From contig CM065890.1 in assembly GCA_033439255.1 (NCBI GenBank), positions 620,001 to 684,000 on the forward strand: 64,000 nt of DNA. The letters are read 5' to 3'. Below the pieces are notes generated by a model that saw only the letters and a program-made list of their open reading frames with translations, was not told where the DNA came from and searched no databases. A program made the position numbers and the translations under genes. The DNA comes from Hericium rajendrae. Its lineage: Eukaryota > Basidiomycota > Agaricomycetes > Russulales > Hericiaceae. Positions within the stretch are counted from its first letter, which is position 1; each line of letters begins with the position of its first letter. Below, one piece after another: positions 1 to 64,000 of this stretch.

Positions 1-688
1 GCTGGGGTGAGAACGTCAAACGGCGGGCTTTGTGAGATCTGAGCTCTGAGGGGAAAAAGGCAGATTCCGTTCTGATTCTCCAAGTCAGTAGCTATGGTAC
101 AAATGGGCAAGGCCGCCTCAGGCGGCCCGGCGCAACTTCCTACGACAACCTCCCGCTGACCGACCCAATCTCCAATTCCTTCCTGATCCTGCCTGCTCCG
201 GGTCCCTTGGTGAGTGGAGTCATTGCGGCTCGGCCCGTGCAGGGCAGAGCGCGTGCGCGTGGTACGAACGAATCAAAGGTGCCGCCTTACAACGTCGCCC
301 GGGGCGTGCGTCGGGAACGGCGGGCGCGTCGAGCTGGAATGGCTGGGATGACGTCAGTAGCGCACTGTTGTGGGCGCCGTTCGTGATCCGGGGGCGTGTG
401 GGCGTTCGAGGGCGCGTTGATTGAGCCGGCTGGTTCGCTGGGCGCGCTTCTGTTCCTGTGCCGCTGACTCGTCCGGCCGGTTGATCTCCGGCCCGTTCGG
501 TGCATCGGACCACGGGACACCGGCTTTAGTCCGACCCGGTCGGTCCCGAACCCGTGGGGGCGCTTGTCCTGTGCAGGGAGCAACGTCGCGGTGGGCGGAC
601 TTGGTGCGGCTGAGGTGAAGTGAAGCGGGACGGGCAAGGAGGCGGGGAGTGGGCAATGCCGTTGCAAGGCGCGCTAACGGGCGCATCA
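1..688 (-). repeat. 3' LTR of the Gypsy element (partial)
   Basis: It aligns without gaps to 11866-12553. It ends at 688 in CATCA (TGATG on the minus strand), directly next to a polypurine tract. About 332 bases of this LTR should lie left of the window, judging from the 1020-bp copy on the right. Confidence 0.92.
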
Positions 689-700
689 TTCTCCCTCTAA
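689..700 (-). other. Polypurine tract next to the 3' LTR
   Basis: The minus strand reads AGAGGGAGAA immediately before the LTR start TGATG. This is the expected position for the plus-strand primer of reverse transcription. A related copy lies near 4886. Confidence 0.75.
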
Positions 701-800
701 CTGAAAATTTAGACTCTCCGTAGTCTAATCTGGAGCCCCACAAGGGATTCGGGCGTGGGCATGCGTGAAGCCGATTGTGCGACGGCGCCCTGGGCGGGTG

Positions 801-885
801 TGCTGCAGCGAGCCTATAAAAGGCATCTACGCCCCGGGAGGGCACTCAACTCCGAGCCATCTTTGCGCCCGGCAGTCTTGTCCTG
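801..885 (+). promoter_or_regulatory. TATA promoter of the antisense gene block
   Basis: CTATAAAAG at 813-821 lies about 65 bases before the ATG at 886, and a CTCAACTC-type start region follows at about 844. It sits between the LTR end (688) and the first plus-strand gene, so the antisense block appears to have its own Pol II promoter, separate from the LTR promoter that drives gag-pol on the other strand. Confidence 0.65.
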
Positions 886-2365
886 ATGAACACCTTCCTT
901 GATCAAGTCTTCCGCCAGAAAGTGACCTGGCTCCTTGCGGAGCGCTCGTGGACCCCGCTCGATGCGTCCACGCTGTCCAAGCGCGACACGGTCATCCGGG
1001 AACGCGAGATCTGGGGTCGAGACCTCATGGTCGCCGTAGTACGTCCAAGCTCGCTTGCGGCGTTGTTGCGTACCTGCTAATTCTCGGGACTCCAGAAGGA
1101 CTACCAGCGCTACGCTGGCGCCATCGACGTGGGTCTGCAGGATGACGTCACGCAGATGTCGGACCACGAGCCGAGGTGGTCCCAGTAGTAACTAAGTCCT
1201 CTGCTATAGCAGTACATAAAAATGTCTTTATGGGCTGGATAGTATCTTCACTAGAATAGTAGTATGAAAGTAACTATCTTAGTCAGCCTGAAATTAAAAA
1301 TTTCGAAAAGTGTGTGTAACAATGATTGAACCTTGAACCTTATGTTAAGGTAACTTTAACCACTACACTAAATGGCCATGTTGTTTTTGTAAATCTAGTT
1401 ATATTTATACTCAATTCACTTTAACTTTTTATCATTTTCAAAACAAGAAAATATGTTCCCTGCCAACCTACCAACCCCAACCCAACCACCAACCTCAACC
1501 AACTCAACCCAGCCCAACCTCAACTCCAACTCAACCCATCCCAACCTCAACCAAGTGACCTCAAATAAGGCTTTGCTGAAACAATGTTAATTCCTATGTG
1601 GTGTAATGGTTAATTGAAAAAAATTCGAAAAAATTTTCAATAGGTTGTAGGTTCAACTCCTGTTGTGATCAATTTATTTTCGTTACTATTTACTGCTAAA
1701 GTTACTTTAGTTACTTTGATGTTATTATCTTTATAATAGAAGAAAGTTACTATATAGTTACTTTAGTACTACTATCTGTAGTTACTATATTATGGCTATT
1801 CTAGTGAAGATACTATCCAACCCATAAAGACATTTTTATGTACTGCTATAGTAGAGGACTTAGTTACTACAAGGACCACTACAGTTGGGACCACTTCCTG
1901 TCCGAGGCCGCCCGCGCGTCCGGGAAAGTCCGCCGTTGGCTCGACTGGGGTTGGTACCTCATGCCGTCGCTGAAGCGCGAGTGGCTCGATTCCCTGGAGC
2001 ACCATCAGGTAGATGCCGCGGACCGCCTGTCCATGGCCGAGTCCGAGCTGTGGGAGACGTGCCGCGCGGTGGCCCTGGAGGAAATCGATATCACCTGCCG
2101 CAAGTACCAGTATGATGTCATAGACGCGGAGGCCTGCAAGCGGGCTCTGGAGCCGTTGTTCGCCAGGCTGCATCAAGCGGTCTCCGCGCCGGAGTTGCCG
2201 TGGGAAGACGCCGGGGGAGAGGTGAGCGAGGATCCGCATGAGCTAGAGACGATGCACCGCCTAGTGGCAGAGGCACTCGACTTGGCCGAGCTGCTGCGGC
2301 TTCCGCCCTACCGAGCAGACGAGGAGGGCACCCGCGACAGGGTCGCGGGAGGGGCCGCGGATTAG
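886..2365 (+). CDS. Antisense accessory gene A of the Gypsy element, with a MITE inside
   Basis: I do not recognise the product. It starts at the ATG at 886, downstream of a TATA box, and uses a 57-base GT-AG intron (1039-1095) with a CTAAT branch-like motif. A MITE-like element (1188-1867) sits in the second exon. Downstream the frame runs 1868-2365 and is rich in W, D and E, with a predicted helical, acidic C-terminus. No domain could be named. The gene lies antisense to gag-pol inside the LTRs and next to gene B, which suggests an accessory function carried by the retrotransposon. Because of the insertion this copy is probably not expressed in normal form. Confidence 0.55.
1188..1867. mobile_element. 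MITE-like element with about 70-bp TIRs and TA flanks
   Basis: The outer 70 or so bases at both ends are inverted repeats, starting GTAACTAAGTCCTCT on the left and ending with its complement on the right, with only a few mismatches. TA dinucleotides flank both sides (1186-1187, 1868-1869), as in Tc1/mariner-type insertions. The 680-bp interior is AT-rich, has a CCAAC-rich simple stretch (about 1470-1555) and two tRNA-like box A/box B pairs in opposite orientation (see findings). It has no ORF, so it must be moved by proteins from elsewhere. It interrupts accessory gene A. Confidence 0.85.
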
Positions 2366-2670
2366 TATAGTACGATGTACGCCGGTGGCAAGCATGCCTC
2401 GCCGCTCAATTGAACTATTCTGGTGCCAAGGCGCACTATGCTGTCTGTGGGACTTGCCCATTGCCGAATAGGCTTCCTGTTCGCGAGACGCGGCTGAAAT
2501 GACAAATGGGCGCCAATCGGGGCCTGAGATCCTGATTGAGTCCGAAGCGACAACTGTTTTGGCCGGGTGCCCACGTCGCGGGCTTCTGCGCGAAGCTGCG
2601 AAGCTACCTGTACGCGGGGACTTCTCCGGAGGCAATTTGCCAGGCGCTTCCGTCTTGTCGCGGAGTCCTT
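2366..2670. other. Spacer between antisense genes A and B
   Basis: About 300 bases without a convincing start or splice signal. An open frame reaches in from 2536, but its first ATG is at 2671. It could hold a 5' leader or upstream exon of gene B; I see no proof. Confidence 0.4.
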
Positions 2671-4458
2671 ATGAACGCTGAGTTGCGAGGCGACTCGCTC
2701 CTCAGCACCTCGTCTCCCATGGCTCGCGCCTACGTCGACAACCACCCCAAGGGTATTCAGGCTCTCGAACACCTCTTCGGGTCAGGCCACCCGCACGAAG
2801 GCGACCCCGGCAATGTCTGGGCAGAGTGGATCACCCAGGTTGCCAGTTGCTTGGTGAGTCCGCCGGCGCACGTTTTGCTTCCGTCCCCGCTGACCACCAC
2901 TCCTGACAGGGCCCTCTCTTGAGGTCGAATTCGACCCACCTCGACAACGATTTCTTCCGTCGCGGGATCGCCGACGCCCATGTAGTCTTCAGCCGCCTCG
3001 AGCTGAAGTCCGACCGCAAGTGGGGTGCCAAGGTGCTCGACGTCTTCGAGCCCCCCGAAGACCCGACCGAGACAGAGGACCAGGAGACCGACGAGCTCGA
3101 GGAGAGCGACAACGACACCCCGCTCGCGGCCGCGACACCCAAGGGCAAGGGGCCCGCGCAGGTCACGCCCGTTTCAACGCGCAAGACAGGGCCCCCTAAG
3201 GGCAAAAGGGCGGCTGCGCCAACCAACGAGACCCCGCAGGCCTCGTCTTCCACGCGCACCAGGGTTCCGTCGCCGCCCTGCTCGCAGACCGGTGAGCAAG
3301 ACCGCCTCGAAGTCGCCGCCCTGTTGACCGCCACCGGTGTCGTAGACGCGTCCGCCGAGCGGGACGTAGACCCGGCTCTGGACGCTCCAGTGTCCGCCGC
3401 GACTCGCGCGGCCAAGCGTAAGGCCGTAGCACCTGTCGAGGAGGAGGAGGCGGGGGACGAGATTGTCGAAGTGCCCCCACCGGCGAAGAGGGCGCGTATG
3501 GGGCCGGCTGGCGCCGTCGCTGCGAACGAGGGGAAAGGGAAGGCCAAGGCCAAGGAGCCCGATGAGAAGTGGGGTCCAGTAAGTACCCATCTCCTCCACC
3601 CGTGCTCGACGCTAATTTTCTGTTTGCGTAGTGCCTGCCCGAGCAGTGGTGCACCGCGTGCATCAACGAGGGCAAGGAGTGCCTCTGCCGGGTCCTCCCT
3701 GTGAAGAACGTCGGGCGCGCGAAGCACGAGCGATGCTGCGAGTGCAGCGAGAAGCGCACTTCCTGCCTCGCCTGTGTCGACCTCAACGCACATCTGACGC
3801 GGATGGGTGCACCCGTCGTGGATCCCGTTGCCGCGCGCACCGCCGCGGCTTCTTCTGGTCGCGACCAGGTGGTCGACTCCCCCGTGGTCTTGCCGGGGAT
3901 ACCAGACTCCGCGGGCGCGCTCCGTAAGTTGCTACCCCACTGTTGCTACGCGTTTGCTGACCAGGTGACCGTCCTACAGCCCCGTTCGAGGCGCTCGCAT
4001 CTCGCCTTCCGTTCCCGGTCTCCGACGGCTTCCGTCCAGGGGCCTGGGACTACGTCGACCCCTACGCGTGCATTCCGCGCGATTCGTCGCTCCGCCGCAC
4101 CCTGCTCGCGGAGACCGAGCGGCAGCTCGTCGGTTTGTACCTCCAACGCATGTCGAACCACGGCCAGATCCTCGCCGTCGAGAGGCTCGTCACAGCCCTC
4201 TATACGGGCATGCGCGGCGAGTATATCGCGGCGGAGGCAGATGAAGAGGGCAAGGTCGCCAAGGACGAGCCTGCGGACGCCGCTAGCGACGCAGAGGAGG
4301 AGGCCGCGGCGAGTCCCACTGCGGGTCCGTCTTCGTGCCCGCTTGCGAGGGAGTCCCCCGTTCCTTCGGTCGAGGGTCCCGGTGAGCCGTTGGAGCCGAC
4401 GGCGGCTCCTGTCGCTGAGGTGGCCGCGTCAGAGGAAGTCGTGCCGGCTGACTCCTGA
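2671..4458 (+). CDS. Antisense accessory gene B of the Gypsy element, cysteine-rich protein
   Basis: Four exons give a 540-residue protein: 2671-2853, 2910-3578, 3632-3923, 3980-4458. The three introns are 53-56 bases with GTGAGT or GTAAGT donors, and the exon lengths sum to a multiple of three. The N-terminal third is hydrophilic. A long disordered middle is rich in E, D, P, K and A, with basic clusters (KRAR) that could be nuclear signals. Exon 3 begins with a cysteine cluster (WCTACINEGKECLC, then CCEC and CLAC), probably zinc-binding and like the short C-x2-C modules common in basidiomycete unknowns. The C-terminal exon has a helical segment (around LYLQRMSNHGQ). Function unknown; DNA or RNA binding is a guess. 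It runs antisense to pol within the same LTR element. Confidence 0.65.
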
Positions 4459-4915
4459 CGAGCGGGGCTGTCGCTTTGCGCGGGGAGGGAAAGACCCTCC
4501 CCTTTTTAAATTTGCTATCTTGTTTTGTCGTCGTGGAAGTTGTCGCATACGTTTTGTGTTGCCCGGGCCTTAGGCCCGGCTTTTTACTATAGGTCGCTCG
4601 TAATCGGGACGCCGAGTCCTACTGTATCGTTGCTCCTGCCGAATGGGAGCCCATCTTGAAGTCTGAACCTGTGTGAATCTAAAGGGGAAAACCAGAAAGA
4701 AACAAAGTCACCCCAGGCGATCTTGTCAGGGCCTATACGATTGGTGAAGGTAAAATCTGAGTGGTGGATGGTATGAAGATCGCCCAAGGCGAGTTTGTCG
4801 AAATGCAAGTAACAATAGATTTATTTCATGTGTGTGGGTATTGGTGGGGCGTCCAAGGTCGTCGACATGCTTGACTGATGGCCTCTACTCCCCCTAACTG
4901 AAAAATGGACTGCCC
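4459..4915. other. Junction between gene B and pol, with a second polypurine-like tract
   Basis: No gene. An 8-bp stem (CCGGGCCT / AGGCCCGG, 4563-4579) followed by a T run could mark the 3' end of gene B. At about 4884-4925 the sequence CCCCCTAACTGAAAAA resembles the LTR-proximal tract at 692-710 (CCCTCTAACTGAAAAT). On the minus strand it is a purine-rich tract directly after pol. Confidence 0.5.
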
Positions 4916-7900
4916 TCAGTCCTCCTCGCTAGTCGAGTGGTCAGAGGACGCCGCGGGCGAACTTGGTCGGGACCTGTCGAATTCGCCGAGGTCGCTGCCG
5001 GCAGTTTCGTCATCCGGGTCTGTGACGGTGGAGGCGAGTAAACGTTCAAACTGCTCGATGCCGACATCGAGGAAATCCTCCAATGGCGGGTGATCGAGGA
5101 TGGTACGGGCGAAATACCGGACAACGCGGTAGGCTGCGGTGGGCCGGTCGAATAACGTACCGTCGAGCTCACACAAGAGGTAAGCACGCCCCTTGTTGCG
5201 GCCGAGGATGAGGTACGGGCCTAGGTAGCGCGGTTTGGTCTTCCGGGAATGGCTGGTGCTGTACGCGGAATTGCGGACAAGTACCAGTTCGCCGCGGCGA
5301 AAGTCAAAGTCGCGGATCGTGCGTGCATGTTCCAGTTCGAATTTTCGTGCTGCCTGGAGGCGGGCCTCGTAGACGTGGCTGTGAAGTCGCTGAAGGTCCT
5401 TTTGACGCTTCTGCAGGGCAAGAGCGCGGGAGGCGATCAGGTCGGTAGAGGACAAGATCGCCTCGGGCGGCGGTAGCAGGTAGGTGGCTTCAGCGATATT
5501 GAGCGGCATCAGGGGGTGCATACCGGTTACCGCGAAGTATGGGGAACAGCCCATGCGCCGGCAGATGGTGATACGTTCCGACCAGAACACGGAGTGGGCT
5601 GAGTAGCTCCAATTCTTCTCCACGCCGTCGGCGGCCTTGATCAGGGCTTGGCGTACGTCAAAGTGTGCACGCTCAGCGATGCCGTTGGCTCTCGAGTTAT
5701 AGCCCGAGATGTGGATATGCCAGACGTGGTACTTCTTTTCCAGCTGCGTCAAGGCTTTAACGAACGGGCCGCCGTTGTCGGACACGATTTCGGTGAGCAT
5801 ACCCCAGCGGCACAAGATGTCTTGGTAAATCCAATCAGCAATGTGCTCGCTGCGTTCTTTGCACAGCATGCGCCATTTGGGAAAGTGGGACACAGAGCAG
5901 CGCCCTTGGACCAGGTATTGCATATTGTTGGATTTCGGCAGGTGCATGGTATCCATGTACATTTTCGCAAATAAAGGCGCGGGCACCGCAACCGTTGGCG
6001 GGATAAGAACTTTGCGGATCTGGAACGCTTGGCAAATATGGCACGAACGGACGAACCAAGCGACATCCGAGCCCATAAAAGGCCACCAGAAACGGACCGC
6101 GAGCAGGAGGGCAGTTGCGGCGACACCTCGGTGTCCCGCGGACTCGTGAGTCTCAACGAGAGCAGCCCAGCGGCCGGTCGGCGGGAGCACTAGTTTGTGC
6201 GCATTTGTCTTGTCGCGCTTCCAGAGGCGGCCACCTTTCATGAAGAAGTCGCGGCAATAACGCAGGAAGCGAGCGTACTCCCGGTCCGTCAATCCGTCAG
6301 GGCGGATCGGATGGAGCAGGAAGTCGGTGACGGCACGCAGTCGGGCATCCGTGAGGAGGGATTTTTCGGACCTTGGAACGTCTGCGTAGGACGCCAAGTG
6401 GTCTTGCGGAGGAGGCGCGACAAAATCGCCGGCGGCGACATTGGTCGAGATGAGCTGTTGGGCCAGCTGAGGGCGGTCGTGGCCGATCCGAGGTACATTT
6501 ATTATGTGTACAAAGCCATAAGCACGGTCGACCCAGTCGTCGAAGTCGTCGTCGGGTTCGGGCGCATCATCGTCCTGGGGGCGGCGCCGGGAGAGGCCAT
6601 CCGGCCCATGCTTCTCGCCAGGGACGTGGACCAGGGTAAATTGAAACATGAGGATGCCGATGATCCACCGGTTCATGGACGCACTAGGGGCGAGATCGGG
6701 ATTATTCAGCATGCCGGATATATAACGGGCGTTGACTTCGATAATCAGGTTGCGAACGCCAATGAGCCAGAGTTTGAGTGCACGAAGGCTCCGATATAGG
6801 CCATATAATTCCAGCTTTGGTTGGGAGAAGCGTGCCTCACGGTCGTTCAGGGCGATAGAGCCGAAGCGGGCATACCGGCGAACTTTGGGGTCGTCCACAT
6901 CCTGTTGACAGAGTAGGTAACCGATGGCAATATAGGAGGTGTCGACGCCCAGGATCACTGAGGCAGGAGACTCGTAATCTATCGCGCGCAGGGCGGGTGA
7001 TGCGAGTAGCACTTGCTTAAGGTCTTCCTGCGCAGCCAACTGGTCTGGGCCGAACTCGAATGGGGTGTCCTTGCGCGTAAGCCGAACCAGATGGTGAGCA
7101 CGTTTTGCAAAGTTCTTGATGAAGATGCAGGCCACGCCAATGGTCCCGAGGAAAGCACGAACGTCCGAGAGGTCGGTACAAGGTTGCCAGTTGCTGACCT
7201 TGGCGAGGTTGCTGAGTTCTGGCAAACGGCCCGCCGGCGTGCATCTATGGCCGACGACGATGATTTCCGGCACGCAAAGGACAGTCTTTTTCCCTGAGAA
7301 GGTACCACCGCAATATTTCATGCATTGGACGACACGGTTCGCGCCCTGGAAGTGTTCCCAGACAAAGCGACGAATACCTGGGTTCCAGGGTATAGTTTCA
7401 AAATTTCCGCCGGGCAACTCGTAACGGGTAGCTGGGCCTTTAATGGGGACATCATCGATATAGGGCATGGTGACAGCTGGGATTTCTGGCCGGAGGATTT
7501 CGGTAACGTCGTCGTGGAAGATAGGCACGGAGTTCGTCCACCCCATGGGCAGCGTAACGAGCCGTTTAGGCCCGAACAGGGTTTGGAACGTGGTCATGTC
7601 GCGGGACTCCTCCGCCAAGAGTCGCTTGTCGTAACCAACGTAGAGATCGAGGATGCCGCCGCAAGCACGCCCGGCGAACTGCTCGGCGAGCTGGTCGGTA
7701 AAAGGCGGGACGCCCGAGTGAGCAATGGTGACCTTGTTGAGTGGTTCGAGACTGTGCACAATGTGCAGGCTTGTACCATCCTTTTTGGTGACGCAGAACC
7801 AGCGTGAGCGATATGACGACGACGAAGGCTCATATACGCCGGCGGCGATCTTGGTACGGATAATCTCGCAGACCTTGTCATGGATGCCTGGCAGGATTGG

Positions 7901-8599
7901 ACGGTTCTTCAAGACCCAGGGGGTGTGCAGTATCACCGGCATAACCACTGAGGGGAAGAAGTCTTCGCGGAAATGTCCCCGCTCTGAATCGTCCCAGGCG
8001 AAGGCGGTATCGTGGAGACACATGAAATGGTGGAGTAGGTCGCGCTCGGAGGGCCAGAGGAAACCTTCTGGATGGGCGCGATCGATAACCGCTTTTCTTT
8101 CTTCGGTATAGCGGGCGGTGGGAGCGAACGGGGGCGGATTGGGAGATAACTCCAGCAGGTCTTGGAGAGGGTCGCCTTTGATGTTATGGAGAACCCGAAA
8201 ATGCTCGGGGAGGTCCGTAAATACTGGGCGGACTTTTTGGGCAACTGGCTTGTATTTCTTTGCGGCGTAAGCGGCGACAGGAGGACCGGTATCCGTCGCG
8301 CCAGGAGGCGGTGGACTCGGGCGACCTTGCTTGGAAGTGGAAGCAGACTTGCAGGCTGTAGCAGAGAGAAAGGCAGACAACAAATTAGATTTATCGGGGG
8401 CGTCCGAAAGCGAAGGACCCCCCGGACTAGAGTCGAGAAGCGAGGCATCACAGGCATAGAGATAAAGAGATTGAAGATGATCTTGGCATTTGTCTGGGTT
8501 TTCGGAACATTCTGGGGGTATAGCGGCGTAAGCCGTGATTTGCGGCGTCTCCGAGTCGAAATCAACGATGAAGGCGACCTCTCCTTGATCTTTGATCAA
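4916..8599 (-). CDS. pol: Gypsy pol: reverse transcriptase, RNase H, integrase
   Basis: One open frame of 1227 residues. Domains in order are a spacer, RT (catalytic box around YIDDVPIKG, about residue 385), RNase H, an integrase zinc module (HESAGHRG then CHICQAF), the integrase core (MDTMHLP, VSDNGGP, GIAERAHF) and an acidic tail. No chromodomain is seen, unlike the chromovirus at 12554. The frame overlaps the end of the gag-protease frame by four bases, so pol is probably made by frameshifting or re-initiation, as in related elements. It copies the element's RNA and inserts the cDNA. Confidence 0.9.
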   Translation of the reverse strand: MIKDQGEVAFIVDFDSETPQITAYAAIPPECSENPDKCQDHLQSLYLYACDASLLDSSPGGPSLSDAPDKSNLLSAFLSATACKSASTSKQGRPSPPPPGATDTGPPVAAYAAKKYKPVAQKVRPVFTDLPEHFRVLHNIKGDPLQDLLELSPNPPPFAPTARYTEERKAVIDRAHPEGFLWPSERDLLHHFMCLHDTAFAWDDSERGHFREDFFPSVVMPVILHTPWVLKNRPILPGIHDKVCEIIRTKIAAGVYEPSSSSYRSRWFCVTKKDGTSLHIVHSLEPLNKVTIAHSGVPPFTDQLAEQFAGRACGGILDLYVGYDKRLLAEESRDMTTFQTLFGPKRLVTLPMGWTNSVPIFHDDVTEILRPEIPAVTMPYIDDVPIKGPATRYELPGGNFETIPWNPGIRRFVWEHFQGANRVVQCMKYCGGTFSGKKTVLCVPEIIVVGHRCTPAGRLPELSNLAKVSNWQPCTDLSDVRAFLGTIGVACIFIKNFAKRAHHLVRLTRKDTPFEFGPDQLAAQEDLKQVLLASPALRAIDYESPASVILGVDTSYIAIGYLLCQQDVDDPKVRRYARFGSIALNDREARFSQPKLELYGLYRSLRALKLWLIGVRNLIIEVNARYISGMLNNPDLAPSASMNRWIIGILMFQFTLVHVPGEKHGPDGLSRRRPQDDDAPEPDDDFDDWVDRAYGFVHIINVPRIGHDRPQLAQQLISTNVAAGDFVAPPPQDHLASYADVPRSEKSLLTDARLRAVTDFLLHPIRPDGLTDREYARFLRYCRDFFMKGGRLWKRDKTNAHKLVLPPTGRWAALVETHESAGHRGVAATALLLAVRFWWPFMGSDVAWFVRSCHICQAFQIRKVLIPPTVAVPAPLFAKMYMDTMHLPKSNNMQYLVQGRCSVSHFPKWRMLCKERSEHIADWIYQDILCRWGMLTEIVSDNGGPFVKALTQLEKKYHVWHIHISGYNSRANGIAERAHFDVRQALIKAADGVEKNWSYSAHSVFWSERITICRRMGCSPYFAVTGMHPLMPLNIAEATYLLPPPEAILSSTDLIASRALALQKRQKDLQRLHSHVYEARLQAARKFELEHARTIRDFDFRRGELVLVRNSAYSTSHSRKTKPRYLGPYLILGRNKGRAYLLCELDGTLFDRPTAAYRVVRYFARTILDHPPLEDFLDVGIEQFERLLASTVTDPDDETAGSDLGEFDRSRPSSPAASSDHSTSEED

Positions 8600-11500
8600 A
8601 TCATCGAAGCGTGAAAATCCTCCTTTGCCGTGAGCGTATACTGAATGTCAGTGCACGGGTGGGTGGGGATCGTGGCTGCTTCGCCGGTGTTTGGGTCGAA
8701 GATGGTGATGGTCTGTGTTTCATTGCGGTAGCTGCGCACGACGGACTCGGTAAGCACATCGAAGGGGCGTCCGAGTAGGATATCGTAGGCGGGCGACCGG
8801 AGGACGTGTATTTGGAGGTAGAGAACAATGTTGCCGAAGACTGCAGGCACGTTTCGGCACAGGCCCAGCGAGTCATCAAGTTCGCCGTTGGCGGATTGCA
8901 TAGTGAGGATAATTGTGGGGTCATACGACAGGCCTAAGGTGTAGCAAACGCTCTCTGACATGGAGATGACCTGAGAACCTGGGTCCAAGATGCACTCGAC
9001 CGGTTCTTGATGATCTATGAGTGCTGCAATAGAGCGCAGCGCCGCAGACTCGCGCGAGACGATCAGGGGCTTAGGCTTTTCGTCCGGGCGGAGTTGCTTG
9101 AGGTACTGCTCGTAGGGATCCGGGAGGACGACAGCACCGTCCGGCGGCTCGGCGCACTGGTGCGAAAGGATAGATACCCGTGGATGAGGGGGCGAGGCCG
9201 GGTGCTGCACACGGTCGCCTTCGGCGGGCTCGCTCGTGAACTGGATACCTGCAGCGAGCTCTACTTGACACGCTGGCGAGGCCAGCTCCTCGACTGCATC
9301 TTCGCCTGGCAGCTCAGAGAGCAGGTCAGTCTCGTTAAGGACTTCCAACAGGTTCTGTCCCGCCACTGGTCGCGTGTGACGCCGCGAGACTGCCTCCTTG
9401 TATTTCGCGCGTAGTGCAGGCGCCAGGGACCAGAGCTCACCCTGGGTGACCTCGATAGGGAGGGACATGGCGCGCGCGAACACGCGGTCCAGCACGTCTT
9501 GCCCGACTGAGTCTTGCGCACGGCGGGTTGGGCCCGTTTCTTCAACTACTTCGATCACCGGGACTTGCGCGGGCCTTGCACCGTCGCGGGCCCTGGCAAA
9601 CGGGTGGATGGGACCATCAGGGTCGCAGAGGTCGTCGCGTACTGCAGGTTGAGACGGAAGGTGGGGGGGGACGTCTCGTTCCGGGCCTGGGGCCGGTGAA
9701 GCTTGCGGAGGGGGCAGGGACGCCCGCGGCGGCTCTGGTTCGTCCTCGATGGTCGGGCGCGGTGGCGCACGGGGCAATCGTGGAGGGGCTGGTTGGCGGG
9801 CAGGCTCTTCCATCCTGCGAGCTCGTTCCAACGCCCGGTTAGCTCTATCACGGCTGGCCGCAGCATTGGGTGGGGGCACGACCGAGGCGTCCTTCAACTG
9901 GTATAACCGCCGTAGCTCGCCCTCCAGGTTCTCGATCCACGCATCTGTGGTGAGCTGGTACAACCCTGCCTGGACCTGGGTATAGGGGGACGCGGTGGTC
10001 TGAGCGTATGCCGGCACGACGCGATAGCCGTAGGGAGGGAGCCCTGCCCGCGGCGAACTTGCCTGGTGGGTACCGGCTACACCCATCATAAGCTGACCCG
10101 TGGCTCGCTGATTGGGGTTCATACGGTGGTATTCGTCAATCCGTTCGGCCATAGTCGCGCCTGGGGGTCCTTGCGGGAGCCAAGCCCCAGAGGGTAAGAC
10201 CATCTTGCCTTGGACGTCCTTCTTGCACTTGCCGGCGGCCATGTATTCCCGGGCTGTCATGCATTCACACACGAAATGCCCCACGTTCCCACAGAAGTTG
10301 CACTGATCCGACCCCATTCGCCCGCGCATTGGCGCGCCTTGACTACCTCCGGAGACCATCGGTTGACGCGATGGCTGCTGCGCGCTCCTCAAGAGGATAT
10401 CGGCCAGTGACACTAACTGCTCACTCTTAATCTGGATAGTCGTTCCTGAGCCTGCATCGGCGGTTGATGACGACGCGGTGGCTTGAGTTGAAGACGGTCC
10501 ACGCAGGTACGGGTCAGGGGTGATGGCAGTGCCATACATGCACCACTCTGCGGCCCTATAGACATCGTTGATCGGGTGCGGATCGTCGGGATGGTGATCA
10601 GGCTTGGTAAGAGCAAGGCGGTCCTCTACCCGCAGGCGAAGACGTTCGGGGAGCGCCGCCAAAAACCAGCATTGTTCCTCGATATCGGAGATGCGGTTCT
10701 TGCCTTTCAGGTAACGCGTGATGACCGTGAACTCGCGCGAGAACGCACCAAGTTCGCCGACGGAACTGAGGGTGGACTTGGTGGTTCGGTGCACGAGTGA
10801 CTCCAAATCTTGACGCGAAAAGGTATTCTCCTTAGCCGAGCCCGGGTAGAGTTCGTGGATAGCTTTCTTGAATTCGTCCCAAGTGCCGGCGGCGTACTTG
10901 GCCTCGGACCGCCACAGCTCTTGTGCGTCAACGTCTGAGAGGAGACGGACCGCATGACTCTTTTTCTCCGCGTCATCTGCCACGGAGGAACGCTGAAAAC
11001 AAAATTCGAGATCGAGGAAGTAACGGCCCAGCTCGCGGGGGGAGTTGGTGTCGAACTTGGGAGCACCACTCTCGCCGCGCATAGGCATGGAGGGGGGCGG
11101 CATGACTGGTTGGATACTTTGTGGCCTGGGGAAGGGGAAACGTGCAGGGGCTAGCGGGCTGTGTTGTTGAGTAGCAGAAGGGGGACGGGGGGTAGCAGGC
11201 AAAGTCGCCTGGTGCGGCGTTGTCCTAGGACCCGCGGTAGCAGAGGGGCCGGCAAGGGGTCGCGGCACCGGGGTCGGCGATACGGGTGGAGTAGGAACGA
11301 TGAAGGAACGCTCGAGCTCGGGAATTTCGAACTCTTCGTCGATGGGAGTAAGGGGACTAGTGGGAGTTGGAACCGGTGGGAAAGGTGACGGTAGGTCGGG
11401 GGAAACTTGCTGAGGGTCCTGAGTCGCAACACGGACTTCTTGTTCGAGGGTACGATCTGGATTCGACCGTGCGCTACTCCTAGTACGACGCGGCTCTATT

Positions 11501-11619
11501 TTGAGTATGGAACCCTCGCGGTGGGCTCCAAAATGATGTGTGGACCCTGGGAATGGAGGCGGCAGCCAAAACCAAAACCAACAGAGTACCGGGGGGTGCG
11601 AGGGGACCAAGTATCTCAA
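8596..11619 (-). CDS. gag: Gypsy gag-protease
   Basis: The open frame gives up to 1007 residues. The first residues lie in the LTR and leader, so the true start is uncertain. A proline-rich N-terminus is followed by a gag core (around PRELGRYFLDLEFCF), then one zinc knuckle (CNFCGNVGHFVCEC, C-x2-C-x4-H-x4-C), a long Pro/Ala-rich linker, and a C-terminal retroviral-type aspartic protease (ECILDPGSQVISM, later DILLGRPFD). The protease active-site triplet reads DPG instead of DS/TG, a variant I associate with this fungal lineage only tentatively. Gag should form the virus-like particle and package the RNA. Confidence 0.85.
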   Translation of the reverse strand: MRYLVPSHPPVLCWFWFWLPPPFPGSTHHFGAHREGSILKIEPRRTRSSARSNPDRTLEQEVRVATQDPQQVSPDLPSPFPPVPTPTSPLTPIDEEFEIPELERSFIVPTPPVSPTPVPRPLAGPSATAGPRTTPHQATLPATPRPPSATQQHSPLAPARFPFPRPQSIQPVMPPPSMPMRGESGAPKFDTNSPRELGRYFLDLEFCFQRSSVADDAEKKSHAVRLLSDVDAQELWRSEAKYAAGTWDEFKKAIHELYPGSAKENTFSRQDLESLVHRTTKSTLSSVGELGAFSREFTVITRYLKGKNRISDIEEQCWFLAALPERLRLRVEDRLALTKPDHHPDDPHPINDVYRAAEWCMYGTAITPDPYLRGPSSTQATASSSTADAGSGTTIQIKSEQLVSLADILLRSAQQPSRQPMVSGGSQGAPMRGRMGSDQCNFCGNVGHFVCECMTAREYMAAGKCKKDVQGKMVLPSGAWLPQGPPGATMAERIDEYHRMNPNQRATGQLMMGVAGTHQASSPRAGLPPYGYRVVPAYAQTTASPYTQVQAGLYQLTTDAWIENLEGELRRLYQLKDASVVPPPNAAASRDRANRALERARRMEEPARQPAPPRLPRAPPRPTIEDEPEPPRASLPPPQASPAPGPERDVPPHLPSQPAVRDDLCDPDGPIHPFARARDGARPAQVPVIEVVEETGPTRRAQDSVGQDVLDRVFARAMSLPIEVTQGELWSLAPALRAKYKEAVSRRHTRPVAGQNLLEVLNETDLLSELPGEDAVEELASPACQVELAAGIQFTSEPAEGDRVQHPASPPHPRVSILSHQCAEPPDGAVVLPDPYEQYLKQLRPDEKPKPLIVSRESAALRSIAALIDHQEPVECILDPGSQVISMSESVCYTLGLSYDPTIILTMQSANGELDDSLGLCRNVPAVFGNIVLYLQIHVLRSPAYDILLGRPFDVLTESVVRSYRNETQTITIFDPNTGEAATIPTHPCTDIQYTLTAKEDFHASMI

Positions 11620-12553
11620 GAGGGGAGCGTCGAGACGTGTAGCTGACGGGTGATCGTACTACGGGTAGGGGAGCAAGGCCGCGGGGGGCGAGCTTGCTGC
11701 GCGCGGGCGACTTCCGATGCGGCTCTGCTAGGGACGATGACGGTACGACAAGACTCACGGGTCTTAGGTGATACGGCTTGTAGATAACGGTGCGGCGACG
11801 AGTACGACAAATACGATGAGCGACACGAGAAAGTGAGAAGAGCTACGTCTGAGACGGGCTTAGAGGCTGGGGTGAGAACGTCAAACGGCGGGCTTTGTGA
11901 GATCTGAGCTCTGAGGGGAAAAAGGCAGATTCCGTTCTGATTCTCCAAGTCAGTAGCTATGGTACAAATGGGCAAGGCCGCCTCAGGCGGCCCGGCGCGA
12001 CTTCCTACGACAACCTCCCGCTGACCGACCCAATCTCCAATTCCTTCCTGATCCTGCCTGCTCCGGGTCCCTTGGCGAGTGGAGTCGTTGCAGCTCGGCC
12101 CGTGCAGGGCAGAGGGCGTGCGCGTGGTACGAACGAATCAAAGGTGCCACCTTACAACATCGCCCGGGGCGTGCGTCGGGAACGGCGGGCGCGTCGAGCT
12201 GGAATGGCTGGGATGACGTCAGTAGTGCACTGTCGTGGGCGCCGTTCGTGATCCGGGGGCGTGTGGGCGTTCGAGGGCGCGTTGATTGAGCCGGCTGGTT
12301 CGCTGGGCGCGCTTCTGTTCCTGTGCCGCTGACTCGTCTGGCCGGTTGATCTCCGGCCCGTTCGGTGCATCGGACCACGGGACACCGGCTTTAGTCCGAC
12401 CTGGTCGGTCCCGAACCCGTGGGGGCGCTTGTCCTGTGCAGGGAGCAACGTCGCGGTGGGCGGACTTGGTGCGGCTGAGGTGAAGTGAAGCGGGACGGGC
12501 AAGGAGGCAGGGAGTGGGCAATGCCGTTGCAAGGTGCGCTAACGGGCGCATCA
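11534..12553 (-). repeat. 5' LTR of the Gypsy element, 1020 bp
   Basis: On the minus strand it starts TGATG at 12553 and ends CATCA at 11534, a 5-bp terminal inverted repeat typical of LTRs. Right next to it (11521-11533, minus strand TTTTGGAGCCCAC) is a plausible primer-binding site; I cannot assign the tRNA. The gag frame is open back into this LTR. Confidence 0.85.
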
Positions 12554-12686
12554 CCACCATCAACAGGTCCATCGCCGATTTATCATCGCAGTTGAAGGAC
12601 TTGAGCGAGGAGGAGAGGGAAGAGGCGAAGGCTGCATTGAAGGACATGGTTGAGGGTTTTTAAAGCGCCCCCCGGTCACATCGTCC

Positions 12687-15600
12687 GTGGGTGGCAAGAA
12701 ACATTTCTTTGATCCATCGAATCGATTCTCTGTACTATCCGACCCCTGTGAGCAATTGTATCCATCGTCTTTGCGCATGTCCGCTATCACGCCCAACCGT
12801 CAGACACCGTCCATTACGCTCCAGGCCAAGATTATCACTGCCCCGATCAAGAAACAAATCGACGCTGAGGCACTTCTCGATAGTGGTGCAGAAGGCATCA
12901 TTATGCACCCCGAGTTTGCCAAGAAACACCAGTTCCCCCTCAAGAAACTCCCTAAACCCTTTCCCGTTCGCAACGTGGACAACTCTGAAAACATCATGGG
13001 CTGGGTTCGCTATTCAGTCAACCAGAACATCCGCATTTACGCCAAGGACTCGACGTCCTTCCATGAGGAGACAGCTGAGTTCTATCTCGTTGACATTGGC
13101 GACTATGACATTATCCTTGGGACCGATTGGTTACAGGAACACAACCCTGAAATTGATTGGGTCTCTCGTCGTGTCGACATGACTCGCTGCCCTCCCTCTT
13201 GCACCCTGAATAAGCCCCCAGTCAAGAACCTGTCCACTCGCACGGAACACCGCCAATCAGCCCCTCGTCCACCAGTCCTCAGTACTGCTGCTGTACTGCT
13301 CCCCCCACCTTGCCCCCCTCCATCGCTCCCACTGCCCCCGCCATTTGTCGCTGCCCCACTTCCCAAATACGTGATCCCTGCTCGCCGAGTCCAAGGTGTC
13401 CGCCTTCGCCGTATCCACCTGTCCAAAGTCCCTGCACGTCTGTTCACCGAGGATGATGACCCGCGACCTAACGTCGATGATGACTGGGTTGAAGAAGGTC
13501 TTCGCCTGGCTGGTGTTCTCCCTGACTGGGACACACCACCCCCTCCAGATGATGACCCAGACTACCAACACACCATCCGTATCCGTCGCTCTTTCACCAA
13601 TGCTCAGAAACTGGCTGAGCGTGTGGCTACCCGTGTTGCAGAGAAGTCCTTTGCTGAGATGGTTCCCCCTCAGTACCAGGACTTCCAACCCGTCTTCGAT
13701 GAGGAATCCTCCCAGCGCCTTCCCGAACGTCGCCCTTGGGATCACGCCATCGACCTGAAAGATGGTTTTGAACCCCGTTCATGCAAGGTCTATCCCATGG
13801 CTCCCACTGAGCAGGAGGACCTCGATTCATTCCTTGATGACCAGGTCAAGAAAGGCTACATCCGTCCTTCCAAATCCCCTATGGCAAGTCCCTTCTTCTT
13901 TATCAAGAAAAAAGATGGAAAACTATGCCCAGTCCAGGACTATCGTGCCCTCAACAAAGGCACCATCAAGAATGAATACCCCCTGCCCCTCATTTCTGAA
14001 CTCGTCGACAAGCTCAAGGGTGCCAAGGTCTTCTCCAAGATGGACGTTCGTTGGGGTTACAACAATGTTCGCATCAAGGAGGGCGACGAATGGAAAGCTG
14101 CCTTCAAAACCAACCGCGGTCTCTTTGAACCCCTGGTGATGTTTTTTGGTCTTACAAACTCCCCTGCCACGTTCCAAGGAATGATGAATGAACTTTTCAA
14201 GGATCTCATCGACACGGGCAAAGTCGTTATCTACATGGACGATATCCTCATTTTCACCGAAACCCTTGAAGAACATCGCGACCTCGTGCACAAGGTCCTC
14301 CAACGCCTCCAGGACAATGACCTCTTCCTCAAATCAGAGAAGTGCTCTTTCGAGCAGCCCTCAGTTGAGTTCCTCGGTCTCATCGTCTCCCATAACACGC
14401 TCGCCATGGACCCCGTCAAGGTTGCAGGCATTGCTGAATGGCCTGCCCCTCGTAACGTCAAGGATGTCCAGTCCTTCGTTGGCTTTGGCAACTTCTATCG
14501 ACGCTTTATCTAGGACTTCTCCAAAGTCGCTCGTCCCATGTTTGACCTTACCAAGAAAGACCATCCTTGGGCCTGGTCTCCTGAATGTCAACATGCCTTT
14601 GAGGCTCTTAAAGCTGCGTTCACCTCGTCCCCAGTCCTTATTATGCCTGACCCATCCAAACCCTACCTGGTTGAGGTCGATGCCTCAGACTATGCCACAG
14701 GAGGTATCCTATCCCAGCGCAGGGAGGACGAGCAATGGCACCCTGTTGCTTACATCTCCAAGGCCTTCACTGCCCCTGAATGCAACTACGACATTTATGA
14801 CAAGGAACTCCTGGCCATCATCCGTGCCCTCGAAGCCTGGTGCCACTACCTGGAAGGCTCTCCCCATACTGTGGAGATCTGGACCGACCATAAGAACCTG
14901 GAATACTTCAAGTCTGCCCAAAAGCTGAGTCGTCGTCAGGCTCGCTGGGCTCTCTTCCTCACTCGTTTCGACTTTACCTTGATCCACAAACCCGGTATTC
15001 ACCACCGGCCAGATGCCATGTCGAGACGACCTGACCACAGAGAGGGGGTGGACGACGACAACTCAGATCGTGTCCTCCTCGACCCCAAGTACTTCCAGAT
15101 TCGTGCTACACGTCCAGCTGCTGTCAAATCCATTGGCAACGCTGATCTCCGCCAACGCATTCGCAATGCCAAGACCAAGGACATTGAGGTCATCCAAGCC
15201 CTTGATGTGATCCTGAACAACGGCCCTCGCTCCCTTGTCAAGAACCTCCAAGAATGGAACTACGAGGATGGCCTCATCCTCTTTCGTGGCAAAGTCTACA
15301 TCCCTGCTGACAAGGACCTTCGTCGAGACATCGTCAAGCTGCATCATGACACTCCCATGGCTGGTCACCCCGGACGCTACAAGACCTATGAGCTCCTCAG
15401 TCGCAACTACTGGTGGCCCGGTATGTCTGTCTTCGTTCGCGATTATGTTGATGGCTGTGCTACCTGCCAGGCCACCAAGGTTCAAAATCACCGCCCTCAT
15501 GTTGAAACAATTCCCAATGCCATCCCTACCCGTCCCTTCCAAGACATTACCTCGGACTTCATCGTCAAACTCCCAGAATGCCAAGGCTATGACTCCATCA

Positions 15601-16577
15601 ATGTGGTCATCGACCGTTTTACAAAGCACGTCTCCTTCACTCCGTGTAATGAGACCATTACCAGTGATGGCACAGTCGACATCCTTTTTGACAGGATTTA
15701 TCGGAACTATGGCCTCTGGGAACACCTCATCTCTGATCGTGGCCCACAGTATGCAGGCAAAGTCATGCGTGGTGTCTTTGACAAACTTGGTATCAAGTCC
15801 TCCCTCAGCACCGCCTATCATCCACAGACCGATGACGAGTCAGAACGTGTCAATCAAGAACTCGAGCAGTTCCTTCGTACCTTCTGCAACTACCGTCAGG
15901 ATGATTGGGTCCAATGGCTCCCTTACGCTGAGTTCTCGCACAACCACCGTATCCACAGCGCCACTAACCGAGCTCCATTTGAAATGCTCCTCGGCTATAT
16001 TCCCACTGCCATCCCCACTGTCAACCCCACATTGTCTACACCCGCCGTCGAGGATCGTTTCCGCCACCTCGAACAACTTCGCACTGAGGTCCAGGCCAGC
16101 CTTCAAACAGCTGCTGATCTCATGAAGCGCAACAACCAGGACCATATGCACAACACCATCCACTTCCAGGTTGGTGACAAGGTCTGGCTCGATGGCAAGA
16201 ACATCAAAACCACGCGACCCAAAGCTAAGCTTGCTGATCGACGCCTGGGACCTTTCAAAATCACTGACGTCCTGGGCCCAGTCTCTTATTGACTGAAGCT
16301 ACTGCCCACCTGGCGTATCCACCCGGTGTTCCACACGTCCCTGTTGTCCCCTTACAAGGAAACTGATGCTCATGGTCCCAACTTCCCTGCACCACCACCT
16401 GACCTTGTGGAGGGCGAGGAAGAGTACGAAGTTGAGTCTGTCCTCGATGCTCGTCTCACCCGGAACAAACGCGGCATTGAATATCTCGTCAAATGGGCAG
16501 GCTACCCTGATTCGGAAAATCAGTGGCTTTCACGTACCTCCCTTTCCAATCATCAGGGAAATTGGAATTCTACATAG
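12687..16577 (+). pseudogene. pol: Chromovirus pol: protease, RT, RNase H, integrase, chromodomain (fossil)
   Basis: The protease motif [16 protein letters not shown] lies near the start. RT motifs follow ([12 protein letters not shown], the [10 protein letters not shown] box), then RNase H (VEVDASDYATGG, WTDHKNLEYF), an integrase zinc module (HHDTPMAGHPG, CATCQATK), the integrase core (DFIVKLP, SDRGPQYAG, YHPQTDDESERVN) and the chromodomain. This order defines the chromovirus branch of Ty3/Gypsy, whose chromodomain usually steers integration to chromatin marks. The frame is broken about twice, so it is unlikely to be active. Confidence 0.9.
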
Positions 16578-17868
16578 CCCAGTGTTGGGTTATGTGCCCT
16601 ATCAGAGTGCTATGAGGTCTATGTAGCTACCCTTCTTAGCTATATAGGGCTATGAGACCTATCATATCTTCCATAGCAGTAGGTGGAAGCTATATAGTGC
16701 TATATACTTCTGAGGGGCAGATATGATTGCTATATAAACTTGTCAGCTTGCTATGGTCCCTATAGCTCCTATGGCCCCTACATTTAGTGAGCTAGACTCC
16801 ATAACCATCCAGTCAAAATTTTCATATTGCACACTCGAAAGCATGGCAAAAATTATATATTTATTAACTCCTACTAAATGACATTGTAGCTACAACACAG
16901 AAGTAAATACAGTAGTGAATGCTATATGTGCACGAGGCGCACAGACTCTTGCACGACACGGCACAGCCATGCGCAAGGCGAGGCAGCTGTGCACACGCGC
17001 GAAATGCGAGGGCCGTGAGCGACGCAGCAAAGCCCCGCATGCGTCGCGAGGGCCATGTCAGGACAGCGGGATCACGCGGAGTCAGTGGGGGTACGTGCGA
17101 GGCGCAGGAGCCGTGTACGAAGCATGGCGGCCATGCGCGACACGGTGGCGACACACGCGAAATGAGAGGGCCACGCGCGATGCTGCAAAGCTCCGCGCGC
17201 GTCGTGAGGGCAGTGGGGCCAGACGCGAGTCGGCGAGGGTACATGCGAGGTGCGGGAGCCATGCACGAAGCAAGGCAGCATCACGCGCGAAACATAAGGG
17301 CCGTCGCGACGCAACAAAGCCTCCCGCGCGTCGCGGGGGACGTGCACGAAGCACGGAGGGCGTGCGAGCAGCGCGAGGGCGTGCGCAGTCAGCCGGGCCA
17401 CGCACGAGTCGCGCGTGACGTGCGCGCGACAGCGGGACCACGCATGCGACGGTGGGGTCGCGCGCGCGACGGTAGGGCATGTACGCGGCGATGGGGTCAC
17501 AAGCGTGGCCATGGGTGTGTACATGGGTGCCTTTGGGCACTCGGGGGCGTGCGTGGGCACGGGCGTGCCTGTCGGGGGTCATCCGAGGCCGTACGCGCGC
17601 AGCCGGAGGCAGGCGCGGGCATGCACACGCGCAGGCGCGGGCGGAGTGCCGGAACCCGTGGGCAGGCAGGTGGAGGCGGAGAGGTGGGCAGGCAAGCGGA
17701 GGCGGAGGCGTGAGCAGGCAGGCGGAGGCGCAGTCGCGGGCTTGCCTGTGCTGTCAACGCTGTGCGCTGAAGCACTGTTGGCGGCGCGGGGTTATGCGTG
17801 CACTGTGAGGCCGTGCGCGGGCGTGCACGGACTGCTGGGGCCGTCACGCGTGTCACGTTGCACTTGCT

Positions 17869-17898
17869 CGAGCCTCGTTGCCACGGCAACGAGGCTCG
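17869..17898. repeat. Hairpin 1 of element A
   Basis: Perfect 14-bp stem with a 2-base centre: CGAGCCTCGTTGCC / GGCAACGAGGCTCG. The core GCCTCGTTGCC is also in B1 (37232-37264) and B2 (41060-41093). Confidence 0.9.
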
Positions 17899-18009
17899 AC
17901 GAGGTGGGCAGCGTTGAGTCGGTGGCATCGTCGGGGAGATGTGGTAGCGGGCGCGGCAGGGTCGTAGTCGAGGGGAATGGGGCGGTGTGGGATACGAAGA
18001 TACAAACGC

Positions 18010-18043
18010 GCGAGTATCGCTCGTGTAAACGAGCGATACTCGC
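18010..18043. repeat. Hairpin 2 of element A
   Basis: Perfect 15-bp stem GCGAGTATCGCTCGT with loop GTAA. The same stem core CGAGTATCGCTCG occurs in B1 (37082-37112) and B2 (41214-41244), with a different loop. Confidence 0.9.
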
Positions 18044-18482
18044 TTTGTTAGTACGAAAAGATAAAGAATATTGTAATTACTTACCTAACACAACCCTCCC
18101 CGCATCTACTAGCCCATCGGAGTGTCGAACGACGCCTTGCGTCGTGTATTGACTCTTGAGCGAGGTTGAGTGAAGGAAGGCGAGAGTGGAGAGAGGAAAG
18201 TGAGGAAGTCGTGCCGAAGTTCAGCCACAGAGCACTTGACGTGAGCCCAGCTTTCTTCGACATCAGAAAGTCGAATAAAATCGTGATAAATCCAGAAAAA
18301 AGGGAGCTTCTACATATTATTCGTAAGACCAGAATCAATGAGCTAACTAGATATCTAACGGACAGTACGCTCGCGACCCGGGAAGTCAACTTAACCAAGT
18401 CTAATTCCTAGCCTTTCTCGCGGCTCTCGGCAGCGCCCGGCAGCCACATTTGCGGCTCCGACCGGGCACGTCCGGGCTCAGC

Positions 18483-18490
18483 CTTATAAG
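18483..18490 (+). promoter_or_regulatory. TATA box of element A
   Basis: CTTATAAG lies in a short GC-rich context, followed by a CT-rich start-like region (TCTTTCCTCTCAACC) and the first of several intron-like segments. B1 and B2 have TATATAAG at the matching place. Confidence 0.55.
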
Positions 18491-19476
18491 GCACGCGTGA
18501 CGCGTCGTCTCTTTCCTCTCAACCACAACAATCTCTTCTGCCACGTCGTCATCTCTGCTCGTCGTTGTCTGCTCGTCGTTGTCTGCTTGTCGTCGTTTGC
18601 TCATCGTCATCTGCTCGTTGTTATCTCTGCTCGTCATTTTTAAGGTACAGTTGCTATTATTTTCTTTCTTATTCTTATACTAATACTAAGTATTATCTTA
18701 ATAGATTTTCGCTTTTCTAATGCTTTGGTAAGTTCACCTTTAGTCTTCGGTTGTTGTGTCACTCACTAGTATGTGTATACTTATTAGATTTTCGCTTTTT
18801 TGTTACTTAAGGTAAGTTTGTTTGTGATCTTTTGTATTGACTTTAGCTAATGCTTATCTTTTTGTAGTGTTTGTATTTAAAATTCCATAGCTTTATGTAA
18901 TGTTTATTAGTTCTATTATGTTGTAGTTAAATAGAGTAAATAAATAAAATTATGTTTTGATCAATAATATGATTGACTTTAAGCTATTGATGTGATCTTT
19001 TATTAAATATATAGAATTTTGTTTGTTATCTAATTGTAGATTGAATAGTGTAAATAGAGTCTATTGCTTGTATAGATGTGTCAAGTCTATCTTGTGAATA
19101 TAGCTTACATCAATGATATAGCTTTTATAGCTTCTATAGCTATGTATCCTATCATAGCTGTATAGTCAGCTATGATAGCTATGATAGCACTTTATAGTAT
19201 CTCTCTTGATCTCTATAGCACTATATAGCATCCCTTCTTGGCTATATAGGCTATGGAGTAAAGGGCAATGCTATGGCTCTAGGAACTCTATATAACTCTG
19301 ATAGAGCTATGTAGCACCTCTACATTTTCCTGATGATGCCCATGGTGCAATCACTGACTTCTACACCCGCCATCCGCATGCACTCAAGGCTCCCAATCTT
19401 CGTGGACTCATCTACCTCGACCCCGTCCACGCTCATCATGCACTCCAGGCGAAAGTGCGTCTTAGAGAGGGGGTGA

Positions 19477-19899
19477 TGTCACGGATCGCTCCATTTCTCT
19501 CCGCCTTCTTCTCTGCCATCAAGGCATCGTGTCGGTCATGTGCTCCAGCAGCCCCATCACATGTTCACTTCCTCACATGACCTGGGGCTATCCTTCACCC
19601 ACGCCCTTGTTCCCCTTTGGGACATCCTATTGTTCTTCCTCCCATTGTTCTCCTTTTGGCCACCATTGTTCTCACTCTATTGTTCGACCCGTTATGGCGC
19701 CCATTGTTCTTTTTCCATTGTCGTCCCAGTACTTATAGGCTCCCTGTCGCTCGCCTATTTCCCTAGATTGTCCATTTCGTCTGTACCGTACTGTACCTCC
19801 AATACAGGTCACTGCGCTGCTAGTCGCTATCTGCTCTCTTGCTCCCATCATTGCTGGTGACTTGGGTGGTTCTCTGCTGTCTACGACCGAGTCTTGACA
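19477..19899 (+). repeat. 3' LTR of the chromovirus, 423 bp
   Basis: It begins TGTCACGG right after a purine tract (AGAGAGGGGG) and ends TTGACA, giving TGTCA/TGACA inverted ends. It is preceded by the last pol codons and followed by CTGCTCAC-rich repeat DNA. Confidence 0.75.
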
Positions 19900-20055
19900 C
19901 CTGCCTGCTCATCTGCACACCTGCCTGCTCACCTCTGTACCTTTCCACTTGTTCACATGCTCATCTGCTCACCTGCTTGTTTGCATGCTCATCCACTTAC
20001 CTGCTTGCCTACATGCCCACCTGCTCACTCACATGCCCACCTGCTCACTCGCGTG
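19900..20055. repeat. Degenerate CTGCTCAC-type tandem repeat
   Basis: Many imperfect copies of CCTGCTCAC / CATGCCCAC follow the chromovirus LTR directly. It is low-complexity DNA with no coding signal. Confidence 0.7.
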
Positions 20056-20424
20056 TCTGTCTGGCCTATGTATGTACTACAGTAGAGGGGGCTGGTGTTT
20101 ATATATCTGTGAGATGACAGCACAAGTGGCCTAATGTAGTATGGAGTAGTGATTAGCTAGCTCATGTTATGTAGTTATTCTTAAATAAAGTTTTTGAATG
20201 TTCTGATATATTGCAATTGAGTGAAATATAAGGATATCAACAGTTGTTTATACATTGAATTGTATAACTACTATAAAGAGATTCATTACTACAGTAGAGA
20301 CATATTCACTACAGGTCACTATGGCTCACTATCAGAGCCACGGTAGTAGGGGGGGTCCTACGAGTACTACAGGAGCTACGGAAGCTACAGGTCACTACGG
20401 TAGGATTCTGATCACTACTGTAGC
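20056..20424. other. AT-rich spacer with CTACAGTA-type motifs
   Basis: No gene seen. Short motifs such as ACTACAGTAGAG and CTACAGGTCACTA recur in both orientations, so it may be the end of an unrecognised element that truncated the helicase gene to its right. Confidence 0.35.
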
Positions 20425-21777
20425 TCATGGTAGCCCACTGTAGCTCTTCCTGTTTTTCCAGATGTATTGCAGATGCTTACCGGATATGCTATGGTTGTTC
20501 ACGAGCAAACGCTCATCGCTCGGCTGTTTCTCTGTATATGTCTTCGCGGCATCGAGATCAGCCTTTTTCACATATATAATTGCCTTTCCCTGCATTCCCG
20601 CTCGGCACGCAGGGCGCCCCACCCGCTGAATCGTTGAAGACGCACTCGAAGGCAATGGGTAAATGATGATCTCGTTGATGTCCGGCGCATCAATCCCAAC
20701 ATCCATAACGGCAGTACTGACGAACAACACGGTTGTGCGATTTTCTGCAGTAGCATAGAGTGCTAACAGACTTTCCTTCTTGCATTCAGGACAATTCATG
20801 GAATGAAGATGTCGAACTAGAGTGAGTGATTTGGCTCGAAGCCGAGCAGGGAGAAGTAACCGGAGGTACGTCGCGACTCGGTGTCCTAACTCTATCATCT
20901 CGCAGTAGACGACTCGCTTGGGTGTTTCAGATGCCTGCTCCATATTGACTGGGATTAGCCAATCTAGGTCACGAAATTCATACCCAGAGTATGGGTACTT
21001 GGCATTGCGGAAGATCAAGTCGACGTTGGGGCGCTCGCAGTCACGCCGGTCCATGTGGTAGGTCCCTTCTGTGAATCCTAGGTGTCGCAAAATACGACGG
21101 GTTTGAGCACCAGGTTCGACGCTCGCGGATAGTGCCACCACCATCAAATGCTCCGGACCTCGCAGTCGTATTGACCAAATATCTTCGTAGAGCGGCCGAA
21201 AGTCTGCTCCCCACTCGTCGGTCAAGTGGGCTTCGTCGACGGCTAGCACTCGCCACGAAGCACGGAAATACGGGGTGCTGATCATTGTCGAGAACTCCGG
21301 CAACCTGAGCGACTCCGGCGATAGGGCAATGATGCGATACTTGCAGGCGTGAGCTTCCTTCCACAGGTCGCGTCCCTCATCTGTTGCCTTGAGTAAGGTA
21401 TCGCTGTTAATGACCACAGATAATAGCCCTTTAGCGCGCAGGTTCTCTGCCTATCGAAGGTGAGTACAACGAGTATATGCTTTCGATACACTTACCATCG
21501 CTTCCTCTAGGAAATTTGTTGGTTCGACAACGACTGTGATCGTGTTTGGCCTAGCCAATGCTGGTATGTATATTAAAGCTGATTTGCCATCACCTGTTGC
21601 TGAAATACAAAAGACATCTTGCCCATTCAGGATGCATGCCGAGTCATATAGCTGGAAGTCCCGTGGTGTAAACGGGAGAGAGGGGGTAACGAGTGACTCC
21701 AATGTTGCTAGGCCGCCGGGAGAGGTCCAGTCTTCCGGGATGGTGGGTGTTAAATTATAGTAAGGAGAGGATATCAT
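20425..21777 (-). CDS. RecQ-like DEAH-box helicase, C-terminally truncated
   Basis: Two exons, 21496-21777 and 20425-21444, with a 51-base intron (acceptor chosen so the frame continues NLRAKG). Motif I is ATGDGKSA, a variant of the RecQ TGxGKS Walker A. Motif II is DEAH (VDEAHLTDEW), followed by LSAS (motif III), and the second helicase lobe ends with the motif VI-like QRVGRPACRAG. The arginine finger motif is therefore slightly changed from the usual Q-x2-GR-x-GR. There is no zinc-binding RQC or HRDC region; the frame ends shortly after the second lobe, where motif-rich spacer DNA begins. It lies between transposons, so it is either a broken host copy or a dispersed or telomere-linked type RecQ gene. 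Helicase activity is uncertain. Confidence 0.7.
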
Positions 21778-22077
21778 CTTGCATAGTCTAAGGATGAGGC
21801 ATCTTAAAAAGAGTGTGAGGGGAGTTTGTACATCCTTTACTGGATGTTTTTCAGGGTATCGAGGCTAGTAACGGCGCGTCGCATCAAAATACAATATATT
21901 TTCTATCTACACATGATGTGCCGACGACTGAGGTGAGCTTTATTTGTTTCCCTTCTCGTTACACTAGAAGCTCATGTACCTTTCTCGATAGTCTAATCGG
22001 GATATCTAGGTACATAATACAGTCATTCTTATCCCTTCCTACGACTGAGTCTAATCAGGATATCTAGTTTCTCTCGA
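21778..22077. other. Spacer between helicase gene and Copia fragment
   Basis: No ORF of note. The 18-base motif GTCTAATC-GGATATCTAG appears twice (about 21991 and 22049). It may contain the helicase promoter (minus strand). Confidence 0.4.
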
Positions 22078-24816
22078 AAAGGTGTTTGCAGACTTAATGG
22101 GGCCAGTGGAGCCGGTGACTCAGGGGGGCAAAGCGTATTCTCTCAAACTCATAGACGACTACAGTTCCATGTCATTTGTGTATCTTCTCCGTCAGAAATC
22201 CGAGGCCGTTGATGCCTTCCGTCTCTGGCGTGCGAGTGCCGAACGCTCCTCTGGTCAACCTCTGGGTGTATTTCGTACGGACAACGGTGGCGAATTCACT
22301 GCAACTGAATTTGAAGCCTACCTTGCTGCCGAGGGGGTCATCCATCAAACTTCCGCCCCGTACTCCTCTGCTCACATGGGTCGTGTCGAACGTCTTCATC
22401 GCACTCTGATGGGCCGTGCGCATGCGATGCGCTCATCCGCCAGCTTGCCGGAGAGCCTCTGGGGGGAGGCCCTTCTCATGGCTTGCTATCTGCACAACCG
22501 CACACCCACGCGCACCCTTCACAATCGCACTCCCTTCGAAGCCTGGTACGGAACCAAGCCTGACCTGTCTTCTCTTCGTGAGTTTGGCTGTCGCGCCTTT
22601 GTCCTTATCCAGAATAAACACAATCCCAAGGCCTTCGACCGCTCTGTTGAGTGTGTCCTTGTTGGCTACTCTTCGACTTCCAAGGCCTATCGCTGCTATC
22701 ACCGTGCGTCCCGGCGCCTCATCATCTCATGCAACGTCTTTTTCCTCGAGTCTCAAGATGACATGCCGCATTCTCTTTATCCTGGCCGTATCATTCCCGC
22801 GCTTCCTCGTTCGCCTCCGTTGCCTTCTTCTGTTTCTAATGTTCCCGTCGATGATTCTGATCTTGTCTCTCTTCCTTCTTCTAAGACCGTCCCTTTTGTT
22901 TCTAAGACCGTCCCTTTTGTTTCTGCATCTTCCCCTTCTACGACCGTCCCTTTTGATCCCAGTTCTTCTCTTTCTACGACCGTCCCTTTTCCTTCTTCTT
23001 CCGATTCTTCTACGACCGTCCCTCTTCTTTCAATACCATCTTCGCCATCTCAACCCTCAATCTCTTCAAATTCAATACCTTAAGATTCCATCCCTCAAGA
23101 TTCAATACCTCAAGATTCACTACCTCAAGATTCAATACCTCAAGATTCAATACCTCAAGCTTCAATATCCCCTGCTTCTCCCGCCGCTCTCACTCCACGC
23201 CGTTCTTCTCGCTCTCGCGTTCCCACCCCTAAGCACGCGATCCTCTCCGGCCAAGCCATTCCCGTCTCCCGGGTCGAACGCGCTGTCACTGAGTCCCGCG
23301 ATGCTGCCCTTCGTCTTCGTGCTGCTCGTTCTGTGCCTCCTCTAACCGTTCCTCCTCCAGCTCTCGTCGCTCCCTCTGACCCTGACTTTGAGATCATCTT
23401 GGCTACTATGGACGCCTCTGCCGACGAACCGCGTACCTGGCACGAAGCTCAATCCTCTCCCTTCGCCGACGAATGGCGCAAAGCCTATCTCGATGAGCTC
23501 GCATCCCTCCGGCAGCATAAGGTATGGGAACTTGTCCCGCGCTCGTCAATCCCTTCCGGTCGGCGCCCAGTCAAATGTCGCCCCGTCTTCAAAATAAAGC
23601 ATGACGCGGAAGGCAATGCCGTGCGTTTCAAAGCTCGTCTGGTGGCTAAGGGCTTCACCCAAGTCCCCAGTGTCGACTACCATGAGACCTACTCACCCAT
23701 CGCCCGCCTCGAGTCTCAACGCCTCGCTCTTCACATCGGCGCTACCCACGACTGGGAAATGGAGCAGCTCGACGTCAAGACTGCCTTCCTTCATGGTGTC
23801 CTCGAGGAAGAGGTCTACATGGAACAGCCTCCCAGTTTCGCCGAGCCCGGTTTCGAAGACTACGTATGTCACCTACTCAAAGGTCTGTATGGCCTCAAGC
23901 AGGGCGGGCATGCTTGGAACCAGCTCCTTGACTCTGTCATGCGGGAGCTTGGCTACAACCGCCTCGAATGCGAGTGGTGCATTTATTACCGCGCTCGTGC
24001 CGCCGGCCGCACCATCATTGTCATTCACGTCGATGACATGAATGTCGCTGCCGACAGCAAGGAGGAGATGGCGCGTGTCAAGGCCGAACTCTGCTCACAC
24101 TTCGACATTGTCAAACTCAGCGCTGTTAACTGGCTCGTCGGTTTGGCTGTTTCTCACGATCGCACTGCCCGTACTGTCACTATCTCACAGACTGCTCTGA
24201 TTGATTCCATCATCACGCAGTTTGGTCTCACTGACGTGCATCCAGTCTCCACTCCGCTCGACCCAAACGTACACCTCGTGTATGCCGACTGCCCAACCGA
24301 CGACGAGTCTCGTGCCGAAATGGCGACGGTACCCTATTGCGAGCTCATTGGCTCCCTCATGTACCTTTCCATCGGCACCCGTCCCGACATCGCACACGCC
24401 GTCCAGCACCTAAGCCAATTCAACTCGAACCCCGGCCGTGCCCACTGGCTTGGAGCCAAACATGTCGCCCGATACCTCAAGGGCACGCGAACACTCGGAC
24501 TTGTCCTCGGCGGTTTACAACCTCTCGCGCTGTCAGGTTTCACAGACGCCAGCTTTGGCGGCCAGGCTGGGCCTCAAGGTGCGCGTCGCTCCATCTCGGG
24601 CTACGTCTTCACTCTAGGCAGTGGTGCCATCACCTGGAGTTCCAAGCGCCAGCCGGTCACAGCGCTCTCCACTTGTGAGTCCAAATATGCCACTGCAGCT
24701 CATGCCGCACGAGAAGCTCTGTGGCTCCGTAACGTCCTCACTCTCCTCGAATTTGCCCCCTCCGGCTCCACTCCCATCGCCGGCGATAACCAAAGCACGC
24801 TTCGCCTCACCCGAGA
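22078..24816 (+). mobile_element. Ty1/Copia fragment, both ends missing
   Basis: It begins inside the integrase core (FADLMGPV, FRTDNGGEF, YSSAHMGRVERLHR) and runs through the linker and RT (HVDDMNVAADSK) into RNase H, stopping part-way in RNase H exactly where the LTR sequence of the next Copia element starts. No LTRs of its own are present. The linker holds two minisatellites. It resembles the Copia element at 24817-43094 at protein level but is a different family member. It has about one internal break plus the two missing ends. Confidence 0.88.
23070..23165 (+). repeat. 15-bp minisatellite in Copia linker
   Basis: About six copies of a 15-base unit close to ATTCAATACCTCAAG. A second, less regular array (ACGACCGTCCCTTTT, about 22886-23030) lies just before it. 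Both fall in the integrase-RT linker, which tolerates length changes. Confidence 0.85.
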
Positions 24817-25173
24817 TGAGACTCAGTTGTGAAGGGGGATAAAACGACTTTATTATGCACCTGAACGATCCCGATGAGACTATCGGGTAAGGTACGTAAG
24901 TAACGTGATACAGGCGCAAGGCAGAGGAAAAACAGCAACTCACCTCAGTCGTGAAGGGGGATAAAACGACTAAGGGAGGTAGATGAGAGCGGTAGAGTAT
25001 ATATACGAACAAGATGGGACTGGCGGGACAATGCATGACGAGGAACATGATATCATAGGCAGACAGAGCAGACAGATGAGAACCGAAAGCAGATAAGAGA
25101 GAACCAAAACGGGACAAGAGAGACTCGCATCTCCCGGCGCAAACAACACATACTTTCACGTGTTATTCCAACA
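24817..25173 (-). repeat. 3' LTR of the Copia element
   Basis: The minus strand begins TGTTGGAATAACACG at 25173, preceded by a purine tract (GAGGAGGAG). It matches 42738-43094. The outermost 13 or so bases present in the right LTR are not recognisable here. Confidence 0.85.
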
Positions 25174-25279
25174 CTCCTCCTCGCAGGGGGATGCGAAGAC
25201 TCCTCCTGAAGGAGAAGCTCCTCCCCAACTCCTCCTCAACTCCTCCTGAACCCAAGGCCGCTACGCGGCAATCTCCTCC

Positions 25280-27393
25280 TCATCGTGCGGCTATAGGTGC
25301 AAGACCAAGGGCGGAGCGAAATTTGACGTGCGGCGCGCGTGAAAGGGATTTCGTGAGGATGTCGGCCGTCATGTCGTGAGTCGGAATGTAGTGGACGGAG
25401 ATGTGGCCGAGGGCGACACGATCGCGGAGAAAGTGATGGTCAAGATCAAAATATTTGGAGCGGCAGTGACTGGATTGCTCGTGAGTAAGACGAATGGCAC
25501 TTTGATTATCGCACGCGATGGGGACGGGGCCGGGAGGGGCAAAGTCCAAGAGCGTGAGTACGTTGCGAAGCCAGAGTGCCTCGCGTGCTGCGTGGGCGGC
25601 TGCGGCATACTCGGATTTGCACGTAGAGAGGGCAGTCACGGGTTGACGTTTGGAGCTCCAGGAGATGGCGCCGCTGCCTAAGGTGAAGACGAAGCCGCTA
25701 ATCGAGCGTCGGGCGCCGGTGGGACCGGGTTGACCGCCGAAGCTGGCATCGGAGAAGCCGGAGAGGGCGAGCAGTTGTGTGCCACCGAGGACAAGACCGA
25801 GGGTGTGTGTGCCTTTGAGGTACCGAGCGACATGTTTCGCGCCTTGCCAGTGGTTGCGGCCAGGATTGGAATTGAACTGGCTGAGGTGTTGGACAGCGTG
25901 GGCGATGTCGGGTCGGGTGCCGATGGTGAGGTACATGAGGGAGCCAATAAGCTCACGGTAAGGGACGGAGACCATGTCGGCACGAGACGTATCGTCGGTA
26001 GGGCAGTCGGCGTGGGTGAGACGAATGTTGGGGTCGAGAGGCATAGAGACGGGGTGTGCATCGTCGAGACTGAATTGAGTGACAACCGAATCGATGAGAG
26101 CCGTCTGGGAGATAGTGACAGTGCGGGCGGCGCGATCGCGAGAGACGGCAAGGCCGACAAGCCAGCTGACTGGGCCGAGCTCGACAATGTCGAAGTGAGA
26201 GCAGAGCTCGCGCTTGACGCGGGCCATCTCGTCCTTGCTGTCAGCGACGACATTCATGTCGTCCACATGAACGACGATGATAGAGCGGCCCGTGGAGTGA
26301 GTGCGATAGTAAATGCACCACTCACAAGCGAGGCGCGTGTAGCCGAGTTCGCGCATGACGGAATCGAACAGGAGATTCCAGGCGCGCCCGCCCTGTTTGA
26401 GGCCATATATGCCCTTGAGAAGACGACAGACGAAGTCTTCCATGCCAGGTTCCTCAAAACCCGGGGGCTGCTCCATGTACACCTCCTCCTCGAGGATGCC
26501 ATGGAGGAAGGCCGTTTTGATGTCAAGCTGTTCCATCTCCCAGTCTTCAGTCGCCCCGATATGCAATGCGAGGCGTTGTGACTCGAGGCGAGTGACGGGA
26601 GAGTAAGTCTCGTGGAAGTCCACACCCGGGACCTGGGTGAAACCTTTCGCAACGAGACGAGCTTTGAAACGTACAGGGTTATTGGCGGCATCGCGTTTGA
26701 GTTTAAACACGGGTCGACATTTGATGACACGACAGCCGGCTGGGATGGACGATTGGGGAACAAGCTCCCAAACCTTGTGTTGACGGAGGGACGCAATCTC
26801 GTCGACATAGGCTTGGCGCCATTTGGCAGCGAATGGGGAGGCTTGAGCTTCCGACCAGGTGCGCGGTTCGTCGGCAGAGGCATCAATAGTGGCCATGATG
26901 GTCTCGAAGTCGGAGCCGGCGGGAGAGGGCAGGGAGACATGCTCGAAGTCGCCGGTCGAGGGAGTAGACGGACCCGTAGACAGAGTAGGTGGCGCAAGGC
27001 GATCGGAGGCCGGCTGGGAGGAGGGACCAGCACTCGGGACTGTAACACGAAGGTTAGAGACCGAGCGATGGTCAGCGAGGCGGCGCATGCCAGCAGCAGG
27101 CGACTCAGCGACGGCGCGATCAACGCGAGAAATAGGCACTGGAAGGCCAGAAATAAAAGCCTGCTTCGGGGTAGGAATGCGCGAACGCGAAGGCCGAAGA
27201 GGTGGAGACAAAGAAGGCGGAAGCGCAATGGTAGGTAAAGGCAACAAAGGAGCAGAAGGAGCAGGTTCCGAGGAAACAGAGGGAACCGGCGGAAAAGAGG
27301 CAAAGGGAACAGGTTCCAAGGAAACAGAAGGAACGGGTTCCGCTGAGACGGGCATCACAGGAACAGGATCCGGAAGAGGATCGAGGTGCGAAA
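25280..27393 (-). CDS. pol: Copia RT-RNase H region
   Basis: Open frame with a long Pro/Ser/Val-rich linker, the Copia RT start (WRQAYVDEIASLRQHKVWEL), the RT catalytic box HVDDMNVVADSK, and RNase H ending THDMTADILTKSLSR, the usual Copia C-terminus. It runs from the edge of the DNA transposon to near the LTR. In family terms it copies the RNA genome. Confidence 0.9.
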
Positions 27394-30300
27394 GGACCCC
27401 CGACAAGCAACCCAAAGGTTCGATCCGGGTGCGTTAACCAAACGGCGCGTAGCGCCGGAGCTCTGTGGAAATGGCGGTAACAAAGGGCCCAAATTTGGCC
27501 CAATCTCTATGTTTTGATGCGTATACCGGCCAGCATCGGCCGAAGGTCCATTCCACCGCGCGGTAACAGGCAGTAACCATGAGCACCCCACGGCGGCGGC
27601 CGCACCAATTTTTTTTTACATGTACTCTACTTATTTGGGTTGTTTAAGTCGGAAACATAGATTTTAGTCAGACACCAGTACTCCGTAAGATTGCATGAAG
27701 GCTATCGTGCCATCTGATCCCAACGTTTTGGGCCATCATTCCCTCGCCGAGTGATACTTCTTCGACTTCTCTTCGACAAGAATGGATCCTATTCAAGTAG
27801 ACGACACAGACGATGAAGACGAATTTGTGAGAGATGACTGGATCGGACAAGGACGCACCATCCCTTCCAAACCCAATATACCTGTCGGTCTGGACAGATA
27901 CCTGAGGATCATATCAGCAATCCCTGTAGAGATACAGGCCCAGCATATCCCCACTGGCAATCTCAATGTTCGAGAATTCCTTACTGTACATGTCCCGAAG
28001 CAAGACGCACACTTGGTTTCAGTCCGAGCGGACCTCATCTTCTCCAAAGACTGCCCGAATCTGTCAGTATCATGTCTTCAGGAGCGGAGCATACCCAGTC
28101 GCACCTTCATCCAGGACACCGTCGCAGCAATTCCCCAGGCAATTCTAGATGAAGCTGCTTCAATTATAGATCCACGCTACAAGGGCGGACGCATACCTAT
28201 GTGGGTGATATCCCTTTGGGATGCAGCACAGGTGGTCCTCGACAAGCAGAAACTCTGGCAAGGGGCATTGGATTGGCTTGCTCATGTAGAGCCAACAGGT
28301 CCGCTCGCACTGCAAGCGGCACTCGAAGACGCGCAGCACGTCTTAGGCTGTCTTGCTTGGGATGCGCCGACAACGGTGTTGGAATCCTTGACGAGGACCT
28401 CTGAGTTCGCGCGGCTCCTGGGTTCAAAGATGATCAGCACAACATTAGTCGGCATGATGACGAGCTGGGTAGTAGAAGAGGTGGAGAGGCAAAACGTACT
28501 TCGGGCATGGTTCAAGATATGCGGGCTCGAGTTTTCATCGAAGCTACTCGAGTACTATCAGAGCCATTCCATGGATTCAGATTCCCCCCGTTTCATACAA
28601 CGGCTCGAGGCAGTATTGCGCAAGAAGGAAATATGCTTACTGTTTCCCATCTATCTCAAGGAAGCCCATCACTTTGTAGTCTTTCAAGTCGATTCTGGAG
28701 AGCGCACATTGTCGTATGGTCAGTCTTATGGTTCATGACTACAATGGACGTCAACTGACTGACTAGCATTTATAGGTGATAGCTTATACCACCAAGGCTT
28801 TCGGCTTCCGCGCAACGTACGACGCGTATTCGACAAGTGGTTAGCAGCTAAGGTTGGCGTGTACCAATGACTTGGGTGTACTCTGCCCTCCGGTGATCAA
28901 CTCGATGGTATCTCTTGTGGAATATGCAGCGCGAACATGATTGCGCATGCTGCCTTGGGTGAGGAGCTATGGGAGGTCGAAAATCAAAAACTCGAACGTC
29001 TACGCTGGTTCGTGCGTATCGCCAAGTGCCAGTTGGAAGACAGAGATGTACGCACCGTGATCATGTATGTGATAGCCTTGACTGACTTGACCATAGGACG
29101 CGCTGCTGGCATCTGGTGAGCCCTCGGACCCTGAGCCAATGCCAGAAGATCCGGCGCCGTCTGCACCGAGCTTGCCAGAGGATCCCGCGCTGCCTGCGCT
29201 GAGCTCGCCAGAGGATCCTGCGCTGCTGGCGCCGAGCTTGCCAGAGGATCCCACGCTGCTGGCGCCGAGCTCGCCAGAGGATCCCATATCGCCTGCGCCG
29301 ACCTTGCTAGAGGATCCCGCACTGCTTGCGCCGAGCTCGCCAGCAGTGGATTCTGTGCCACCTGCTCCAAGCTTGTCAGAGGGTACTGCGCTGCCTGTGC
29401 CGAGCTTGCCACGTGGAATGGAGCAGCTGCTCAACTCACCCCACGTACCTGCATTTGATACCAGTGAGTATCGATACCCCACACCAGACGACCGAACGAG
29501 CATACCTCAAACGTTGCGCACCCGATCGCCAAGTCCAAAGAATGACGATCTCATTCGTCCAGACAGCGCCGCTTGTTTTGATGACTGGTTGTCTCCCGAG
29601 CCACACCACGCTTCTCCTCTTGAGCGGCTCGTATCATTGGACGGACCTCAGATACCCGAAAATCACGATGAGCTGGCCTTCGGCAATGGCAATTGGGAAA
29701 TGGACTTACCTTGTCCATCAGACACCGACATGTCTGAGTCTATGGGTCAGCTCTCGGAAGGTTGCATTGATGAAGAGCTGGATGAGAGAGTCATCAGCAA
29801 AGTACCAACTATACGCCTCAAACCGGCACCTTCTCGTGACAAAGCCAGTCTTTGGCCAATCTTCAGGACAGCTGAGTCTAGCAAAGCACCTGATAAGCAG
29901 GATACCGCTCAAGAAGAGTCGAGAAAACAGTCTTACAGCGCAGCATCGATGTCGTCGCCGAACAGTAGTGATGAAGACAGAAAGCCGCGCCTTTCGAAGG
30001 CTTCACACACGGCCGTACACAAGCGCCCACAATTGGCGCCTGGCATCAAGACGACCGATGAAGGGAAGCCAAGCCACATTGGCAACTCTCGTTCAGCTGT
30101 CCGTACACGCTACGAGAAAGAAGCTATTTCTGCTGGTACTTTTGTGCTTGATATGGGACGCTACGAGGAATTCAAGCAGGCAATCCTCGACAATTACGAC
30201 TCGCATGCCTCGTTTGATGAAGACCGTCCATTATATGTCCGTCACTCAAACTGTGGGCAGTGGATGAAGATGCGGCAAAATTATAACACAGTCGCATTTT

Positions 30301-33300
30301 CTATTCACATCCACGGTACCAAAACGAGAAAGCCCTGTCAATCGGCACCAAGGAAGACTCGTGCAGGTGGAGGTGCGCCGACATTGCAAGAGGTGTGGGC
30401 CACGGCCACTGCATCGAATAAGACTGTTCCTAAGGAAATCGAGAGGCCATGTCCAGGACTGCGTGCAACTGACTGGCCCAAAGTTGATCACTACTTGCAG
30501 CGCTCTTTCACTGCAGGTGGTGGAGGAACAGCCTTGCCACGCCTCGCTGTTGAAATTTACCCACACGCCGAGAACTATAAATCTTTACCAGCTCGCGAGA
30601 AAGAGGTCGTTCGCAATGTTCAAGAGACCCGGTTCAAGTGGATCAATAAGCGGTTGCCAGACCGTGTGGTCTCGTCGATGTGCACGAGCACAATCCTGGT
30701 GGCTGCAGGTATGGACGAAAACAGTGTTGGGCCATGTACCCCCTGTCGTGATCTGCTGAAAGATAAGACTTTTCGAGTCGCACTCAAGGTTGAAGCTCCA
30801 AAAGCAGAAAATACGAAGTTTATGCCAAAGATGTATCGCGCAGGCGATGACAAGGCTATCGATCGATTCGGACGGGTTTCGGGCTTGAAGGATATTATTG
30901 AGGCAAATCGAAAGGTACATCTTTAGTTGAGTTATTTCGGGTCTACTCAATCACGATTGCTGCAGAGTTCTCAAGAGCCATGTGTTGTTTTCGCACAATG
31001 GGTTCTTGCGGGACATTTTAATGCTGAACATGTCTTCGTCAGTCTGGTGAGAGCTATGGTAAACAAAAAGGAACGGGAGCTGCACGGAATAGGGATGGAA
31101 GGTTTCCGATACCCACCCGACGTGGTGGAGCTGTCACATATTATTTCGATTCATAGCATGAGGGCGTATCAATCAATCCGCAACATTCTCCCCGTTCCGA
31201 CTGAGCGCACTCTTGTGTAAGTCATCATGTTGCTACATTTATTTCCATCATTGCAGACTCTCATACGACATCTATTCGAGCAGACGGCACCGCACTAAAG
31301 AGATTCGATTTCCTATCGGCATTCAGGATCGCACCTTCGACCTCACTGTAGAGTACGTGACACTCATAAGCTACTCGGGGCCACTCGGACTCGCATGCGA
31401 TGATACGAAGCTGCTGCAATCATTGCGACCGTACTATGATCCAGTGCAAAAAGGCCATTTTATTCTAGGTGGGACAGGCAAACCCATGAGGGTCCTCAAT
31501 CCCGAAGCTTTGAATAGAGCATTAGATGCATGTGAGATCATCATGGCGGACAAGGTGAATGTTTCGCTACGTTACTAGTACAATGTTATCTGATAGAGAT
31601 GTCTCCTACTAGCTTCGACTCTTTTGTCTCCAGATACCACTTCCAAAAGTCACAACACTGGTTCTCGCGGCCATACCCATAACCGGAAACCTCTCCGCTG
31701 ACGAACTCGAAGGCTATTCAATACAGATCTTATTTGGTCTCCTTGACCGTGGCCTTGCAGTGGTAGGATACGCTGCTGATGGTGCGGCAACCGAGCGAAA
31801 AGTCCAACGTCAGATTTCCGCGAAGGCTACGGAGTTTAAAGATTATCACATATCTCACCCTGGACATGATCGTCGTGATATCAATCTGCACATCCCCTTG
31901 TTTGGCTCTCAGCGACAACCGGTTGCTATGATTCAGGATGCGAACCATGGACGCAAGACTTACTGCAACAATGGATTCTCGATGACGTGCACAATGACCC
32001 TTGGCAATTACCCGGTCTTGTACCCTCACTTCCGAGCTATCGCTTTTGAAGGCGGGCCGATCTACCCAAGAGATGTCGAGAAACTCGACCGACAAGATGA
32101 CAATGCCACCATTCGTCTGTTCTCCGGTCATACACTACAGTGGCTGACCGAAAACCATGACGAATGGCTCGGATCGATTGTTTACTTGTTTGTATTCGGC
32201 GAACTTATCGATGCATACCAAAGCTGCTCAATGTCGATCAGCGACCGTGTCTATCTTGCTCTGCGTGCCTTGTTTTTCATGGAGATGTGGGAAGACTTCC
32301 TCACCAAGATGGAGTATCCAAAATCGCAGCACTTCCTTTCTCATGAAGCAGTCGATATCACGCAGTTCCTTATATTTGGTCTATTGCAACTGGTCATCAT
32401 TTACCGGGACCATTTTGGCAGCAAATACCCCTTACTGCCGTGGCTACTCGGTACTGAGACCTGTGAACATGTCTTTGGTTTGTGTCGGCAGATTGTGAAG
32501 GACTTTACCATGCTTGACTTTCAGTACATGGTTCCTAAATTGCATGTCCGGCTTCGAGAGCACTTTTTCTTCAGCCATAGCTCAGACGGTAAGGCACGTG
32601 CCAGCGGATATAATCACACCTACACCGACTCGCACGGAATCAATTTTCAAGCTCTGTCTACATACCCTTCCGACAACGATATAGAGGACATGGCATCCGC
32701 AGCATATGAAGAGGCCACAGGCCTATGGGAGCTTCTTGGCGTCAAAGCATCACCTGGCAACACGGCAGCATCACGTCGGTTCCCTCCTATTAGTACTTGG
32801 TTCCAGAGCGACCATGGTACTGTAGACTCACCTGCACAAGCCCATCCTGTACCCAAGGCTGACATGGACTACGACTCCTGCGGGGACGAGGATGATACCG
32901 GTGGATGGGAAGAGGAAGAATCACTCCGTTCGCAAACCACTGCCATGATGCGGGCTCTAGAGAAAGAAATACCATCAGATTCAAAGGAAGAGGAACAGTG
33001 GAATGGTCTGGCCTACGCTGCCGCTGCGCTTACCATGCAAGACACAATGACGATGTGAGTTTGGGTTGCAAACTATCACCGCCATCAATCGCAGTTGCTG
33101 ACCTTCCGCAGACTTGAATTACCAGATGACGACGGCGACCGTGATGCGGAGAGAGCAAGTGTGGGAGATGCACTGGCAAACTGCCTGTCCAGCGTGCACG
33201 ATCCGAATGAGCGAGCGAGTCTGAGCGATGCACAAATAATGTCGCTGAGTCTTGACGGTTTGGTGGAACTTCGGCTGCGGCATCAGACTAAGTATGCAGA

Positions 33301-34597
33301 TACGGGAGTTCGTCGAAAAGCAGAACTCACCATAGATACTCGTAAAAGCACCGTAACAGCAGGGCCCGTCGAGGACAGTGTACTCGAAGAGTCGAGCCAG
33401 ATGGTGGCAAGCAACGGAGATTCGCACCCCCAAGGCGTGGAGGTGCTTGCTGTCAATGGGGCACCCAAAGAAGTCCCTTCTGACGCCGTACTTTTCCGTC
33501 ATTACAGCAACATCCTCAAAGACCGAGCAGAGAAAGGCATCGGCATGGGCGCGGTTCGCGTTCTCCGATGGAGAAAGCCGGCACCAGGTGGTTATGGCAG
33601 CGCAAAGTCGACCCCAATACCTGCTGGCACGGCAGCTAACGCAGCGGCCGTGGTGAAGAATATTGCAAGCAAGGTACGAAGAGTCCATTCAGCACATCAT
33701 TTATCGTGATCTGATGTTTGAACTTACACTATTTACTATTCAGGTTCAGACAAAGCGGTCCGGGATCGTTAAGAAGCATAAACTTCCCTCCTTTGTGTCG
33801 CGCGCGAATATCCACGTCGATCGACCTTTGTCTGCTGCAAGCAATGATATCGGCAGCTCTGGTTATGGATTTATCTTTTACAGAGAAAAGATTTGGCTGG
33901 CGGAAGGTGTGTGTATGCCTGTATCTCTAATTTCATATGACTGAAGAGTACGGCTCTGCGTGCAGTTCTCGCGATATCGTCCAAAACAGCTGGCAAGGGC
34001 GTCTTAAATGCATGGGTGTCAGATTCGTCGTCAATCACGGCGGTCTCTTACATGTCGGTACAAGCCTTTCGACCTGCCTTCGGCCACCAGTTCTCAGCCG
34101 TCGGCTCCATCCAAGGCATGCCAAACTTACGTTTTGCACGGATCAAGCCCAATGAATTCCTATTCATGCTCAACTCACCTCCAAGAGCAATGGGGAAAAG
34201 CTTGAGTATTGCTGCTGAAGATAAGGAAGCTCTTTCTGCATTACACAAGAGCACAATGAAGGTAATTGCGACCGCCGTCAAGGACCTCAATAGCCGGGCG
34301 TCGAAGCGTTTGGAGCAGATACAAGACAGTGATACCGAATAGTCCTAGACTTACTGTTATGTCTGTGATAACGAAATTTGGCGAGAATATGCCCATAGAT
34401 AGGCAGGAGAGCAATACAATTTCCTAGCATTTAAATCGAATTTTTTGAGAGGTCTATTACTGGGTGCGGTAACGGATCGCCCAAACGCTATGTCTATTCC
34501 GCGGCACGTATACCGAGCGCTGGGGCCGACCCCGGCGATCTGTCGGTAACGAGCCTCAAAAAGCGGAATGAACCTTTGGGCGGCTTGTCGGGGGTCC
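27394..34597 (+). mobile_element. 7.2 kb DNA transposon with Ulp1 and DDE-type domains
   Basis: About 35-bp imperfect TIRs (GGACCCCCGACAAGC...), with about five mismatches between ends. Flanks GGTGCGAAA (27385-27393) and GGCGCGAAA (34599-34607) are a 9-bp target duplication with one C/T change; 8 bp is equally possible. The interior is one nine-exon gene (27782-34342). It lies inside the Copia element, in the linker between integrase and RT. Flank size and the transposase motifs point to the P or a related superfamily, but I cannot exclude KDZ-type elements. Confidence 0.85.
27782..34342 (+). CDS. Transposon protein: Ulp1-like protease fused to DD(E) transposase, one in-frame stop
   Basis: Nine exons: 27782-28718, 28776-29047, 29097-30914, 30966-31216, 31257-31554, 31634-33054, 33112-33673, 33744-33906, 33966-34342. 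They total 6099 bases, an exact multiple of three. A Ulp1/C48-like cysteine protease lies at about residues 250-400, with catalytic-type His (AHHFVVFQVD) and Gln...Cys (QLDGISCG). An 11-residue PEDPALLAPSL repeat follows (29139-29400), then a possible zinc site (CTPC), then a large transposase-like core with GYAADGAATERK, QDANHGRKTYCNN and LGTETCEHVFGLCR as candidate D, D and E sites, recalling P/THAP9 transposases. A TGA at 28868-28870 (codon 344) interrupts exon 2 just before the Ulp1 Cys motif, so this copy is probably dead unless read through. Confidence 0.75.
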
Positions 34598-34607
34598 TGG
34601 CGCGAAA

Positions 34608-35770
34608 GATCCAAAGGATCAGAGTCCAGAGGGACAGGAACAAGGGGCGTCAAAGACGCGGGCGAATGAGAAGAGGACACAGGAGAAACAGAAGAAGGCA
34701 AAGAAGAAGGACTCGACGAAGACGAGACAGCAGGAGAATCAGAATCAGAATCAAGAGAAGGGACAACACGGCCCGGAAAAAGTGGGCGCGAGATAGCGTC
34801 CTGCGACTCAATAAAGAAAACATTTCACGAAACAATGATGCGCCGAGACGCACGATGGTAACAGCGGTAGGCCTTGGAATTCGGCGAGTAGCCAACCAGG
34901 ACACACTCCATCGAACGATCAAAAGCTTTAGGGTTGTGCACGTTCTGGACGAGAACAAAGGCACGACAACCAAACTCACGCAGAGAGGAAAGGTCCGGCT
35001 TGACGCCAAACCAGGCTTCGTAAGGCGTGCGGTTGTGGAGGGTGCGTGTCGGTGTGCGGTTGTGCAAATAGCAGGCCGTAAGGAGGGTCTCTCCCCAGAG
35101 ACCGTCCGGAAGGGCCGCAGATGAACGCATCGCATGAGCACGGCCCATAAGGGTACGGTGAAGGTGCTCGACGCGGCCCATGTGCGCCGAGGAGTAAGGC
35201 GCTGAGACTTGATGGGTGATCCCCTCAGTGGCGAGGTAGGCTTCGAAGGCATCGGCAGTAAATTTGCCGCCGTTGTCGGTGCGAAAGATGCCAAGAGGGT
35301 GACCGGAAGAGCGTTCAGCGCACGCACGCCAGGAACGGAAAGCGGTAACAGCCTCGGATTTTAAACGCAGAAGAAAGACAAAGGACATCGAGGCATAGTC
35401 GTCTATAAGCGTAAGAGAGTAGGACTTCTTTCCCATCGTTTCTGGCGTTACGGGACCCATCAAGTCGGCGAACACAATTTCCATCGAACGAGTAGCGCGG
35501 TGCCCTTCACGCACGCGAGGCATGTTCGTCTTGGCCTGTTTACCGAGAACACAGTGTTCACAGATAGGGGGTTGGACAGATAGGTCAACAGGCATACCTG
35601 AGGCAAGGCCATGACGAGCCATATGGACAACAGAGTCCATGTTGATGTGGCCAAGGCGACGATGCCAAGTCTCGAGCGAGGGAGCGGCACGGGCAAGGCA
35701 AGCAGTGTTGGCGGGCAAGGATGTACGGCCGTCGAGCGTGTAGAGAGCACCGGCACGACGAGTACCGGTG
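34608..35770 (-). CDS. pol: Copia integrase region
   Basis: Integrase zinc module HRRLGHINMDS then CEHCVLGKQAK, followed by the catalytic core VFADLMGPV, FRTDNGGKF and YSSAHMGRVEHLHR. It is bounded on the right by element B1 and on the left by the DNA transposon. It is part of the same Copia polyprotein as 38441-39883 and 25280-27393. Confidence 0.88.
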
Positions 35771-38440
35771 CATCTGAGAAAAGGACCAGTGGTATATGGC
35801 ACTATATAGTCTACATAGCTCTGATAGGGCCATAGGAGTCCTCTTTTCTACATAGCTACTCCATAGTAGTGAAGTAATCTATATAGAGCTATCATAGCTA
35901 TCATAGCTATCATAGCATAGACTATAAGCTATCATAGCTCTCATAGCTGCTATAACATATGATGGCTATCATAGCTATGTCAGCTATGTGGTATATCTCT
36001 GTTATCATATCATGTCTAGCTAGTAAGGCTGCTATCTACTCTATATCACCTATGTCTTGTATGCTGCTTAAGAGTGCTAAAAATATATTTAAATATACAT
36101 ATATAATATATTTGAATCTTGTTGCATCTATAACATTTAAAACATCAAAAATTTAAAAGCATTATATTTCAAACAATATTAAATTACAACACATTTAGCA
36201 CAAAGCTACAACTACACATCTATGATACACTGTAAAGATCAACACTTCAAGATAAGATAACAAAACATACAAAGATAAGATGAGATAAGATACAAAGATA
36301 AGATAAGATAGAACTTAAAGATAAAACATAGACAAAAAAGATAAGATAAGACTTACTCTACAGATAAGAAAAAGCGAAAATAATCTAAAGGCAAAGTCAA
36401 CAAATTAGTATACAAAGATACAGATATAGAAAAACATAAGACTTACTTAAGATAATAAAGCAAAGATATAAAAGTCTACAAAGAACAGTAGGGTTAGTAA
36501 ACAATAGAATAATATAGCAACAATATAACAACTTACCGAACATTAGAAAGTTGAAGCAGAAGAAGAGAGAGCGACGAAAGACGAGGGATGGTAGTGGTAG
36601 GGAAGAGAGAGAGACAGCGCGTCGTGCATGTCTTATATAGACGTGGCAATCGGAGCGTCAAATGTAGCTTGCCGAGACCGGGCCGGGCATAGCCGGGCAT
36701 CGTGCCAGAGGCTGGCCGTTAGATTCTATTAAGTGGATTTTGATACCTGCGAGCGCGCGTGTCGTAAAGTAATTACATAGATGGCTCATTCATTGTATTT
36801 ATACCGGTGTGCTATATCTTCTCACTTTTTTCGTGAATTAAACGGATTTTATTCGATTTGTTAGAGTCGAAACCGCTGAACGCGCGAGTTGAATGCTGCT
36901 GTGGCTGTAAGTCGTCGCACGACTTGTATCTATGCAACACTCCCTCCATCTCCCCCTTCGTCTGCCTCTCTCTCTCCATACGCACGGCGTCTTCAAGACT
37001 CGGGAGGACTTAGTAGACGGCTTGAGGGGCTAATAGGTATGTTTAAAAACTCTCTTTCATTTGTTTCTTGTACTAACACAGCGAGTATCGCTCGTTCACC
37101 GAGCGATACTCGTGCTTTCGTTCTTGCAACCGTGCGCACCACGCCCCCATCGCCTTCGACAACCCCGCGGTCCACGTCCACGAGCTCGCAGCAGCCCCAT
37201 CCCCGACAACAATGCCGTCCACGTCCGCGTTGTCGTGCCTCGTGCCGTGGCAACGGGGCACGACACGTCGCTCGGACTCCCGCGCTCACCCTCAACGACA
37301 CCCGCACGTCCTCAACAGGTTCGTGCGGGTCATACAACCACCTCGCCGTCGACAATGCGCTCGCGGCCGCGACATCCGGCTGTGCGCACACGGCTACGCA
37401 AGGTCGCAAGCCCGCGCGAGGTCTGAGCTGCGCGTGCACGCCGCGGACGGCCTCTCCAGCCGTTTCCCATGCGGGCGCACACTCTCGCATGCCCGGACGG
37501 CGCGAACACGTCCGCCCCAGCGTCCGCACGCAAACGCGCGACCAGGCGGGTCTACACGAGTGCGCGCACGGCCAGCACGACCGGCGCACCCCGCCTGCTC
37601 CGGCATCGCCTGTGCGCCGATGCCCTGCCCCGCACACGACCCCCGCACCCCGCGCGCGAGCAAGGCCACGCAAGACCGTGCCAACTCACGCGCGGCCATG
37701 CACGATCCGTGACACCCCGCCCCGCCCCGTCCCGCGCATAACCCGTGCGCCGACACCATGCCCCGCACATGGCCGCCTTGCCCCATGCACGCGCGTACAG
37801 CCAGGGACGGCCACGCCAGCTCGCGCGCGGCCACGCCGATCTGCGCCCCCCCGCCTCGTCCCATGCATGGCCCTGCGCCGATGCCTCACCCCGCACATGG
37901 CCGCCTCACCCCGTGCGCGCGCGCACGGCCAAGCACGGCCATGCCAGCTCGCGCGCGGCCCGCGCACCCCGTTTCGTCGCCCTCCGCCCGACAGCATGCA
38001 TCCGCCGGGCGAGAGCGCACCTGTCCGTTCACACACAGATGGTGATGCGCAAGAGGTGCGAGGGCGCGAGGTCTATTTAGGACCTTCGTTTGCTAGTGTA
38101 ATAGTGTTAGATTTTGTATTTTCCTTGTTTGTAGTAGTCTACCCCTTGAATATAAGAAAATTTTGACTTAAATGTCTTGACTACCTATGTGGCTCATCAT
38201 AAGGAGTATAGTAGCCATAGTAGTCATAGTTTCCCTTGGTAAGTATCATAGTCCTATGTATATGACACCCCTAGCTATAAAGGCTATGACACCCTATGTA
38301 TTTGACACTTCATGCTATGGAGGCTATCATAGGCCCCATAGCTCCACATAGCTAAATAGTCCAAGTTCATAGCCCTCATAGCTCACTGATAGGGCCCATA
38401 ATAGGACTTGCTGCTATATACAAAACAGATTTCTCAGATG
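35771..38440 (-). mobile_element. Element B1: CATC-TIR element, 2670 bp
   Basis: The ends are CATCTGAGAAA and its complement, with a 2-bp TG duplication outside. The layout matches element A in reverse: CTATAG-rich end, AT-rich intron-like tract, TATA (36632-36640, minus), hairpin 2 (37082-37112), hairpin 1 (37232-37264), GC-rich block (37270-38050) with about three 120-bp repeats, then the other CTATAG-rich end. Nearly identical to B2 but inverted. Long GC-rich ORFs exist in several frames; their composition and frame breaks between copies argue against a real protein. It sits in the Copia protease-integrase region. Confidence 0.85.
37670..37990. repeat. GC-rich tandem repeats in B1
   Basis: About three imperfect units of roughly 120 bases containing CCAGCTCGCGCGCGGCC and CCCCGCACATGGCCGCC. 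The equivalent block in B2 is at about 40330-40660. Confidence 0.7.
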
Positions 38441-39883
38441 TGGCAACGAGCTTGCGAGTACCAGAGCCTTGAGAGATGGCGCAGGTCGAGGGTCCGTTGA
38501 AGGAGACGACATAGCCTTTGTCACAGAGGCGGCCAACGGAGATCAGGCGAAGCGCGGCGCTGGGAACGTACAGAACGTCGTGCATGATGAGTTGTCGGCC
38601 CTCACCAAGATGAAGGTGGACATCACCGACACCGGTAGCGTAGATACTGGAGCCGTTGATACCGCGGATGGCACGAGGGGGAACGCCGGTGAAGGTGGCG
38701 AAGTCCTGGCGATCCGGAGTAAGATGGCAGCTAGACGCACTGTCGAGATGGTAGGCACCCGAGGCGAGCGGCGAGGCGGTAGTGTGAGCAGCCCAGTCGA
38801 CAGAGCAAGACTCATCGGCGGCGGCGCAAGAGAAGTAGCCGTCGATATCAGCGAAGGAGACAGCGGCGCAGGTCTCGATAGTAGCGTGAGCTTGGGCGGG
38901 AGTGCTAGTGCCGGAGTTGGCGCCGGAGGTGGAGCCGGATCCAGTGCCCCCACGGGCGGCCTTGCGGTCGCGCTCCTTGATTTGCTGCCACTCGGGTTTA
39001 CCGAATTTCTGCCAACATTTGTCCGAAGGATGATTGGTTTTATTGCAGTGCTTGCAGGGGGTGCGGTCGCAGGACGGTTTGCCGGCCGTAGCAGCCGCAG
39101 CGACGTCAGTCCCGGCTTCGGAGGCAGAGGCACGGGCAGCACGACGAAGGTCCTCGCGATATTGGATGTTGTACCCTTCCAAGCGCTGGCAAATGGTAAA
39201 GGAATCGAAAGTGCCCGAGGACTGAAGATTGTCGTACTTCGTGGGATGATGCGTAGCGAGAGCTTGCAAGAGTAGGATAGAGTACATATCTTCGACAGTA
39301 GGGGCGCCCACGGCGTAGAGGCACTCAACGTCGATACGAAGCTCACGAGCAGTGGGGCCAAAAAGACCAGTGGGCGGGAAGACGTGAGAGAAGGCGCGAC
39401 GGAGATAGTTCACCTGGGCGACGATGCCAGAGTGAAGGTAGAGCCGGCGCATCCCACCCCAGAGCTCCTCGGCCGACGTGTAGCCGCGGCAGTGCTGTTC
39501 GACGCGCTCGCGTTCAGCAGGGGTGATGCTCGAGAGTATGAGCTGAACCACCAGTTGATCGTGCTTGACCCAGCTGTAGAGGTCGACGGGGTCGGTTGGC
39601 TTTTCGAGAAGAGTGCTGTCGATGTGGTCGCAGCAGAAGATGCGGTCGAGACTACTGGCAAAGTCACGAGCCCAGTCGACATAGTTGGTGTCGGTAAGCT
39701 TCTCAACGGCAGGGAACTTGCTGCTGACAGACATGAGGACCTGACGCAAAGCGGTCTCATCTTTATAGCTGAGGGGAGACTTGACGGCGCCGACGTGATT
39801 CGCGAACAATGGGTCGGGTGGAAGAGGCGACGAGCGCTGGAGCAAGGTAAAGTTCGAGACGGTGCCGGAGGACGAAGTGATAA
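38441..39883 (-). CDS. gag: Copia gag-protease region
   Basis: Gag core with VEKLTDTNYVDWARDF and a UBN2-type region, a zinc knuckle CKHCNKTNHPSDKC (C-x2-C-x4-H-x4-C), then a protease-like motif HLDSASSCHLTPDRQDF, which has DSA where most Copia proteases have DSG. It is bounded by B2 on the right and B1 on the left. Gag would form the particle; the protease would mature the polyprotein. Confidence 0.85.
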
Positions 39884-42551
39884 CATCTGAGAAATCTGTT
39901 TTGTATATAGCAGCAAGTCCTATTATGGGCCCTATCAGTGAGCTATGAGGGCTATGAACTTGGACTATTTAGCTATGTGGAGCTATGGGGCCTATGATAG
40001 CCTCCATAGCATGAAGTGTCAAATACATAGGGTGTCATAGCCTTTATAGCTAGGGGTGTCATATACATAGGACTATGATACTTACCAAGGGAAACTATGA
40101 CTACTATGGCTACTATACTCCTTATGATGAGCCACATAGGTAGTCAAGACATTTAAGTCAAAATTTTCTTATATTCAAGGGGTAGACTACTACAAACAAG
40201 GAAAATACAAAATCTAACACTATTACACTAGCAAACGAAGGTCCTAAATAGACCTCGCGCCCTCGCACCTCTTGCGCATCACCATCTGTGTGTGAACGGA
40301 CAGGTGCGCTCTCGCCCGGCAGATGCATGCTGTCGGGCGGAGGGCGACGAAACGGGGTGCGCGGGCCGCGCGCGAGCTGGCATGGCCGTGCTTGGCCGTG
40401 CGCGCGCGCACGGGGCGAGGCGGCCATGTGCGGGGTGAGGCATCGGCGCAGGGCCATGCATGGGACGAGGCGGGGGGGCGCAGATCGGCGTGGCCGCGCG
40501 CGAGCTGGCGCGGCCGTCCCTGGCTGTACGCGCGTGCATGGGGCGAGGCGGCCATGTGCGGGGCATGGTGTCGGCGCACGGGTTATGCGCGGGACGGGGC
40601 GGGGCGGGGTGTCACGGATCGTGCATGGCCGCGCGTGAGTTGGCACGGTCTTGCGTGGCCTTGCTCGCGCGCGGGGTGCGGGGGTCGTGTGCGGGGCAGG
40701 GCATCGGCGCACAGGCGATGCCGGAGCAGGCGGGGTGCGCCGGTCGTGCTGGCCGTGCGCGCACTCGTGTAGACCCGCCTGGTCGCGCGTTTGCGTGCGG
40801 ACGCTGGGGCGGACGTGTTCGCGCCGTCCGGGCATGCGAGAGTGTGCGCCCGCATGGGAAACGGCTGGAGAGGCCGTCCGTGGCATGCACGCGCAGCTCA
40901 GACCTCGCGCGGGCTTGCGACCTTGCGTAGCCGTGTGCGCACAGCCGGATGTCGCGGCCGCGAGCGCATTGTCGACGGCGAGGTGGTTGTATGACCCGCA
41001 CGAACCTGTTGAGGACGTGCGGGTGTCGTTGAGGGTGAGCGCGGGAGTCCGAGCGACGTGTCGTGCCCCGTTGCCACGGCAACGAGGCACGACAATGCGG
41101 ACATGGACGGCATTGTTGTCGGGGGATGGGGCTGCTGCGAGCTCGTGGACGTGGACCGCGGGGTTGTCGAAGGCGATGGGGGCGTGGTGCGCACGGTTGC
41201 AAGAACGAAAGCACGAGTATCGCTCGGTGAACGAGCGATACTCGCTGTGTTAGTACAAGAAACAAATGAAAGAGAGTTTTTAAACATACCTATTAGCCCC
41301 TCAAGCCGTCTACTAAGTCCTCCCGAGTCTTGAAGACGCTGTGCGTATGGAGAGAGAGAGGCAGACGAAGGGGGAGATGGAGGGAGTGTTGCATAGATAC
41401 AAGTCGCGCGACGACTTACAGCCACAGCAGCATTCAACTCGCGCGTTCAGCGGTTTCGACTCTAACAAATCGAATAAAATCCGTTTAATTCACGAAAAAA
41501 GTGAGAAGATATAGCACACCGGTATAAATACAATGAATGAGCCATCTATGTAATTACTTTACGACACGCTCGCAGGTATCAAAATCCACTTAATAGAATC
41601 TAACGGCCAGCCTCTGGCACGATGCCCGGCTATGCCCGGCCCGGTCTCGGCAAGCTACATTTGACGCTCCGATTGCCACGTCTATATAAGACATGCACGA
41701 CGCGCTGTCTCTCTCTCTTCCCTACCACTACCATCCCTCGTCTTTCGTCGCTCTCTCTTCTTCTGCTTCAACTTTCTAATGTTCGGTAAGTTGTTATATT
41801 GTTGCTATATTATTCTATTGTTTACTAACCCTACTGTTCTTTGTAGACTTTTATATCTTTGCTTTATTATCTTAAGTAAGTCTTATGTTTTTCTATATCT
41901 GTATCTTTGTATACTAATTTGTTGACTTTGCCTTTAGATTATTTTCGCTTTTTCTTATCTGTAGAGTAAGTCTTATCTTATCTTTTTTGTCTATGTTTTA
42001 TCTTTAAGTTCTATCTTATCTTATCTTTGTATCTTATCTCATCTTATCTTTGTATGTTTTGTTATCTTATCTTGAAGTGTTGATCTTTACAGTGTATCAT
42101 AGATGTGTAGTTGTAGCTTTGTGCTAAATGTGTTGTAATTTAATATTGTTTGAAATATAATGCTTTTAAATTTTTGATGTTTTAAATGTTATAGATGCAA
42201 CAAGATTCAAATATATTATATATGTATATTTAAATATATTTTTAGCACTCTTAAGCAGCATACAAGACATAGGTGATATAGAGTAGATAGCAGCCTTACT
42301 AGCTAGACATGATATGATAACAGAGATATACCACATAGCTGACATAGCTATGATAGCCATCATATGTTATAGCAGCTATGAGAGCTATGATAGCTTATAG
42401 TCTATGCTATGATAGCTATGATAGCTATGATAGCTCTATATAGATTACTTCACTACTATGGAGTAGCTATGTAGAAAAGAGGACTCCTATGGCCCTATCA
42501 GAGCTATGTAGACTATATAGTGCCATATACCACTGGTCCTTTTCTCAGATG
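39884..42551 (+). mobile_element. Element B2: CATC-TIR element, 2668 bp, inverted copy of B1
   Basis: Same 11-bp ends (CATCTGAGAAA), with a 2-bp AA duplication outside. Contents in order: CTATAG-rich end, GC-rich block, hairpin 1 (41060-41093), hairpin 2 (41214-41244), TATA (41682-41690), a tract with several GTAAGT/TAG pairs (41780-41990), then the AT- and CTATAG-rich end. The different 2-bp flanks of B1 (TG) and B2 (AA) show two separate insertions. It interrupts the Copia gag near its N-terminus. Confidence 0.85.
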
Positions 42552-42702
42552 AAGGGAACGAGGGGTTTCATTCGCAGCTTGCTTCGACGTGTCGGCGCCT
42601 TTGCAGGTGGTATCGTCTTCAGGCATAGTGACGAAGAAGTGGGAGTTCAGGTAGTAACGTTTCTGAGAGCGCGGTGATACTGAGGTTTAATACGAGCTCT
42701 CA

Positions 42703-42714
42703 GGGCCCATAACC
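42703..42714 (-). other. Copia primer-binding site, half-tRNA iMet type
   Basis: The plus strand GGGCCCATAACC matches the anticodon-stem region of initiator Met tRNA. It lies 10 bases inside the 5' LTR. Copia elements are known to prime with such an internal fragment of tRNA-iMet. Confidence 0.7.
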
Positions 42715-42724
42715 TGTTAGAAAC

Positions 42725-43094
42725 TGAACGATCCCGATGAGACTCAGTCGTGAAGGGGGATAAAACGACTTTATTATGCACCTGAACGATCCCGATGAGA
42801 CTATCGGGTAAGGTACGTAAGTAACGTGATACAGGCACAAGGCAGAGGAAAAACAGCAACTCACCTCAGTCGTGAAGGGGGATAAAACGACTAAGGGAGG
42901 TAGACGAGAGCGGTAGAGTATATATACGAACAAGATGGGACTGGCGGGACAATGCATGACGAGGAACATGATATCATAGGCAGACAGAGCAGACAGATGA
43001 GAACCGAAAACAGATAAGAGAGAACCAAAACGGGACAAGAGAGACTCGCGTCTCCCGGCGCAAACAACACGTACTTTCACGTGTTATTCCAACA
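42725..43094 (-). repeat. 5' LTR of the Copia element, 370 bp
   Basis: On the minus strand it starts TGTTGG at 43094 and ends GTTCA at 42725. Internally it repeats CTGAACGATCCCGATGAG and GTGAAGGGGGATAAAACG twice each, probably regulatory direct repeats. TATATATA lies at about 42918. Confidence 0.88.
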
Positions 43095-43426
43095 CTCTCG
43101 GCCAGAGACTTAGTGGTGGCTGATGGTGGCTGAGACGACCCCCCCGTTAAGGCAAGGGGTATTGAAAGCAGACGTCAGACAGACGATCCTGAGGTACGAA
43201 GCGTTGAGTCCTGTCTACTCTGCCTTTGGGAGACTACATGAAGCTCATTTACGACGGGAAGGCGGGCCGGCGGCAGCCACTGAACGGGCTCTACATGGAG
43301 TATTCGAGAACATAGGGATGGAAGAGAAACTATAATTCTAAAGTGTATACGAGCATAGTAGGGTACTGAAAAGTATAGTGAAAGCATGTCGTGTAAAACG
43401 AAGTCTCTGTGAATCTAATTCGGTAT
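43095..43426. other. Spacer between Copia LTR and hydrolase gene
   Basis: No gene recognised. It is presumably host DNA holding the 3' UTR of the hydrolase (minus strand). A 70-residue frame at 43123 has no similarity I know. Confidence 0.4.
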
Positions 43427-44874
43427 TCACGCCTGCTGGCTCTTCTCCCTCCCCTCCGCGAAGACTCTCTCCAGCAGCTTATTAAACATCTCCTGGCGTT
43501 GTATATGCAATGCATGCCCAGTTTGTTCCCAAACGACAAGTTCCGCTTCAGGCATATTGGCCTTCAGATAGTGCGAGTTGGATGTCCTGACAAGGTTATC
43601 CTCGTCGCCGGTCACGATGAGCACTTTCGGAATGCTTGAAGAGATGCGCGCGAGGCGCTTGGGGGAGACGTAATGCCCAAGTGCCGCGTACATTTGGGAG
43701 AATACGCCAATAAGCTTCTGGGGGCGTGTACTCTCGATGCGACGGCGGTAGTGCTGGTCGGCGAGCGATAGCGATAGCTAGATGAGAAATTTCGGTGCTG
43801 GCAGAGAAAGTATGGTACCTCTTTCTGTATCTCAAAGTTTGTGCGTCCCTCTGGGTCATCCTCAGCTTTCGCATGCAGCCATGGCGTCGGCATGACCATC
43901 TCCAGGACAAGTGGGAGTTTCTTCTCGACGTCGGCCGTGAACGTAAGCCTGCAATCGTCCAGCTGGCAAAAAGACAGGAAATTGTAGGCAATGACTTACT
44001 TTGCTAGAGAAAGGGTTCCTTTCAACTGGGACAAAATATTCACATTGCTGGATAACGACAAGCAGGGAAATATCTTACCGGTGGCGTGTTGTTCCATGGG
44101 TAACCACCAGGTGTGGTTACGGCCAGCGTCAGGGAAACAATGCGCTCAGGGATATGAGCAGCCAATTCTTTAAAGGTGGCAATTGATCGTTATAATATCT
44201 CTTGAAAAGACAATTATAATTAAGAACCTTGTGCGATCATGCCTCCCAATGAGATGCCAACGACGTGAAGGTCTCGCTCATTCGTCCAGCCGATGCAGTC
44301 AAGTAAAGCAACCACATCCTCTGCCATACCGCTTGTCCTGGGATACCAGAGTACAATTCATTGAGCACTTGCGTCACACAATTCAGACTGCTTTGTACGA
44401 CGTACGAGTACGGTCCTCTCGGCGTCCCGCTATTCCCCACTCCTCTGTTGTCAAACACGAGGATGGAGTACCGTAGGTCTCGACCGAAGTGCTCGACTTG
44501 CGGCGCCCAGGAGAACGAGCTGCTATTCAGACTGATACACAAATGAGTTAGCCCTTATCCGAATCGAGCCACACCATTCAGGCTATATGCGCGCACCCCA
44601 TAATGAAAACAACCTTCTCAGGACCGGTGCCATGCTGTTCAAAGTACAGAGAGTGGCTCTCCAGAGGCTCTTCTTGATGTCTGATTTTCGTGACGGGGCA
44701 GAGACCCTTTCGCGTGAGCGACAGTGGGTCGAATATCGTCGGGAGGTTCAACGGCACATCGGGGGGATCTACAACCCCCGAGTTCTCGGAGATAGCGCCG
44801 TTGGTCGTCCTCTGGCGAAGTTCAGTACTCATCTTCGGGAGGCTCTGGATCGTGGGGGACGAAAGGTGCAGCAT
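43427..44874 (-). CDS. Alpha/beta hydrolase, seven exons
   Basis: Exons (minus): 44597-44874, 44406-44531, 44228-44337, 44079-44167, 44000-44025, 43819-43948, 43427-43777. They total 1110 bases, 369 residues; an ATG at 44832 would give a slightly shorter form. Alpha/beta hydrolase hallmarks are FDNRGVGNSG (strand 4 region), the nucleophile elbow GISLGG (Ser about 164), TGDEDNLV (acid about 311-313) and TGHALH (His about 341). Exon 5 is only 26 bases and one intron is 41 bases. It has no signal peptide, so it is probably a cytosolic esterase- or lipase-like enzyme of unknown substrate. Its promoter is shared with CFAP20, about 100 bases away on the other strand. Confidence 0.85.
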
Positions 44875-44971
44875 CGAGCACTACGGCCCCACTATATAGC
44901 GGCACTGCATGATCGAGACAAAGGAAAGGCGCCGTCGTCGTGTACTCCCACGCCCGTTGAGCACGACCACC
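44875..44971. promoter_or_regulatory. Short divergent promoter: hydrolase / CFAP20
   Basis: Only 97 bases (139 if the hydrolase starts at 44832) separate two divergent start codons. The plus strand has TATATAG at about 44894. The two genes may be co-regulated. Confidence 0.5.
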
Positions 44972-47900
44972 ATGTTCTCCTCCTCCGTTCAGTCGTCGCT
45001 CGTCTCCCTCTTCTCCTCGACAGGCTCCGATCCTTTAGAGTTATGGTCAGTACACACGGACGCGTCCTTACCGTCGGACTCCTTCGCTTGCTTCTTGAAC
45101 GACGCGACCAGCCTACCTGCGCCACCGCCCCCGAAGGCACTGATTTCTATACCACCTCTGTCAACAGCGTCCGGCAACGACATAGAGGAAGAAAGCGGCG
45201 CACGGGGATACGAGCTCGGTCAAACAGTGTTACATCTCCAATCTCCGTCGCTGCCGACGACTTTCATCCGCTGCCCTCCAGACGGGTATGGCGGCGGGAG
45301 TCATCGCAGAGCAGGCGACCTGGGCATTAAGCTGCCTTGGATGCATGTGCAGGTGCGCCCTCTTGGACGCGAATGGTCGCTGGAAATTGGGCTAGTGGAT
45401 GCAGGAGGGAGAGAGGGCGTTGTGAGATGTTCGACTTTCCAGGTAGTTGATTCTCCATTCTTCGGTTTTGGAGCAGCGAAGCGAACAATACATGTGCCGC
45501 AAAAGCTAAGTCGAGCTTGCGAGACGGGAGCTTTTGCTAGGGCTAGTTAAGACCAATGGAGCGAGGCAACTGAGCGGGCCGGCCTTTGCCGCCGCCCGCA
45601 GGCAGAGGAAAGGACGGGACGCGCAGGGAGAGATTTCCCACGTCCCTTCATCCCTTCCTCCTGCCTCGTGTCGCGGTGTCGCCGCCGACTTTTTTCATTT
45701 CGGTTCATTCCTCGCATACGATCTTCCCGATCAACATTCAGTACAATCAGCATGACAGAAGGAACCACTATCACAACGGACGGCGAGACTCCGCAGAATA
45801 GATCCGGCAGATCTCGCCCATCGACGCCGCCGGCGGATGAACAGGATAACCGGCCTTCGACCCCTATAACGCAACCTCCTAATACAAATGCGGCATCTTC
45901 TAGCGCTGCCGGAGGCGCTTCCTCATCCGGTGGTGCCGGAACTTCCTTTAATACCCCACTTACACATCTATATAGTAATCTTCCGGCCGACCAGCAACAA
46001 CTCGTATCACTGATTGCCTCACACATGGCATCCGAGCGCGTGGCCTCGCTGGCTGCTTCCGGCGCGCTAGGACCACTCAATTCCTCCACACAGGTTACCG
46101 CGCCCACGGCAGCAGTCACCAAGCCTAAGCGAAGGATTTTCAGAGAAGTCGATGAAGAAGTCGTATCCTCGATTGAGCGCCCGATCTCGATCCCTGACGA
46201 GATCCATTCATTATTCGACGAGAAGATGTATCTTCCCATGCATCTTTTTACCCGCGCTAATCTCCGTTTTATCACCGAACAAAGGAGCACACTCATGAAG
46301 AAGCATCACATCAACTCGGGTAACGTGTCCCTGCTCGACGTCGGACATGCCGCGCTCGGCAAGGAGATGGACCTTTCTCTGGTCCTCTGGATGGAAGCCT
46401 GGGGCAACTACGCTACGTTTCTCGGAGGACGTGCCGATTCGGCGGTCCGACTGCGCTGGCGCCATCACTTTGAAGCATTGTGTGCGCGCGAGGAGCGTGA
46501 GTCTGCCTTCCCGGCCATTCTCGCATTCGACATTGCCGAGCGTCGTGCATACAACGAGCGACAATTCGTGCACGATGACGCCTGTTGGCATATCCGTCTA
46601 GGACAAGAGATCGCCAATTTCCGCAGCTTCGAGTTCAACCGGCGCCTACAAGACATGTCCAGATTTAGCCAACGCGACAATGGTGGCGGCACCCGTGATC
46701 GTGTGGGCTCGTCCATCGCGTCCACATCCCGGTTCGCTCCCTACGGCAAGGACAAGACCCAGCCCTTTCCATCGGGCAAGTCCCGCACCTCGGCCGGCGG
46801 TTCTTGCATCATATGCGGCCGCTCCGGTCATTTCGCACGCGACTGCGTTACCAAGACCACTCTTAGCAACCGACCGGTTCTCTCCCGGTTCGACAAACAA
46901 CATCCCCACGCCGTCACCAACGTCAGCAACAGCAAGCTCCTGTACTGCATCGCCTTCAATTCCGGCGCCGACAAGTGCAAGCCAGGACTTCATGGCACCA
47001 ATGTCAAGCATTCCTGCTCCCTCTGTGGTGACGAACACCACAATGCCTCGGGTTGTCCTGCCTGAATCCTCACCTCTCATTCCGCATTGCACGATACCAC
47101 TTCCCGACGGCCTTCTTGACGTTCCGGCTAAGACTTCTCGTATCACATCATTTTCCGACTCTTTTCTCGATCGCGTCGTGTGCCCGTACAACCCTGAAGC
47201 ATTCGAATTTTTCTTCCACCTTTTTCATCTGGAAAACCGATATCCTCACTTGGTCCACAGTCTGCGCAACGGCTTCTCTCTTGGCGTTCCGGATTCCATT
47301 CTCGCTGACTCTATTATACCACCTTATCGACCTTCGAGTGAGGACGGGCGCATCGACGAGTACCTCCAGGAAGAGGTTGACTCCCAACGCATGAGTGGCC
47401 CGTTCACGCATGATGAGATGAGGGAGATTTGCGGCGGGAACTTTGCGGCGTGCCCCGTGCACGTCGTTATCACGGTTGACGAAAATGGAAAAATCAAGAG
47501 CCGCATTGTGCGGGATATATCGCATAAGGGCAAGGCAGGGTACGCGGTCAACGACCTCCTTGACTCTGACGATTTCCCGACGCGATGGGGCACGGCATCT
47601 GTTATGGCAGAAATTGTGAGTTCTTATTCCTTTTCCCCCTTAACTTATGTCGTCCTTTCAGTTCTCTGCTCCCATCTTCTTTCACGTCGACGCTCCCTTT
47701 CTGGCATGGTCTTGCGGATCCTCTGCCAGGAACTCTCCTTGTTCTCATAAACTAGCCGTGCCATGGCGGCCGGTGAGGTTTTTTTTTCGAGCGCGAATGT
47801 GCGCTTGCGCACGGAGTTCGATGTTTCATAAGCGCGTTGTACCATGAGGTCAACGCGGCTTTTTCTGGAGCGCGAATGCGTGTTCGCACGTGGAGCTCAG

Positions 47901-50900
47901 GTTTCATAAGCACGTCGTACCTCGCGGTCGATGTTGGCTTCGAGCGCGAACACATGCTGGCGCATGGGGAGCTTCTTGTTTCGAGTGCGGATACACGTTA
48001 TGCGTGTGGAGCTCCCTGTTCCCTTGAAGTCGGGCTTGCCGAGTTTCGCGCCCAAGTGTCTAAAATTTTGAGCCGCGGTCGCGCTGACGGCGCTGGCCTT
48101 TCTCGGTCCTCGGGGACGTGTTTTCTTCTCGATATCGGATCGTTACCTGAAGCGCATGCGCTTGTGGATTATCATGTTCTGATACCACGTACTCGCAGGT
48201 CGCGAGCACGCCTCCTGGTGCGCAGGCTGCTACACTTGACATCGAAAAGCGTATCGCACGATCCCAATCAAGTCAGAGGACAAAAAGTTCCTCGTCGTGG
48301 CTCATCGGGGGATGTTCTGGCTTGACCATGATGCGCCGTTTGGCGCCGCTACCGCTTCGGGCTTACAGGGCGAGGTCGCAGATGCGACGATAGACATCTG
48401 GCAGTGCGTCGGAGTCGGCCCGTCGGTGAAATGGGTTGACGACAACTGCATCTTTCGCTTCCCGATTCGGTCGTGGACCGATGACTTGGGCTCCGCCGTT
48501 TACGAGTATGCATACAATCGGGAGGGCGCGAAGTCTCTTATCGCGGCCCTGCAGGTCCCTTGGCATGCGACAAAGGGCCAGGAATTCGATTTTGTCGTCC
48601 TGTACATCGGTTTCTCATGGGACATCTCGGCAAAAACAGTTCAAGTCGCTGACCACAAGCTTGTTCGTCTCATTCAGAAACTTCACGACTTCATATCTCA
48701 ATTCGAGGGCCGTCAAATTCCTCTGAAGGAAGCTCAGAGCATCAACGGCTCACTCAACCATGTTGCTTTCGTCTACCCCCACGGCCGCGCTTTCCTCACC
48801 TCCCTCGCCTCCTTCATCGCCGACTTCGCCTATATTCGTCACGGTCGACCTCTTCTCCGCTGGCCAAAACCCTCCCTTTGGACAGACATACATTGGTGGC
48901 TCACCGAGTTACGCTCGGCCCCGCGCATTCGCTCGCTCGTACCGCGGGGTCCGCGACGTGACATCGACATCTGGGTTGACGCGTCCACGGAGTGGGGTGT
49001 CGGGATCGTCCTTGACTCTGCGTTTGTCGCTTGGCGCTGGGCGGAGGGCTGGAACATCCCGGCGGGATGCGACATAGGTTGGGGCGAAGCCATTGCCATT
49101 GAACTAGCCGTCTTGCAGGTTGAGCGCGCGGGCATACGAGATGCCTCCGTTCTCATCCACAGTGACAACCAGGGTGTCATTGGGGCCTTCCGACGCGGAC
49201 GGAGCCGCAATTGGATGGTGAACCAGTGCATACGGCGCACGGATCTGGTCACCATGGATATCAACATTTCATTCGAGCTTGTGTACGTCGAGTCGGCAGA
49301 GAATGTGGCAGACCCCGTTTCGCGCGGAATACGGGTCCCATCTTTCTCCCGGCTCAAGGACGCTGCGCCTCTGCCAGAGGCACTTCGAAAGGCGTTTGTG
49401 AATGAATAGTGCGTTATCTACGGTTTTCGTGGCTTTTTGTATTTATCAAGCGTCGTCGCGCGTAGGTGCATCGTCGTCGCCGTCCGCTGTCGCGGACGCG
49501 ATTACGGAGGTTGTGTTATCGGCCGAGGCGCGCTCCGGCGGCGTGCTGATTACACTTCCGCGCACCTCCAGTGATCGCCTCATTCGGGCTCGAAAGCCCA
49601 GGGCTGGGAATGAGTATGCCTCTTCTATTTTTCGACCTCTCGTTCCCGCTCGGGATCGCATTCTCCTTTGGACATCACCCTTCGGTCTCATTCACGGTGG
49701 CGAAGCGCGCGCCTTACTTTCTGCGCCCGCATATGATCGTCTCCAATTTGTCAAGATCTCTTCCATCGAAGCTTCAACACGCACAGTGTACGGTGCCGGT
49801 CTTCTGCGCTTCACACAATATTGTGACACTTTCAACATTTCTGAGGCTCTTCGTGTTCCCGCATCGGACACGCTTCTTGCTGGTTTTGTCGCCGCAGGGG
49901 CTGGCAAGGTCGGGTCGGCACAACAATGGATAAGCGGTCTGGAGCTCTGGCACAAGATGCAAGGTGCGCCTTGGCTTGGTGCCGCGGAGTTGAAGGCTGC
50001 ATTAGCGGGGGTGAAGAAATTAGCTCCTAGTTCATCTCGTCGACCCCCACGTCCTCCTGTCACTCACGCACACATGAAAGCATTGCTCGCTGGTCTCAAT
50101 TTTTCTAATTCTTTAGATTCGGCGGTCTGGGCGACCGCTTCTGTTGCCTTCTGGTCTTGTTGCCGCCTCGGCGAGCTCATTATTGTCTCCGATTCAGTTT
50201 TCGATCCTTCTCGCCACGTCACTCGCGCGTCGCCTCTCAAGTTCGGCGAGAGTCGCAATCGGGCGCGGTACGCTACGCTGCACATTCCCTTTTCGAAGAC
50301 CACGGACACCGCAGGTGCCGATATCTCCATCACCGATTTTGCTGGCGGTCTCTCCCCTTTGTTCGCGCTGGAGTACCATTTGCGCGTCAACGCTAACGTG
50401 CCATCTTCCGCGCCCTTGTTCGCCTTTGTTCAGGATGATTCTTGGCTCCCGTTGACTAAGGATGTCTTCATGGGCCGCTGCAATGCTGTGTGGGCTCGAT
50501 CTGGTCTTGAGAGCATTTCAGGTGGTCATAGCTTTCGCATTGGAGGGGCCACGGAGTTGCTATTGATGGGTGTTCCGCCAGAGGTCGTCGCTAAGCAGGG
50601 TCGGTGGCTTTCGGACGCTTTTCTTTTGTACTGGCGTAAGATTCAGGACATTCTTCCGTTTTTTATTTCCAAGTCATTTTCGGGCATGGACCCTAGTAGT
50701 TTACACTCAGTGATGGATGAGTTTGAGCATGGTTTTGGCTCGTAATCAATGTCGGTTCCCCTTGTTCTTTCTGAGCTTGCTCTGGTGTGGGGTGGCTCGG
50801 GTGTGGGGGTGTCTTTAGCCCCCGAGGTGGGTGAGCTGCGCTCTGGGTGGGGCCTCGGTGCCTAAGACCTGGAGAAGGGTCGAGCGGCATTTGCCGGGCT

Positions 50901-52276
50901 CCTTCTGCTCTGCGAGCAGCTCGAGTTTTTGGGTTTGCAGCAGGACGCGCCGAAGGCGCGAGATCGTTGACGCGCGACGCGCTGATCATGCGAGACACGT
51001 GTCCTCATCACGTGCCCTCCTCCTGCTCCCCCAAAACTCCCCTCCCCACCTCAAGTAGCAGCAATTAGCATTGAGTCCACGCTAGGATCAAAGCTAATTA
51101 CATTCTCAGTCTTGGGACATCTCTCCGCCTTGCGAGCGAAGCAATTGGTCAATTAACTAGCTGCCGCAAAAGCTAAGTCGAGCTTGCGAGACGGGAGCTT
51201 TTGCTAGGGCTAGTTAAGACCAATGGAGCGAGGCAACTGAGCGGGCCGGCCTTTGCCGCCGCCCGCAGGCAGAGGAAAGGACGGGACGCGCAGGGAGAGA
51301 TTTCCCACGTCCCTTCATCCCTTCCTCCTGCCTCGTGTCGCGGTGTCGCCGCCGACTTTTTTCACCCACCCACCTCCCTAAACAATAGCGCTTGCGCGCA
51401 GGGGGGGCCTCGGTGCCTAAGACCTGGAGAAGGGTCGAGCGGCATTTGCCGGGCTCCTTCTGCTCTGCGAGCAGCTCGAGTTTTTGGGTTTGCAGCAGGA
51501 CGCGCCGAAGGCGCGAGATCGTTGACGCGCGACGCGCTGATCATGCGAGACACGTGTCCTCATCACGTGCCCTCCTCCTGCTCCCCCAAAACTCCCCTCC
51601 CCACCTCAAGTAGCAGCAATTAGCATTGAGTCCACGCTAGGATCAAAGCTAATTACATTCTCAGTCTTGGGACATCTCTCCGCCTTGCGAGCGAAGCAAT
51701 TGGTCAATTAACTAGCCATGCATTTTTTCTGGCTACTCATGTGTCAGGTCCATATGCTCCATCGATTGCCAGAAAAGTAGATATGCAGGATAAGTGCCGA
51801 GCTGGGATCTCCCATTGGGTTCTGAAATCTTATTTGGCTTCTACAACACCGTACTGAATTCAAGCTCACAGAAACAACCCACTCTGAAGGCGACCTTGTC
51901 TCCGCCGCTTCTCCATCTTCCTCTCGCATTCCCTCATATCTCAAGTCGCCCACTGACTTCCTGGGCCACCGTGACACTGCACCTCCCCTTCCTCATATCG
52001 CAATTTTCCTCCCGTTCTTTACTTCATCCCCGTCAATTTCGTGAAGAAGGTTCAGATGAGGACTCGGGACATGGTGAAAACGATGAGGAGCCTCGGGCCA
52101 CTGCTCCCCTTCCAGGATCAAACTTCTCACACGTCTCGTATGTCAAAATTCATGCGACGTGTAGGCTGAGAAGGGTGTGGTTTAGCGAGTCGCGCATGAC
52201 AGACGCATACGGGATGAGCGGGCCGGTACAAGGACAAAAGATGCCATGGGAGTTTTTACTCTATGCTGCCGAATGA
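44972..52276 (+). CDS. CFAP20: CFAP20 (CFA20-domain protein) with retroelement in its intron
   Basis: Exon 1 is 44972-45442 (157 codons) and exon 2 is 51872-52276; together 291 residues, in matching phase 0. The start MFSSSVQSSLVSLFSS with GSDPLELW matches the conserved CFAP20 N-terminus. LGIKLPWMHVQV and CSTFQ follow in exon 1. HVSYVKIHATCRLRRVWFSE and PWEFLLYAAE in exon 2 match the family C-terminus. Human CFAP20 has 193 residues; the fungal one has extra loops. The family binds axonemal and other microtubules in ciliated cells, but this fungus should lack cilia. The intron (45443-51871) contains a whole 6.2 kb Ngaro-like element; the donor GTAGTT is weak. Whether it is still spliced is unknown. 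Confidence 0.85.
45495..45697 (+). repeat. Split repeat A1 (pairs with A2 51162-51364)
   Basis: 203 bases starting TGCCGCAAAAGCTAAG and ending CCGACTTTTTTCA, the same in both copies as far as I can see. A1 precedes gag and probably includes the promoter and leader. Confidence 0.9.
45752..47065 (+). CDS. gag: Ngaro-like gag
   Basis: Starts at MTEGTTITTDGETPQ, with a Ser/Pro/Ala-rich N-terminus, then a helical capsid-like region (DVGHAALGKEMDLSLVLWM), a zinc knuckle CIICGRSGHFARDC and a second cysteine module CSLCGDEHHNASGC. It would package the element's RNA. Confidence 0.8.
   Translation: MTEGTTITTDGETPQNRSGRSRPSTPPADEQDNRPSTPITQPPNTNAASSSAAGGASSSGGAGTSFNTPLTHLYSNLPADQQQLVSLIASHMASERVASLAASGALGPLNSSTQVTAPTAAVTKPKRRIFREVDEEVVSSIERPISIPDEIHSLFDEKMYLPMHLFTRANLRFITEQRSTLMKKHHINSGNVSLLDVGHAALGKEMDLSLVLWMEAWGNYATFLGGRADSAVRLRWRHHFEALCAREERESAFPAILAFDIAERRAYNERQFVHDDACWHIRLGQEIANFRSFEFNRRLQDMSRFSQRDNGGGTRDRVGSSIASTSRFAPYGKDKTQPFPSGKSRTSAGGSCIICGRSGHFARDCVTKTTLSNRPVLSRFDKQHPHAVTNVSNSKLLYCIAFNSGADKCKPGLHGTNVKHSCSLCGDEHHNASGCPA
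47050..49409 (+). pseudogene. Ngaro-like RT and RNase H (fossil or spliced)
   Basis: RT start around ICGGNFAACPVHVVITVDENG and RDISHKGKAGYAVND; RT catalytic box WVDDNC; RNase H with DIWVDASTEWGVGIVLD and LVYVESAENVADPVSRG. A stretch of about 600 bases within the RT (47614-48224) looks non-coding and starts with a GTGAGT donor. The coding region may be broken about once. Its end overlaps the recombinase start by eight bases. Confidence 0.75.
47780..48030. repeat. Three degenerate 75-80 bp repeats in the RT gap
   Basis: Units begin GAGCGCGAA and contain GTTTCATAAGC(A/G)CGT with GCGCATG or GCGCACG hairpin-like cores. The third unit is more diverged. Confidence 0.6.
49402..50745 (+). CDS. Ngaro-like tyrosine recombinase
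   Basis: 447 residues. The catalytic domain has the first Arg region (CCRLGELI), a beta-hairpin with FSKTTDTAG, the H-x-x-R box GGHSFRIGGATELL, and the C-terminal nucleophile region SDAFLLYWRKIQD with Tyr. It should insert the circular cDNA. Its start codon overlaps the previous stop, which suggests coupled re-initiation. Confidence 0.88.
   Translation: MNSALSTVFVAFCIYQASSRVGASSSPSAVADAITEVVLSAEARSGGVLITLPRTSSDRLIRARKPRAGNEYASSIFRPLVPARDRILLWTSPFGLIHGGEARALLSAPAYDRLQFVKISSIEASTRTVYGAGLLRFTQYCDTFNISEALRVPASDTLLAGFVAAGAGKVGSAQQWISGLELWHKMQGAPWLGAAELKAALAGVKKLAPSSSRRPPRPPVTHAHMKALLAGLNFSNSLDSAVWATASVAFWSCCRLGELIIVSDSVFDPSRHVTRASPLKFGESRNRARYATLHIPFSKTTDTAGADISITDFAGGLSPLFALEYHLRVNANVPSSAPLFAFVQDDSWLPLTKDVFMGRCNAVWARSGLESISGGHSFRIGGATELLLMGVPPEVVAKQGRWLSDAFLLYWRKIQDILPFFISKSFSGMDPSSLHSVMDEFEHGFGS
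50849..51161 (+). repeat. Split repeat B1 (pairs with B2 51404-51716)
   Basis: 313 bases starting GGGGCCTCGGTGCC and ending GGTCAATTAACTAGC, the same in both copies. B1 directly abuts A2, the junction expected to form in the circular replication intermediate of DIRS elements. Confidence 0.9.
51162..51716 (+). repeat. Split repeats A2 and B2 with 39-base spacer
   Basis: A2 (51162-51364) copies the 5' end and B2 (51404-51716) copies B1. The spacer at 51365-51403 is pyrimidine-rich then GC-rich. B2 ends at the host intron sequence. Confidence 0.9.
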
Positions 52277-52412
52277 CTAGATACCATCGATCTACTCATT
52301 TGAAAATGCAAGAACGTGGCAGTGAAGTAAGAGTTCAAAATTTGTCTACTGATATCTTCAGACTGACAGGTTTGTTACAAGTGTACGGGCATGCAAAGTC
52401 ATAGCTTGCTCT

Positions 52413-53550
52413 TTACGAAGGGACGGCAAGTCTGTTGACCAAAGCTTTCTCATCCAAGATCCTGCCCTTCCAGTTCCGCTCTAACTCTTCCAGGTCCCAT
52501 GTCGACATTACGAATCTGCAACCAGTCAGATAATTTCTCATTCTAACGGCACTGCCGACTTACCTTCCCGAAAGCCAATCTGCCTTTCCCGCTGAGAGAT
52601 AGAGCGCCGTCGCTGCAGCAAGCTGCGGGGTATCGACCAACCAATCAAGATACCCGTCGCGCTTGGCGTTCTTTAGGGACAGATCCGTCTTGACCATGCC
52701 CGGGTGGAGAGCAAAGACTTTCACGTCGGGGTATTCTACCATGAAAGATCAGATCATCGTGCAGCCAATTAGTATGACCCATGCCTGCCTAAAGCAATAA
52801 GCTCGATGAGTCGGTTCAGTGCATGCTTAGACAGCTGGTAAGAACTGAATTTCGGGCCACGTAGCTGGGATGCTAGAGATGCGGTCGCAAAGAAGTAACC
52901 TTTGCTCTTGACAAGGCGCGGTAGCGTGGCGCTGTCAAATGATTATATGGTCAATCCAATGTCTTCACTACAATAGCTCAGCACGTACTGAGCGACATTG
53001 TAGACCCCGCGGATATTGACCTCCATGACGCCCCACCACTCCTCCGGATCCTCCTCCGCCAGCACTGCAGCCCATGCTCAGAGCAACACTTTGACATTGA
53101 AGCAGAAAGACCCACAGTCTTCGCCGTTTCCGATCGCGCCTGCGTTCGCCAGGGCAATATCCAGCTTCCCAAACTTCTCCACGGTCGCCTTCACGGCAGC
53201 CTCAACCTCCTTGATCTTCATCACATCGACCAACGCGGTGAGCACCTGCGCGTCCGGCACCTGGCGCAAGATGTCTGCGCGAAGCTCGTCCAAGGGCTTC
53301 GACTGACGCGCTGTGACGGCGATGGACGCGCCGGCTTTCGCGTAGAAGGTCGCAATCTCCTTGCCGATGCCTTTCGATGCACCGGCTAAGAAGACGACTT
53401 TCCCTTTGAAAGTTTTATGTGCGAAGTGGGGTTCCGGAGAGATCGCTGGATAGACACTGGCCAGATGGTGAGCAATGTATTGGTGGCGTAGAGACGTGCG
53501 ACTCACTCGTGTCTCTCCGTGACGGGGACGAATTCGCTTGGAGGGGCCAT
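52413..53550 (-). CDS. Short-chain dehydrogenase/reductase 1 (SDR), 292 aa
   Basis: Six exons (minus): 53507-53550, 53116-53456, 52989-53064, 52789-52931, 52564-52735, 52413-52515, totalling 879 bases. Classical SDR: cofactor loop GASKGIG (residues 40-46), NAG (119-121), catalytic Ser 172, Tyr 185, Lys 189 (SSYQLSK). Basic residue after strand 2 (TARQ) suggests NADP(H). Intron 4 appears to use a GC donor (GCAGGC), unlike its paralogs. First of four tandem copies; convergent with CFAP20. Substrate unknown. It has no signal peptide. Confidence 0.9.
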
Positions 53551-54221
53551 GATATGCGGGACGACGATGCTCAGACGAGGTTCTGGTATTCGCCTAACCA
53601 TCGCGGGCCTTTTGTGCTTCGACTGAAGAACTCTTCTGCGTGTGGGAACTGGACAGTGAACGAATAATCATGGCATAGTGACCGCAAGATCTGGCACTAC
53701 ACAAGCAATGGGCGTGGGCACGGCGGTCCCCGATTGTACGATGACGCATGTATGCGCGTGAAGTGTTGGTCGATGCGGTCAGTACTTCGTATCTTTCATC
53801 AGAGATGGCTGATATACCGACACGACCAGCTATTGCATCTTCCTTCTCATCTTAGAAAATCTGGAAAGCGTGAAAAATGCAAAACCGGGCCAAGCGAACC
53901 TATGTCCCATTGAATGGACCAAGACGGAAGTAAATCTTTTCCGGGACCATTGCTTCGGTTCCGGCGTGGGAGCGCAACATTCGATCCCTGAAGGAGGACA
54001 GAAGGAAGGAATCTGGTCTTTTACGAGCATGAACGAGCACGTCGAGGAGCTCGCCCATGACCGTCAGATGAGGCGAATTTGAGGCACGATCGTCGAGTAA
54101 GTAATCACCTACTCGGCCCTAGGGAGATCATCAAGCCGAACCTGAATTGTTTCTTATATTGGATATTTTGCTCACATGCCGGACAGCCTAGACACACTAC
54201 GCTCAGCTCATAAACGCCCCC
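53551..54221. other. Intergenic, SDR1 upstream region
   Basis: No convincing gene or TATA box. A minor frame at 53870-54082 has no recognisable product. Confidence 0.45.
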
Positions 54222-55363
54222 CTACATCGGTACAGCAAGCCGATTAACTAAAGCCTGCGACTCTATGATCTTGTCTTTCCAATCCCTTTCCAGCTCCTCC
54301 AAATCCCAGGTCGCCGCGACGAATCTGAATGCGATGAAGGAATATTAGGCATACTTGGAATTCCCAGGCCTCTACTTACCTTCCGGAAAGCCAATCCGCT
54401 TTGCCTGCCGAGAGGTATAAAGTGGTGGCAGCGGGCAACTGTACACTGTCATACGATCTTGGCAAATAATCGGGGTTCGTCGCGGACAGCTCAGTCTTGA
54501 TGAGACCGGGATGGAACGCAAACGTCTTGACATCGGGATACTCTACTTAGAAAGTGAGATTCAGTCCATTCGCGTGAGTAGGCGAGTCTATAAACCTAAC
54601 GCGATAAATTCAACAAGTCTGATACCAGCGTGCTTCGATAGGCCATATGCGCTAATCTTCGGCAGACGAATTTGCGCCGCCGCTGAAGATACAGCAAAGA
54701 AATAGCCCTTGGTCTGAGACAGGTGCGGCAATGTGGCGCTTCGCGTTGATCAGGTGGTTAGTTTCTATCTGCATCATCGAAATTCGGTAGTAGCACGTAC
54801 TGAGCTAAGTTATAGACCCCGCGGATGTTCACTTCCAGTATGCCCCACCAGACCTCGGGATCCTGCTCCGCGATCACTGTACGACGTCTTCATCTGACTA
54901 CCACGAGGAGACAAGCTCACGTACATTTGTCGAAGGACTCAATAGCTCCTGCATTTGCTATACATACGTCGAGCTTTCCAAACTTCTCGACGGTGGTCTT
55001 GACCGCCGCTTCGACCTGCTCGTTCTGCTTTACATCCATCGGAATGGCGAACACGGTCGCGTGGGGAACGAGGTTCAAGATTGACGCGTGGACGCTATCC
55101 AATGTTTCCTGCTTGCGTCCTGTGATGACGACCAATGCGCCTGCTTTGGCGTACGTGGTCGCGATTTCCTGACCAATGCCCCTTGAAGCTCCAGCTACGA
55201 AGACAACCTTTCCCTTGAATGTCTGATTCACGAAGTGCGGTTCGGGCGAGATCGCAGGGTATACGCTGATAAGGCCGTGAGCAGATACCAAACTGGTGGT
55301 CAAGAAACGCAAGTCTTACTCATCTCTGGCCGTAACGGATGGGCTTTCGCTCGGAGGAGTCAT
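54222..55363 (-). CDS. Short-chain dehydrogenase/reductase 2, 289 aa
   Basis: Six exons: 55320-55363, 54925-55265, 54801-54876, 54596-54738, 54380-54542, 54222-54324, totalling 870 bases. Exons 1-4 have exactly the same lengths as in SDR1. Motifs are GASRGIG (40-46), NAG (119-121), Ser 172, Tyr 185, Lys 189 (SAYGLSK), with TGRK after strand 2, suggesting NADP(H). A weak TATA (GATAAAAAG, about 55416-55425) lies 55 bases upstream. It is closest in layout to SDR1. Catalytic residues are intact. Confidence 0.9.
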
Positions 55364-55871
55364 GAGGAGAGTGAATTCAAGGTGAAGCTGGCCTCATCTG
55401 GAATGTACGAGTATGCCTTTTTATCTAGGTCATGGTTCGCAAAGTATGGATTGTCCATTGTACTTAATGTGACCGTACAGGTCTATCGGCAGAAATTACC
55501 ATGTGTCGAGATGGCTCGCTCAATAAGGGCTTTCAGCCTTCGAATCAGGAACCTGGGCAACTCGCCATGTTTAGTCGTTGTCCTTGGGAAGATTATGACT
55601 AAATCGTGTTGCGTATATAGAAGTGCACAGGTCAAGAAGTTGGATGACAGCAGGTTTCTTGGCCATAAGAACATTGTCTTGTCCATTTCGGTGGGCACTG
55701 GGGACGGCGGGAGCTGTCGATAGTCGTAGCAAACCCGTCAAGACCGGAACCATCTCAATACATAATCATCTGGTTAATGGTGAATGGATATCGAGGCCGA
55801 ATTAGAGCCGGAATGTGGTCTGATAGAAAAAGCCTACACATCCTTCTTCTCACCATTACATACGGGGATCA
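55364..55871. other. Intergenic between SDR3 and SDR2
   Basis: No gene recognised. It holds the SDR2 promoter on the minus strand. A 162-residue plus-strand frame (55235-55723) starts antisense to SDR2 and shows no domain. Confidence 0.45.
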
Positions 55872-57028
55872 TCAGAGTTTAGGAATATATAGCTTGCTCA
55901 CAAGCGCCCCCTTCTCAACGATTTTATCCTTCCACTGACGCTCCATTTCATCCACGTCCCAGTTGGCGGAGACATACCTAAGCCGGTAAGCAGTCAATTC
56001 ATATCATAGTAGACCAACATTAGTCTTACTTTCCGGAGAGCCAGTCCGACTTTCCTGAAGTCATGTACAGCATCGTCGCCGCCGGCAATTGGACCGTGTC
56101 GAGCATGTTGTACACCAGATCAGGATTTTCCATCGAGGTTTGTGTCTTGATACCGCCCGGATGAAGTGAAAACACCTTAACATCTGGGTATTCTAAAGGC
56201 AGGTCTATTAGTGACAACAAGTTATAACGACACAATAGCATGTTTCTCACCCAAAGCTACGAACTCGACAAATCTACCGAGTGTATGCTTCGACAGTCCA
56301 TATGCACTTCCGTTTGGCCAGAGGAGCTGCGCCGCCAATGACGAGACTACAATAAGGTACCCCTTCGTTTTCACCAAGTGGGGCACTGCGAAGCTGCGTC
56401 CATATTATCATTTAGGCTATCGCGTTACCTGTTTGGCCCCGTAGGCACTTACTGCGCTGTGTTGTAAGTACCGCGGACATTGATCTCCTGGGTATCCCAC
56501 CAGTCATACGGATCCTGCTCAGCAAAGGCTGTCCTCCGATCAGCCTTCCGAACAGATGTTGAGGTATACCACGTACTTTGATGCCACCGTCCGCCCTTTC
56601 CGGCATTCGCAATACAGATGTCCAACCTCCCGAAGCGGTCTATCGTGGCCTTGATCGCCGCCTCGACCTGCTTCGTCTCCTTCACGTCCGTCGGTATAGT
56701 AAGCACCTCAGCAAACGGCGCCTGCGCCAGGATAGTGTTCTTCACGCCATCTAAGGTCTCCTGCTTGCGCGCAGTGAGGACGACGGACGCGCCGGCCTTG
56801 GCGTACGTGAGGGCAGTCTCCTCACCGATCCCGCGAGAGGCGCCGGTTATGAAGACGACCTTGCCCTTGTAAGTCTGGTTGCGATAATGGACTTGCGTAT
56901 CGATAGCGGGGTAGACACTATCTCAAGAGCGCTCAGTAACTCCTGCGTTCAAACCATCAGGAACATGGCTAGACTCACTCGCGACGCAAAGTCGTAGTCA
57001 GTTCCTGCCAGGCTGGCCTTGGACCCAT
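55872..57028 (-). CDS. Short-chain dehydrogenase/reductase 3, 292 aa
   Basis: Six exons: 56979-57028, 56577-56917, 56453-56528, 56251-56393, 56030-56192, 55872-55977, totalling 879 bases. Motifs are TGASRGIG, NAG (121-123), Ser 174, Tyr 187, Lys 191 (SAYGLSK), with TARK after strand 2. The first exon is six bases longer than in its paralogs. A strong TATA box lies 42 bases upstream. Exon 6 ends in KLYIPKL, unlike RLAVP in SDR1 and SDR2. Enzymatically intact by motifs; substrate unknown. Confidence 0.9.
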
Positions 57029-57492
57029 AATGGAAGCGAGGAACGTCTCATGGGAGGCAGGGGAACATCTTATATAGAGATGGAATCTTTCAGTAACCGA
57101 TGGGTGTCTTTAGGCAAGGGGACTAGACGCAAGAAGTAACTTTATTACCACCGTATCTTGTGGCAAGACATTTCCGCTATTGACAGTCGTGCCAGTCCAG
57201 CCAGTGCACCGCGTTCCTTTAGTCCAGGGTAACGGGATGCGCCCACGTCCAAGAACAGAAGAAACTCACGCCGGCTCTGCAAAAGGCAGGTCACACCTTA
57301 CATACCGAGTATATGGGACGACTTCTTCTACTCAGAAGGCAATTCCCGCGGATTTGCAAACATGCGAACCTACATTTTACAGAATCCGACGAAGTGAGGA
57401 TTGTGAATCGTGAGACTGCAACCTCAGTCCGTGCGAATAGTAACACAGACACGAGCTGAAAGCCACCAAGAAGGAGATCGAAGTCGATGTGA
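57029..57492. other. Intergenic between SDR4 and SDR3
   Basis: Besides the SDR3 TATA box, nothing recognised. Confidence 0.45.
57070..57078 (-). promoter_or_regulatory. TATA box of SDR3
   Basis: Minus strand CTATATAAG, 42 bases before the ATG. Confidence 0.65.
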
Positions 57493-58643
57493 TCAGTGTG
57501 GGACCGATAGCTTGTTGACGAGGCCATTTGTCTCAACAATCTTATCTTTCCATTCTTCCATCTCGTCTACATCCCATTGTGCTGAGACGTATCTGCAGAC
57601 CGGCGTCGGAATTAATGATAAACGGCGCGATTCATCAAGACCGACCTTCCCGAAAGCCAATCTGCCTTCCCAGACGTTAAATGGAGAGCGGCTGCGGCAG
57701 GCAGCTGCAAAGTATCAATACATATTGCTGCGACCTCCGGATGTGTACTGGTCAATTCAGTCGGGATTCGGCCGGGATGGAGACCAAACGCTTTGACGTC
57801 AGGATTCTCTGCGTAAAGTACGCTCTTGAGTCGAAGGTAGCGGGGGACAAGACATTGAAGATACGCACCAACAGTAACGAATTCAATGAACCGACCGATC
57901 GCGTGCTTTGAGATCGAATAGCTGCTTGCGCGTGGATAGCGCATCTGGGCTGCCTCGGAAGTCGTAGCAATGAAGTATCCTTTGCTTTCGACCAGGTGAG
58001 GTACCGCAGCGCTGCAGATTCGACGAATTGTCAATTCACTCCGTGGCCATACGGCGAGACTGTAGCTCTACGTACTGGGCTACGTTGAACACGCCGCGAA
58101 TGTTGACTTCCACGGTGTTCCACCACACTTCGGGATCTTGCTGAGTGAATGCTGGCATAGAAAATCTGAGGAATTGACAAACTTCAGACACAAACCAAAT
58201 TATGCTCACCAGATAGATCGGAGGCGCCCGCGTTGGCCACGCAAATATCTAGTCTTCCAAACCGTGTGTATGCCGCGGCTACCGCAGCAGCAACCTCCTT
58301 CGCGTTTTTCACATCGGCAGTGACGGTAAGGACGTCCGCGGACGGGGCCTGCTCTAAGATCTTATGCTTCACGCCATCCAACGTTTCTTGTTTGCGCGCG
58401 CTAATGGCGACGGAGGCGCCGGCTTTGGCGTACGTGATTGCGATTTCTTCGCCGATTCCGCGTGAAGCACCAGATATGAAGACAACCTTCCCCTTGAACG
58501 ACTGATTCACAAAATGGTGCGTGGGGTCGATAGCTGGATAAACACTGCGACGGACGATTAGTGTTGGGCGCCACGAAAGGGAGATGGTAGGCAACGTACT
58601 CGTGTCTAACCGTGACGGGCAGGTCTTCTTCGGGAGCTGCCAT
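57493..58643 (-). CDS. Short-chain dehydrogenase/reductase 4, 286 aa
   Basis: Six exons: 58600-58643, 58210-58544, 58076-58151, 57869-58011, 57646-57808, 57493-57592, totalling 861 bases. Motifs are SGASRGIG, NAG, Ser 170, Tyr 183, Lys 187 (SSYSISK), with SARK after strand 2 for NADP(H). Exon 2 is six bases shorter than in the others. The exon-5 start reads NPDVK instead of YPDVK. A TATA-like TATTTAAG (58697-58705) lies about 55 bases upstream. It is the most upstream of the tandem set. Confidence 0.9.
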
Positions 58644-59959
58644 TCTCAAAGCGATGGATGGCCAAAAGTCGCTAGGATATCAAACAGATGCTTGTGCTTA
58701 AATACGAGCGACGGAAAAGCAGGCGCCAAGGAGGTTATGTGGCCTGTCCGATGATTCAGTACACCACTAGCGCTCTGCAACAAATAATGCTCTGATATCA
58801 CGCGGTGCCCATGGGCAATGAGCATCATGAGGAAACATGGCTCACACCCTAAAGGGGAGTCATTTTGAGTCTTCGACGCATATATCCGCGTAATTTCTCA
58901 ACAAGGATATCCGTGAGCAATGGCAAATCTCCCCGTGGAGGAAACGGTGAGTTCGGGGGCGAGTTCAAGGGTTAGCGAAAAACTATGCCACTGTCAGTGT
59001 CATAGAATCTGGTCGAATCGCGCCCGAACAGCCATTTTCACGGCATGCAAGCAAGCACCAATCACGAAAAATCTGTCTTAGTCCTGGAGACAATGGTCAG
59101 ACGACGCCACGTTACACGCGGCGGATGCTTACACTCAACTCCTGTCAAACCGGAGAGGGCGACCCAAGAAGCCTCAGGAACCAGTTCTCCATCAGGTTCA
59201 ATGTGCCCGATATGACCAGCGATGATACGCTGTCTACAGTCGAAGATGGAAGGTCCGGAGGCAACACAGACTCGACGGGAACGGCTGAAATGGAAAAGCA
59301 TCATTACCACCTGTGTATGCTTTTAGACGATAAAACGCGTCACTCGTCTTGCTCGACCACGCATTATAGTTCAGAAAAAGTAAAGAAAACGCAACATCAG
59401 GCTGGGAGTTGCGCAGGACCATCAGTGCGAATTTACGGCGGCGGCGGCTCCGTCGGAGGGCAGGGGAAACTAAAAGTTAGTAGCAGGAGCAGGAGTTCAG
59501 CCAGGAACCGAAGTCACCAAAGATTTCTTGAAGCTTTTCATGACGAAAGGGTTTTGACTGTGACGGCACCATGCGCGCTTGTGACGCGACAGGATAACGC
59601 GACGCGCCTCGCGGGTCACGTCGGTATCGGATCGCGTCGGTGTTACTGTAAGTACTGTCACGCCTCACTTTGCAGTTGGCTTGCGGGAGGAAGGGAGGCA
59701 GACTCCGACAGATACAGAAGCGCAAAGTCCCAATAAGAATTTCTCATGTATGTGAAATAAACATTGTTCGTAATATGGTTACAGCGTCCATGTGTGGTAT
59801 AGTACAGTCAATGTGTCAGGATACAGCGGCCAGCCTAACTCGAAAGGGTCTGCGACACTACGAAGGCATTAATGGATTACGAGTCCAAGGTAACGTTATG
59901 GCCCGGACCTCCAAGGTGACGGTTATCAGGGTGTGCACCTACGCGTAGATAGAATGACA
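58644..59959. other. 1.3 kb intergenic region
   Basis: Apart from SDR4 promoter sequence I see no gene. A 203-residue frame (59125-59736) has no domain, biased composition and no splice context. Confidence 0.45.
58697..58705 (-). promoter_or_regulatory. TATA-like box of SDR4
   Basis: Minus strand TATTTAAG about 55 bases before the ATG at 58643. Confidence 0.45.
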
Positions 59960-60746
59960 TTAGCCTAGTGTAGAGACGTATGATGGCGTGGAGGACGAAC
60001 CGTGAGCAACGGCGCGCTCGCGCCTCAACATCGCCTCGCGTTCCAACTTCTCAGCTTCGGCGAGCTCGCGACCCTGCGCCTTGAACGCATTTGCTTCTCT
60101 ACAACGCTCCAGTCAGCACCCTGGATAATCGAGACAGAAAGCGCTGGACTCACTCCTCCTTCTCGTTGCCGCGCGCTTGCAGGGCCTGGCTCCCGACGAG
60201 GGTGCCGACGGCGTGCTGAACCTTGCCCTCCATGCGACGAGTAGGGTTGGTGCTGTGGCCGGTGCTTTGATTGAGATGTTGTGAAGGCGGCACATCACTC
60301 TGGGTGCCATATTGGCCACCGACACCACCGTATTGTTGCCATTTGTTGGTCGGGATATTGCTGACCGCCAGCACCTTGTCCTGTGGTACCCGGCTGCAGA
60401 ACCGACTTAGAGAAAAGAAAGACTAAAGAAACATGGTGAAGCTCACGTTGTGAGTGCCAGCAGCATGGCTCTGGGCGGTTATACCTGCGCCTGTGCGGTT
60501 CATGGGCGTGGTATTGTTATCGTAGCCGGTGGTGGCCCCGCGATCGGCCAGACCGTAGTCTTGCTGATCGTTGCGCGTCGTTGAACCAGCGCCCTTCCTG
60601 GGAACGTCGGCATCACGTCGGGTGTTGTCTGCAACAACGGCTTCCTGGCCGTGCTTGTTGTCCTAGCAAATTGATGTGATGAGTAGGAGAAAAACTGCAT
60701 GATCAAAGAATGAACGCACGTTATGCTTCTTACCGAAGAAAGGCAT
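59960..60746 (-). CDS. Small Gly/Gln-rich protein, CsbD-like or unknown, with splice ambiguity
   Basis: Exons (minus): 60720-60746, 60447-60662, 60154-60380 (or to 60393), 59960-60098. It starts MPFFGKKHN. The middle is rich in Gly, Gln, Asn and Thr. The conserved C-terminal part has MEGKVQHAVGTLVGSQALQ, then NEKE and a Glu/Arg helix (ELAEAEKLEREAMLRRERAVAH), recalling small basidiomycete proteins sometimes grouped with CsbD-like stress proteins. With the usual acceptor at 60394 an extra A (in CAACAAATGG) shifts the frame and a TGA follows at 60295-60297. An acceptor 13 bases later (CCACAG) keeps it open, giving 202 residues. A TATA box lies upstream. Function unknown. Confidence 0.6.
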
Positions 60747-60830
60747 TATAAGTTGTTATTAGAAGGTGGTGGAAATGTGAGTTCGGGAGTTCGGGTCGAT
60801 ATCCTATGGTTGTCTATGAATGACAGGCAA

Positions 60831-60840
60831 CTTATATACC
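60831..60840 (-). promoter_or_regulatory. TATA box of the small Gly/Gln-rich protein gene
   Basis: Minus strand GGTATATAAG, 85 bases before the ATG at 60746. A clear TATA fits an inducible or highly expressed gene. Confidence 0.6.
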
Positions 60841-61493
60841 ACTGCGGTGGGGCCAGCCAACTGGGATTGTCGTTATCGTCGTCGTCATGACGTACGATAT
60901 TCCATAGCATGACTGGGATGATATCATCCTGGATATGGCTGTGCCTGTGGGAGGAGTAGTACTCCGCAGGCCCAAAGGCTTTGGACAATAGATGTAAACA
61001 CAGACCGTACCAAGGTGGACCGACTGTGCCTGGCGGCTCGCGCAGTTGACTCCGCCGTCTACTCACGAAACCATGCAGGGCAGATCGAAGAGGGAGGACG
61101 GAAAGTGGACGGAAAGCGGGGGGAAAGCGTCACAGCTGAACAAATCGGCGTCTGCCACGACTGGGATGGGGATGATTTTGGAACATGGCTCAAAGTCGGC
61201 CGAGTTCATAAATATGCTGCAACGTCACAGGCGATATTGCCGAAGGACGAAATCCACATGTACCTTTCCTTGTCTAGCGTGCGCATGGGAGCTATAATAA
61301 CAATTGCCTAAACGCTCGCTGTGATGTGGTGTGAAATGCGTGCCCGAGACAACCACAGGCTGCCTCGCGATAGAGGTGTGGGAGACGCCATGCGCGATGG
61401 CGATGGTAACCCAGTAGATCTTGTTCTTAGAAAACCCGTAGATGCACGGACACGAAGCAAGAATATCGAGCAGCAGCGAACTATCATCGGAAG
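60841..61493. other. Divergent intergenic region before the Sec2-like gene
   Basis: No gene recognised. It is the probable promoter space for the minus-strand small protein gene and the plus-strand Sec2-like gene. Confidence 0.45.
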
Positions 61494-64000
61494 ATGATAG
61501 AAGTTGAAGAAAGGTCGAAGCGGATATTTGGTTCGCTTTGCCGAGCTCAAGAGCACGCGAATAACGCCGAGATAATCCTGCGTCGGACCCTCCACGACCT
61601 CTCAGCGGAACCCTCTTCCCATCGCCACTTGTTCCTCTCTGACGGGGACTCTGGTTATATGTCTCAACCCGACGAAAGCACAGGCGAGTTGGCTGAGCCA
61701 ACGCCACCACCAGCAGATCACGAACAAGCCAACGAGCCCGTAACGGAACCAGCACAGGAAACGGGCGAGTCGGATTCCGGTCTGCATTTTCATGGACGCA
61801 ACAACTGACATCTCTACAGATCATAGTCACACTAAGGAGGGGGGCGATAAGAAGGACGAGCACCGGGAGGAGGAGCACAAGCCGCAAGAGAATGGCGATT
61901 CTAATGCTGCCACGAAAGCGAGTGACAGTCAGCCACTGCCAGAGGTTGTCAGGGAAGTAAAGTTCGAAGATGGTGCGTAACATATTTCTTTGTCTCCCTA
62001 CATCCTCTAACCTTGCCCGCCGGCGGAAAGAAAGCAAGGCAGATTCCATCGCGCGTGACGGGCCTTCGTCGGGACGTCGCCGAGTGAGCAATGACAAGGA
62101 TGCACAAGCCATGGTCATCGACTCCTTACGCAGTCAAGTCCAAGACCTTATCTCACAAGTCACTGCGCTCAACGGCAAGCTTGTGAAATCCTATGACCGG
62201 GTATCTGATCTCGAAGACGCGCTTCATGTCTCGGACTCTAACCTCCGATCGACCACCCTGAAGATCTCCCAGCTTGAGCTCGAGCGCACGCAGCACCTCT
62301 CCGCCCTGGACACGGGACTGCTCGTCGAGAAGGCGCAGGTTACCTCCGAGCTTACGCGTCTTATGGAAAAGGCTACCGATGAAGCAGCGCGACGCGGTCA
62401 AGCCGAGAGCGCACGTCAAGAGATCGAACAGGAGCTGGATGATCTAAGTGCAGGGCTGTTCGACCAGGCGAACACGATGGTCGCTGAGGCACGTTTTGCC
62501 AGGGCGCGCAGCGAACGCAAGGCTGAGGACACGGAGCGCGCTTTGAAGGAGACGGAGGAGGTCGTTGGACTTATGCAGAAGCAGATGCAGGCGCTGCAGG
62601 AGGAAAAAGAAGAAGCGGAGCGCAGGATGGAAGAGATGAATATCAAGATGGGCAAGGGCAAGTGGGTCGAGCGTACGCCATCGCCTAGCTCAGGCGACGC
62701 GCTGCATCTCTTGAGCTCGCATCAGCCGTACCACGAATTCATGATGTTTGTGGCCCACCTGCGGTCACTCCGTCCCAACTCGCCGCAGGTGCCAGCGATG
62801 TCGACGCTTCTTCCTCTGCCTTTCTTGTCAAGGCTGCTTTCAGAGGACACGTAGGTGGATTTACGCATTGTCTTCAACACTACTCTTAAATCATCTACAG
62901 CGACCCGACTGTCCGCCTGGATCTCGCCCCATCACTCAATTGGCTCACGCGCCGCTCCGTCATCTCCGCCATTCATAATGGACAACTATCCATCGAGCCT
63001 ATACCCGCTCACGCTCTTCTCGAGGCCACTCATCCTTCTCTCCCAGTCCCCATTCCCGTCTCCAACAACCAGAGTGGCGTATCCTGTGCGCTGTGCGGGA
63101 CGTCCATCTTCCCGCCTGGTTCTTCCAACCCCGGCTCACCGACGCGTCCCGGCCACTCACTGACCCGCACCGCAAGCGGCACCGCCTGGCCCAGCACGCT
63201 CTTCAAGAACCCGCTCTCCAGCAATCTCGGCTCAGCGCCACCCTCCTCCCCGCCGTACCAAGGCGCCCATCCTCCCCCAACACAGATATACATATTCCGT
63301 CTCGCCGTCCAGACAAACTCTGCCCTGCCCGTCCCGATCCCGAACAGCCCGCAGGCGCGCAGCCAGACGACGATGTACCCGCTCTGCACGTCCGGGTGGT
63401 GCCTGACGCGCCTGCGCACGACGTGTTCGCTCTGGGCATTCGTGCGCACGGGCATTGTCGAACGCGTATGGGAAGAAGCGTCTGCACAGGCGCTGCCGCC
63501 GTCACGCAAGGACATGCCCAATATCCCTGCGCCGCCAGTGCCGCCGCGGCGCAAGTCGAAGATGAGCGGGCTGTGGTCGGCGCTCGGTGGGTGGAGCGAG
63601 AACGATAAGGAGAAAGAGAAGGAGAAGGAAGCGATTAAGGCGGAAGCATATTTGTTGACGAGACGGGGTACGGTGCATGAGGTGAAAGCGCCGCCGCCCC
63701 TGCGGCATAAGGAGGTGCTTCCCCCGCCTCCGTTGCACCCCGCTGTCGTGAAAATCGAGAAGTCAGCGGCCGTACCGCCGCCTCTGCCCAAGCGCAGTGT
63801 GTCCCGCCAGCATGCCGTGCCTCCTGCAGAGCCGCACGTCAATGGCATAGAGGCGCCTGTACCCCCGAGTGTCAACGGCGACAGCGTCAATGGCGACAGC
63901 GTCAACGGCGCTAGCATCAATGGCGACAGCGTCAACGGACACGATGGAAAGCTTTCCGTCGAGCCTGAGACGCGTTCGGTCTCGCCCATCACGGCACCGG
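61494..64000 (+). CDS. SEC2: Sec2-like Rab guanine nucleotide exchange factor (5' part, runs off window)
   Basis: Exons 61494-61779 (an ATG at 61659 is an alternative start), 61820-61972, 62031-62850, 62901 to beyond 64000; introns of 40, 58 and 50 bases with consistent phases. Exon 3 encodes a long coiled coil, including the Sec2p signature (EIEQELDDLSAGLFDQANTM) followed by heptads. Sec2 activates the Rab GTPase Sec4 (Rab8 family) for secretory vesicle traffic to the growth site. Exon 4 has a small globular part (CALCG, CTSGWC), polyproline SH3-type sites (PAPPVPPRRK), then an NGDSV-type repeat (63868-63939). The rest lies beyond the window. Confidence 0.85.
63868..63939 (+). repeat. In-frame NGDSV repeats in the Sec2-like gene
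   Basis: About five copies of a 15-base unit (GTCAACGGCGACAGC type) coding VNGDS/INGDS. Likely variable in length between strains. Confidence 0.75.

Follow-up and report, generated by a model that had tools for sequence, protein, structure and literature searches.

We asked what three insertions in a 64,000-nucleotide stretch of the Hericium rajendrae genome (hereafter the window) are, and whether they can be placed in a known group of transposons. The initial annotation of this DNA had described three copies with CATC-type ends and 2-bp duplications (AT, TG and AA), and comparison of ends and flanks confirmed this description: A, B1 and B2 are three independent insertions of elements with terminal inverted repeats (TIRs) and a 2-bp target site duplication (TSD), and their lengths bear out the sizes originally given (2.79 kb for A, about 2.67 kb for B1 and B2; Table 1). 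The two ends of A, CATCAGGGAAA and CATCAGGAAAA, match at 10 of 11 bases, and B1 and B2 both have CATCTGAGAAA at either side (11 of 11 bases). Excising the element with one TSD copy preserves the host reading frame at A, in what we take to be the C-terminal, chromodomain-like part of the gypsy-type pol gene, and at B1, whereas retaining both TSD copies shifts the frame at both sites. The joined flanks of B1 form a single open frame of 798 bp without stops; at B2, where the site is the start of gag, the frame test is weak. As a control for chance, the 340 CATC and 338 GATG sites in the window were paired at spacings of 0.2-9 kb. In six pairs the ends matched at 10 or more of 11 bases and the 2-bp flanks were the same. 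A, B1 and B2 account for three of these, and the other three are unrelated pairs, each with 10 of 11; no other pair equalled the 11/11 match of B. Since the ends of A, taken alone, occur at background frequency, A rests on its homology to B, on the subterminal arrays and on the frame test.

Table 1. Features of elements A, B1 and B2, with positions in the window.
Feature	Position	Strand	Details
Element A	16551..19335	+	2785 bp, CATCAGGGAAA...TTTTCCTGATG, TSD AT, within gypsy-type pol gene
A left array	16551..16850		5 GCTATG/CATAGC in 300 bp; 300 shuffles mean 0.62, max 4
A GC-rich, CpG-rich block	16930..17990		no 3-base periodicity
A hairpin 1 palindrome	17868..17899		core GTTGCC-AC-GGCAAC, X-box-like
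A hairpin 2 palindrome	18010..18043		GCGAGTATCGCTCG..CGAGCGATACTCGC
A leftward intron-like stretch	18043..18084	-	42 nt, GTAAGT...TACTAAC..AAAG; putative
A TATA-like box	18484..18489	+	TTATAA, read from sequence
A micro-exon-like module, copy 1	18705..18727	+	TAG-ATTTTCGCTTTT...-GTAAGT; putative
A micro-exon-like module, copy 2	18788..18811	+	putative
A right array	19036..19335		7 GCTATG/CATAGC in 300 bp; 300 shuffles mean 0.87, max 4
Element B1	35771..38440	-	2670 bp, CATCTGAGAAA TIRs, TSD TG, within copia-type pol gene
Element B2	39884..42551	+	2668 bp, CATCTGAGAAA TIRs, TSD AA, near copia gag gene start
B2 left array	39884..40183		6 GCTATG/CATAGC in 300 bp; 300 shuffles mean 0.44, max 3
B2 GC-rich, CpG-rich block	40250..41215		holds 128-bp tandem repeat, 2.8 copies, 40364-40735
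B2 hairpin 1 palindrome	41061..41092		core as in A; one pair changed on both sides vs A
B2 hairpin 2 palindrome	41214..41244		13-bp stem identical to A hairpin 2
B2 leftward intron-like stretch	41245..41289	-	45 nt, GTATGT...TACTAAC..ACAG; putative
B2 TATA box	41683..41690	+	TATATAAG, read from sequence
B2 rightward intron-like stretch 1	41786..41846	+	GTAAGT..TACTAAC..GTAG; putative
B2 rightward intron-like stretch 2	41876..41937	+	GTAAGT..CTAAT/TTGAC..TTAG; putative
B2 micro-exon-like module	41938..41965	+	TAG-ATTATTTTCGCTTTTT...-GTAAGT; putative
B2 right array	42252..42551		10 GCTATG/CATAGC in 300 bp; 300 shuffles mean 1.09, max 6

The orientation of B1 is opposite to that of B2. Of the 2666 bases aligned between them 2656 are identical, the alignment has 6 gap columns (99.4% identity), and all 10 substitutions are of the CpG type. 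A CpG mutation process specific to the elements was ruled out because LTR pairs show the same bias (CpG-type changes make up 5 of 6 differences between the copia LTRs and 12 of 13 in the LTR pair 1-688/11866-12553); the pair 45495/51162 has no differences, and among old copia paralogs in the window 74 of 340 differences are CpG-type. The comparison 50837/51393, computed with its gap ignored, was left out of these counts. A forced global alignment of A with B2, in which 1431 of 2575 positions agree, has little meaning by itself; blastn between A and B found homologous islands (best E 4.9e-14) that cover the left end and the central palindromes. Judged from these islands and from the feature order common to both (ends, GC block, hairpin 1, hairpin 2, TATA, AT-rich tract), A is related to B but diverged, with its conserved islands in the same order, as the initial annotation had held.

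The ends of the elements also contain arrays of short words. Counts of GCTATG/CATAGC exceeded the maximum of 300 shuffles at all four ends examined (those of A and B2), and AGCTAT/ATAGCT is a further repeated word, both words having been picked from the same ends in which they were counted. These, and not CTATAG, are the words truly repeated: the CTATAG-rich subterminal zones proposed earlier are not enriched, the word occurring 1, 2, 0 and 0 times in the four 300-bp ends, within the shuffle range. Such arrays, in which a short motif occurs in either orientation at each end of A and B2, are a CACTA-like trait. In a published account of CACTA elements, the subterminal repeats are bound by TNPA-type proteins, and defective Spm/En and other non-autonomous plant elements have, as do A and B, short TIRs and short-motif arrays beside the ends (PMC2613891). 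The plant elements differ in their CACTA ends and 3-bp TSDs, and the likeness to them is one of described traits.

A closer counterpart to the ends is PlavakaB, a CACTA-related group in Agaricomycotina whose main-text description gives termini CATCA..TGATG and TSDs of 2 or 3 bp (Kojima 2025, PMC12730594). Element A (CATCAGG..CCTGATG) has all five published terminal bases, B1 and B2 (CATCT..AGATG) have four of the five, and all three insertions have TSDs of the published length; B is tied to PlavakaB through its homology to A. The claim of an undescribed family with no known match, moved by an unknown enzyme, is weakened because the published group shares termini and TSD length: a described group with the same ends exists for A and, but for CATCT, nearly so for B. 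The other part of that interpretation, that these are non-autonomous DNA elements with 2-bp TSDs, is supported, and no protein-coding gene was found inside them. The likeness to PlavakaB lies in the termini of A, the 2-bp TSD and the fungal host, to which the style of genes and introns and the CpG-type decay also point, whereas A and B differ from the group as described in having no transposase or TET/JBP gene inside, in their conserved non-coding interior and, for B, in the ends. We therefore file A, B1 and B2 provisionally, from sequence features, as non-autonomous PlavakaB-like elements, in keeping with published practice of classing non-autonomous elements by TIR and TSD (PMC8290104). Their exact sequences may represent an uncatalogued family within PlavakaB, the comparison being with the main-text description alone. 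At 2.7-2.8 kb they exceed most non-autonomous elements of M. oreades, which in the same account are mostly below 1,000 bp (PMC8290104). None of the open-access titles and abstract openings surveyed reports Plavaka elements that are non-coding.

Other placements were rejected. PlavakaA also has 2-bp TSDs and is fungal, but its termini, TGT..ACA, are not those of A or B (PMC12730594), and membership of Tc1/mariner or PHISTA would require TA as the TSD. The 7.2-kb neighbour at 27393-34598 differs in ends and TSD length from what an autonomous partner would have, and no Plavaka transposase (pfam18759) was found in the elements or in selected ORFs of the window (65 distinct segments, 69 Pfam entries). 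Relatives sought through the copia RT in viral and genome contig collections, and through the gypsy pol in the viral contig collection, were not confirmed, and exact-pattern scans gave 0 matches to hairpin 2 in both types of collection and to the B left end, the TCGAATAAAATC block and hairpin 1 in the viral one; none of these searches has a bearing on fungal genomes.

Overall, we consider it probable that A, B1 and B2 are PlavakaB-like cut-and-paste non-autonomous transposons with a non-coding control interior from an autonomous ancestor. A transposase encoded elsewhere would recognise the short CATC..GATG ends, the GCTATG/CATAGC arrays adjoining them would probably serve an accessory DNA-binding activity, and the TSD would arise from a 2-bp staggered cut at insertion. 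The interior would be a CpG-rich control region that contains palindromes and, on one strand or both, a promoter; its simplest origin is as a remnant left after loss of the transposase gene, and it could possibly yield a spliced non-coding RNA. Against the PlavakaB-like reading stand the CATCT ends of B, the background frequency of the A ends alone, the length of the elements, the coding hints given below and the fact that no autonomous relative was seen among the selected ORFs of the window. Membership of another, unnamed superfamily with 2-bp TSDs, in which the CATC start arose by chance and the PlavakaB likeness is accidental, appears unlikely: no more than 4-5 terminal bases and the length of the TSD link the elements to PlavakaB, and B has CATCT, but A matches every published terminal base, and TSD length and subterminal arrays both agree with the CACTA-related group.

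In both A and B the ends are CpG-poor and the core CpG-rich. In plant Spm/En-type CACTA elements, too, a control stretch rich in GC lies close to the promoter. Six hairpin sequences fold better than 200 of 200 shuffles (z -3.2 to -8.0), and in hairpin 1, besides the pair in which both bases differ between A and B, a second pair stays paired, as U-G, solely in the leftward RNA. The leftward intron-like stretch of B2 lies at the position homologous to that of A, as does the TATA signal, and TTTTCGCTTTT occurs four times in the window, always within the elements (twice in A, and in B1 and B2 as copies of one another) and always flanked by TAG-A and GTAAGT. These features, in line with the RNA product suggested by the initial annotation, would suit elements that produce RNA: a divergent promoter would give non-coding RNAs that are spliced and have a role in the regulation or mobility of the family, and the leftward RNA would contain two strong hairpins. 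We nevertheless regard this as rather improbable: complete intron-like counts are just mildly above those of shuffles (reached by 23 of 200 for A+, 51 for A-, 15 for B2+ and 14 for B2-), one of the two B2- candidates falls in the subterminal zone, an Rfam search of the window found no family at the gathering threshold, palindromes suit protein-binding sites in DNA equally well, and the comparison is limited to two diverged sequences. Equally doubtful is a Plavaka-type family that carries a divergent CpG-rich promoter, in place of a protein, as its conserved cargo, with putative spliced hairpin RNAs and CpG-free transposase-binding ends, in which the arrangement of CpG would couple mobility to host CpG methylation; some members of the Plavaka-type group are described as carrying 5-methylcytosine oxidases (PMC12730594).

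With respect to coding potential, none of the 14 wholly internal ORFs of at least 150 aa had a Pfam match at E < 0.1, in keeping with the earlier statement that no transposase ORF could be seen in the elements. Power at the 1/3 period in the GC block was 2.1 (A) and 3.5 (B2) compared to 21-27 in three retrotransposon genes, whose higher values are partly due to their greater length. In 351-bp windows the best value in A was 3.3 (shuffles max 5.7), whereas B2 peaked at 5.9, above the highest of 200 shuffles (3.9) and within the span of the coding controls (minima 3.0-4.6, medians 6.1-8.4). The leftward frames of A and B match by blastp (E 4.3e-6 with SEG, 6.6e-7 without), but a second frame also matches (E 5.9e-6), which indicates conservation of DNA rather than protein. 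Over the central stretch, putative intron included, mismatches between A and B by phase are 49/117, 41/118 and 43/115, and the length of 8 of the 10 internal gaps is not divisible by 3. Periodicity, mismatch phase and indels thus disfavour a protein-coding interior, the 351-bp window and blastp hints being contrary. That the leftward GC-rich stretch is a genuine protein gene, evolving fast and with an intron at its 5' end, is highly improbable: besides those two hints it has in its favour long leftward stop-free frames (428 codons in B1, 363 in B2), but the longest in A is 223 codons, two 1-bp indels between B1 and B2 fall within the frame, the tandem unit in the B2 GC block is 128 bp, and neither phase bias nor a Pfam match at E < 0.1 was found.

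On the PlavakaB-like reading, the sequences suggest that A and B are most likely passengers of a PlavakaB enzyme whose inner control region is unusually well conserved. This fungal transposon group, which has been little studied, would thereby gain non-autonomous members of 2.7-2.8 kb whose non-coding core is conserved, and their ends, arrays and palindromes are named cis-elements to seek in Plavaka elements that are autonomous. Should the core prove to be transcribed, a DNA transposon would here, unusually to our knowledge, have retained an RNA instead of a protein.

The initial annotation proposed three elements with CATC-type ends and 2-bp target duplications (AT, TG and AA for A, B1 and B2, respectively), and this observation proved good: all three are real elements. 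The termini of A, CATCAGGGAAA and CATCAGGAAAA, match at 10 of 11 bases and those of B1 and B2, CATCTGAGAAA at either side, at 11 of 11. When A was excised leaving one duplication copy, the frame of the gypsy-type host ran unbroken over the junction, with one stop further upstream in that frame; the same excision of B1 gave an open copia frame of 798 bp, and retaining both copies shifted the host frame in either test. The corresponding test for B2 is weak because its site is the gag start. As a chance control, 340 CATC and 338 GATG sites were paired at 0.2-9 kb; six pairs combined identical 2-bp flanks with end bases that match at 10 or more of 11 positions, namely A, B1, B2 and three unrelated pairs, the latter at 10/11. 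The ends of B (B1 and B2) are special by themselves, and those of A are supported by homology to B (best blastn E 4.9e-14), subterminal arrays and the host frame.

Transposable elements, some nested in one another, and other features of the window
Feature	Position	Strand	Remark
LTR pair	1-688 and 11866-12553
Gypsy-type element, pol ORFs	12687-14510 and 14538-16289
A	16551-19335		interrupts gypsy-type element near C-terminal end
DEAD/Helicase_C fragments	20425-21861	minus	between gypsy and copia elements
Copia-type element		minus	gag, integrase and RT ORFs
Copia LTRs	24815-25176 and 42736-43097		98.3% identical
7206-bp TIR element	27393-34598		third insertion in same copia-type element as B1, B2
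Pfam Tnp_P_element match	30927-31217		within 7206-bp element; weak, E 0.0072, below its cut-off
B1	35771-38440		interrupts copia-type element
B2	39884-42551		interrupts copia-type element
CFA20-domain pieces	44909-45547 and 51794-52273		near 203-bp repeat; second below curated cut-off
203-bp direct repeat	45495-45697 and 51162-51364		100% identical
Short-chain dehydrogenase genes	52500-58650	minus	four in tandem, spacing ~1.6-1.8 kb

The 7206-bp element, possibly P-like, has ends AGGACCCCCGACAAGC and 8-bp flanks GGTGCGAA/GGCGCGAA with a single CpG-type difference. The CFA20 pieces are perhaps one gene split by a ~5.7 kb insertion.

All ten B1/B2 substitutions replace CpG by TpG/CpA; at six of these sites B1 retains the CpG, and at four B2 does. 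Since LTR pairs show the same bias (5 of 6 differences in the copia LTRs and 12 of 13 in the other pair), it is a trait of this genome's transposons and suggests 5-methylcytosine decay; PMC4352252 reports such a bias for some basidiomycetes. Per CpG site, the B pair carries 10 changes over 194 and the copia insertion 5 over 19 (small numbers), and the B pair looks younger, in agreement with the nesting.

The claim that no family matches was not borne out. PlavakaB, the CACTA-related group described in Kojima 2025 (PMC12730594, section 3.2.2), comprises Agaricomycotina families with 2 or 3 bp duplications and termini CATCA..TGATG; A fits in both termini and 2-bp duplication, whereas B departs at base 5. 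CTATAG, initially proposed as the subterminal word, is not enriched; the arrayed word is GCTATG/CATAGC, with 5, 7, 6 and 10 occurrences per 300 bp at the four ends of A and B2 from which it was itself picked (means 0.62, 0.87, 0.44 and 1.09, maxima 4, 4, 3 and 6 in 300 shuffles). Such arrays are given as a CACTA trait in PMC2613891. With boundaries set after the data had been seen, the outer parts are almost CpG-free (observed versus expected: A left 320 bp, 1 and 12.8; A right 555 bp, 1 and 11.3; B2 left 330 bp, 0 and 12.1; B2 right 708 bp, 1 and 15.2) and the middles enriched (211 versus 165 in A, 193 versus 150 in B2). Termini and duplications served to classify non-autonomous elements in Marasmius oreades, mostly <1,000 bp according to PMC8290104. 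No relatives were found in the scanned viral and genome contig collections, a result that does not bear on fungal genomes. Overall, the elements belong to a known kind, and their sequence features mark them provisionally as PlavakaB-like.

As initially stated, no transposase ORF is evident: none of the 14 ORFs that reach or exceed 150 aa and lie wholly within the elements matched Pfam at E <0.1, the single match (E 0.17) lying below its cut-off. A short exon in the A/B interior is possible: in equal 351-bp windows B2 periodicity peaks at 5.9 (maximum of 200 shuffles 3.9; coding-control medians 6.1-8.4), and leftward frames of A and B match by blastp (E 4.3e-6 with SEG, 6.6e-7 without). Against this, a second frame gives a comparable E (5.9e-6), A peaks at 3.3 (shuffle maximum 5.7), and the 3-base periodicity of the GC-rich interior block is low (2.1 and 3.5 versus 21-27 in three retrotransposon genes, which are longer). 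Across the central stretch, putative intron included, A/B mismatches by phase are 49/117, 41/118 and 43/115; of the 10 internal gaps, 8 have lengths not divisible by 3. We take the likeness to be DNA conservation.

The GC block, which in B holds a 128-bp tandem repeat, is followed by the two reported palindromes, present in both types. Hairpin 1, in which one base is missing from B1, has a core common to A and B2 (GTTGCC-AC-GGCAAC); it resembles the palindromic RFX X-box forms given for Drosophila in PMC2375033 and may be bound by an RFX-type factor. Hairpin 2 has a stem of 13 bp that is identical between A and B. As RNA, both hairpins fold well, but palindromic protein-binding sites in DNA would look the same. 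Leftward, adjoining hairpin 2, GTAAGT/GTATGT ... TACTAAC ... AG occupies homologous positions in A and B around a diverged interior; rightward, a TATA box precedes GTAAGT..branch-like..TAG stretches. The window has four occurrences of TTTTCGCTTTT, all of them inside the elements (two in A, one each in B1 and B2) and always flanked by TAG|A and GTAAGT; they amount to three independent instances because B1 and B2 are copies of one another. The signals from which an RNA had been proposed are thus present, but they do not prove it, and complete intron-like stretches per strand are not rare in shuffles (23, 51, 15 and 14 of 200 attain the observed number); we interpret the region as a promoter that may be accompanied by introns. 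What deserves follow-up in these elements is their conserved non-coding core.
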